From NCBI RefSeq assembly GCF_000153345.1, contig NZ_CH724125.1, positions 1,511,021 through 1,550,774 on the forward strand: DNA of 39,754 nt, read 5' to 3'. The notes beneath the pieces were generated by a model that searched no databases, had not been told where the DNA came from, and saw only the letters and a list, made by a program, of their open reading frames with translations. The translations under genes were made by a program, and so were the position numbers. This document shows, one piece after another, positions 1-39,754 of the stretch; the stretch's first letter is position 1; every line of letters begins with the position of its first letter. This DNA comes from Neptuniibacter caesariensis (GTDB lineage Bacteria > Pseudomonadota > Gammaproteobacteria > Pseudomonadales > Balneatricaceae).

Positions 1-625
1 TGTCGAACTCTTCTGGAGACAACTCGCCAGTACCTTCTTGAACAGATGCACAATTGCTCAGCGGTGTATTTGTCAGCGGATCAATTTCATTACCGCCACT
101 CATACCATGCAAATTCATGTCTTCCCAAGAACAGTTTGCTGTAACAACACCCTGTAATGGACCCAACACGTTAGGCATACCCACATCTTTAAATACTGCG
201 TTGTTCACGCCCCATGGACGGGAATCATCAGCATAGAAGCTGCGCAGGTAAGTGTACAACCAGTCAGGACCACGCAGACGCGCTTCCAGAGTCAGATCTG
301 GTGGAGGGTTACCGAACCACTTACCAGCATCCGCTTTAGACATAGAGATTGTCATCTGCTCACCAACCTTGGTATCACCAAAGATCATGTGCTCAGCTAC
401 AAGCTCAGGGTTCATACCCAGATCCACTGCTGCACGCTCATAGCGCTGATATTCAGCAGAGTGACAGCCCAAGCAGTAGTTTACGAATGTCTTCATACCA
501 CGCTGCAGAGATGCCTGGTTATGCAGATCAACATCCATCTCATCTAGGTGACCTTTAGCGCCACCTGCGGCAAATGCTGTCATCGGCAGCATCGCCACTA
601 CTAATGCAATAAGAAACTTTTTCAT
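1..625 (-). CDS. petC: Cytochrome c1 (partial, runs off left edge)
   Basis: Cytochrome c1 of the ubiquinol-cytochrome c reductase (bc1, complex III), carrying electrons from the Rieske protein to cytochrome c on the periplasmic side. The translation begins MKKFLIALVVAMLPMTAFA, a clear Sec signal peptide, followed by a covalent haem site CLGCH (CxxCH) about 50 residues in, and later the conserved region DLTLEARLRGPDWLYTYLRSF. The C-terminal membrane anchor lies outside the window, so the gene is incomplete by truncation only. The start ATG overlaps the petB stop by one base (TAATG), implying translational coupling in petABC. Confident from the haem motif and operon position. Confidence 0.96.
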   Translation of the reverse strand, partial: MKKFLIALVVAMLPMTAFAAGGAKGHLDEMDVDLHNQASLQRGMKTFVNYCLGCHSAEYQRYERAAVDLGMNPELVAEHMIFGDTKVGEQMTISMSKADAGKWFGNPPPDLTLEARLRGPDWLYTYLRSFYADDSRPWGVNNAVFKDVGMPNVLGPLQGVVTANCSWEDMNLHGMSGGNEIDPLTNTPLSNCASVQEGTGELSPEEFD

Positions 626-1872
626 TAGCCTGTAACCCTTTCTGGAACCGGTTTAGTACTTTCCATTCTGGTGTAGAACGGCATCAGGAAGAAGTATGCG
701 AAGTAAAGCGCAGTACAGATCTGAGCCACCAGTGTACGAGTCGGTGTAGAAGAAACAACACCCAGGTAACCAAGGATGACGAAGCTCACACAGAAGATGA
801 CCAGCATCACCTTACTCATCCAGCCCTTGTAACGAATAGACTTAACAGGGCTACGATCCAGCCAAGGCAGTACAAACAGGATAGCAATCGCTGCACCCAT
901 CACAACAACACCTGGGAACTGAGAACCCAGAATTGGCGGAATCGCACGCAGCATCGCGTAGAATGGCGTGAAGTACCAAACAGGCGCTATATGCTCAGGC
1001 GTTTTCAGCGGGTTAGCAGGCTCGAAGTTAGGTGCTTCAATCAGGTAACCGCCACCTTCAGGGAAGAAGAAGATAACCGCACAGAACACAAACAAGAACA
1101 CAACCACACCCACAATATCTTTAACAGAGTAGTAAGGGTGGAATGGAATACCATCAACAGGTACGCCGTTCTCATCTTTGTTGTCTTTGATCTCGATACC
1201 ATCTGGGTTGTTAGAACCCACTTCATGCAGAGCAATAATGTGCAGTACAACAAGCGCCAGCAGTACGATTGGCAGAGCAACAACGTGCAGAGAGAAGAAA
1301 CGGTTCAGAGTGATACCTGAGATCAGGTAGTCACCACGAATCCACTCAGCCAGCTCAGGACCAATGTATGGAACAGCAGCAAACAGAGATACGATTACCT
1401 GCGCACCCCAGTAAGACATCTGTCCCCATGGTAGCAGGTAGCCCATGAATGCTTCAGCCATCAGCGCCAGGTAGATTGTCATACCAAACAGCCATACCAG
1501 CTCACGAGGCTTACGGTATGAACCGTACATCATGCCACGCAGCATGTGCAGGTAAACAACTACGAAAAATGCAGACGCACCGGTGGAGTGCATATAACGC
1601 AGCAACCAACCGTATTCAACGTCACGCATGATATATTCGATAGACGCAAACGCACCTTCCGCAGAAGGGTTGTAAGACATAGTCAGCCAGATACCCGTCA
1701 GGATCTGGTTAACCAGCACTAACAGTGCCAGGGAACCAAAGAAATACCAGAAGTTGAAGTTCTTTGGTGCGTAGTATTTAGACAGGTGATCTTCCCACAT
1801 TGCTGTCGCAGGGAAACGATCATCAATCCAACCCATGATACCTGGGTTTCCTTTATTACGAGTGCCAGCCAT
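625..1872 (-). CDS. petB: Cytochrome b of the bc1 complex
   Basis: Membrane subunit of complex III, oxidising ubiquinol at Qo and reducing ubiquinone at Qi. The 415-residue protein has the expected helices and the two haem-ligand histidine pairs: His95/His109 (RYMHST, YLHML) and His196/His211 (FSLHVV, VLHII). The Qo motif at 297-300 reads PVWY rather than PEWY; this variant is known from beta/gammaproteobacterial cytochromes b, so it is a lineage marker and not damage. The length is usual for a stand-alone cytochrome b not fused to c1. It overlaps the stop of petA and the start of petC by a few bases, as part of one transcript. Confidence 0.98.
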   Translation of the reverse strand: MAGTRNKGNPGIMGWIDDRFPATAMWEDHLSKYYAPKNFNFWYFFGSLALLVLVNQILTGIWLTMSYNPSAEGAFASIEYIMRDVEYGWLLRYMHSTGASAFFVVVYLHMLRGMMYGSYRKPRELVWLFGMTIYLALMAEAFMGYLLPWGQMSYWGAQVIVSLFAAVPYIGPELAEWIRGDYLISGITLNRFFSLHVVALPIVLLALVVLHIIALHEVGSNNPDGIEIKDNKDENGVPVDGIPFHPYYSVKDIVGVVVFLFVFCAVIFFFPEGGGYLIEAPNFEPANPLKTPEHIAPVWYFTPFYAMLRAIPPILGSQFPGVVVMGAAIAILFVLPWLDRSPVKSIRYKGWMSKVMLVIFCVSFVILGYLGVVSSTPTRTLVAQICTALYFAYFFLMPFYTRMESTKPVPERVTG

Positions 1873-2471
1873 TATGCAGTCTCCTGATCTACACCAACGA
1901 TGATCACATTGTCGCTCTCATAGTGATGAGGCGGGATCACAAGGTTACTTGGAGCCGGGGAAGCATTCATTACACGACCAGACAGGTCAAAACGAGAACC
2001 GTGGCATGGGCAGTAGTAACCGCCAACCCAGTCTTCACCCTGTCCTGAAGCAACACCCACCTCAGGTAGGTATGTCGGAGAACAGCCCAGGTGCGTACAG
2101 ATACCAACCAATACAGCGATATCTTCACGTAGTGCACGCGCTGGAGTTTTTGGAATGTAATCAGGCTGCTGTGCCGCATTTTCCGAATTTGGATCCTGCA
2201 GGTTATCTAGCTTAGCCAGATTCGCCAGGGCTTCTTCGCCGCGGCGAACAATCCATACTGGCTTACCACGCCATTTAACAACCGTCTGCTGACCAGGCTC
2301 CAACTTACTTACGTCCACCTTAACAGGCGCACCAGCAGTTTTTGCCTTTGCACTTGGGTTCCAGGAAGCTACGAATGGGACAGCTGCTCCTACAGCACCA
2401 ACCGCACCAACTGCGGATGTAGCACCGATCAGGAGACGGCGCCGACCCTTATTCACGCCATCATTGCTCAT
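1872..2471 (-). CDS. petA: Rieske iron-sulfur subunit of the bc1 complex
   Basis: The 2Fe-2S Rieske protein of complex III, which moves electrons from Qo to cytochrome c1. The N-terminus has a twin-arginine-like stretch (KGRRRLLIGA) and a Gly/Ala-rich hydrophobic anchor through about residue 35. Cluster ligands are Cys125 and His127 in CTHLGC, and Cys154 and His157 in CPCHGS; Cys130 and Cys156 would form the stabilising disulfide. The 199-residue length is normal. The ATG at 2471 is preceded by a strong GAGGGGAG ribosome site. It is the first gene of petABC; a perfect inverted repeat lies about 35 bases upstream of the start. Confidence 0.98.
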   Translation of the reverse strand: MSNDGVNKGRRRLLIGATSAVGAVGAVGAAVPFVASWNPSAKAKTAGAPVKVDVSKLEPGQQTVVKWRGKPVWIVRRGEEALANLAKLDNLQDPNSENAAQQPDYIPKTPARALREDIAVLVGICTHLGCSPTYLPEVGVASGQGEDWVGGYYCPCHGSRFDLSGRVMNASPAPSNLVIPPHHYESDNVIIVGVDQETA

Positions 2472-2504
2472 TAAGATTATCTCCCCTCAATCGACCTTAT
2501 TTTT

Positions 2505-2526
2505 TATTTCAGCAGGTGCTGAAATA
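2505..2526 (-). promoter_or_regulatory. Perfect 10-bp inverted repeat upstream of petA
   Basis: TATTTCAGCA and TGCTGAAATA form a perfect inverted repeat with a two-base centre, and one further T-A pair extends it. It lies between the petA ribosome site and the likely promoter. There is no uridine tract after it on the petA strand, so it does not look like a terminator. It could be an operator for a dimeric regulator or a 5' leader hairpin. The remaining bases between 2472 and 2667 are AT-rich leader and promoter DNA in which I cannot place -35/-10 boxes convincingly. Confidence 0.5.
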
Positions 2527-2667
2527 AGCTGGCCGCTAAGAATTGTAAAGCTACGAATTCGTCTATCTTAAAAATGGCCCAAATAGTAAAGAAATTACCC
2601 CTTTCTTACAAGGTGAATTACCGTTTTTCGGGGCAAGTTAGGCCAAAGTATTGACTTGATACATGGC

Positions 2668-2706
2668 AAAAAAAAACGCCTGCTCCCAAAGGAGTAGGCG
2701 TTTTTT
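2668..2706 (-). terminator. Intrinsic terminator after rpsI
   Basis: A ten-pair stem (CGCCTACTCC with GGAGCAGGCG as read on the minus strand, one G-U pair) with a four-base loop is followed by a run of nine uridines. It sits about 25 bases past the rpsI stop. A T run on the other side makes it bidirectional in form. It separates rplM-rpsI from petABC, which therefore needs its own promoter. Confidence 0.9.
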
Positions 2707-2730
2707 CTGAATCCGGATTTCTCGGCGAAA

Positions 2731-3123
2731 TTAACGCTTGGAGAACTGTGGCTTCTTACGTGCTTTACGCAGACCAACTTTCTTACGCTCAACCATACGA
2801 GCGTCACGAGTAACGTAACCCGCTTCACGCAGTGCTGGACGCAGAGTCTCATCGAATTCCATCAGGGCACGAGTGATACCGTGACGAATTGCACCAGCCT
2901 GACCGAAGCCGCCGCCGCCTTTTACAGTAACCACAACGTCGAAAGCTTCCAGATTGTTAGTCAGTTCTAGTGGCTGACGAACGATCATGCGAGCTGTTTC
3001 ACGACCGAAGTACTCTTCGATAGCTTTGTTGTTAATTGTGATTGCACCTGTACCTGGACGCAGGAAAACACGAGCAGTAGAAGTTTTACGACGACCTGTA
3101 CCGTAATACTGTGTAGTAGACAT
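2731..3123 (-). CDS. rpsI: 30S ribosomal protein S9
   Basis: Small-subunit protein S9, whose C-terminal tail reaches the P-site tRNA. The 130-residue protein starts with the family pattern [16 protein letters not shown], contains [15 protein letters not shown], and ends with the basic tail RKKPQFSKR. It is the second gene of the universal rplM-rpsI pair, 14 bases after rplM, and is followed by an intrinsic terminator. Confidence 0.99.
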
Positions 3124-3137
3124 GATTTTCCTTCCCC

Positions 3138-3566
3138 TTAGATGTTCAGTTCTTTAGGCTGCTGAGCCTGGTGCGGATGTTCTGCACCAGCGTAAACTTT
3201 CAGCTTAGCGTACATAGCGCGACCCAGAGGACCTTTTGGCAGCATGCCTTTAACAGCCAGCTCGATAGTGCGCTCAGGGAAAGTTTCTACCATTTTTTCG
3301 AAAGAAGCTTCTTTCAGACCACCTGGGAAGCCAGTGTGGTGGTAGTAAGTTTTATCCTTACGCTTGTTACCAGTAACGCCTACTTTCTCAGCGTTAACAA
3401 CTACGATGTAGTCACCAGTATCAACGTGTGGAGTGTATTCTGGCTTATGCTTACCACGCAGACGGCGTGCAATTTCAGTAGCCAGACGACCCAGAGTTTT
3501 ACCTTCTGCGTCAACAACGTACCAGTCGCGTTTTACTTCGGCTGGCTTAGCGACGAATGTTTTCAT
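3138..3566 (-). CDS. rplM: 50S ribosomal protein L13
   Basis: Large-subunit protein L13, an early-assembly 23S rRNA binder. The 142 residues match the family throughout ([20 protein letters not shown] at the N-terminus, [22 protein letters not shown] near the C-terminus). First gene of rplM-rpsI. In E. coli the rplM mRNA leader is the target of L13 autoregulation; here the leader carries a perfect 18-bp palindrome at 3600-3617 that could play a similar part, but this is inference. Confidence 0.99.
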
Positions 3567-3599
3567 CTGTATAGCCTTTTACTTGGCTCAGATCTCGTT

Positions 3600-3617
3600 G
3601 ATTTTATTAATAAAATC
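3600..3617 (-). promoter_or_regulatory. 18-bp palindrome in the rplM leader
   Basis: GATTTTATTAATAAAATC is a perfect palindrome 33 bases upstream of the rplM start. In RNA it would fold as a short AU-rich hairpin or act as a dimer-protein site in DNA. The rplM promoter should lie further upstream (about 3620-3720), but no strong consensus boxes are visible. Confidence 0.4.
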
Positions 3618-3963
3618 GACCGATCTGACTTATAATTATTTGTTGCCTCAAGTGACTTAAGACAACTCTCTTTGCCCAAAATTTAAGCAAACCTAAACTT
3701 TGGGAGCGCGCATTATATATATGGTTACCAGATGCCGCAAGGGAAAAAGCAACCAGAAACACAATAAAACCAGATTCAAATCGCGACGGGGGTACCTGCC
3801 TCGAAAATCGGCGCAAGATGCACCACCCACACAGAGGATTCACCCTATGAACGGCAACTCAACGCGATTAACTGACATAAACCTCGCCGCGAGGGCGCGC
3901 CTCCTACATCGAATAGCTCCTCTGGGAGCGACGTTGCTATGCCCCTTGGGTACCCTCGTCGCG

Positions 3964-3992
3964 AAAAAAATGCGCCATAAGGCGCATTTTTC
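3964..3992 (-). terminator. Intrinsic terminator after zapE
   Basis: TGCGCC/GGCGCA stem with an ATAA loop, flanked by A7 on the left and T5 on the right, so it can end transcription in either direction. On the minus strand it lies about 20 bases beyond the zapE stop. It directly abuts the REP-like unit ending at 3964. Confidence 0.9.
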
Positions 3993-4013
3993 AATATTTA
4001 GTCTCAGCTTGCT

Positions 4014-5126
4014 TTAAGCCCTATGCTCGCGAGCCAGGTACTCATGCGACTGCATCTCTAGCAAACGACTCTGAGTTCGTTCGATTTCGAACTCCAGACG
4101 CCCTTCTGAATAGATCTCATGGATAGGCTTCTCAGCACTGATGATCAGCTTAACGCCGCTATCATAGAACTCATCGACCATATTGATGAATCGGCGCGCC
4201 GCATCATCATTTGAGCGACCAAGCTGCGGTACGTTACCCACCATTACAGCATGAAAAATCTTACCCAGCTCGATGTAATCATTCTGTGAACGAGGTCCTT
4301 CACACAGTTCCTTAAAATCAAACCAGACAACGTCTTCACAGCAACGGCGTGTTTGCATATTACGGCCATTGATATCCAGAACCTCAGCTTCAACCACCTC
4401 TTCCAGATCAGGTGCAAGGCTTTCAAAGCTTCGGTTAAGGCTCTTATCTGCCTCATCATCTAATGGGAAGTGATAAAGCTCAGCCTGCTCCAATGCTCGC
4501 AAACGGTAGTCGACACCACCATCCACATTTACAACTTCTGTGTAGCGATTAAGCATATCGATCGCAGGAAGGAAGCGCGCACGCTGCAAACCGTCCTTAT
4601 AAAGCCCATCAGGTACAATATTCGAAGTCGCAACCAAAGCCACGCCATTTTTGAATAGCTCTTGCAAAAGACCACCCAGAATCATGGCATCGGTGATATC
4701 TGTAACAAAGAACTCATCGAAACAGATAATTCTTGCTTCCTGAGCGTATTTTTTACCAATCTCAACTAACGGGTTAGCCGTACCATCCAGTTCTTTAAGC
4801 TCAGCATGTACACGCTGCATAAAGCGGTGGAAGTGAGTACGCATCTTCTGCTCAAACGGAAGACTGTCGTAAAAAGTATCCATCAGGTAAGTCTTACCAC
4901 GACCTACCCCACCCCAGAAGTACAAACCTTTAACCGGTTCTTTGACCTCCGGCTTTTTAAGCTTGCTCTTCAGGCGTCCCATCAAACCAACTTTAGGCGC
5001 TTCTTTCTGCGCTGCGACAAGATCATCATAAAGACGCTGCAAATGCTCTACAGCCATCTCCTGGGCTGGATCATAAGAGAAGTCATCCCGCTTGAGGTCT
5101 TGCTTGTATCTTTCTAATGGAGTCAT
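4014..5126 (-). CDS. zapE: Cell division ATPase ZapE (AFG1 family)
   Basis: AFG1-like P-loop ATPase; in E. coli ZapE acts on FtsZ rings under stress. The 370-residue protein has Walker A GGVGRGKT at 72-79, Walker B RIICFDEF at about 132-139, and the family N-terminus MTPLERYKQDLKRDDFSYDPAQ. Length is normal. Location next to rplM-rpsI is the usual gammaproteobacterial arrangement. It is followed by an intrinsic terminator and preceded by a repeat-filled gap, so it is probably a single-gene unit. Confidence 0.96.
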   Translation of the reverse strand: MTPLERYKQDLKRDDFSYDPAQEMAVEHLQRLYDDLVAAQKEAPKVGLMGRLKSKLKKPEVKEPVKGLYFWGGVGRGKTYLMDTFYDSLPFEQKMRTHFHRFMQRVHAELKELDGTANPLVEIGKKYAQEARIICFDEFFVTDITDAMILGGLLQELFKNGVALVATSNIVPDGLYKDGLQRARFLPAIDMLNRYTEVVNVDGGVDYRLRALEQAELYHFPLDDEADKSLNRSFESLAPDLEEVVEAEVLDINGRNMQTRRCCEDVVWFDFKELCEGPRSQNDYIELGKIFHAVMVGNVPQLGRSNDDAARRFINMVDEFYDSGVKLIISAEKPIHEIYSEGRLEFEIERTQSRLLEMQSHEYLAREHRA

Positions 5127-5470
5127 AAGAGAGTGCCAGTTTGATCTACTTTTTAAACAGCGCGAACTTTACCGGCGAAAGCACCATTTAGCAAATGCAA
5201 CATAAGGAGGGGGGTTTATTTAAGAGTCTAGGAATGAGCTTAGAGAAGCGAGTAAATCATCTCGCCGCGGGGGCGCGCCTCCTACAAAAAAATCACCACC
5301 CAGCGGAGAGGCATTTGCTATGCCCTAAGAAGAAGACTGTGGGAGCGACGTTGCATGCCTCTTGGGTGCCACCGTCGCGATTAATTAGCATAAGCCTCGC
5401 CGCAAGATGCGCCTCCTACCACTCACTCCCTGTGGGAGCGACGCCCTCGTCGCGATTAATAGTTAACTGA
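5127..5470. repeat. zapE-lrgB gap with REP-like repeat block 2
   Basis: Five REP-like units follow the zapE promoter region: inverted 5262-5286, a partial insert-only unit 5305-5326, direct long-form 5338-5380, inverted 5397-5419 and direct short-form 5431-5455 (TGTGGGAGCGACGCCCTCGTCGCGA). The short and long forms differ by a 19-base insert between GACG and CCCTCGTC. The block ends only a few bases from the lrgB stop and may double as its terminator. No gene is seen; the open frame over it is repeat sequence. Confidence 0.85.
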
Positions 5471-6181
5471 TCACAACCCCAGCAAAGGCACCAAAACAGG
5501 CAACATAAACGCCGTAAATGCCCCGGTCATCCCCATAGCCAAGCCACCAAATGCACCTGCTACCATACCGTATTCAAAGGCAAAAGCCGTACCCATGGCA
5601 TGCGCGCCTACACCGAGCACAAAACCTTTCACCGACTCATCTTTTATACCCAGAACCCGATAAACGAACGGCGCAATCAAACAACCCATGGCCCCTGTTA
5701 TTAATACCAGACCTGCCGCCAACGAAGGAAAGCCCCCCATTTTCTCAGCCACAGCAATGGCAATCGGTGAAGTCACCGACTTAGGGGCCAGTGTTAGCAA
5801 CAACTGATCACTCAAGCCAAACGCAACACCAATCATGATCGCTGAAACAGCGGCTACGATTGCCCCAACAACACAACCCACCAGCAGAGGCAGCAACAAA
5901 CGTTTAACAGTCGCCAGGTTGTCATAAAGCGGGATAGCTAAAGCAACAACCGCAGGCCCTAAAAGCAGATGAATATACTGCCCACCCTGCATATAAGTCG
6001 GATAATCAGTCTCGGTAAGCTTCAGTACAACAATGATCAACGACAAAGAAACCAAAACGGGGTGGAGAAAAGGAGTTTTACCCGCTTTAGCATTGACCCA
6101 TGAAGCACAGAGAAAGACCACCAGTGTAACCACCAGCCATAACACAGGGAAAGATTGGAAGTGATTCCAAAACTCAATCAT
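5471..6181 (-). CDS. lrgB: LrgB/CidB family inner-membrane protein
   Basis: Polytopic membrane protein of the LrgB family, partner of LrgA; these pairs are linked to control of murein hydrolase activity, cell lysis and, in some bacteria, pyruvate or glycolate movement. The 236 residues are almost entirely hydrophobic helices, with conserved blocks LLGPAVVALAIPLYDN, ALAPKSVTSPIAIAVAEKMGG and GVGAHAMGTAFAFE. It overlaps the lrgA stop by eight bases, so the two are coupled. The substrate here cannot be read from sequence. Confidence 0.93.
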   Translation of the reverse strand: MIEFWNHFQSFPVLWLVVTLVVFLCASWVNAKAGKTPFLHPVLVSLSLIIVVLKLTETDYPTYMQGGQYIHLLLGPAVVALAIPLYDNLATVKRLLLPLLVGCVVGAIVAAVSAIMIGVAFGLSDQLLLTLAPKSVTSPIAIAVAEKMGGFPSLAAGLVLITGAMGCLIAPFVYRVLGIKDESVKGFVLGVGAHAMGTAFAFEYGMVAGAFGGLAMGMTGAFTAFMLPVLVPLLGL

Positions 6182-6554
6182 CGCCCTCTCCCGAATTATT
6201 ACCTGATACTGCCTTTTCTTTCGAAAGCAGCTTCAGTAGCAAGGCCACAACAAACATGGTTACCAGGGTGCTCACAAACAACGCAATCAATAATTCCCCC
6301 CAATACACAGAGAGCAGCTCAAAATGAGTCATCAAGCCTACGCCCGCCGGCACAAGCAACAAAGGCAGCACTTTAAGTAATCCCTCTCCAGTCAGGCGAA
6401 GCCCCTCAGGTACCTCCCCCCGGATTATCAGCCCAATGAGCAACAGCACCATACCAACGACTGAGCCAGGGATAGGCACCTCCAATAGCGTCACCATCAA
6501 CTCCCCTAAGAGCTGACACACCAACAAAATCAGAAACCCATGAACCATACTCAC
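6174..6554 (-). CDS. lrgA: LrgA/CidA family holin-like protein
   Basis: A 126-residue protein with four predicted membrane helices and the family signatures QLLGELMVTLLEVPIPGSVVGM and LLVPAGVGLM. It is thought to oligomerise like a holin and to work with LrgB. Its start lies one base after the stop of the upstream GDT1-like gene, so all three are probably one transcript. No LytSR-type regulator is nearby in the window. Confidence 0.92.
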   Translation of the reverse strand: MSMVHGFLILLVCQLLGELMVTLLEVPIPGSVVGMVLLLIGLIIRGEVPEGLRLTGEGLLKVLPLLLVPAGVGLMTHFELLSVYWGELLIALFVSTLVTMFVVALLLKLLSKEKAVSGNNSGEGDD

Positions 6555-6555
6555 C

Positions 6556-7131
6556 TCAAAGCACCAACTGAGCTAACTGCCAGAAAGCGATACCCGCAAA
6601 AATAATAAAAAGCACACCCGCACCGCGATGTATCCACATAATGGAAAGCTTTTGGATCAACACCCGACCTACCCATACGCCCAACAAGGTAGTTACACAT
6701 AAAGCCGAGGTTCCTGCGAACCAAACCACCCAGGTGTTCTCAACCGCAGCCAGCCCCGCAACAGACAACTGGGTTTTATCCCCCAGCTCCGCAAGGAAGA
6801 TCAACGTAAAGACCGAAAGAAGAAGGTGCCTACCCATTTTAAGCTCGCCTTCGTCCTCCTCATCCTCCGCTCGGAGTGACTGAATACCAAATATCAAAAA
6901 CAATATCCCCACCAGCCCAAAAATCAAAGCATCAGGAAGATACAGGCTGATTGTCGCTCCAAACAGAACCGCCAAAAGGTTTAATGCAGAGAAAGCAGCG
7001 ATACTTCCAACCAGAACAGGTAACGCACGGTACCTGGCTGACAAGGTCATGCATACCAGTTGGCTTTTATCACCAAATTCCGCAAGAAAAATTAAAAGTG
7101 CAATATTTAGGTAGGTTACAAGCAAATCCAT
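6556..7131 (-). CDS. GDT1/UPF0016 (TMEM165 family) cation exporter
   Basis: Membrane protein of the UPF0016/GDT1 family; characterised bacterial members export Mn2+ (MneA in Vibrio, Mnx in cyanobacteria). The 191-residue protein has the duplicated signature twice: EFGDKS at 18-23 and ELGDKT at 115-120, each at the end of a helix, with six predicted helices and an acidic linker (EDEEDEGE) between the halves. The start codon lacks an obvious purine-rich ribosome site (CCCCCTG precedes ATG), so expression may be weak or the start unusual. I see no yybP-ykoY riboswitch upstream. Metal specificity is inferred. Confidence 0.9.
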   Translation of the reverse strand: MDLLVTYLNIALLIFLAEFGDKSQLVCMTLSARYRALPVLVGSIAAFSALNLLAVLFGATISLYLPDALIFGLVGILFLIFGIQSLRAEDEEDEGELKMGRHLLLSVFTLIFLAELGDKTQLSVAGLAAVENTWVVWFAGTSALCVTTLLGVWVGRVLIQKLSIMWIHRGAGVLFIIFAGIAFWQLAQLVL

Positions 7132-7382
7132 CAGGGGGTATCTGAATAGTTTATCTTTGAGACTGCAACTTTATATTTATTTCACTTAGAAACAATATAA
7201 TCCGACAATCTTGATGATATAATCCTATCTCAAACAGTGGATGTACAAACCCTAAAGGGTATGAGCACTATATAGAATTATAGGGATATATTGCTATGAA
7301 TAAGCAACGCTTACTATTATTTTCTTTTTCACAATCAATTCCAGGCAATTTCAATCTTTAGATCCACAAAGAATCTTCAGAT
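7132..7382 (+). promoter_or_regulatory. Intergenic region upstream of prsK
   Basis: Divergent control region between the GDT1 gene and prsK. A TATAAT lies at 7218-7223 on the plus strand but without a good -35 box. A perfect palindrome ACCCTAAAGGGT occupies 7249-7260. A short open frame, 7296-7361 (21 residues, MNKQRLLLFSFSQSIPGNFN), has AGGGA about ten bases ahead of its ATG and ends 21 bases before prsK; it might be a leader peptide, or chance. No sigma-54 promoter is seen here, so prsKR itself is probably not RpoN-dependent. Confidence 0.4.
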
Positions 7383-9419
7383 ATGCTGTCTTGGATAACT
7401 CCCTTTTTTGGTGCAAGTATTATTTCTGTATCACTTGCATTCGTATTTGCTATTCAGTTTTATCGCAAACGTAGCTGCTATTCCCTTACACTGGCTGCAC
7501 TTTTCAATTCATTTTGGCTGTTTAGTCTATCCCCTTCTGACGGAAACCTTAATTTTCAGGGTAGCCTAAGTCTTTTTTTCGAGTGCATGCACTACAGTAT
7601 CTGGATACTGGCAATATCACGCGCCTTCCCTGAATCCAGTTCACAAGAACAACTAAAAGTTCATCAAAGCATTTTCTGGCTTGCCTGGGGTATTACCCTA
7701 TCTGTTTGCTTACTCCCTTACCTTGGTATAACAATCAACCCCGCTTTAGGCAGTCTGCTAGCACTGGGACTCACTTTTTCCACTATTTGGTGCACAGAAA
7801 AGCTTTATCGCTTCAGCAGTCATGACAGGCAAATTAAAATGCTGAGTATCAGCATAGGAATTCTGCTCTTCTATGATCTGTTTTATCACTCTTACTCAAT
7901 GTTTGATTCCAGTAATAAGGTAGAATTAACCCACTTACGCGCATCCGTGTATCTAGCGGCCTGCTTTATAATGGCCATAGGTTTGATGGTTCTACCTGGG
8001 TCACATGAAACACCCCCTTCTACGATAAAACTATCTCAGAAAGCCGCTTTTTATGGCTCAACTCTTTTAACGTCTGCTCTTTTATTAACCCTGATTTTTC
8101 TGGGTGGATACTATATTCAAAGCCTAAGCGGAAGCTGGTTAAACACACTGTTTATTTTTGTAACTTTTACGGCCGTTTTTGCCATCGTAACGGTTTACAC
8201 ATCAAGAAAAGTTCGCGCAGAAATAGTTGTATTTATTAACAAGCACTTTTATAGCCATGTATACAACTATCGGGAAGAGTGGCTAAAAATCAGCAATATC
8301 CTTTCTCAGAACAGCGATAGATCTCCCTATGAACTTTCGCTAGAGATCATGACAAAAGCATTTAATTGCGATCACGGCATGATCTGGGTGAAAAGCGACT
8401 CTAGCTTTACCCCCAAATTTTCTACGAAAGACTTTGGTGATATCAATCTGCTTGCGGAACCAGCAGACTCAGAATTTGTAAACTGTATGATTCATCATGA
8501 TTGGATCTTTTACCCTGCTGCGACTTGCTCTGAAGAGATAGGAGCACACAATAACTCACTACCAGCATGGGCGCCTGACATCCCAGACCTATGGATTATC
8601 TCGCCCCTTTTAACCAATAATGAAGTCATTGCTTTTGTTGCGCTAACCCGTATTCAGGACCAACGCCCCACCTGGGAGGATTTGGATTTACTCAGAACAA
8701 TCGGCTCACAGCTAGCCGCCCACATTAAACTGCATATACAAGAAGAAAAGCTGGAAGAACAATTGCAGCTCAATGTCTATAACAAGCTGAGCTCATTTGT
8801 TATGCACGATCTTAACAACCTGATTGCTCAACAAGATCTGGTCGTTAAAAATGCAGATAAGCATATTTCAAATCCCGCTTTTGTTGCCGACGCGATCAGC
8901 ACTGTTCAAAACTCCGTAAAACGGATGAAAGCACTGTTATACAAGTTAAAAAGCAATAAACCTGAAGATCTGGAACAAACCAATCTTCAAAAGGTTATTA
9001 AACAGGCCATACAACACAATATCAATAACACTCCTCATCCTGAATTAAGCTATTCCGGAAGCGATTTCACTGTTCTGGCAGATAAAGAGCGGTTGATGAT
9101 GTCTATTTCACACCTCATTAAGAATGCTCAAGACGCCACACCGGATGACGGCAACATTTTCATCGATGCAACCCAAACCGGAAACAAGATCTACCTTGTA
9201 ATCCGCGATACTGGCGTGGGTATGAGCTCAACCTTTATACGAGACAAACTCTTCAAGCCTTTTGAATCCACAAAAACAGACCTTGGAATGGGAATTGGTG
9301 TTTATCTGACCCGTGACTACATACAGCAACTGGGCGGAAACCTTGCAGTCAGCAGCCAACCTGGTAAAGGCACCACTTTCAAAATTGAGCTAGCACATTT
9401 TAGTGATACATATGAATAA
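7383..9419 (+). CDS. prsK: Exosortase-system sensor histidine kinase PrsK
   Basis: Membrane histidine kinase of exosortase/PEP-CTERM exopolysaccharide systems, phosphorylating PrsR. The 678 residues comprise an N-terminal set of about eight to nine membrane helices (roughly 1-275), a GAF-like region (about 300-440) and a cytoplasmic kinase core. The phosphoacceptor is His475 in FVMHDLNN; ATP-binding motifs follow (N box HLIKNAQDATPDD, G1 DTGVGMS, then KPFESTKTDLGMGIGVYLTRDY). The signal sensed is unknown. Its stop overlaps the PrsR start region, giving a coupled two-gene unit. The ribosome site at the ATG is weak. Confidence 0.94.
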   Translation: MLSWITPFFGASIISVSLAFVFAIQFYRKRSCYSLTLAALFNSFWLFSLSPSDGNLNFQGSLSLFFECMHYSIWILAISRAFPESSSQEQLKVHQSIFWLAWGITLSVCLLPYLGITINPALGSLLALGLTFSTIWCTEKLYRFSSHDRQIKMLSISIGILLFYDLFYHSYSMFDSSNKVELTHLRASVYLAACFIMAIGLMVLPGSHETPPSTIKLSQKAAFYGSTLLTSALLLTLIFLGGYYIQSLSGSWLNTLFIFVTFTAVFAIVTVYTSRKVRAEIVVFINKHFYSHVYNYREEWLKISNILSQNSDRSPYELSLEIMTKAFNCDHGMIWVKSDSSFTPKFSTKDFGDINLLAEPADSEFVNCMIHHDWIFYPAATCSEEIGAHNNSLPAWAPDIPDLWIISPLLTNNEVIAFVALTRIQDQRPTWEDLDLLRTIGSQLAAHIKLHIQEEKLEEQLQLNVYNKLSSFVMHDLNNLIAQQDLVVKNADKHISNPAFVADAISTVQNSVKRMKALLYKLKSNKPEDLEQTNLQKVIKQAIQHNINNTPHPELSYSGSDFTVLADKERLMMSISHLIKNAQDATPDDGNIFIDATQTGNKIYLVIRDTGVGMSSTFIRDKLFKPFESTKTDLGMGIGVYLTRDYIQQLGGNLAVSSQPGKGTTFKIELAHFSDTYE

Positions 9420-10776
9420 TATTGATCAACCTACAATCCTAATCGTTGAAGACGATGAGGGACTATTAAAGCAGCTCTGCTGGCACTTCGACCAATATGA
9501 AATAATTACAGCAAGCACCCGCGCGGAAGCACTAACGGCAGCTAAGCAGTACACCCCGACCATTATTTTACAGGACTTAGGGCTTCCTCCTGACCCTGAT
9601 GGAGTCTCAGAAGGCATGAAGTGCATCCAATCATTACTTAGCCTTCAACCCAATTGTAAAATTTTGGTCATGACAGGGCGCTCAGAAGAAAAAAATGCTC
9701 TGAGAGCAATTGAATTAGGGGCTTATGACTTTTTCCCTAAACCAATCAACACTGACACACTCGATCTAATTATTGAGCGAGTTATTCGAGTTCATTCGCT
9801 CGAAGAGAAAAACAGACAAAAACGTATATCATCTTCAAGCAGCATCCCAAACCTTATTACCGCAGATCCAACCATGCTGGATGTTTGTAATCTAGTAAGA
9901 AAAATCGCCCCTACACCTATTACATGTACAATTCTTGGCGAAAGCGGTGTGGGCAAAGAAGTAATCGCCAAAGCTCTTCACAACCTTAGTGAGCGGGCTG
10001 ATAAACCATTCATGGCCATTAACTGTGCTGCAATACCTGACAACCTCATGGAAAGCGAGCTATTCGGTTATGAAAAAGGTGCGTTTTCAGGCGCGATAAA
10101 ACAAACCATAGGGAAAATAGAAGCCGCTGAAGGCGGCACACTCTTTCTTGATGAAATCGGCGATATGCCGCCAAGCCTTCAGGTTAAGCTATTACGCTTC
10201 CTTCAACAGCGAGTGATACAACGCGTAGGGGGAGTAAAGGAGATTGAGATCGATGTCCGGGTTGTATGTGCCACAAACAAAAATCTCAAGTCCATGATCG
10301 AGTCAGGCGATTTCAGGGAAGACCTGTTCTATCGTATTTGCGAAATGGAGATAGACATCCCTCCCTTGAGAAACAGACAAGGCGACAAGACTCTTTTAGC
10401 ACGACATTTTCTGGATCGAGTAAATCAGGAAAACAACCTGAATATCAAAGGATTCACTGAAGAGGCGCTCAATGCCATTAATCAGTATGACTGGCCCGGC
10501 AACGTCCGCGAAATGGAGAATCGCCTAAAAACCAGCGCTATCATGTGTAATAACAATTATCTGGGTATGGATGAACTGCTTATAGAGCAAAAAGCAGAAG
10601 GGGTATCAACCGACCAACTCAAAACGTTAAAAGAAACTCGAACACATGCTGAAATTGGGGCTATAACTCAAGCCATTGCCGCTACTAATAATCTATCAGC
10701 AGCAGCAAAACTTTTGGGTATTTCAAGGCCAACCCTATATGACATGATTAAAAAGCATGAGATCCCTCTAAGCTGA
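9412..10776 (+). CDS. prsR: Sigma-54-dependent response regulator PrsR
   Basis: NtrC-like activator of exosortase systems. Receiver domain at 1-120 with acceptor Asp55 in LQDLGLPPDPDG, AAA+ domain at about 140-380 with Walker A GESGVGKE and Walker B GGTLFLDEIGDM, and a Fis-type helix-turn-helix at the C-terminus (AAAKLLGISRPTLYDMIKKH). The sigma-54-contacting loop reads GAFSGA (223-228) instead of GAFTGA. The ATG at 9412 gives the family N-terminus and overlaps the prsK stop; a GTG at 9403 in frame is the alternative. A sigma-54 promoter before the VPVPA-anchor gene at 31.7 kb is the obvious target. The 3' end overlaps the convergent ATPase gene by nine bases. Confidence 0.95.
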   Translation: MNNIDQPTILIVEDDEGLLKQLCWHFDQYEIITASTRAEALTAAKQYTPTIILQDLGLPPDPDGVSEGMKCIQSLLSLQPNCKILVMTGRSEEKNALRAIELGAYDFFPKPINTDTLDLIIERVIRVHSLEEKNRQKRISSSSSIPNLITADPTMLDVCNLVRKIAPTPITCTILGESGVGKEVIAKALHNLSERADKPFMAINCAAIPDNLMESELFGYEKGAFSGAIKQTIGKIEAAEGGTLFLDEIGDMPPSLQVKLLRFLQQRVIQRVGGVKEIEIDVRVVCATNKNLKSMIESGDFREDLFYRICEMEIDIPPLRNRQGDKTLLARHFLDRVNQENNLNIKGFTEEALNAINQYDWPGNVREMENRLKTSAIMCNNNYLGMDELLIEQKAEGVSTDQLKTLKETRTHAEIGAITQAIAATNNLSAAAKLLGISRPTLYDMIKKHEIPLS

Positions 10777-11676
10777 GGTCAATGCGTCTAATCGTTCAGA
10801 ACCTAAAATGGAGTTTTGAGAAGGGAGTTTGGAAGCTCCCTTCTTTTTCGGTTCAAAGCCCAGAGCTAGCAAACCACCCTCAGCCCTGTCTTTTATAACA
10901 CTCACGATGTAACGTTCATCAATTTCCTGTTTGCCATCAGCAAAACCATAGGAAAGCACTGTATCGCAAATCACATTAATGACCCGCGGAACACCATCGC
11001 TTAAGTAGTTAATCATGCCCAGAGCTTTGACTGTAAATAAAGGCTCTGAACGGCCTACCGCTTTAAGGCGATGCTCAATATATTTAGCCGTTTCCCCCCG
11101 ATCCAAAGAAGGAATATGATAATCAACAGCGATTCGCTGAACAAACTGCCGTAAGTTGGGGTGTTTTAGCTTATCCCGAAGTTCAGGCTGACCCACCAAG
11201 ATAATCTGCAACAACTGGTCTGCACCAAAGTTCACATTGGAGAGAGTTCTCAGTTCTTCAAGCAAGCTCAAAGAAAGATTCTGCGCTTCGTCTACGACGA
11301 GAATAACCGTATGACCTTTACGTTTCGATTTTATAAGGAAGTTCTTAAAAATGTCATACTGCTTAATCTGACTTTCCGCGCTGTAATCTAAGCCAAAAGC
11401 ATGTAATACCCAGGGTAAAAGGTCACCCATATTTTCGTGAGTATGGTTGATACACCCCAGCACCTGCCGAGAGCCTATGCCCTCTAAAACACGGGCCAGG
11501 AGAGTTGTTTTACCACAGCCAATTTCACCCGTAATTACAGTAAAACCGGCCTGGTTCAACAACCCATACTCAAGCATAGAGTACGCCGCAGTATGCACCC
11601 CCCCCATATAAAGAAGTCCCGGGTTGGTTTGCAGGGTAAACGGTTTTTCTTTGAATCCGTAAAACGCTTCGTACAC
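10768..11676 (-). CDS. Exosortase-locus ATPase (ExeA/GspA-like AAA+)
   Basis: Cytoplasmic AAA+ ATPase of the ExeA type routinely found in exosortase exopolysaccharide loci (XrtA-associated ATPase family); its exact task is unknown. The 302-residue protein starts MYEAFYGFKEKPFTL, the ExeA-type N-terminus, with Walker A GEIGCGKT at 50-57 and Walker B VILVVDEAQN at about 124-133. The start is GTG at 11676 with GAGGT seven bases upstream. It is the last gene of the minus-strand string, 16 bases after prsT, and its tail converges with prsR. The C-terminal 25 residues are low in complexity and carry the opposite-strand terminator. Confidence 0.92.
   Translation of the reverse strand: MYEAFYGFKEKPFTLQTNPGLLYMGGVHTAAYSMLEYGLLNQAGFTVITGEIGCGKTTLLARVLEGIGSRQVLGCINHTHENMGDLLPWVLHAFGLDYSAESQIKQYDIFKNFLIKSKRKGHTVILVVDEAQNLSLSLLEELRTLSNVNFGADQLLQIILVGQPELRDKLKHPNLRQFVQRIAVDYHIPSLDRGETAKYIEHRLKAVGRSEPLFTVKALGMINYLSDGVPRVINVICDTVLSYGFADGKQEIDERYIVSVIKDRAEGGLLALGFEPKKKGASKLPSQNSILGSERLDALTSA
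10820..10848 (+). terminator. Terminator of prsKR located inside the convergent ATPase gene
   Basis: GAAGGGAG (10820-10827) and CTCCCTTC (10836-10843) form an eight-pair stem with an eight-base loop, followed by TTTTT on the plus strand. It is 44 bases after the prsR stop but lies within the 3' coding part of the opposite-strand ATPase gene, where it encodes the KKKGASKLPS stretch. Confidence 0.75.
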
Positions 11677-11692
11677 TGAATTACCTCTATCG

Positions 11693-14062
11693 CTACATCT
11701 GATCTACGATTTTAGACACTTCATCTTCCCACAAGTGCGTTTCGCTTTTAGCAAGTTCCAATGCTTTTTCCAGTTCTTGCTTAGCACGAACAGATTCGCC
11801 AGCAGCCCTATAACTCATTCCCAGATGATATCTAAATTCAGCAAATTCAGGCATAGCTTCAACCGCACTTTCATGATAATAAAGAGCATTATTAGTGTCC
11901 CCTTCTAAATAGTAGATCCAGCCGAGGGTATCTAAAAAGTATGGAATTTTAGAGTTTCTAAAACGCTTTGCTAAAGACTTTGCACGCTTGAGATCAAGAT
12001 GTTCATCGGAGGATAGAATTACTGCAAGATTATTTGCAGCAATATCAAAATTGGGCTTTTGTAATAGTAGCTTTTCGTAGGTTTTAATCGCACCCAAGAA
12101 GTCACCTCGATTCTCCTGCAGACCAGCTTTGTAAAGTTCAAGTGATAGACTATCATCAACGTTTACTATCCCTCTATCTAAGACTTCTAAGGCTTCACTT
12201 ATTCTGGATTCCCTACTTAGAAAGCCAGAAAGTTGTCGATAAAAAGTTCCTTCTTTAGGATAGTTGTTCATACCTTCAACCAGCAGTTTCTCCGCTTCCT
12301 CCCTTTTATCAATAAGGAAGTAAACCTGAGCTAGCAAAGATAGAGCCTCCCTGTTATCAGTATCTTTTTCTAATACGGACTTCAAAAAGCTAACCGCATT
12401 ATCTATTTGCTTTGCCGCCACATATGAACCAACAAGTGCTCTCATAGGCTTTACTTTACTCTGAGAAGCCTCATACGCGCGCTCAAAAGCCTCAATACTC
12501 TCTAAATTCCTCTTTTGGCCCAGCAAAGCTGCCCCACGTATCTGTTCAGCTTCATCCGCTTCAATATTCAGTTTATCGATACGATCTGCTATTGCTTGAG
12601 CTTCACCCCATTTTCTTAGCGTAAGCTTTACCTGAGCGGATATTTTGAGAGCATTGATATCACGTGGATTAAGATGGAGGTATTTTTCAATTACACTTTC
12701 TAACTTCGTATATTGCCTTTGCGATAAGAGGATCTTTGCATAAGACTCAAGAATCAATTTATTACCTGAGTCTACCTCATAAGCCTGACTATAGTGATCG
12801 AGTGCTAGCTCAATTTTACCTTGCGCCTCATGAGCCTGGCCCAATAAGCCTAATATAACACTTGATGAAGGGTTATCTCGCAAGACTTCCCGAAGAGTGG
12901 AAATAGCCTTAGCTAAATCCCCCTTTACCATTGATCTTTGAGCATTCAATACGATAGCTTCCTGATTGCTTTTATCCAGCACTAATACCTGCTTAACGTA
13001 TTGGTCCCCAGAAGAAAGATTTCCTGCTTGATATTCAATTTTTGCCAGATGATTTAAAGCTTTTAAGCGAGCTTCCTGGTTGCTGAAAGCTGCAATTTTC
13101 AAAAGCAGCTCTTTCGAGTCATTCCCGTGAGGGGATTGCTCGTAAAGCTCAACTAACGCAAAATTAAGTTTAAGATCTTCAGGATGATAAATAAGTTCCT
13201 GCTTAATTAGCGCTACCGCCCTACCAAGCCCATAGAACTCCTTTAAAAAATTAGCATAAGAAAGTTTAACTTCTATATTATCTGGCAAGTCAGTCAAGGC
13301 TCGTTGCAAAACCTGATCCGCTTTTTCCCTTTCCCCGAAAAGAAGAAACTGTTTTGCCAAAGCCAAATAATATTTTTCGTCTTGAGGATACTGTTTAATT
13401 AACTCTTCAAAGGTTTGAGTCGCTCCGGCTAAATTTTTCTGCTCATTAAAGGCTCTTACCTTCATAAGTTGAACAAGAATGTTATCTTGCTTGTCTGCTT
13501 CATTTAAATAATCCAAAGCACCTAATGAATCACCTGCCTTCAAGCGCTCTGAAGCTAGCAATAATATGGCATCAATATTCTCAGGATCAATTTTCAGGGA
13601 CTCAAGCGCTTCTCTGACTCCCCCTTCAGCATCGCCTAGTTTAAAAAGCACAACCGAGTGAAAAGACCTTACTTTTGCGGAACCAGGTGCGACTCTCATT
13701 GCTTTTTCACTACGCTCCAGTGCTTTATCCAATTGCTGGGCCGTTAATTCAATTCCACCAATTGCAACTAACGCATCCACGTGATCAGGCTGAAGCTCTA
13801 TCACACGCTCAAGATACCTATGAATTTTTGCCCAATCTTTTTTTTGCTCAAACACTTTTGTAACTTCGTAAAGCGCCTCTACATGATTAGGATTTATCTG
13901 CAATGCATTACGAAACTCTATATGCGCAGCTTCATAATCACCTTTTGCGATATGCTCTTTAGCATTGGCAACATATACAGCGACCTTTTCATCCGCAGAC
14001 TGGCAGGCAGTCAATGCCAGACAACTAACGAGCATCAACACTTTCAATTTCTTATTAAACAT
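11693..14062 (-). CDS. prsT: TPR-repeat lipoprotein PrsT
   Basis: Large tetratricopeptide protein typical of exosortase exopolysaccharide loci, presumed to scaffold export or assembly in the periplasm. The N-terminus MFNKKLKVLMLVSCLALTAC has a lipobox with Cys20, predicting lipid anchoring. From about residue 30 to the end (789) it consists of consecutive 34-residue helical repeats with patterns such as ALQINPNHVEALYEV and AVEAMPEFAEFRYHLGMSYRAAGE. Length is a little under the roughly 900 residues common in the family. A good ribosome site (GGAGAAGGAT) precedes the ATG, 43 bases after the exosortase gene. Confidence 0.92.
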   Translation of the reverse strand: MFNKKLKVLMLVSCLALTACQSADEKVAVYVANAKEHIAKGDYEAAHIEFRNALQINPNHVEALYEVTKVFEQKKDWAKIHRYLERVIELQPDHVDALVAIGGIELTAQQLDKALERSEKAMRVAPGSAKVRSFHSVVLFKLGDAEGGVREALESLKIDPENIDAILLLASERLKAGDSLGALDYLNEADKQDNILVQLMKVRAFNEQKNLAGATQTFEELIKQYPQDEKYYLALAKQFLLFGEREKADQVLQRALTDLPDNIEVKLSYANFLKEFYGLGRAVALIKQELIYHPEDLKLNFALVELYEQSPHGNDSKELLLKIAAFSNQEARLKALNHLAKIEYQAGNLSSGDQYVKQVLVLDKSNQEAIVLNAQRSMVKGDLAKAISTLREVLRDNPSSSVILGLLGQAHEAQGKIELALDHYSQAYEVDSGNKLILESYAKILLSQRQYTKLESVIEKYLHLNPRDINALKISAQVKLTLRKWGEAQAIADRIDKLNIEADEAEQIRGAALLGQKRNLESIEAFERAYEASQSKVKPMRALVGSYVAAKQIDNAVSFLKSVLEKDTDNREALSLLAQVYFLIDKREEAEKLLVEGMNNYPKEGTFYRQLSGFLSRESRISEALEVLDRGIVNVDDSLSLELYKAGLQENRGDFLGAIKTYEKLLLQKPNFDIAANNLAVILSSDEHLDLKRAKSLAKRFRNSKIPYFLDTLGWIYYLEGDTNNALYYHESAVEAMPEFAEFRYHLGMSYRAAGESVRAKQELEKALELAKSETHLWEDEVSKIVDQM

Positions 14063-14105
14063 ATCCTTCTCCGGGCTGGAATTAGCTAGCCGTCCTTTAA
14101 ATTCG

Positions 14106-15677
14106 TCATTGGGGTAAAAAATGTCCGATGGAGCCTGACATTCCCCTTATAAAATTTTGCAACTGGATATCAGCCGCCAAAAAATCCTGATCACTTACAA
14201 CAATATTGACTCGAACCAATGAACCATCTGAACGGTTTTGCATAACCGCATTTTTGATCAGAGAAGCTCTGGCCAAATACTCATTGGTATATGAAACGCC
14301 CATCTGATCGATCCAGTAATAAACCAACTGAGTGAGTTCGCCTTTACGGATAACCACCCTATTCACCTCAAGGTCACCACCATTGAGGTTAAAAGCCTCT
14401 ATACGCTCATCCTCAACAACCCACCCGCCTCCGGGGATGCAGACTTTAGGGGAATGCAAAGCACTTCCATCCTTTTGTTGCGCGTAATAGACCATATATA
14501 ACCCAACTGGGTTATCCACTTTGTTGTGATAGCTACCAATGAAGTAATCATCTGGTTTGAGAATATCCAGCACATCCTGGCCAAAGGAATCTAAAACAAC
14601 ATTACGACCATCAATCCGCATGGGAAACTCAGCGAATAAGCTGCGCTCGGGAACCCTTAACTCTGAATTAAATGCGAGGTAGAGTGCACTACCGCCAATG
14701 AAAAAGGTCAGAGCAATTGCACTTAAACATGAGCGCAAAGAGAGCTGACTAACAACGCTTTTTTCAGAAGATTCAGTGGAACTAAAATCAAAAAGGTCAT
14801 GAAGCGAACCTTTTCGAATAAAAATAGCTTTAAACAACCACACCTCTGCCATAAGGCAGACAAAAGCAGCAAGAAAAACTACCCATCCTTCGAAATCGTG
14901 TAAAAAACCTTCTGCTACTTCATTTCCATACTGATTTACTAAAACTCCGGTAATGGCTATCCGCAGGCTGTTCATAAAAATCGTGACCGGAATGGTGGAT
15001 AGCACAATAAATGCCTTGAACCAAAGCGGAGTTTTTAGAAAATAGGCTACAAGTAAAGAGATACTAAGTAAGGGATAGAGATAACGAAGGCCACTGCAGG
15101 CTTCAACCACTTGAAGCTTATAGGTCCCCATATCAATAATGTTACCCTCCAGAAAAACAGGAATGCCAAAAAAGCGTATCAGTCCGGTACCCAATTCAGA
15201 AGAAACAAGCTGCAAACCCGCTGTTAAGGAGGAAATCAGAAGGTAGGGCAGTGGAATCACTAGAAATAATAACAGCAGAGGAGTTAGGGCTATTTTTAGA
15301 AAACGAAAACCACCGTACAAAAGTATTAAACCGGACAATGCTATACAAAAGCTGTAATGCTTTATCGACTCGATATCCGCTAACGTCGCCGCTAACAAAA
15401 GAGACAACGCCGCCAACAGCATAAAAATACCAAAGACAGAAGATTGCAGGGGTTCCTTCGCTAAAAACGGCAACTTCCTGTATATCATGTACCCCACAAC
15501 AAAAGGCATGAACAAGCCATGGCCATATTCAGGGCTATTCCACCATTGCTCGAACAAATTAACCAGACTTGGCGCATAAACGCAGAAAACTAGTGCGCCT
15601 AGCGCAAAGAAATAGCGTGAGTCTATGTTTTTCGCTGTATCAGCGGGCTTTGTTTCCGTTTGTACAGTCATGACCAT
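14106..15677 (-). CDS. Exosortase with fused EpsI-like domain (XrtA/XrtD type)
   Basis: Inner-membrane cysteine transpeptidase that processes proteins bearing a C-terminal PEP/VPLPA-type anchor. Residues 20 to about 295 form eight or more helices with the three conserved residues Cys194 (VVEACSGLRYL), Arg239 (FMNSLRIAI) and His260 (FLHDFEGW). Residues about 320-523 form an EpsI-like periplasmic domain containing HSPKVCIPGGGW. Because the only substrate in the window ends in a VPVPA motif, the XrtD (VPLPA-specific) class, which has this fused architecture as I recall it, fits best; XrtA is the alternative. Start chosen at ATG 15677 with AAGGA five bases ahead; a TTG at 15680 and an ATG at 15671 are alternatives. 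Overlaps pssE by about 38 bases. Confidence 0.93.
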   Translation of the reverse strand: MVMTVQTETKPADTAKNIDSRYFFALGALVFCVYAPSLVNLFEQWWNSPEYGHGLFMPFVVGYMIYRKLPFLAKEPLQSSVFGIFMLLAALSLLLAATLADIESIKHYSFCIALSGLILLYGGFRFLKIALTPLLLLFLVIPLPYLLISSLTAGLQLVSSELGTGLIRFFGIPVFLEGNIIDMGTYKLQVVEACSGLRYLYPLLSISLLVAYFLKTPLWFKAFIVLSTIPVTIFMNSLRIAITGVLVNQYGNEVAEGFLHDFEGWVVFLAAFVCLMAEVWLFKAIFIRKGSLHDLFDFSSTESSEKSVVSQLSLRSCLSAIALTFFIGGSALYLAFNSELRVPERSLFAEFPMRIDGRNVVLDSFGQDVLDILKPDDYFIGSYHNKVDNPVGLYMVYYAQQKDGSALHSPKVCIPGGGWVVEDERIEAFNLNGGDLEVNRVVIRKGELTQLVYYWIDQMGVSYTNEYLARASLIKNAVMQNRSDGSLVRVNIVVSDQDFLAADIQLQNFIRGMSGSIGHFLPQ

Positions 15678-16161
15678 CAAAATCCTTTTTCAGAAAATCC
15701 TGTATTCTATTTACCAGACCTGATGAGACTTCAAGTTTTACTGCTTCATCATTCTCGCTACGCTTTAACAATGTTTCCATCACTGCAAAAAAATCTTCAT
15801 TCGAGTCGACAATATTAACGCTAGGCAGTGTGCCAAATTGTTTAGCCGTCGCCAGTTGGTGATCATTTCGATGCTCACCCTTTGCCGCATGGCGAGGCAT
15901 TAACACCAATGGTTTAGCATGTTTAACACCGGAGATAATGGTGCCCATACCCACATGACCAATAATTATATCAGCGCGGGAGAGCCAATCATCATACTCT
16001 GTTGGCGACATGCTGATCGTAGTTCTAAAGTGCGAAGGCTTATACTTGGTCTGTCCAACCTGAGCAAACACTTCTTGATCAGGATGTTCAGCCACCCATG
16101 CATCGACAGTCTCTAGCAAGCGTTCGAAAGGTAACTGTGTACCGACAGTGACAAAGATCAT
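15640..16161 (-). CDS. PssE-like glycosyltransferase subunit (GT28 C-terminal domain)
   Basis: Catalytic, nucleotide-sugar-binding half of a split glycosyltransferase resembling PssE/Cps14G and eukaryotic Alg13. The 173 residues begin MIFVTVGTQLPFERLLETVD and include the donor-site region ADIIIGHVGMGTIISGVKHAKPLVLMPR, typical of GT28-family C-terminal domains. It needs the membrane-associated PssD-like partner encoded directly upstream, with which it shares an ATGA stop/start overlap (16158-16161). It should add one sugar to the lipid-linked repeat unit; donor and acceptor are not readable from sequence. Confidence 0.9.
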   Translation of the reverse strand: MIFVTVGTQLPFERLLETVDAWVAEHPDQEVFAQVGQTKYKPSHFRTTISMSPTEYDDWLSRADIIIGHVGMGTIISGVKHAKPLVLMPRHAAKGEHRNDHQLATAKQFGTLPSVNIVDSNEDFFAVMETLLKRSENDEAVKLEVSSGLVNRIQDFLKKDFDGHDCTNGNKAR

Positions 16162-16601
16162 ATTACCGACCCCGCATATTCCGGACCATCACTACCAGCC
16201 AAATGCTCCCACTGGGTGAGATACAGGTCTGCATAAGGCTTAACCTTCTGCCCACTGAGCGAGAGCTGCTCTGAATTAGCAATGCTATCGACCCATATAG
16301 TTCGGTAACCAAGCTTTTTACCCAACACTATAGCAAACAGGCCAACGGAAGCGCCTGTAGATAAAACCACATCCGGCTTAACCTTAAGCAAGGTTTTTAA
16401 AACGACAAAGGCCTGCCATAACAGCTTAAGCTTATTCCATCGGGATGCATCAGGTATATAGTAGAAAGGTTGCCCCGGATGGTGCTCATGATAGCTTTCC
16501 TCTGTAGAAGCAAAATGAAGCTCACAATCCTGAAAAGAGGATTTTAAACGGCACATCTGCACCCAATGACCGCCCGACGAAGATATGAGTAAAACTTTCA
16601 T
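16158..16601 (-). CDS. PssD-like glycosyltransferase subunit (Alg14 type)
   Basis: Acceptor-side, membrane-recruiting half of the split glycosyltransferase (PssD/Cps14F, Alg14 family). The 147-residue protein starts MKVLLISSSGGHWVQMCRL, the SSGGH signature of this family, and contains a hydrophobic stretch PDVVLSTGASVGLFAIVLGKK. AAGGA lies a few bases before the ATG. Together with the overlapping PssE-like gene it forms one enzyme. Confidence 0.9.
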   Translation of the reverse strand: MKVLLISSSGGHWVQMCRLKSSFQDCELHFASTEESYHEHHPGQPFYYIPDASRWNKLKLLWQAFVVLKTLLKVKPDVVLSTGASVGLFAIVLGKKLGYRTIWVDSIANSEQLSLSGQKVKPYADLYLTQWEHLAGSDGPEYAGSVI

Positions 16602-16612
16602 AAAAAATCCTT

Positions 16613-17446
16613 TTAACTCTTAGGACGAGAAGACTCATCCCGCTCCCATGTAGAGTAATCTCTATTCCTAAGCCGCTTTCGAACACCTAGTCGTATTCTG
16701 AAGTTGACATAGACATAAACGAAAATGCTAGGCAACAACCACGGAGATTTTGCGATCAACCCGACTAAACTGCCTGAGGAGTTATCCTGCGCATAAGCTA
16801 ACTCAGGAAACTTCTCTTTTAGCTCAACATTCCCAAAACGGGAGCGGGTTTTTATTTTGATCAGGTCTCTCAGATTAAACGGAGCAATCGCGGTAAAACT
16901 GCAATCATCAGGAACTAGGCGCTCATCTTGTGAAAATTGCGCTCTAACAAAAGCATCGTCTGCAATAATCTGAGGAAAATGGTGAAAACGGCTTCTTGCC
17001 TGTTCAGATAAGCCGAAAACCCCTCCCAAACGAGATGCATAATAAGGAAGTCGCTTCCAGACTCGATGATATGCCTTAACTGGCCAACTAGACCTGGATT
17101 CATCAATAATCATTCTCGGCGCGACAGCCATCGCTCCGTCATTACGTAGATAGGAGGCAATCCGTTCCAGTTCAGCCCCTGTAATAATGAGGTCCGAGTC
17201 AACATATATCCGTGGAAAAGCACTAACCTGTAACTCAGCAAAATTGATTGCATTTACTTTAGAAGGGACATCAAGCTCATAAACTTCTACTTGCTTAAAC
17301 GCCCTTGCGAGCTCAGCTGTATTATCAGAGCATCCATTGCAAACAACAACAATCTCCACATCTTCGTTCAACCCTGTTGTAAGTGCGTCAAGGCAGCGTG
17401 TAATCACAGCACCTTCATTATGTGCAGGTATCACAACACTAAACAT
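16613..17446 (-). CDS. Family 2 glycosyltransferase
   Basis: GT-A fold glycosyltransferase. The real N-terminus is taken as MFSVVIPAHNEGAVITRCL, at ATG 17446, which overlaps the upstream gene stop as ATGTTTAG; a longer in-frame reading from 17560 only adds 38 residues lying in the neighbouring gene. Seen: donor-site motif EIVVVCNGCSDNT and a DxD-like YVDSDL. The 277-residue protein has a moderately hydrophobic stretch near the C-terminus (LLPSIFVYVYVNFRIRL) that may attach it to the membrane. It presumably adds one sugar of the repeat unit; specificity unknown. Confidence 0.87.
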   Translation of the reverse strand: MFSVVIPAHNEGAVITRCLDALTTGLNEDVEIVVVCNGCSDNTAELARAFKQVEVYELDVPSKVNAINFAELQVSAFPRIYVDSDLIITGAELERIASYLRNDGAMAVAPRMIIDESRSSWPVKAYHRVWKRLPYYASRLGGVFGLSEQARSRFHHFPQIIADDAFVRAQFSQDERLVPDDCSFTAIAPFNLRDLIKIKTRSRFGNVELKEKFPELAYAQDNSSGSLVGLIAKSPWLLPSIFVYVYVNFRIRLGVRKRLRNRDYSTWERDESSRPKS

Positions 17447-18398
17447 TGCTACTGACTCCAGCAGGTTTAGAGTAACTGCCAGCATATCCCTTGAACCATA
17501 TTTTTCGTCGTTTCCAGACCTCCTTCCATGAAAGAAGGTTTTTTGAGCCAGGTTTAACAATTGATAAAGCTATGATTCTGGTCAAGACCCATAAACCGAG
17601 CATTAATTTTCCTAACGGTTGTTTCCAACGAGGCCAATAACTTTGAATCAACTCCGTTTTAGCCGTTAGAAGCCGCACCATCTTATCGGCACGTACGCCT
17701 TCAGATGCACCGCCATAATGAATGATGGTTGCCTCAGGGGTGATCATCGGATTCGCGCCAAGTTGCCTTGCACGCAGACACAGGTCTGCATCTTCAGCAT
17801 ACATGAAAAATTTTTCATCAAACCCTTGCAATTGCTCCCAAAGGGACCTTTTTATAAGAAGAAAGCAACCACTTACAATGTCGACCTCTCTTACGGAATC
17901 ACGCTGCCAGCCACCAAACTCCTCAGAATTAAAAAAATCTGTCTTTTTAAAAATCGCAGCCAAGCCTGAGGCACGACAAAATTGATTCCATAGAGTCATA
18001 CGTCCAAAGCAGGACAAAGGATTAAGAGTACGATCGCCATATAAAGTCCGCCCTCCCCAAATTCCTGCCTCTGGGTTATCTTTGGCAAATGCAAGAAGTT
18101 TATCGATTGCCCCGTCTAAAACCACAGTATCTGGATTAAGAAGAAGGATATATTCAGCCTTGGATTCTTTAGCAGCAATATTATTAGCCAATGCAAATCC
18201 ATAGTTGATATCTGAATTGATTAAATGAAGATCAGGAAAATTAAACTTCAATTGATCCATTGAATTATCAGTTGATGCATTATCAAAAACAATCAGGTCT
18301 TTAGACGACATATCCGTCTGATCATAGACTGACTCCACCGCCGCAACAGTCAACTTAGCTGTATTGTAACTTACCAAAACAATGGTTAATTCGGCCAT
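17439..18398 (-). CDS. Family 2 glycosyltransferase (rhamnosyltransferase-like)
   Basis: GT2 enzyme of the WbbL-like group. Seen: N-terminal TIVLVSYNTAKLT, donor-binding DLIVFDNASTDNS, NPDT (in YILLLNPDTVVLD) as the DxD equivalent, and the typical GFDEKFFMYAEDADLCLRARQLG block near residues 205-230. The 319-residue length is normal, with a hydrophobic stretch near 265-285. Rhamnose specificity is only a family tendency. It starts 16 bases after the gene for the unrecognised secreted protein. Confidence 0.9.
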   Translation of the reverse strand: MAELTIVLVSYNTAKLTVAAVESVYDQTDMSSKDLIVFDNASTDNSMDQLKFNFPDLHLINSDINYGFALANNIAAKESKAEYILLLNPDTVVLDGAIDKLLAFAKDNPEAGIWGGRTLYGDRTLNPLSCFGRMTLWNQFCRASGLAAIFKKTDFFNSEEFGGWQRDSVREVDIVSGCFLLIKRSLWEQLQGFDEKFFMYAEDADLCLRARQLGANPMITPEATIIHYGGASEGVRADKMVRLLTAKTELIQSYWPRWKQPLGKLMLGLWVLTRIIALSIVKPGSKNLLSWKEVWKRRKIWFKGYAGSYSKPAGVSSNV

Positions 18399-18414
18399 CC
18401 TTTTCCCCTGACAA

Positions 18415-19938
18415 TTACTGTCTTCTCAAATTCAATGTGTCACTATTTTGAATATAGCTTTCATCTTGTGTTGATGTACTGGCATTGTTCCAATCGCCAT
18501 AGTAACTTTTGTAAACCGAATCCAAAAACTTAGAACCTAAAACATATTTTCTCGTACCGTATTTAAACGTAGGATAATACAACCTGATAGTTTCTAACCC
18601 TGAACCATTTAAACTTTCATCAATCCACCTATCTAAATAAAGATCCAAAGCGTTTGAAGGCCAGTATTTCTCAGCCCCTATGATCCTGGAAGCCAAAGCC
18701 ATCCCGAAATGAGGTTTACTATCACAACATAACCTATAGGTTTCCTGCTTTATTCCACCTCCATTTGTCACTTGCTTCCATTCTGATGGGTGAAGATGAT
18801 CATGCTCTGTCGTACCATGCTTTTTCCTAAATAAAACCTTGTAACCATTCCAGGAACCGTTGTTTTTATTAAGGTTACTCGAAATAGAGCTTGTCCTATT
18901 TGAATAAAAATAGAATTTATCCGCAGCACGACCAAGTGTTTTTGATTGACCATCCTTCCATACCGAGGCCATATCATCATCTTTTAGCAAAAGCCCTGTA
19001 AAAATTGACTGAAATTCAAATGTTGCGCTATCTGCACTACCATTAATAATTGTGTAGTAGTGATCGATCCCTGTCTGAATATAACGATAAAGTAGTTTCT
19101 CTGTAGCTTTATCAGTTAAAAGTATCAGGGAAGCATCAGATAAAAAATTGCCTACTTCTCGATGGTAGTTAGGCATATTTTCAACAGGATGCATTTTACG
19201 AGCCGTCCAACCAGGCAAGTGCATCAACCATGGACGCTCAAGCCCGCGTTCATAATATGAAACATTTGGCATATAGGAGGGTGACTTTATCTTTTTATAA
19301 TAAGTTTTATCAATATCAGAAACATTATAACTAACCTTATTGTTTCCAATATAGGGAGGTCTAAAACTGCCTATTTTAGGAACTTGAGATACTACAGTTA
19401 AAACTGACGCCCCCATTAACTCAGCATGACCGAGCCCCTTAGTTGAGCGATACCACGAAGGAAATACTCTGTCATATTGATTCAAATCATTTTCAGTCTT
19501 ACTAATAGTACTTACTAATGAATCACCACCATTAAGGAGAACAGGGAATTTAACCGCCAAATTGGATTTATAGGCATATATATCTGCATCATATGCTTGA
19601 GCACCTACGGTTGGGTTAACCATAGAACCATTTACCCCATCGTTTGGTATGGGAGTAACTTTTTTAATAGTTACACCTGTCCCTTTATCTAAAACCCAGA
19701 AATCTCCATTAACATATTTGCCGTAAGTTACCGGTTGATCGAAGTACCACGTTATACCATTCTTTTCTAAAGAATATGTGCCAAACGATGGAGCTTCACA
19801 GAAATCAAGCATCCCTTCATCTAAAGCCAATAACCGCTCTTGACAGTCCCGATCACACTCCTCACTTAGGCATTCACCTGAAGCATGCAATGAGAGCAAT
19901 AATATTAGCAACGCACTTAGTGTATTAATTATCTTCAT
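18415..19938 (-). CDS. Secreted protein of unknown function in the EPS operon
   Basis: I do not recognise this family. The chosen ATG at 19938 overlaps the upstream stop as ATGA and has GAGGTG seven bases ahead; it gives a 507-residue protein with a clear Sec signal (MKIINTLSALLILLLSLHASG). The mature part is rich in aromatic residues, begins with a cysteine-dense segment (CLSEECDRDCQE), and has helical and Trp/His-containing blocks such as GHAELMGAS, LMHLPGWTARKMHP and DHLHPSEWKQV. The look recalls (alpha/alpha)-barrel polysaccharide lyases or hydrolases, which EPS operons often encode for periplasmic editing, but no catalytic motif can be assigned. It lies between the AsnB-like and GT2 genes. 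Confidence 0.85.
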   Translation of the reverse strand: MKIINTLSALLILLLSLHASGECLSEECDRDCQERLLALDEGMLDFCEAPSFGTYSLEKNGITWYFDQPVTYGKYVNGDFWVLDKGTGVTIKKVTPIPNDGVNGSMVNPTVGAQAYDADIYAYKSNLAVKFPVLLNGGDSLVSTISKTENDLNQYDRVFPSWYRSTKGLGHAELMGASVLTVVSQVPKIGSFRPPYIGNNKVSYNVSDIDKTYYKKIKSPSYMPNVSYYERGLERPWLMHLPGWTARKMHPVENMPNYHREVGNFLSDASLILLTDKATEKLLYRYIQTGIDHYYTIINGSADSATFEFQSIFTGLLLKDDDMASVWKDGQSKTLGRAADKFYFYSNRTSSISSNLNKNNGSWNGYKVLFRKKHGTTEHDHLHPSEWKQVTNGGGIKQETYRLCCDSKPHFGMALASRIIGAEKYWPSNALDLYLDRWIDESLNGSGLETIRLYYPTFKYGTRKYVLGSKFLDSVYKSYYGDWNNASTSTQDESYIQNSDTLNLRRQ

Positions 19939-21296
19939 TTTAGACACCTCGCCTTTAATGACTTGCACACCCTAACTAAAAATTTTGGTATTAACTTAGT
20001 AAGGAAATGAGTAGAACGGCTATACCTGATATCAGCATAAATAGGGGACAGAACCCTGGTAACATCGTAATGCCAATCATTTTTTCTCAAATCAGAATCA
20101 GGAAGCGCTCTGATATATTCGAACAACTGTCGAGAAGCAAAGGGCGTAAAAGATGAATAAATCATCGAAGAAGCCCCTTCCCCGATACCCATCCACCTCC
20201 CTCCTCTTTGTTCAAGATACATAAGATTACATTTATCCGTATCGGATATACCTTCAGGCAATGACCGTAACCAAGTACGTATTCCAGAAATTTTGTCCTC
20301 AGATAAAGAGGTAAAATCAGAAAGCAAAGACTTTTCATCACAATGGGAATCGGCATTGATAGGCCAATAGTAACATTTACCAATTGCACCGAGATTTCCA
20401 TTTATATGAACCAGCCCTTTGTCTCTAAAACCAGTTAAGCTGGAAATAATTGTGCGCCTAGCACCTACTGCATATCCACCTGAAATAGCGTCATAAATAT
20501 GAAGATCATCAACTGTTGGATTAATGATTGGTAGAAATCTGTGAACAAAACCGTTTTTTTGACGCAAGCGAGTGACAACATCAATATCATCACTTGCTAC
20601 ACCTTGACCAGTTAGCGTAAAAAATTCTGGCTTTTTCTGTAGTTGCTCACACGCAGCTAAAATAACCCTGCTGTCACGCCCCCCCGTAAGTGAAGCGATA
20701 CAACTGTATTTGCTACTAGCAAGGGAAATGGTCTCTTTGATATGAAGAGCACATTTCTCAACCCCAACATCCCAATTCAAGTTACCATGACCAGATTCGG
20801 GCCAAAAGCGTGAAACCAGATTGTTATTCAAAGATAGCGAATGATTCGCCATTAGATATCTAACTCCTCTCAGAGGAGTCACATCTCCAGTGAACCAATC
20901 ATTTTCTAAACTGAAATTATCCTTTACACCATCATTATAGTACTGTGGAAAGAAACTTAGGGATGATGCGATCACTCCTTTCCCGTAATAGATATTCATT
21001 AAACCGGCTGGATCAGTATATATCTCAATATCATCGTTATAGCACCTGATAACACAATAGCAACCTACACATGAAAACAGCCATTCCTTAAAATTGAAGC
21101 CCTCTGAGTTTAGAAGTTCTTGAGGATATACAATTGCCCCTAGCGTGATGATTAGATCACCATTCCTATTGAACTGTTCAAATTTAGTTCGCTTATCAAA
21201 ATGAAGATAATATTTAGAGTTAATTTTCTGTATTAAATCTAAATTATAGCAATTTAATTCATTCGCACTTATAAGCCACTGAGAGGGATAGTTCAC
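19935..21296 (-). CDS. Asparagine-synthase-like protein without glutaminase nucleophile
   Basis: A 453-residue member of the AsnB superfamily. The C-terminal half has the PP-loop TGGRDSR (204-210) that binds ATP in the synthetase domain. The N-terminal half keeps the shape of a class II glutaminase domain (IEIYTDPAGLMNIYY corresponds to the usual DRFGxxPLYY), but the chain begins MNYPSQW and has no Cys2 nucleophile, so glutamine hydrolysis should be lost. In surface-polysaccharide loci such proteins are thought to amidate sugar carboxylates or attach amino acids; here the nitrogen source or acceptor is unknown. GTG start at 21296 overlaps the wzy stop (GTGA), with a strong AAGGGGG ribosome site. 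Confidence 0.88.
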   Translation of the reverse strand: MNYPSQWLISANELNCYNLDLIQKINSKYYLHFDKRTKFEQFNRNGDLIITLGAIVYPQELLNSEGFNFKEWLFSCVGCYCVIRCYNDDIEIYTDPAGLMNIYYGKGVIASSLSFFPQYYNDGVKDNFSLENDWFTGDVTPLRGVRYLMANHSLSLNNNLVSRFWPESGHGNLNWDVGVEKCALHIKETISLASSKYSCIASLTGGRDSRVILAACEQLQKKPEFFTLTGQGVASDDIDVVTRLRQKNGFVHRFLPIINPTVDDLHIYDAISGGYAVGARRTIISSLTGFRDKGLVHINGNLGAIGKCYYWPINADSHCDEKSLLSDFTSLSEDKISGIRTWLRSLPEGISDTDKCNLMYLEQRGGRWMGIGEGASSMIYSSFTPFASRQLFEYIRALPDSDLRKNDWHYDVTRVLSPIYADIRYSRSTHFLTKLIPKFLVRVCKSLKARCLK

Positions 21297-22615
21297 AACA
21301 GCGCCCCCTTATTAAGTAAGGCTTTATCATTTTCTTTTTTTCGCACATAAACACTATGCAAAAGCATACAAACCACAATAGAAAAAAGAAAGTTAAATAA
21401 ATAAACCGCTTGTCCAAAATAGGACACACCCAAAAAAGACACACAGCTCACAGACATCGCACTAAAAACACCCCAAGAAAAAACCTTATATTGCGAAACC
21501 CTAACGATAAAATATATTTTTTTATAAAATAACCACAATAAACAAACAAACAAAAACAAGCCTAAAAATCCACTTCTCACACCCACAAGAACAAACTGAT
21601 TAGTTAAGTCCTGAGCCCCAAAAAACCAATGCGCTGTGCTATTTGTTCCTAAAAGAAACCATTCATGGCTGTGAGAAATAAACTTATCAATAAGCATATA
21701 TCTGAAATGTGAAGTAGACCCCCCTACAGCCCCAATACGTGACAGCAAATGCCAAACGGGCGCACTCATAACCATATGGAGACAGACAAGGCACGCTAGC
21801 CCAGAATAAAAAAGCAGCTTTATATGCTTACGAACTAGGTATAAGCTCATGAAAAATGGCGCACTAAGCAAAGCTAACAAGGTTGTACTTGAAGCAGTTG
21901 TTACTACAATAAAAAAGGCACAAACACATGCTAGTAAGTATTTTTTCTGTTTGAATTGGATATACATAGAAAGAAATACTGGGAACAAAATTGCCCAAAA
22001 GCATCCGGCTATTATAGGGTGTGGAAAAGGCCCCTGACATCTCAAGCGGCCTTCTCTAATTTTAGTAAATTCTGGAACCCCACCTAGAACTGAAAAAAAG
22101 TTTCTTCCTGTAATAGCTTCAACTATAAAAAAACAACAAACGGGAATACTTAACAACGAAAGAAACCTAAAAACTTTAATTACATCGGGGGTTGTCCTGG
22201 CAACACTCCGGACACAAAAGTATAACAATATAAGTTCTACCCCCTTAGCTATTGGGTCACCCAAGGAGCCACTTGAATAAGCGTAAATCAAAGAATAAAC
22301 AACAGTATAAATAAAAAACAAAACATCAAATGGCTGGACCACAAAGAATTTATTCTCTCCTTTCATTAACACTCGAATAAATAATGTTAATATCGCCAAC
22401 CGAAAAAAATTAAAATCAGCACCTGCTACAACTATTCTCTGTGCAGGGGATATAAAGCATAAAAGCAGAAAAAAAGGTTGAAGTACCTTATCTCTATTAA
22501 ATGCTAATATTGCCAGTATGCTTATCCCAAGCACAAGAACCCCAATAGGGTGTAAGGTTGTATTTCCAACCCACTCACCTTGTCCGAAGTTCTCAGGCAT
22601 CACTCGAATATTCAT
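21293..22615 (-). CDS. O-antigen polymerase/ligase-like membrane protein (Wzy)
   Basis: Polytopic membrane protein (440 residues, about ten or more helices) with the O-antigen ligase/polymerase signature region PFPHPIIAGCFWAILFPVFLS and a periplasmic loop with TSHFRYMLIDKFISHSHEWFLLGTNS. It should polymerise lipid-linked repeat units in the periplasm. Starting ATG is two bases after the upstream stop. Base composition is visibly AT-rich compared with the flanks, as is common for wzy genes that move between strains. Confidence 0.85.
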   Translation of the reverse strand: MNIRVMPENFGQGEWVGNTTLHPIGVLVLGISILAILAFNRDKVLQPFFLLLCFISPAQRIVVAGADFNFFRLAILTLFIRVLMKGENKFFVVQPFDVLFFIYTVVYSLIYAYSSGSLGDPIAKGVELILLYFCVRSVARTTPDVIKVFRFLSLLSIPVCCFFIVEAITGRNFFSVLGGVPEFTKIREGRLRCQGPFPHPIIAGCFWAILFPVFLSMYIQFKQKKYLLACVCAFFIVVTTASSTTLLALLSAPFFMSLYLVRKHIKLLFYSGLACLVCLHMVMSAPVWHLLSRIGAVGGSTSHFRYMLIDKFISHSHEWFLLGTNSTAHWFFGAQDLTNQFVLVGVRSGFLGLFLFVCLLWLFYKKIYFIVRVSQYKVFSWGVFSAMSVSCVSFLGVSYFGQAVYLFNFLFSIVVCMLLHSVYVRKKENDKALLNKGALL

Positions 22616-22616
22616 A

Positions 22617-23837
22617 TCAGCGTCTCAAACGCCTATATAATTTTCTTTTATATATTCGCTTAAACGTCCCCGCAAAAGAACTGAATTTATCTCTATAGTT
22701 CAACTCTGACCACCAAAATTGAAAGAAGCTATACCCTTGATACTTTGGTATTTTGCAGCCACTAAGCCTTAGTGCGAATAAACGGCCCAACAACGCCCCT
22801 CGGGCTTTTAACAAATTCGGCTGAGAAAGGGGAAGAATATTTAAATCTTCTCGCTCAAGCGTTATATAACCAGAACTTACAGCTTTATGCAGAGCTTCAC
22901 GCCCCCTTTCAGTCCTAACAACAATCATAGATTTGCCCAGATCACCTTCCTCTGGGGCATTATGCCAAGGGTCTCCAAAGGAGATATCTGAAAACTCACC
23001 TGAATGATCTGGACAGATATAACATCTCCACTGCCGGTATTGTTGCAAATACCCCCAAGAATCTGCGTATGTTAGTTCTTGGCATTGACCATCAGTTTTT
23101 ATTGCACGCCATAAACCTGGCCAACCTTCTCCACGATATTTCAAGCTTTTAAGATAGTTAATAGCTATGCCTTCCCTCTCTACCAATGAAACATTCCCTT
23201 CAGAAGAAGGCGTTCCGGCACAGAAAAAAGATATATTGAGAGCAACCTTACTTGCTAAAACATCATCAGTGTTTGTCCTAAGTCTGAGAGCAGCTGAATC
23301 ACAAGGCTTGCCAATAAAAACTGATGAGCCTTCATTTACAAAAATCTCATCTACTCCCTCACAAGGGCTGGAGGCACAATAACGTGATCCACTATGATCT
23401 AACAATTCTTTACTTGATTTACTGACAACTGTTTCAGTTCGACATGCAGAACTCTTATTCTGTCCAGTATGAATAACTCTTGTCGCGGAGTGACTATCCA
23501 ATAAATATGATGCTAGTGCTGTAATCCCACCACCACTCGAGGCTTTATACCTTATACCTTCATCAGAAGCGTACCCTTCCCAGACTTCTAGCACTGGCCC
23601 CCAAGCATCGAACAATACCTTAGAACTATCTGGCAAGTTATCTGGTTTACTACGTTGCAAACCTGCACCTGGGCAATAATCTGGGACATGTTGATCTATG
23701 CTTTTTCCATCTGGCCTTTTTCCTAGATCGATGACCTCTATCATCTGAAGGTCATCCGTTTGCACCGCACACATTCCACAACCGGCGCAAAGCTGATAAT
23801 CAACAACATCCTTGATTGTCTTGATCTCACTTACCAT
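22617..23837 (-). CDS. FrhB-like (F420 hydrogenase beta-subunit family) Fe-S protein
   Basis: Member of the coenzyme F420 hydrogenase/dehydrogenase beta-subunit family, often found in polysaccharide loci next to pyruvyltransferase genes. The N-terminus has a ferredoxin-like CAGCGMC and a later CPG, with a further CYICPDH motif; the core includes YKASSGGGITALASYLLD, VFIGKPCDSAALR and ISFGDPWHN, all family-typical. A flavin/Fe-S redox role on a sugar is plausible but unproven for the EPS members. Start chosen at ATG 23837 (MVSEIKTIKDVV), overlapping the upstream stop by 11 bases; in-frame ATGs at 23843 and 23849 and a TTG at 23858 are alternatives. Confidence 0.85.
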   Translation of the reverse strand: MVSEIKTIKDVVDYQLCAGCGMCAVQTDDLQMIEVIDLGKRPDGKSIDQHVPDYCPGAGLQRSKPDNLPDSSKVLFDAWGPVLEVWEGYASDEGIRYKASSGGGITALASYLLDSHSATRVIHTGQNKSSACRTETVVSKSSKELLDHSGSRYCASSPCEGVDEIFVNEGSSVFIGKPCDSAALRLRTNTDDVLASKVALNISFFCAGTPSSEGNVSLVEREGIAINYLKSLKYRGEGWPGLWRAIKTDGQCQELTYADSWGYLQQYRQWRCYICPDHSGEFSDISFGDPWHNAPEEGDLGKSMIVVRTERGREALHKAVSSGYITLEREDLNILPLSQPNLLKARGALLGRLFALRLSGCKIPKYQGYSFFQFWWSELNYRDKFSSFAGTFKRIYKRKLYRRLRR

Positions 23838-24447
23838 ATCCATTTCCATTAGCTTCAAAGGCGGACTTATTATTGATAACGTCTAAAATATCGAGCGGCT
23901 CCATTTCCCACCATACATTACCTTGAATATGCATGGCTTTTTCCACATCACGCTGGCCAATTTCTTTCGCAGGATTACCAGCAATTACAGAAAAAGGTTC
24001 TACATCCGATGTAACAACAGCTCCGGCTCCAATTACTGCGCCATTACCAACAATTCTACAACCTGGCAGAATAGTTACATTGGCTCCGATCCAGACATCA
24101 TTACCAATCACCAGCGGGTTTTCATCATTATTAGGGATCGTGTCCAATTTCACATAGCCAAGCATCGAATTATAGAAATATGGGTGAGTACTAAAGGTAT
24201 CTAAAGGGTGATTCCTTCTGAATATTTTCAACCCTTCTGCTATTGAGGTATACCTGCCAATTATTGTTCCTCGAGGCAAAGCGTCTTTTCGTAAAAAGCC
24301 GTAGCTGTGCATACCTACTTCTACAGCATGAAATCTCATAAGCAGCTGACGAACAATCTCAGATTTCATTTGTACTTCAATACTATGTTTAGCCCAACAA
24401 AGAATGATCTTTCTTAAGAACGCAAACCGCAATATAAACCTAAACAC
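23827..24447 (-). CDS. Hexapeptide-repeat acyltransferase (LbetaH family)
   Basis: Left-handed beta-helix acetyltransferase of the Maa/WbbJ/CatB type, likely O- or N-acetylating a sugar. Hexapeptide repeats run from about residue 65 to 165 (GRYTSIAEGLKIFRRNHPLD, then VIGNDVWIGANVTILPGCRI and GAVIGAGAVVTSDVEPFSVIAGNPA). The start is taken as GTG 24447, which overlaps the flippase stop as GTGTTTAG and has GAGAG upstream; this gives a normal 206 residues. The longer reading from 24561 adds 38 very hydrophobic residues that are merely the flippase gene in another frame. Confidence 0.86.
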   Translation of the reverse strand: MFRFILRFAFLRKIILCWAKHSIEVQMKSEIVRQLLMRFHAVEVGMHSYGFLRKDALPRGTIIGRYTSIAEGLKIFRRNHPLDTFSTHPYFYNSMLGYVKLDTIPNNDENPLVIGNDVWIGANVTILPGCRIVGNGAVIGAGAVVTSDVEPFSVIAGNPAKEIGQRDVEKAMHIQGNVWWEMEPLDILDVINNKSAFEANGNGYGK

Positions 24448-25825
24448 AACAGACTCTCTTTTTATAATCAAAAAACAAATACAAAAAACCCAACAAAGAT
24501 AAAACCAAAACCAAAATAGCCATATAAAACATAGCCAAAAAGTCATAAGCTTTTGGCACAAAACCTGTATAGCCTAGAACCACAACTAAGACCAAAAAAG
24601 CAAACAAACAATAATCAAATCTGCCAATATTAATTTTAGACCCTCTATAACTAACAAAATAATACTGATAAGAAATTGCTAATAGTTCTCCAAGACCAGC
24701 ACTAGCCGCCATATATACTGGTGAAACCCCAACGCTAGCAAAAATAATAGCAACCAAAAAACCTATCCCTCTTACTACATTTGAATAAAGAATAGATTTT
24801 GTATTTGCCACACTTGTGGCGATTACAGCAGGGGCAATCCTAATTATTCTAAATGAGTGAACAACACCAAGCACTACCAAAAAAACTGCTCCTGAATGAT
24901 ATTTTTCTCCAAAAACAGCTCTATATAAAAACTCTCCTCCTACGCATATAAAGAGAACATAAATAAATGCCATAAATATGCATATTCTAACCAGCAGCTC
25001 TCTATAGTAGAAAACCTGACCTCCACGACTTAATAGCGGCAAAAAAAGAGAATTAAGAAACTTACCTAAAATCACCGTCGGCATAATTGATATAGAGAAG
25101 GCAGCACTAAACAATCCCAGCAAGGTCATATCATAAAAAACAGAAAGCAATGCACGATCACCCTGCATAAAAAAGTACAATAAAAAACCATTAACCATCA
25201 AAGGCCAGCCAAAAACAAAAATAGACTTCAATATATCTAAATCAAAGCAAATTGAATATCTATACAACTTCAATATATGACTCAAAACGACCTGAAAAAT
25301 AACCTGAAATAAAATCAAATAAAGATATAATGTAAAATCCTTAACGAACTCACTAATCACAAAGAAAAGAATAAAAGACAACAATTGAGGTAAAAGCTCC
25401 ATTATCGAAGTTTTAAGGAAAACAGATTCCCTTTGCTCCGTAACCGAACTCCAATTCCTAAAACCTCTTATTACAGGAACAACAGATAACACCTCAAAAG
25501 CCCATTGAGCCTCCCCTAATTTAAAAATATTTGAAAGAAGTGGCGCCAGCAGATAGAGCCCCATCCCCAAAAACAAACCTTTAAATAACTCAAAAAAGTG
25601 GACATTCGAAATAAACCTTCGTCCGCCGCCTCTTTCATCCTGAACTATTTGACGGTCAACAGACAGATTGCTTAACATTTCCAGAAAAGTTAAAACTAAG
25701 ACAAAAAGCGCTCCAATACCAAAGTCTTCCGGCATCAATAATCGAGCGATAAGAATATTTCTTACCAATGAGACCATGGAGCCAATAAGATTAGCTCCGA
25801 GCAATAAACTTCCCTGCTTAATCAT
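24440..25825 (-). CDS. Polysaccharide flippase (Wzx-like, MOP superfamily)
   Basis: Membrane transporter of 461 residues with about 12-14 hydrophobic helices and the N-terminal family pattern GSLLLGANLIGSMVSLVRNILIARLLMPEDFGIGALFV. It should flip undecaprenyl-linked repeat units to the periplasm for Wzy. It sits between the pyruvyltransferase-like and acyltransferase genes with a six-base gap upstream. The gene is strikingly AT-rich, like wzy. Confidence 0.92.
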   Translation of the reverse strand: MIKQGSLLLGANLIGSMVSLVRNILIARLLMPEDFGIGALFVLVLTFLEMLSNLSVDRQIVQDERGGGRRFISNVHFFELFKGLFLGMGLYLLAPLLSNIFKLGEAQWAFEVLSVVPVIRGFRNWSSVTEQRESVFLKTSIMELLPQLLSFILFFVISEFVKDFTLYLYLILFQVIFQVVLSHILKLYRYSICFDLDILKSIFVFGWPLMVNGFLLYFFMQGDRALLSVFYDMTLLGLFSAAFSISIMPTVILGKFLNSLFLPLLSRGGQVFYYRELLVRICIFMAFIYVLFICVGGEFLYRAVFGEKYHSGAVFLVVLGVVHSFRIIRIAPAVIATSVANTKSILYSNVVRGIGFLVAIIFASVGVSPVYMAASAGLGELLAISYQYYFVSYRGSKINIGRFDYCLFAFLVLVVVLGYTGFVPKAYDFLAMFYMAILVLVLSLLGFLYLFFDYKKRVCCV

Positions 25826-25831
25826 GAATAC

Positions 25832-27061
25832 TTAACCGGCACTCTTAATGAATGAACAAATATCATTCATTTGCTGCTCTGCTTTCTCCATAACACAAGG
25901 AACTCTAGATAAGAGCTGTTGCTTTGTCATAGAACGGATTTTCCATGAATCTAACAATCCAACCAACAGGTCTTTAAGATTCATCACTCTAGCATCAAGT
26001 ACCATATGCCCTTGATTTACTGTCTCAAATACGCCAATTGATTTATCACTGTAAGCAATATTAACTACTGGTACACAGGTACTTAAAGCAGCTATTGTTG
26101 AATGCATCCGCATGCCACAAAACCACTCTAATTGAGAAATAACCTGCTTTGCCATAGATTCATTATAGTTATCATCAACCTCAACGATACTTACGCGGTC
26201 TTTATATTTAACATTAAGACTTTCCTTTAAATCACAAGCTGCTTTATAGTCACACTCATTTGAATATTCGCTTACAACATGAGGAACCAGCACAATATTC
26301 TCAGAAGTTGTTTCACATACTTCCTTGATAAACTCCATCAACAGCCGCTTATAATCTAATTTTATCCCAAACCTTTCAGGCTTATTATTATAAACCAGAC
26401 CACTTACATTTATACCTATACGAGCATCAATTTTAGGTTTATACCCCTCATCCTTTTCCAAAAGAAATGCAACATCAACTCCTTTTTTAATTCGTTTGGG
26501 ATCAAAACTTTCCCCTAAAATTTCCTTTGCGTATTCGAATGACCTTTCATCTCTGAAATATGCAAGAGATACTTTTTCCAGAACGTATCTTACCTTTTCA
26601 AGGCTTTCCTTTTTACAAAAAGGCCCTAATGTCTGAGGCAGCAATACAAGAGGCTTTGAGTTTTCTAATGCAATTTTTTTCGGATAAAAAATGCCATTAA
26701 ACCTCCGATCACCATAAATATCCGTAAAGCTATCTCCACCACTAATATCTAGAACAGCATTAGCATCTAAAAAGGTTTTTGCCCTTTCATTCCAAAGCCC
26801 GTTACACTTTGCACTAAGATATATATTTAAATAATGATTATTTTTATAAAAGCGTTTGCCATTTGAAACTCCCATAACAGTGCAAAACTGCCCTTCCCTA
26901 ACTTCGTACCCTCTTTTTTCATAAATATCACCATAACTTAGAATAGTTGCATTTATACCCTGCTTTCTTTCATATACACCCATAACAGTTGCACGACATA
27001 AAGCAGATACCCCAAGATTACCTGTATTAGGAGCGCAACCTGCAACAATTACATTTTTCAT
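25832..27061 (-). CDS. Polysaccharide pyruvyltransferase family protein
   Basis: CsaB/WcaK-type enzyme that would transfer pyruvate from phosphoenolpyruvate as a ketal onto a sugar, adding negative charge to the polymer. The 409 residues show the N-terminal AGCAPNTGNLGVSALCRA, the LDISGGDSFTDIYGDRRF block, and the C-terminal WFCGMRMHSTIAALSTCVPVVNIAY, all typical of the family. The co-occurring FrhB-like gene three positions downstream matches a frequent pairing. Substrate is unknown. Confidence 0.9.
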   Translation of the reverse strand: MKNVIVAGCAPNTGNLGVSALCRATVMGVYERKQGINATILSYGDIYEKRGYEVREGQFCTVMGVSNGKRFYKNNHYLNIYLSAKCNGLWNERAKTFLDANAVLDISGGDSFTDIYGDRRFNGIFYPKKIALENSKPLVLLPQTLGPFCKKESLEKVRYVLEKVSLAYFRDERSFEYAKEILGESFDPKRIKKGVDVAFLLEKDEGYKPKIDARIGINVSGLVYNNKPERFGIKLDYKRLLMEFIKEVCETTSENIVLVPHVVSEYSNECDYKAACDLKESLNVKYKDRVSIVEVDDNYNESMAKQVISQLEWFCGMRMHSTIAALSTCVPVVNIAYSDKSIGVFETVNQGHMVLDARVMNLKDLLVGLLDSWKIRSMTKQQLLSRVPCVMEKAEQQMNDICSFIKSAG

Positions 27062-27070
27062 ATTCTTAAC

Positions 27071-27886
27071 TCAATATACATAAACTTTTCTATGATCAAC
27101 TTCCTTATTAAGCACTGTACCTAGCAATGGTTTTTCTTTTGCAATAAGCATAGAACTTTCAATCTCTTCGCGTGTATTTTTTCCACTTTCTACAACCAAT
27201 AAAGAGCAATCAACATAGGGAAGGAATACCATCACATCATCTGATACCAGTAGTGGTGGCAGGTCATAAATCACAATCCTTGACTCGTACCTATTCTTTA
27301 GCTCTTCTGTTAATGCCTTCACCTTGGGTGATGCAAGCTTTTCAGATGAATTCAGCATACGCTTTCGTCCAGGGATAATAGAAAGGCGTTCAACCCCTGG
27401 GTTAATTAACATTTCCTTTACACTGACATCATTCTCAATATAATCCTGCACCCCATATTCGGGCTCTATAGAAAAGTATTTATGTAGTGACGGTTGGCGA
27501 AGGTCCATATCAACAATAAGCACCGTCTGATTCACTTCCATCGCAATGCTCATCGCCAAATTAACCGTGACTAATGACTTGCCAGCCCCTGGTGTCGGGG
27601 CGGAAATAGCCAGACTGTTCCAATTATTATCGCGTAATTCTTTTAATACCTTTGCTCTCAACATATGAAACGGCGTTGAGCGAGGGTCTTCTTTATTCTG
27701 TGCAATGACCCGATTCGCGGTTAACGTTTCATTAGAAACATTAACAACTTTAGTCGTTGTATAAGTAATCGACTCGTGACCACTGCTATCTGCTTGAATC
27801 GGTTTACGGCTAACCTGCTCAATCTCTTTTTCAACGAGCTGATTCTGTTTAGCGTGTTTAACTACATCTGCAATTGTTGCCATCAT
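27071..27886 (-). CDS. Exopolysaccharide tyrosine autokinase (CpsD/CapB type)
   Basis: Cytoplasmic BY-kinase that phosphorylates its own tyrosine tail and works with the chain-length protein to control polymer export. Motifs: Walker A APTPGAGKS (96-104), Walker A' VLIVDMDLR (122-130), Walker B RIVIYDLPP (203-211). Unlike many relatives, the C-terminal tyrosine cluster is very short (HRKVYVY, Tyr269 and Tyr271 only). The 271-residue protein is separate from its activator, which is the gene just upstream (seven-base gap). AAGGGA precedes a double ATG; the second, at 27883, is an equal start candidate. Confidence 0.93.
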   Translation of the reverse strand: MMATIADVVKHAKQNQLVEKEIEQVSRKPIQADSSGHESITYTTTKVVNVSNETLTANRVIAQNKEDPRSTPFHMLRAKVLKELRDNNWNSLAISAPTPGAGKSLVTVNLAMSIAMEVNQTVLIVDMDLRQPSLHKYFSIEPEYGVQDYIENDVSVKEMLINPGVERLSIIPGRKRMLNSSEKLASPKVKALTEELKNRYESRIVIYDLPPLLVSDDVMVFLPYVDCSLLVVESGKNTREEIESSMLIAKEKPLLGTVLNKEVDHRKVYVY

Positions 27887-27893
27887 CTATCCC

Positions 27894-29423
27894 TTACGAC
27901 ACGCCTAATTTATACATCAGTTTGTACATCAACATATCCAGAGGCTGGTACAAAAAGTGAGTAGCAATAACTATCGATACAAACCCTAATAAAACAGCGA
28001 TTATTGCCTTTATTTTCCGATTTCGCTGACGCTGTAGCTCCTCCTCAGTTTCAATAACGCCTATCACGACCAGCGGCGCATGCCCTGTAATCATCTCGAT
28101 TGAATTAGCCCCTCGAATCGATTTATCCATAAACGCTAAACCAATGACTAGGCCCAGAGGTAGAAACAAAGAAGCAGCAAATCCTGCAGCAAGAAACTTC
28201 TTGCGATCCGGTTTATATGGTTGATCTGGAAGTAATGGCGGTTCCAGTATCGAGAAACGTTCTGCTTTCCTACCTTGCTCTAGGCTTTCAGCCATCTGAG
28301 CTTGCATAGTGTTACCAACTATCTGATCATATTGCTCTTTTACTGCTTCATAATCCCTGTTTAAACTCAGCAAGCCTCTTTCAACTTGAGGTATATTGAT
28401 GATCCTCTGCTGAAGGCTTGAGATCTGCTCATCAATCTTTTCGCGCTGCTCTACTAACAATGCAATCTGGCTTTTTGCAGCAGTTATCTCCTGCCTGACT
28501 AATGAGTTTGCCGTTCTTCTGGGTGCTGCAGTTTTTAATTGATCAATCTCGCTTCTTAAGGTAACCAGATCGGGATGGCTCTCTGTATACTGCACTGAAA
28601 GCTCGTCATATTTTTTACGTAGATTATTTAAGCGCACCTGTTGTTCAGAGATGCCGCCCGACGACCGCGTCTGAAGCTCTAATAATGATTTTTGGCTTTT
28701 TACAGTTTCTAATTGTCTGGCAACTTCAACCCTAGAATTTTGTGCCCGCTCTAACATCGACATGTAAAGATTTAGATGTTCCGGCAGCGATTCTTTGAAC
28801 TGTAATTTATAGTCGGCTATTGCCTGTTCTGTACCTGCTAACTTTTGCTTAAGTTTTTCCGCCTCATGCTGTAAAAAATCGGTTGTTTCTGAAGCTCTAG
28901 CCGTTCTAGCTTTGACATTTTCATCTAGGAACAATGTCACAAGGTCATTTGTGACCGATTGCGCAACTGAGGGGCTAAGTGCATCGAAAGCGACTTTGAA
29001 AGCAATAGTTGTTGCATGCCTTCGTCTTGAATTTTTATTTCCGCTTATTAATTGCACGGTAATTTTGCTGCGCATATCCGATACAAGATCAGAAATTAGT
29101 GGGCTTCTGACCCCATCTTTTAATGAAGGGTGTTTATTTGCGATCTCCAGGAGTTTATCCCTTGTCATCACTCGCTGTTTAATGATCTGGATTCGTTCAG
29201 CCGCGATTGAAGTGACCGTAGAGCGTACTAGATCATCGGGTATTTGTTGGGTTTCAACTAACACGATACCTTCAGAGCGATATACTGCTGGGATAATTGA
29301 AACCACTATGGAAGCGAGCGCAGCAAGCACAACTACACCCAATACAATCCACACTTTGTATCGTGAGAGCGCAGCTATATAGTTAGTAGGGATTTGCAAT
29401 TGATCGTCTTCGTCGTACGACAC
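27894..29423 (-). CDS. Polysaccharide chain-length determinant (Wzz/GumC-like)
   Basis: Polysaccharide co-polymerase of 509 residues. First helix at about 29-50, a long periplasmic segment with strong coiled coil (about 175-390, with EKLKQKLAGTEQAIADYKL and EQREKIDEQISSLQQRI), the proline-rich LEPPLLPDQPYKPDRKK, a helix at about 413-436, and another hydrophobic stretch near 477-496. The last helix is extra compared with the classical two-helix Wzz. No kinase domain is fused; the kinase is the next gene. It sets polymer length and recruits the kinase. Confidence 0.92.
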   Translation of the reverse strand: MSYDEDDQLQIPTNYIAALSRYKVWIVLGVVVLAALASIVVSIIPAVYRSEGIVLVETQQIPDDLVRSTVTSIAAERIQIIKQRVMTRDKLLEIANKHPSLKDGVRSPLISDLVSDMRSKITVQLISGNKNSRRRHATTIAFKVAFDALSPSVAQSVTNDLVTLFLDENVKARTARASETTDFLQHEAEKLKQKLAGTEQAIADYKLQFKESLPEHLNLYMSMLERAQNSRVEVARQLETVKSQKSLLELQTRSSGGISEQQVRLNNLRKKYDELSVQYTESHPDLVTLRSEIDQLKTAAPRRTANSLVRQEITAAKSQIALLVEQREKIDEQISSLQQRIINIPQVERGLLSLNRDYEAVKEQYDQIVGNTMQAQMAESLEQGRKAERFSILEPPLLPDQPYKPDRKKFLAAGFAASLFLPLGLVIGLAFMDKSIRGANSIEMITGHAPLVVIGVIETEEELQRQRNRKIKAIIAVLLGFVSIVIATHFLYQPLDMLMYKLMYKLGVS

Positions 29424-29461
29424 ACTTAATTCCTTTTATCCAAAATACCCAAATAATTTTG

Positions 29462-30937
29462 TTAATAAGCTCGGCTATTAATTAACGTCAACGCAGTGCG
29501 GATCATAATCATAATATCCAGCGATACAGACCAGTTGTTGATGTATTCAAGATCACTTTCAACACGTTTACTCATCAGTTCCAACTCCTCTGTTTCACCG
29601 CGAAGCCCACGAACCTGAGCCAGGCCTGTAATGCCCGGCTTAATGCGGTGCCTACAGAGATAGGCGTTAATTTGTGTAGAATAAATCTGGTTGTGTTGAA
29701 CCGCATGAGGCCTGGGCCCTACCATTGACATGTTACCGATCAGCACATTAAACAACTGCGGCAGCTCATCGATACTGGTTTTACGAATAAACCGGCCGAC
29801 TGGCGTAATGCGATCATCATGACGGGTAGCCTGGGTCACCTTATCCGGTTCTTCCTGATGAACCTTCATGCTTCTGAATTTCCAGATCATGAACTCTTTG
29901 CCATCCCAGCCTGTGCGCGGCTGCCTGAAGAAAACCGGCCCAGGCGATGTCAGCTTTATCGCCAACGCGGTCCCGAGCATCAGCCAAGACAATGCCAATA
30001 AAGCAATTAGAGCCAATACCTTATCCACAACCGCTTTTTTTAGATGATGGGTACCAATTAATGGTGTTTCTGACAGGGTCAATACTGGATAACCTGCCAG
30101 TTCTTTAACACTCGGATTAATTAACTGCAGTTCATGAATATCAGGTATCCAATGCACATCAACATTCAGCTCCATCAGCTCTTTATAGAGGTCCTGAACC
30201 AAGGCCAGATTATTAAAAGGCAAAGCCAGATAAACTGAACGAATGTCATCATTGCGAATAATCTCTTTCGCTTTATTTATTGAGACATTGCATAGAAAAT
30301 TATCGGGTTCGCTCAGGCTAGAGAGTTCAATACACGCGGAGACTTTCTCTCTGACCCACGGATTGTTGTTTATTCTTGTTTTCAACCTATTAGCAAAGAC
30401 CTGATCACCTATGACCAACGCATTAACCTTTGCTTTTGATGAACGAATCAGATGAAAACGCCGCAGAAAAAGATGCGAGAGCAACTGCAAGGTAAACGCA
30501 GCAACCGAGAACGGTAGGATAAAATCAGGCGCCAGCCCATCTAATGCTTCGAGCAGATAAATAAACGCCAGTGAAATCGCCAGTGAGAAGCACCAGGCTT
30601 TAAGAAGATCGAAGCTTTTGCCTAAATTTGAACGATTTTTACGATAAATACCCATTCCATCGTAAATAACCGCCATAGAGCCCATTAACAATAGAACGAA
30701 AATCACATGGCTATAGAGCAGTACGCCCTGAGTGTACTGAACAAAGCCAACAAACAGACACAATACCAAAAAGGCATCCAATAGCGCCTGAAACATATTG
30801 GTCAGGGAATTCCTCCGCTGTAATAACGGCCGTCCCACCTTAATCATACCTTCAATATCTTCCATGTATCCCTTTGCCACATTATGTGATCCATCTGGAA
30901 GGGAGCCTCCCCCCAACCAATTTTCCAACACCGACAC
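29462..30937 (-). CDS. Initiating polyprenyl glycosylphosphotransferase (WcaJ-like)
   Basis: Transfers a sugar-1-phosphate, commonly glucose-1-P from UDP-glucose, to undecaprenyl phosphate to begin the repeat unit. N-terminal four-helix region (about 45-165), a Rossmann-like middle region (VNALVIGDQVFA), then the catalytic bacterial sugar transferase domain: FFRQPRTGWDGKEFMIWKFRSM, IRKTSIDELPQLFNVLIGNMSMVGPRP and GITGLAQVRGLRG. First gene of the long minus-strand string. The start is uncertain: GTG at 30937 or 30931 (AGGA upstream), or ATG at 30865 with AAGGG just ahead; all keep the recognised domains. Confidence 0.94.
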   Translation of the reverse strand: MSVLENWLGGGSLPDGSHNVAKGYMEDIEGMIKVGRPLLQRRNSLTNMFQALLDAFLVLCLFVGFVQYTQGVLLYSHVIFVLLLMGSMAVIYDGMGIYRKNRSNLGKSFDLLKAWCFSLAISLAFIYLLEALDGLAPDFILPFSVAAFTLQLLSHLFLRRFHLIRSSKAKVNALVIGDQVFANRLKTRINNNPWVREKVSACIELSSLSEPDNFLCNVSINKAKEIIRNDDIRSVYLALPFNNLALVQDLYKELMELNVDVHWIPDIHELQLINPSVKELAGYPVLTLSETPLIGTHHLKKAVVDKVLALIALLALSWLMLGTALAIKLTSPGPVFFRQPRTGWDGKEFMIWKFRSMKVHQEEPDKVTQATRHDDRITPVGRFIRKTSIDELPQLFNVLIGNMSMVGPRPHAVQHNQIYSTQINAYLCRHRIKPGITGLAQVRGLRGETEELELMSKRVESDLEYINNWSVSLDIMIMIRTALTLINSRAY

Positions 30938-31010
30938 TTCCTAAACCGGCTAATCAGAATAATGCACTTATATTACAAATTATGCATTTATACCTTTCGC
31001 TTAAACGCAG

Positions 31011-31036
31011 AAAAGAGGGCATGAAGCCCTCTCTTT
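31011..31036 (-). terminator. Probable terminator after the VPVPA-anchor gene
   Basis: AGAGGGC and GCCCTCT form a seven-pair stem with a five-base loop, followed on the minus strand by a short U4 run. It is about 25 bases past the stop and isolates this gene from the wcaJ-like gene downstream on the same strand. Confidence 0.65.
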
Positions 31037-31061
31037 TGTAAAACGCTTAAAGCTATAGTAA

Positions 31062-31679
31062 TTAGGACACCTTACGGCGCGCAGAGAAACCTGCGAAGCC
31101 TAGCAGAGCCGAACCGAATAGCAGCGCCGCTGCTGGCACTGGCACTGGAGAAAGATTACTGACAGTAAGCTTGGAACCTACTACATCATCATTCACATCA
31201 ACAACACCAATAACATAAGTCACAAAACCATCAGCAATCGCAGTCCAGCTAAATGAACCTGTCGACAATGCGCCATCATTCAAAACAGTCGCCAGTAGCG
31301 GTGTAATCAGGCCTGACTGACTCAGAGACACGAAGGCAAAGTCATTGTAAGTAATACCAGCAGCAGGCTCATCAGACTCCCAAATCCAATCAAAAGTGAT
31401 TGACTGGCCAGCCTTTACATCAGCTGTATATTTAATTGCTGAGCCTTCTACCACATCAAGACCTGATGCAGAATCTAGGTACCCAGGGAGAACACCTGCA
31501 AAATTTTCCAAATCAGCCTGACTGACACCTGTCACTGCTGAAGGGCTATAACCACTGGATACCACATAGTCCCCACCAATAGTAGAAACATCACCAATGG
31601 ATACTGCAGCCGCATTCACACCCACGGCGGCACACGTCAAAAGAGCGCCTACTAAAACCTGTTTAACTTTAGAGAACAT
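31062..31679 (-). CDS. Secreted protein with VPLPA/PEP-CTERM-type sorting anchor
   Basis: Predicted substrate of the exosortase. Signal peptide at 1 to about 23 (MFSKVKQVLVGALLTCAAVG...VNA), a 155-residue beta-rich extracellular region without cysteine, then the tripartite sorting signal from 179 to the end: VPVPAAALLF (motif), a hydrophobic helix, and the basic tail SARRKVS. The motif is of the VPLPA class more than the PEP class. It is the only such protein in the window. A near-consensus sigma-54 promoter lies upstream and a terminator downstream, so it is a single-gene unit controlled apart from the biosynthetic genes. Function of the exposed domain is unknown. Confidence 0.92.
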   Translation of the reverse strand: MFSKVKQVLVGALLTCAAVGVNAAAVSIGDVSTIGGDYVVSSGYSPSAVTGVSQADLENFAGVLPGYLDSASGLDVVEGSAIKYTADVKAGQSITFDWIWESDEPAAGITYNDFAFVSLSQSGLITPLLATVLNDGALSTGSFSWTAIADGFVTYVIGVVDVNDDVVGSKLTVSNLSPVPVPAAALLFGSALLGFAGFSARRKVS

Positions 31680-32202
31680 TTGTTAACTCCATTCTTTTTA
31701 ATTTTCTTTATATCGCAGCTGTTTTGCAAACTGCTCCACAACTCATATTCCTGACACAACAGGCATAGCAAACCACGTACCAACTAAAAAAAAACCTTAA
31801 AAATCAAGAAGAAAAAACAAAAAATTAGACTATTAACCAACCCGCCTCTTTTTTTAGTGACCATATCCACCACGCCATGTAAAAAAAGCCGACAGCAAGC
31901 CACTCCCTCATTAGAGTTACTGTCTACCCAACTCTGTTACTGACGCTTTTTGTTAATAGCTGCATCTCCCACTCAAACAAAACAAGCACTTAGCGTCACC
32001 AGCACCGACGTCGGTTTTTTTTACATTCCTACTGTCGGTTTTTTTTACATTAGAAAAAGATTATAAATCTGCCTAATTTCTACTTTACACGAGGTTAAAT
32101 TTGCGCAGAAAATACAGCTATTCTTTTATCGCACGCTATATTCGGGCCGGAAGAAATACGCAGGATTCGCGCCCCATCAGGGTTAAGCAAAGGACAATTG
32201 CA
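31680..32202. promoter_or_regulatory. Divergent control region between the anchor gene and the Wza-like gene
   Basis: This 523-base gap has no gene. It holds the sigma-54 promoter on the minus strand, an AT-rich stretch (31784-31860), and on the wza side a palindrome ACCGACGTCGGT (32004-32015) overlapping the first of two exact 18-base direct repeats (GTCGG, T8, ACATT; 32010-32027 and 32034-32051, period 24). A looser relative, CTGACGCTTTTTGTTA, lies near 31940. These are good candidates for activator sites, possibly of PrsR acting in both directions. I see no sigma-54 promoter facing wza and no convincing sigma-70 boxes. An open frame from 32101 into the wza gene has no ribosome site and is taken as leader. 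Confidence 0.6.
31767..31783 (-). promoter_or_regulatory. Sigma-54 (RpoN) promoter of the VPVPA-anchor gene
   Basis: Read on the minus strand, TTGGTACGTGGTTTGCT matches the -24/-12 consensus TTGGCACG-N4-TTGCW with one difference (T for C after GG) and exact GG-to-GC spacing of 12. Transcription would start near 31756, giving a leader of about 75 bases. PrsR, the sigma-54 activator in this locus, is the natural activator. Confidence 0.8.
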
Positions 32203-32814
32203 ATGAATAAACGCTCAACACTACTCACGTTCGCGCTAATTAGCCTGGCTGGCTGTACTTCAACTAAACAAACCTTTGTCGCTCCTGAGGCATATAGTGC
32301 TCCGGCTTCCGCATATGCAATAGGGAATGGAGACAGACTTGATATCCGGGTCTGGCGAAATCCGGACCTTTCCGTTGTCACACCAGTCCGACCTGATGGC
32401 ATGATATCTGTGCCACTAGCAGGTGAAGTGCAAGCAACTGGTAAAACTGCAGAAGAGCTTAAAGCGGAAATTAGCAGTAAACTTAATGACTATTTAAAAC
32501 AGCCGAATGTGACAGTCATTGTCACCGAAGCTAATAGCATTGCCTTTACACAACGGGTGAGGATTACCGGAGCCGTGGGCAATCCGTCCTCAACGCCATG
32601 GCGCCAGGGCATGACCGTGCTGGATCTGGTTTTACTCGCAGGAGGCTCCACCGAATTTGCCGATGAAAACAAAGCACGCCTTTATCGTAAAACACAAGAC
32701 GGGATCCAGACCTACCCCATCTACCTGGAAGACATTTTCAAACAAGGCAAACTAGAAACTAATTACGAGCTAGCGCCGTCTGATATCGTTTCCGTTCCTG
32801 AACGCTTCTTCTGA
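32203..32814 (+). CDS. Wza-like polysaccharide export lipoprotein
   Basis: Outer-membrane export protein of the Wza/GumB/EpsE kind. The start is ATG 32203 with AAGGA upstream, giving MNKRSTLLTFALISLAGC with a lipobox Cys18. Then the poly-export domain (YAIGNGDRLDIRVWRNPDLSVVTPVRPDGMISVPLAGEV) and one SLBB-like region (VRITGAVGNPS...MTVLDLVLLAGG). At 203 residues it is the short GumB-like form, without the long C-terminal helix that spans the outer membrane in E. coli Wza. It begins the plus-strand pair with the EpsL-like gene, divergent from the biosynthesis genes. Confidence 0.93.
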   Translation: MNKRSTLLTFALISLAGCTSTKQTFVAPEAYSAPASAYAIGNGDRLDIRVWRNPDLSVVTPVRPDGMISVPLAGEVQATGKTAEELKAEISSKLNDYLKQPNVTVIVTEANSIAFTQRVRITGAVGNPSSTPWRQGMTVLDLVLLAGGSTEFADENKARLYRKTQDGIQTYPIYLEDIFKQGKLETNYELAPSDIVSVPERFF

Positions 32815-32833
32815 TCAGCCTTAGGCATAGCTA

Positions 32834-34105
32834 ATGTTACAGAAAACTATTTCAGCTTTTTTAGGCGCTATAGCTCTAATCCCTCTCTCTAGCGCCATTC
32901 ACGCTGAGACCGAGTTAGAACTGAAACTTGAATCTGGCTTCAGCAATAACGCCAACAAGACAAATAAAGCAAACGCCATTAAAGAAAGGCAAGATGTCGT
33001 TACTGCGCGGATCAAAAGCAGCCGAATAAACAGCACATCCAGTGCCATTGTTGATTACTCAATCGAACATGAGAATTACAGTAAAGATTCTCAGGAGAAT
33101 GAAACCAATCTTGAGGGCAGTGCAAGCGCTAGATTTAACCTTTCCCCCAACCTAAAGGTCAATTTAAATCACAGCGCCAAACGTCTGATCAACAACCCCT
33201 CTGAAACGGCCATAAGTAACAATCTGCAAAACCGAAATATCTTTTCTGCTTCCGTAGACGCTAAATTCCATGTCACCCCGCTCCAGGTGGTTACTGTAAC
33301 CCCTTCTTTAGCGGCTATTCGATATAGCGACGATAATAATCAGGATAGCGATCGCGCAACTCTTGATATGAGTTGGGTTTGGAGGTTACAAGAAAAAAGC
33401 CGAATCAAAATCAACTTGCAGAATAGTGAAATTGACTACAGATCTGCTGCGAACCAAAGCTACCAACAGCTAACCCTCGGCTATGAACGCGAGAACCGGC
33501 TACTAACCTACTCTGCTGAAGCTGGAGTCAATCGATTCACGACTAGCTCAGGGAGCAAAAATGGCCCGTATTTCAACCTACAAGCCACATATGATAACCA
33601 AGGCCATAAATTTTCCATTAACGCAAGACGTCAGCTTACCGACACCTCATTTGGTAACGGTAATCAGAACCTGACATCATCAAGCAACATAGATAGTGCT
33701 GGTACCAACATTGACCAGATCGAGCAGGATTCATTTATCCTCTCCTACAGCTCCAGACTCCTTTGCGTACGTTGCAGCTTCAAAGCACAGACAGAATTTA
33801 AAGACGAAACGCATGTAAACAATCCACAAGAGTCATTAAATGAAAGAATAATCGCTTCCAGCATCAGATACTTACTGAATGAACGATCTAACCTAAGTAG
33901 TTCTATCAGCTTAAAAGCCACTGAGTACAAGCAAGGCGATAGTCGGGATTTTGATGAGCTTTCAGCACGGCTTGGTTATGAACTCTCTCTTAGCAAAGCC
34001 AGTTCATTAGAGCTGTTTTCTGAATATGAAACCAAAGATGCATCACAGCCAATAAATGACTATTCAGAGTTAATTTTCGGTCTGTCTTTTATTTATAGGC
34101 TGTAA
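32834..34105 (+). CDS. Outer-membrane beta-barrel protein of EPS locus (EpsL-like)
   Basis: A 423-residue secreted protein: signal peptide to about residue 25 (MLQKTISAFLGAIALIPLSSAIHA), then alternating short hydrophobic/polar strands consistent with a beta barrel of about 16-18 strands, ending with a terminal aromatic strand (SELIFGLSFIYRL), the usual barrel-assembly signal. Families of this kind (EpsL, or the PEP-CTERM-associated outer-membrane proteins) regularly sit beside the Wza-like gene in exosortase loci and probably form or assist the exit channel. One CVRC motif near residue 312 might form a disulfide. No terminator is evident before galU. Confidence 0.82.
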   Translation: MLQKTISAFLGAIALIPLSSAIHAETELELKLESGFSNNANKTNKANAIKERQDVVTARIKSSRINSTSSAIVDYSIEHENYSKDSQENETNLEGSASARFNLSPNLKVNLNHSAKRLINNPSETAISNNLQNRNIFSASVDAKFHVTPLQVVTVTPSLAAIRYSDDNNQDSDRATLDMSWVWRLQEKSRIKINLQNSEIDYRSAANQSYQQLTLGYERENRLLTYSAEAGVNRFTTSSGSKNGPYFNLQATYDNQGHKFSINARRQLTDTSFGNGNQNLTSSSNIDSAGTNIDQIEQDSFILSYSSRLLCVRCSFKAQTEFKDETHVNNPQESLNERIIASSIRYLLNERSNLSSSISLKATEYKQGDSRDFDELSARLGYELSLSKASSLELFSEYETKDASQPINDYSELIFGLSFIYRL

Positions 34106-34179
34106 CAAAGCTCTCTATAAACTTAGTTATCATCACTGTAGAATCGTTTAACGTTGTTTACCTCTAACCGGAACATAAT

Positions 34180-35067
34180 ATGAGACGTGTTACAAAAGCC
34201 GTTATCCCCGTTGCTGGACTTGGCACCCGAGTACTTCCTGCCAGCAAAGCTATACCTAAGGAAATGATGCCTGTTGTTGATAAACCTGTGATTCAACATG
34301 TTGTTGAAGAAGCGGTTGCTGCTGGCATTAAAGACATAGTGCTGGTTACACGTTCGGGAAAGGCCTCTGTTGAAGACCACTTTGATTGCCACTACGAGCT
34401 CGAAGCAGAGCTGGAGCGCAAAGGCAAGACCTCTATCCTTGAAGCGGTGCGCAATATCATCCCTGCTGATGTATCAATCAGCGCAGTACGCCAGCATAAA
34501 GCACTTGGCCTCGGCCACGCGGTATTGTGTGCTTCACCAATTATCGGCGACGAAGACTTTGCCGTACTGCTACCCGACATGCTGATCAATAGCCACGGTT
34601 TACCGAAAGCAGACCTGACAGCCATGGTTGAAGCATATCAAGACAGTGGCCACGGCCAGATCATGGTTGAACCGGTGCCGATGGAGCACGTCGATCGTTA
34701 CGGCGTTGTAGATTGCGAAGGCGTCAGCATTTCAGCTGGCCAGTCCGCGGACATCGCACGTATGGTCGAAAAACCACCTGTTGATGAAGCCCCATCCAAC
34801 CTAACGATAAACGGTCGCTATATTCTCCCTGCACGCATCATGGAGCTGTTAAAAGACACCAAGCCTGGTGCAGGTGGAGAAATACAGCTAACCGATGCCA
34901 TGGCTGATTACTTATCTGAAGGCAATCTACAAGCCTTCCATATGAGCGGCAAAACCTACGACTGCGGCAATAAAGCGGGTTACCTGCAAGCTAATGTTGT
35001 TTATGGCCTTCAGCACGCCGAAACGGCAGAAAGCCTGAAAGCGTTCATTAAAGAGCTTGATCTTTAA
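34180..35067 (+). CDS. galU: UTP-glucose-1-phosphate uridylyltransferase
   Basis: Makes UDP-glucose from glucose-1-phosphate and UTP, the precursor for glucosyl transfer and UDP-glucuronate. The 295-residue protein starts with the nucleotidyltransferase signature AVIPVAGLGTRVLPASKAIPKEMMPVVDKPVIQHVVEEA, has the family block IMVEPVPMEHVDRYGVVDCEG, and the late GGEIQLTDAMADYL and YDCGNKAGYLQANV segments. Length is normal. It lies at the edge of the EPS region and likely serves it, though the enzyme is also general housekeeping. Confidence 0.97.
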   Translation: MRRVTKAVIPVAGLGTRVLPASKAIPKEMMPVVDKPVIQHVVEEAVAAGIKDIVLVTRSGKASVEDHFDCHYELEAELERKGKTSILEAVRNIIPADVSISAVRQHKALGLGHAVLCASPIIGDEDFAVLLPDMLINSHGLPKADLTAMVEAYQDSGHGQIMVEPVPMEHVDRYGVVDCEGVSISAGQSADIARMVEKPPVDEAPSNLTINGRYILPARIMELLKDTKPGAGGEIQLTDAMADYLSEGNLQAFHMSGKTYDCGNKAGYLQANVVYGLQHAETAESLKAFIKELDL

Positions 35068-35309
35068 ATATTCGAGAATATTTCGCCGCGAGGGCGTGCC
35101 TCCAACCACACTATCATGTGGGAGTAACGTTGCTATGCCCCTTGGGTACCTCCGTCGCGATAACCCGTAGCGGGAAGCCCCCTCGGGTCCCCAGTCGTAA
35201 ATAAGATACCTCTCGTTGTATCAGAGATATCCAGGGAAGGGTTTTACCTGCCAGCCAAAGAGCAGGTAAAATGCCGTATTAGCATTTTGCTACAACTAAG
35301 GAACACCTG
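35068..35309. repeat. galU-pgi gap: REP-like block 3 and pgi leader hairpins
   Basis: An inverted REP-like unit at 35083-35105 and a direct long-form unit at 35117-35160 follow the galU stop, then a degenerate piece to about 35200. After these comes the pgi leader: inverted repeat TTTTACCTGC/GCAGGTAAAA (35242-35251 with 35262-35271, perfect) and a second AAAATGC/GCATTTT (35268-35274 with 35282-35288). The two share bases 35268-35271, so the hairpins compete. AAGGA at about 35298 is the pgi ribosome site. Confidence 0.75.
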
Positions 35310-36944
35310 ATGCCTGCAAATGAATCTGTAGCGTGGAACGATCTTCAGTCTCATGCCTACTACATGTCTCAGTCACACATCAGCACTCTGTTCAGAGAAG
35401 AGACTGATCGGTTTAGCTTATACACTTTTGAACAGAACAAATTTCTTCTCGACCTATCTAAGCAACGCATTACTGAAGAAACGTTAGCTTTGCTGATAAA
35501 ACTGGCTGAAGAAAAAGGCCTTCAGCAATGGATTCAGAAGCTATTCGATGGTGATCATGTAAATGATTCAGAAGATAGGCCTGCCCTACACACGGCCTTA
35601 AGAACACCTGCAGACAGAATCCTGTCGATCAACGATAAAAACATTATTGACGAAGTTCATAGCAATCTGTCACGCATGGAAGAAATTGTGGAGCGTATCC
35701 ACTCAGGTCAGTGGCGCGGTTTTACCGGGCATTCAATCGATACCGTTGTTAATATCGGCGTAGGCGGCTCAGATCTTGGCCCGTTTATGGCTTGTAAAGC
35801 TTTAGCTGAAAATCAGGCTGATACCGCTAAAAGTCTAAAGATTCATTTTGTTTCCTCAATGGACGGTAGCCAGCTTGCGGAACTTCTTAGTGAGTTGAAC
35901 CCCGCGCGAACGCTTTTCGTCATTTCCTCAAAGTCATTTACGACAATAGACACACTGGCAAATGCGCAAACGGCAAAAGAATGGCTGAAAAAATCCAGCT
36001 ACGCAGCCAGCGAAGAGACACTGATTTCTCGCCACTTTATCGGCGTTTCAGCCAATCCAGATAAAGTCTGCGAATGGGGTATACCCAAAAGCAACCAATT
36101 AGAGTTCTGGGACTGGACCGGCGGCCGTTATTCAATGTGGTCCACTATTGGGTTACCCATAGCGTTAAAACTAGGTATGTCAGGCTTTAGGGAGTTTCTT
36201 AACGGCGCTCATGAAATGGATGAGCACTTTAGAAACGCAGCGTTTTCAGAAAACCTGCCCGTTTTACTTGCGATGGCGGGAATCTGGAATATCAACTTTT
36301 TAAACATTAATGCCCACGCGATTCTTCCCTACGATGGCCGTCTCAGTCATATCCCGGCATACCTGGAACAGCTTGAGATGGAAAGCAACGGTAAGTCCGT
36401 CGACAGGCAAGGTAACAACGTTGACTATAAGACCTGCCCCATCTTGTGGGGAGAAGTAGGCACAAACGCTCAACACGCTTTTTACCAACTGCTCCATCAG
36501 GGAACCGAAGCAGTCATGTGCGACTTTATCGTCGCCGCCAGAAGATATCATGATACGAACAACCCAGAGCTGCAGCATCAGCACCAGCTAAACCTGGCAA
36601 ACTGCCTTGCTCAGTCTCGTATTCTCGCTTTGGGTGATTCTGTTTTAGAAGGTGCTGAAAGCGCTCCTGCTTTCAAACGCTATAAGGGCAATCAGCCCTG
36701 CACTACGATCATGCTGGATGAATTGAACCCATTCTCTTTTGGCCAGCTTATCGCCCTATACGAGCATAAAGTCTTTGTGCAATCGGTTATCTGGGATATC
36801 AACCCGTTCGATCAATGGGGCGTAGAGCTAGGTAAAAAAGTAGCGACATCATTATTAGACGCGCTAGGGACAGAAAGAAAGCAACCCGATTTCGACAGCT
36901 CAACCAATGGCCTTATTAACAGAATTACAGAGAGAGGCGAGTAA
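35310..36944 (+). CDS. pgi: Glucose-6-phosphate isomerase
   Basis: Interconverts glucose-6-P and fructose-6-P. The 544 residues include VVNIGVGGSDLGPFMACKAL, the signature block WDWTGGRYSMWSTIGLPIAL near 270, and the C-terminal VFVQSVIWDINPFDQWGVELGKKVA with the second family signature. Length matches the E. coli-type enzyme. The downstream dehydrogenase-like gene begins directly after the stop (TAAATG), so they are cotranscribed. Its leader has two overlapping hairpins. Confidence 0.98.
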   Translation: MPANESVAWNDLQSHAYYMSQSHISTLFREETDRFSLYTFEQNKFLLDLSKQRITEETLALLIKLAEEKGLQQWIQKLFDGDHVNDSEDRPALHTALRTPADRILSINDKNIIDEVHSNLSRMEEIVERIHSGQWRGFTGHSIDTVVNIGVGGSDLGPFMACKALAENQADTAKSLKIHFVSSMDGSQLAELLSELNPARTLFVISSKSFTTIDTLANAQTAKEWLKKSSYAASEETLISRHFIGVSANPDKVCEWGIPKSNQLEFWDWTGGRYSMWSTIGLPIALKLGMSGFREFLNGAHEMDEHFRNAAFSENLPVLLAMAGIWNINFLNINAHAILPYDGRLSHIPAYLEQLEMESNGKSVDRQGNNVDYKTCPILWGEVGTNAQHAFYQLLHQGTEAVMCDFIVAARRYHDTNNPELQHQHQLNLANCLAQSRILALGDSVLEGAESAPAFKRYKGNQPCTTIMLDELNPFSFGQLIALYEHKVFVQSVIWDINPFDQWGVELGKKVATSLLDALGTERKQPDFDSSTNGLINRITERGE

Positions 36945-38216
36945 ATGAAAGTAACCATTTGGGGCAACGAATTACTCGCCTGGACCGCTGCAGCAGCCTT
37001 AGCTGAAAGCGGAAATCATGTTCTTCTTGTAACCAACGAACATGAAGTACCGAACGAAGCCGAAACTGAATTTAAAGTGAGTAATGAGCCAGGCCTGGAA
37101 CAACTCATTACTGATAGCAAAGCCTGCGGACGCCTGAAAGTTGGATCAGATGAAGAAGGTGTTATCCACGCATCTAATCATATTCTGGCGCTAAACCCGG
37201 ACCAATTTGTCACAGCAGAACGATTGGTAGCCAGATTAAGCCAAACGCATTCCAGTAATCTATTGATCATTAACCAATCGAATTTTGGTGTGGGCAGCTC
37301 TGATCGTTTGCAGAGCCAGATAGGTGAAGCTAATAACCAGGTTATCTGTTATATCCCCGACATGCTCGCTGAAGGTTCCGCACTGCAGGATTACAAATGG
37401 CCGCAGACCTACATTATTGGCTGTACTAATGATTGGGCCATGCTCAATATCAAAGCGTTGTTCAGACCTTTCAGTCAAGCCGTTAAGCAATGGATGATTA
37501 TGACGGCGAAAGAGGCTGAGTTTACCAAGTTTGCTAACACCGGCATGTTAGCCCTACGACTGGGCTATATTAATGAACTAGCCAACCTTGCCGATCAGTT
37601 GGAAGTGGATATAGAAGTCATAAGAGAAGCGATGGTTACAGATCCCCGAATCGGTCCTCACTATCTTCACCCAGGCTGTGGCTTTGGTGGCCTGCATTTC
37701 CAGCAATACATCGAAGCCCTGTCCGAACTCATGTCAGAAGCACGTAACTCTAAGCTTCTGGACACCGTACTTACGGAAAATGAAAAACAGAAAGAGCAAC
37801 CGTTCCGTAAACTCTGGCGTCATTACGATTGCGATCTGGAAAACCGCGTAGTAACCATCTGGGGCCTGTCATTTAAACCAGGGACCGCCAGTATAGATAA
37901 TGCCCCCAGTTTGAAAGTTATCAACACGCTGCTGGCGCAGAACTGCAGGGTTCAGGTGCACGACCCGGAAGCGATGGGTAATATTCGAGAGCATTTTGGC
38001 GAGCAGCCAAACTTAGCCTATTTCGACAACGGTTATGACTCCCTGAAGAAATCTGATGGCCTGCTATTACTCACAGACTGGCCTGAGTACTGGTCCCCAG
38101 ATTATGATGAAATTCTCAATCAGATGAAGTACCCATTGATTATCGACGGCAGAAACATCTTTGATAAAGAGATGCTCGAAAGCCTGGGCTTCATCTACTA
38201 CGGCGTCGGCCGTTAG
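36945..38216 (+). CDS. UDP-glucose dehydrogenase-like protein, probably catalytically dead
   Basis: Clear homologue of UDP-glucose 6-dehydrogenase over its length (423 residues): middle-domain block EFTKFANTGMLALRLGYINELANLA, the DPRIGPHYLHPGCGFGG segment, and C-terminal VTIWGLSFKPGTASIDNAPSLKVI with the UDP-binding domain after it. Two key sites are lost. The N-terminal NAD motif GxGYVG reads GNELLA (7-12), and the catalytic cysteine of GGSCFPKD is His251 in GGLHFQQY. The reading frame is intact and well translated (GAGG before ATG), so it looks like a maintained pseudoenzyme or one with changed activity, and not a decayed gene. Confidence 0.88.
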   Translation: MKVTIWGNELLAWTAAAALAESGNHVLLVTNEHEVPNEAETEFKVSNEPGLEQLITDSKACGRLKVGSDEEGVIHASNHILALNPDQFVTAERLVARLSQTHSSNLLIINQSNFGVGSSDRLQSQIGEANNQVICYIPDMLAEGSALQDYKWPQTYIIGCTNDWAMLNIKALFRPFSQAVKQWMIMTAKEAEFTKFANTGMLALRLGYINELANLADQLEVDIEVIREAMVTDPRIGPHYLHPGCGFGGLHFQQYIEALSELMSEARNSKLLDTVLTENEKQKEQPFRKLWRHYDCDLENRVVTIWGLSFKPGTASIDNAPSLKVINTLLAQNCRVQVHDPEAMGNIREHFGEQPNLAYFDNGYDSLKKSDGLLLLTDWPEYWSPDYDEILNQMKYPLIIDGRNIFDKEMLESLGFIYYGVGR

Positions 38217-38427
38217 AGGTTGAAACCATCGCCACGAAGGCACACCTTCTTTTTTGTGGGAGCGCCGTTGCTATGCCCCTTTGGTACCACCGCCGCGGAA
38301 AACTAATCGGCGCATGATGCACCTCCTAAAGGGCCCAATATTGCAGGCGAGGCGCCTCACCTCGATTAATCTTTACCGCGGTAAAGCCCTAGGCCCGCCT
38401 CGACAACCCAGAACTGAGAAAGAAAAC
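38217..38427. repeat. REP-like block 4
   Basis: Inverted degenerate unit 38229-38248, direct long-form unit 38255-38297, and an inverted unit 38307-38327, then short palindromes GAGGCGCCTC near 38350 and CTTTACCGCGGTAAAG at 38371-38386. An open frame from 38254 runs through this block into the VanZ-like gene, adding 58 repeat-derived residues that are not believed to be protein. Confidence 0.75.
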
Positions 38428-38799
38428 TTGAACAACTCGTTTACCCAAAAATACAAAACCATCATCTGGGTGATTTTCCTTCTGGCCCTCGCCGCTTTGG
38501 CTTACGGTATATTCCGCCCGGCTCCGCCAGAAAGGATCTTTGAAAATTCAGATAAGGTTGGACACTTTATGGCGTTTTTTGGAGTCTCATTTATGGGAAG
38601 GCTTGCCCTATATAAGATCCCTGGCTGGACCTACTGGAGCAGCTGGTTTGTACTGGCAGGGTTACTCGAATACCTACAAGGTGTATTACGCCCACTTAGA
38701 CACTTCTCTATCGAAGATGCCTATGCAAATGCCATAGGCGTACTCATCGCAATTACGGTTTACATTGTGGCAACAAAGATTTCAGAGCGAGCTGAATAG
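38428..38799 (+). CDS. VanZ-like small membrane protein
   Basis: VanZ-family membrane protein, function in Gram-negatives unknown. Start is placed at TTG 38428 with a GAGAAAGA ribosome site, giving 123 residues with four predicted helices. Seen: first helix IIWVIFLLALAALAYGIF, the conserved SDKVGHFMAFFGVSF, then LLEYLQGVLRPLRHFSIEDAYANAIGVLIA, which carry the family Lys/His and the E-Q-R and D-N positions. The longer frame from ATG 38254 starts inside a REP-like repeat and was rejected. Confidence 0.85.
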   Translation: MNNSFTQKYKTIIWVIFLLALAALAYGIFRPAPPERIFENSDKVGHFMAFFGVSFMGRLALYKIPGWTYWSSWFVLAGLLEYLQGVLRPLRHFSIEDAYANAIGVLIAITVYIVATKISERAE

Positions 38800-38952
38800 C
38801 ATCAATCGGCGCGTGGCGCGCCTGCTACACTAGCAAGGCCTAAGGGAGAGGATAGTATTTGCTACCCCCTCTTTCCCTGTAGGAGAGGCTTTTGCTATGC
38901 CCTTTAGGTACTAACGTCGATAATCACCCCTAGTTACCTCAATGAAACTCAA
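38800..38952. repeat. REP-like block 5
   Basis: Inverted unit 38806-38829 (TCGGCGCGTGGCGCGCCTGCTACA), a degenerate insert-like piece 38843-38872, and a direct unit of the variant long form at 38878-38920 (TGTAGGAGAGGC, then TTTGCTATGCCCTTTAGGTAC, then AACGTCGA). It lies between the convergent VanZ-like and SH3-domain genes and could act as a bidirectional terminator. Confidence 0.75.
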
Positions 38953-39576
38953 TTACTTGCTATACCCCACCAGCTGGCAACGATGCCCTTCAAGGCTCAC
39001 TTCATCCAGCTCATAAGAGGCATCTGCCTTCATTAGGATATGCATAGAATAATCCCCAGAAGATTTCACCACCTGATGCTCTAACGTCTGGTTAACGGGT
39101 ACAGGAATCATCTCACCATTTCGGGTTTTAGCTACCAGCTCAGCACTGCAGTTAACCTTAATACGCTTCAAACCGGCATCCTGCTTCAATCCATACTGAA
39201 GATGAAGATCGCACCCCTGAACCAGCTCAGTGCCCTCCACCTTCTCACAAGCCAAGTCTGCGATGTTATCAGTTAACAGAAGCTCTTCGGGTGTATTTTG
39301 CTTAACAACAGCCTTCTCTTCTTTCAAGAAAGAACTGTGCATCCAACCCTCAGTTTGGTTAGCCTGATCTTCGCGCCCCTTAAAATAAATTCGAGTCCAT
39401 TCACCCTTATCTTCAACCTTAATAACCAAATGGCCTTTGTTGAGCATCAACATGCTCCGGCCATGCAAACCGGGCTTTTCCCGAACCCGAACACTATCCG
39501 CGGTAACAACCAGATATTCGACAGCTGAAGCTGAAATAGGGAACAAACAAAATAACGCGAAAAGATACTTATACAC
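38953..39576 (-). CDS. Secreted SH3-domain protein
   Basis: Start taken as GTG 39576, eight bases after GGAAAGG, giving a 207-residue protein with a signal peptide (MYKYLFALFCLFPISASA). A bacterial SH3b domain covers about residues 22-85 (VTADSVRVREKPGLHGRSMLMLNKGHLVIKVEDKGEWTRIYF, then EGWMHSSFL), suggesting binding to cell wall or another periplasmic ligand. The remainder has four cysteines (LACEK, GCDLHL, VNCSAE, GHRCQL) that probably form two disulfides; this part is unrecognised. A longer frame from 39717 begins in repeat sequence and was rejected. Confidence 0.85.
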   Translation of the reverse strand: MYKYLFALFCLFPISASAVEYLVVTADSVRVREKPGLHGRSMLMLNKGHLVIKVEDKGEWTRIYFKGREDQANQTEGWMHSSFLKEEKAVVKQNTPEELLLTDNIADLACEKVEGTELVQGCDLHLQYGLKQDAGLKRIKVNCSAELVAKTRNGEMIPVPVNQTLEHQVVKSSGDYSMHILMKADASYELDEVSLEGHRCQLVGYSK

Positions 39577-39639
39577 CTGAGAAACCTTTCCATGGGTAAC
39601 GGGATTTAAAAGGATTGTATAGAGGCTTAATGCTGATTT

Positions 39640-39754
39640 CCAATTCTCCGAAGCGGGAGCTTCTGTGAGAGAGGCTTTTCTATGCCTCATGGTTACCAGC
39701 CTAGAAAATCGGCGCAACTACCCGAGGGGCATAGCAAATACAACTCCCACATCA
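39640..39754. repeat. REP-like block 6 (reaches right edge)
   Basis: A degenerate direct unit of the long form at 39664-39704 (TGTGAGAGAGGC with TTTTCTATGCCTCATGGTTACC) is followed by an inverted long-form piece at 39721-39751 whose complement reads TGTGGGAGTTGTATTTGCTA then TGCCCCTCGGG. The block probably continues past the window. Confidence 0.65.

Follow-up and report, generated by a model that had tools for sequence, protein, structure and literature searches.

Exosortase systems anchor proteins through a C-terminal tail, and the question raised by the locus described here is how many proteins it serves and whether its tails do more than anchor. In the window, a stretch of 39,754 nucleotides from Neptuniibacter caesariensis (contig NZ_CH724125.1), positions 7383-34105 hold an exopolysaccharide (EPS) cluster of the Wzx/Wzy type together with an exosortase system: the VPLPA-CTERM exosortase XrtD and its partners PrsK, PrsR, an ATPase and a PrsT-like protein. 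An earlier note had described a self-contained exosortase/EPS regulon with exactly one VPVPA-anchored protein. We read the locus, with a probability of about 0.8, as an exosortase/EPS system of the XrtD type whose regulon seems closed and comprises two clients, one resident in the locus and one elsewhere in the genome. The regulon is very small for its kind, having a single exosortase, two clients and five mapped enhancer sites, and its size could let polymer, anchor and signal be separated.

Gene content of the locus

Features were called from profile scans (NCBIfam, Pfam and PDB) and are collected in Table 1.

Table 1. Features of the exosortase/EPS locus (positions in the window)
Feature	Position	Strand	Evidence
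PrsK sensor histidine kinase	7383..9419	+	TIGR02916 443 bits, cut-off 300
PrsR sigma-54 activator / response regulator	9403..10776	+	TIGR02915 617 bits, cut-off 503
XrtA-type associated ATPase (ExeA-like)	10768..11676	-	TIGR03015 265 bits, under cut-off 324.5
PrsT-like TPR protein	11693..14062	-	TIGR02917 251 bits, under cut-off 312
XrtD exosortase, C-terminal EpsI (DUF3485) domain	14106..15680	-	TIGR04152 634.4 bits, curated cut-off 400; PF09721, PF11984
PssE-like glycosyltransferase subunit	15640..16161	-	NF041548 90.6 bits, under cut-off 120; PF04101 above cut-off
PssD-like (Alg14-type) glycosyltransferase subunit	16158..16601	-	NF041549 81.9 bits, under cut-off 110; PF08660 above cut-off
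GT2 glycosyltransferase	16613..17560	-	PF00535; listed start runs into neighbouring gene, real start probably internal
GT2 glycosyltransferase	17439..18398	-	PF00535
517-aa protein of no known family	18415..19968	-	Signal-peptide-like N-terminus by eye
Putative AsnB-like protein	19935..21296	-	LTGGRDSR motif in translation, by eye only
Wzy-like polytopic membrane protein	21293..22615	-	9 hydrophobic segments
FrhB/FdhB-like protein	22617..23858	-	PF04432, PF04422 above cut-off; PDB relatives 8riu, 8rja
Hexapeptide acetyltransferase	23827..24561	-	PF00132 above cut-off; real start probably internal
Wzx-type flippase	24440..25825	-	PF13440, PF01943 above cut-off
Polysaccharide pyruvyl transferase	25832..27061	-	PF04230 117 bits, above cut-off
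XrtA-type tyrosine autokinase	27071..27886	-	TIGR03018 164.5 bits, under cut-off 230.65
Polysaccharide chain-length determinant (PCP)	27894..29423	-	TIGR03007 235 bits, under cut-off 279
WcaJ initiating glycosyl-phosphotransferase	29462..30937	-	TIGR03023 435 bits, cut-off 411
Hairpin between substrate gene and wcaJ	31014..31032		7-bp stem; passed by scan on + strand only, not the genes' strand
Locus-resident VPLPA-CTERM protein, 205 aa	31062..31679	-	TIGR03370 22.1 bits (19.2 in another scan), cut-off 25.35
Resident 27-residue tail without tryptophan, VPVPAAALLFGSALLGFAGFSARRKVS	31065..31145	-	Tail alignments
Sigma-54-like -24/-12 element	31767..31782	-	11/12 positions agree with TGGCACGNNNNTTGCW
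Predicted PrsR enhancer (motif 1), facing substrate promoter	31878..31894		Motif scan
Predicted PrsR enhancer (motif 1), opposite orientation	32009..32025		Motif scan
Predicted PrsR enhancer (motif 1), opposite orientation	32033..32049		Motif scan
Wza-like EPS export protein (XrtA-type)	32101..32814	+	TIGR03027 198 bits, cut-off 180; likely ATG at 32203
Outer-membrane-barrel-like protein	32834..34105	+	PF19089 weak, under cut-off
galU, pgi, ugd sugar-nucleotide genes	34180..38216	+	Identical order next to G009 locus

The exosortase belongs to the XrtD family, and its score against the XrtA-system model TIGR03109 (174.9 bits) lies under the cut-off of 208. All the catalytic motifs are present, namely ACSG (Cys195), NSLR (Arg240) and LHDFEGW (His261); the meaning of these Cys, Arg and His motifs in exosortases is taken from the excerpted text of Haft et al. 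2006 (PMC1569441). A genome-wide profile search found this exosortase and no other. Both PrsK and PrsR equivalogs of the Prs regulon are present above cut-off.

Scores above cut-off bear out the sensor kinase, sigma-54 activator, exosortase with EpsI-like fusion and export protein of the earlier note, as well as its pyruvylation, FrhB-like, acetylation and Wzx calls. Its PrsT and ExeA-like ATPase are matched by XrtA-system models, but under their cut-offs; the former is a related protein that does not reach the PrsT equivalog, and the latter is probably the XrtD-lineage counterpart of the XrtA-type ATPase. The PCP and the tyrosine autokinase, too, reach only sub-cut-off scores with XrtA-system models. 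The complete Wzx/Wzy pathway claimed there holds for Wzx by Pfam and not for Wzy, a protein matched by no profile in the NCBIfam and Pfam scans. The proposed AsnB-like step lacks profile support, the putative protein having no match in Pfam, NCBIfam or PDB. The 517-aa protein has no NCBIfam or Pfam relative and only two PDB matches (E 0.45 and 0.5), and its structure prediction (pLDDT 32) is too low for structure comparison.

FrhB-, pyruvyl-transferase-, acetyltransferase- and Wzx-like genes are found in the relative G009 and the first two of these in G117; in these comparisons the sugar-modification genes at the centre of the locus have the appearance of a variable cassette. The barrel-like gene adjoins wza also in G009, G042 and G065. 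Hairpins like the one ahead of wcaJ number 5 in the region versus 1.8 in shuffles, and this one is a possible attenuator.

The tail of the resident client

The resident client heads the EPS operon in N. caesariensis (G000), G009 and G042, and also in G065, there across two contigs. Its structure prediction (pLDDT 48) is too low for structure comparison. Between G000 and G009, which belong to different genera, all 27 tail residues are identical although 19 of the 27 codons are synonymously changed; between G000 and G042 there are 18 synonymous and 4 non-synonymous codon changes. Outside the genus the body of the protein is barely alignable or not at all (Z against shuffles of 3.1 for G000-G009 and 1.6 for G000-G042). 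Across five resident tails 20 of 27 columns are invariant, and among 7,625 27-residue windows of locus proteins aligned to G009 only 20 show no difference at all, of which 9 fall in PCP, 10 in GalU and one is the tail itself. None of the five EPS-locus tails has a tryptophan, whereas 14 of the 15 dispersed tails from those five genomes do (Fisher p 3.9e-4, kinship ignored). The tails without tryptophan co-occur with PrsK/PrsR, and the locus tail of G080, which lacks PrsR, retains the residue.

Judging from these alignments, the resident tail may have a sequence-specific role. One tentative explanation, which we hold to be possible but not probable, is that a dedicated partner would recognise every single residue of the tail, leaving the body free to vary with the polymer; the partner might be PrsT, the ATPase, PrsK sensing a released tail peptide, or XrtD acting in a second mode. 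The conservation of the tail beside bodies that hardly align outside the genus, the missing tryptophan and its link with PrsK/PrsR all argue for this explanation, but the five tails may represent one orthologous gene and so not be independent. Other windows come close, with 26/27 identities in PrsK, in XrtD, in the kinase and in WcaJ, so that the tail is one of the most highly conserved stretches but not the only one. In G065, a member of the same genus, the body is 45% alike across 155 residues, and bodies are thus perhaps fast evolving rather than swapped; the G117 gene is EPS-linked, but not demonstrably beside wcaJ. A bolder version, which we consider rather unlikely, has the tail as an information-bearing peptide: clipped off by XrtD and released as a transmembrane peptide without tryptophan, or docking before it is clipped, it would signal the state of exosortase and EPS, for instance to PrsK, itself polytopic, and so tune the regulon. 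The result bears on a possible information content of exosortase tails, over and above anchoring. We have not found a tail of this kind, lacking tryptophan and almost invariant, described, and noticed no paper on VPLPA/exosortase tail subtypes.

A plasmid search with the resident tail gave no match. Six f41/g105 genomes were considered as an independent resident lineage and rejected, since their similar client has a conserved body and a tryptophan-type tail; in the 16-36 kb searched in each, no other gene of the window was matched, and there was no enhancer motif within 500 bp. L036-L038, in which the regular expression found no tail, were set aside. Two genomes are duplicates (G116 of G042, G318 of G117), and G082, with 8% contamination, has six tails on two copy-like contigs.

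A reading without exosortase processing, in which the EPS operon is of the ordinary sort and the VPVPA protein a plain membrane-anchored one, is improbable. The resident tail is under the TIGR03370 cut-off, and this model also matches control genomes (7/14 at E<=10 and 1/14 at E<=0.1), but the tail matches it with an E-value of 0.001 and has the top score in the genome against the A2 clade profile (E 2.7e-17), a profile that includes the resident tail itself. Its place at the head of the XrtD EPS operon, kept in four genomes, also speaks against a plain anchor.

The second client

In the genome, which is 98% complete, TIGR03370 identifies two VPLPA tails, and a 22-row clade profile at E<=10 finds the same two; TIGR03370 sweeps missed some tails of relatives that are visible by regular expression. 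The second client gene lies at C5:899521 by dusA, about 640 kb from the locus. Its intact ORF of 213-218 codons scores 26.3 bits against the TIGR03370 cut-off of 25.35, so that a client above cut-off is present in the same genome as XrtD, and upstream of it stand two copies of the enhancer, along with a sigma-54-like site, in the usual spacing. The gene sits in a 1.46-kb insertion at the 5' end of dusA, flanked by 144-nt repeats, in which no integrase was seen. The dusA-associated islands of Farrugia 2015 (PMC4482086), as far as the excerpt of that paper goes, share the insertion at the 5' end of dusA; the present insertion differs from them in its small size, in the integrase and in its end repeats. 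Two weak PEP-CTERM matches (C5:1825226 and C5:1118172) were rejected because the motif begins 96 and 183 residues ahead of the stop.

With two clients this is not a single-substrate system: the single anchored protein of the earlier note holds inside the locus and fails genome-wide. The exosortase/EPS regulon itself stands, with one exosortase and the enhancer/sigma-54 layout at the VPLPA genes, and neither the many substrates nor the several exosortases that had been named as evidence against it were found. That there is one dedicated substrate only, the second gene being a dead or unrelated copy as its distant, repeat-flanked insertion might suggest, is very improbable in view of its intact ORF, tail score and upstream sites.

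Predicted enhancer motif and sigma-54-like site

A 17-nt motif (TGTCGR-N5-TTTACA type) lies upstream of both client genes, partly by construction, since it was first derived from these two upstream regions. We equate it with "motif 1" of Haft et al. 2006 (PMC1569441) on the basis of length, the TTTACA end and layout as given in the excerpt of that paper, not of a full logo. A search of the 3.92 Mb genome with its own A-rich version of the motif, at up to 3 mismatches, gave 23 sites, versus 22 in the reversed control. Five have <=1 mismatch, and each of these lies upstream of one or other client gene; the remaining 18 all have 3 mismatches and are background-like. Core-base variants are covered by this search only within those 3 mismatches, so more PrsR sites in the genome are possible.

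In relatives with PrsR above cut-off the exact motif occurs next to a VPLPA gene at 11 of 12 sites (G065 5/5, G009 2/2, G042 1/2, G117 3/3), or 15 of 16 with the present genome included. The corresponding figure for the PrsR-less XrtD genomes G079-G082 is 0 of 9; as these are all of one genus they amount to one contrast. In all, the exact pattern occurs 16 times in PrsR-containing and 9 times in PrsR-less genomes, not much more often than the reversed control (9 and 6); the evidence is the position of the motif and not its count. Among 18 client genes of five PrsR-containing genomes (G065 contigs C157 and C233 were left out of this promoter scan), 16 have the motif at <=1 mismatch within 600 bp, and 14 have a sigma-54-like site (>=8/12) starting at about -40 to -125, against a background expectation of about 0.05 per gene. 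None of 4 client genes scanned in PrsR-less genomes has the motif.

The sigma-54-like site ahead of the resident gene, TGGTACGTGGTTTGCT, fits TGGYACGNNNNTTGCW exactly. As a lone pattern it is not beyond chance: at <=1 mismatch the pattern also occurs in 43 of 100 shuffles of the window, and the genome holds 3 exact matches, as does its reversed control. The site is credible because it is placed behind the enhancer motif and the identical layout recurs in relatives.

Enhancer spacers average 77 (SD 16, n=13), with 95 for the window's own; the published spacers of motif 1, in the excerpt of Haft et al. 2006 (PMC1569441), have a mean of 62.8 and a maximum of 92, which the window slightly exceeds. 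Helical phasing of the 13 spacers is suggestive (null p about 0.009, a post hoc test with the copy hand-picked in two genes). No enhancer or sigma-54-like site was found at the EPS genes, possible read-through aside, so that co-regulation of polymer and protein is no more than possible.

Proposed mechanism and relation to known systems

In the two-client regulon that we favour, PrsK would sense an envelope cue and phosphorylate PrsR, which would bind the enhancers upstream of both client genes and activate sigma-54 RNA polymerase at the -24/-12 sites. A signal peptide would direct the export of both clients, and the VP(L/V)PA-TM-basic tail would keep them in the inner membrane. XrtD may then cut the tail through its Cys/Arg/His site and hand the clipped client to an acceptor, so that the client would finally be associated with the exopolysaccharide product of the neighbouring WcaJ/Wzx/Wzy/PCP/Wza genes. 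Of the two clients, the resident one would have a permanent place heading the EPS operon, and the one at dusA would be an add-on. The client acceptor and the PrsK stimulus are left open in the excerpted text of Haft et al. 2006 (PMC1569441).

The combination of genes is not new: the same excerpt already describes PrsK/PrsR/PrsT, motif 1 with sigma-54, and Rhodospirillum rubrum with a single PEP-CTERM gene and a repeated motif 1; the locus is a compact example of an already described system. The PEP-CTERM/EpsH system in that account shares the regulators, the EPS neighbourhood and the 17-nt motif with its TTTACA end, which can be repeated and precedes a -24/-12 element. The present locus differs from it in XrtD, the VP(L/V)PA tail, the motif also reversed and the resident tail without tryptophan. 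With the NCBIfam definitions of XrtD (TIGR04152) and VPLPA-CTERM (TIGR03370) it shares the fused EpsI, the single exosortase and VPLPA clients; unlike the TIGR03370 standard, the resident client has a variant tail under cut-off. Literature searches found one incidental mention of XrtD/VPLPA, and no paper joining pyruvyl transferase, F420 hydrogenase and exopolysaccharide.

A role in polymer retention has been shown experimentally for PepA/PrsT of Aquincola tertiaricarbonis RN12, according to the excerpted report (PMC9850573). That system, as reported there, is of PEP-CTERM type with another gene order; common to both are RpoN dependence of the client gene, in the window predicted from the sigma-54-like site, a predicted enhancer upstream of the client and a hairpin between the client and the next gene.

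Locus content and synteny

The locus belongs to a known system, of which it is a compact member. ORFs in all six frames and profile scans of the window bore out an exosortase/EPS locus of 27 kb. Curated cut-offs were exceeded by XrtD, PrsK, PrsR, WcaJ and the export protein; the PrsT-like protein, ATPase, PCP and kinase matched models of the XrtA system, with scores under those models' cut-offs. We assigned the locus to XrtD because its exosortase is of this type rather than XrtA, scoring 634 bits with the XrtD model (cut-off 400) and 175 with the XrtA model (cut-off 208). XrtD is patchy, being found in 8 of 116 genomes of the family, our own among them. Pfam and NCBIfam scans gave no relative of the 517-aa protein, whose single-sequence predicted fold was of poor quality.

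Features of the locus, of the second client and of related loci
Feature	Coordinates	Strand	Remarks
PrsK, PrsR		+	first in the order
ATPase, PrsT-like, XrtD with fused EpsI domain		-	series after PrsK/PrsR
Two PssD/PssE-like and two GT2 glycosyltransferases, 517-aa orphan		-	next in series
517-aa protein	18415-19968	-	the orphan of the row above; signal-peptide-like N-terminus, inside EPS cluster
AsnB-like (motif by eye only), Wzy-like, FrhB-like, acetyltransferase, Wzx, pyruvyl transferase		-	next in series
Tyrosine kinase, PCP, WcaJ, 205-aa VPVPA protein		-	end of series
Wza-like protein, barrel-like protein, then galU, pgi, ugd		+	beyond the client
3' ends of prsR and ATPase gene	10768-10776	opposite	overlapping
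Client promoter TGGTACG-TGGT-TTGCT	31767-31782		exact fit to sigma-54 pattern
17-mer copies, divergent client/wza region	31878-32049	both	
Second client	C5:899521		
144-nt direct repeats	L126:3144-3287 and 4605-4748		C5 of the own genome, at about 640 kb from the window
Extra VPLPA gene of relative G009	L108:9685-10365		between prsR and ATPase gene; motif 1 copy at -65
Three VPLPA proteins of relative G080	L121:1-4820		around wcaJ/wza; tails V-WLFGSVL

Gene order is colinear with that of the relative G009, from prsK-prsR / ATPase-prsT-xrtD-pssE-pssD-gt2a ... gt2b to frhB-acT-wzx-pyrT-tyrK-pcp-wcaJ-client / wza-barrel-galU-pgi-ugd, with identities of 59.5% for XrtD and 68% for PrsR. The client likewise lies between wcaJ and the divergent wza in G042, which belongs to the same family grouping as our genome, and in G065, where this arrangement is spread over two contigs. 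The inner genes differ among genomes, as is usual in Wzx/Wzy loci, so the specific matrix proposed in the earlier note is one version, that of this strain, of an exchangeable cassette.

Exosortase and client census

The own genome (3.92 Mb, 6 contigs, 98% complete) contains one exosortase by genome-wide search, so the several exosortases that the earlier note named as a counter-indication do not apply. Its single substrate was off by one genome-wide, as a second VPLPA-CTERM protein exists. At E<=10, a loose threshold at which 7 of 14 control genomes also match (0 of 14 above cut-off), the VPLPA-CTERM model TIGR03370 found two tails: that of the window protein (22.1 bits, E 0.001), under the cut-off of 25.35, and that of the second client (26.3 bits), above it. 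A 22-row clade tail profile, which includes both own clients, returned the same two tails and no others at E<=10. Two weak PEP-CTERM matches were rejected as clients, not being C-terminal. Together with a genome-wide motif search that covered the own 17-mer at up to 3 mismatches, these searches at present make a two-client regulon the most likely reading, short of proof. Eight other XrtD genomes have 1 to 7 TIGR03370 matches each at E<=0.1, a sweep in which some regex-visible tails of G080 and G081 are unlisted and the six G082 tails are on two look-alike contigs.

Promoters and motif 1

Taken alone, the sigma-54 pattern does not exceed chance: a match at <=1 mismatch occurs in 43 of 100 shuffled versions of the window, and exact sites in the own genome number 3, as many as for the reversed control (3). 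Comparison by eye revealed a 17-mer, TGTAAAAAAAACCGACA, common to the upstream regions of both clients. All 5 own-genome sites at <=1 mismatch fall in these two regions, a count that is partly circular since the 17-mer was read off them. No site genome-wide has exactly 2 mismatches, and the 18 with 3 mismatches resemble background (a total of 23 vs 22 for the reversed control). Read on the complementary strand, TGTAAAAAAAACCGACA ends in TTTACA; Haft 2006 (PMC1569441) give the same length and end for motif 1, the predicted PrsR site. In the divergent region of the window, no sigma-54-like site scoring at least 8/12 is directed at wza, and hence no promoter belonging to the two reversed motif copies was found there.

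Motif comparison covered ten handles, or nine genomes (G042 = G116). Exact TGTAAANNNNNYCGACA sites adjoin a VPLPA gene in 4/4 cases in the own genome, 5/5 in G065 (one of them next to the resident gene's N-terminal portion, the tail lying on a different contig), 2/2 in G009, 1/2 in G042 and 3/3 in G117, and in 0/9 in G079-G082, which are all of one genus and make one contrast, not four. Reversed-pattern control sites number 9 and 6 in these two sets, so the overall numbers of sites exceed chance by little, and the signal is in the positions of the sites. PrsR exceeds its cut-off in exactly the first five genomes. Among 22 client genes, the motif at <=1 mismatch lies upstream of 16 of 18 from PrsR-positive genomes (exceptions G065 C249 and G117 C1) vs 0 of 4 from PrsR-less ones. 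A sigma-54-like site accompanies 14 of the 18 (about 0.05 expected per gene), those without being G065 C272, G065 C249, G009 C45b and G042 C5a. Across five genomes, 13 client genes have enhancer-to-promoter spacers that group at 62 and 73 nt, which hints at helical phasing (post hoc, p about 0.009).

The second client lies in a 1.46-kb insertion between two direct repeats (96%), which span the region upstream of dusA and the dusA 5' end. Such ends are a documented island target (PMC4482086); here the same place holds a small cargo insertion, and no integrase was recognised by eye among the nearby ORFs listed. With its own enhancers and a sigma-54-like site, TGGCCTTAATTTTGCT (9/12), the second client could be a self-equipped unit able to join the regulon from anywhere.

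Conservation of the resident tail

The tail of the EPS-locus (resident) client reads VP[VI]PAAA[LI]LFG[ST]AL-x-GFAGF-x-ARRK[VIA][SA], with 20 of 27 columns invariant (n=5). Own and G009 tails are identical at 27/27 residues, while 19 of 27 codons differ synonymously; synonymous and non-synonymous codon changes number 16 and 1 against G065, 18 and 4 against G042, and 12 and 6 against G117. The resident body is 45% alike over 155 residues to that of G065, of the same genus, and weakly alike to that of G009 (Z 3.1 against shuffles); likeness to G042 and G117 was undetected (Z 1.6 and 1.9), where G117 against the second own client, with no expected kinship, gives Z 2.5. Among locus proteins that align with G009, 20 of 7,625 windows of 27 residues are fully identical (9 in PCP, 10 in GalU, 1 the resident tail), and four proteins reach 26/27. 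Such conservation resembles the effect of purifying selection acting on every residue of the membrane anchor, beyond that on the cargo. Possible readings are a recognition by XrtD that is unusually strict, a further partner, or a signalling peptide. This conservation is the part that we have not seen described, and it deserves an experiment.

A tail tryptophan is present in 14 of 15 dispersed clients of the same five genomes (exception G065 C33), vs 0 of 5 residents. The tail profile matches at least 37 of 390 genomes of an order-level sample at E<=1e-6, G009, G042 and G065 being missing from the matched rows, presumably not drawn. Among the matches listed, only our genome and G318 (same place as G117) exceed 50 bits, both being in the profile. 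Tryptophan occupies this tail place in 26 of 30 loci; the other four are our own, G117, L163 (ALLFL) and L155 (AFLFG). In PrsR-less G080, two clients other than the three around wcaJ/wza have tails A-WLFLTGL or A-WMFLAGI, which differ from the V-WLFGSVL type of those three, and perhaps a locus-specific tail subtype exists there also.
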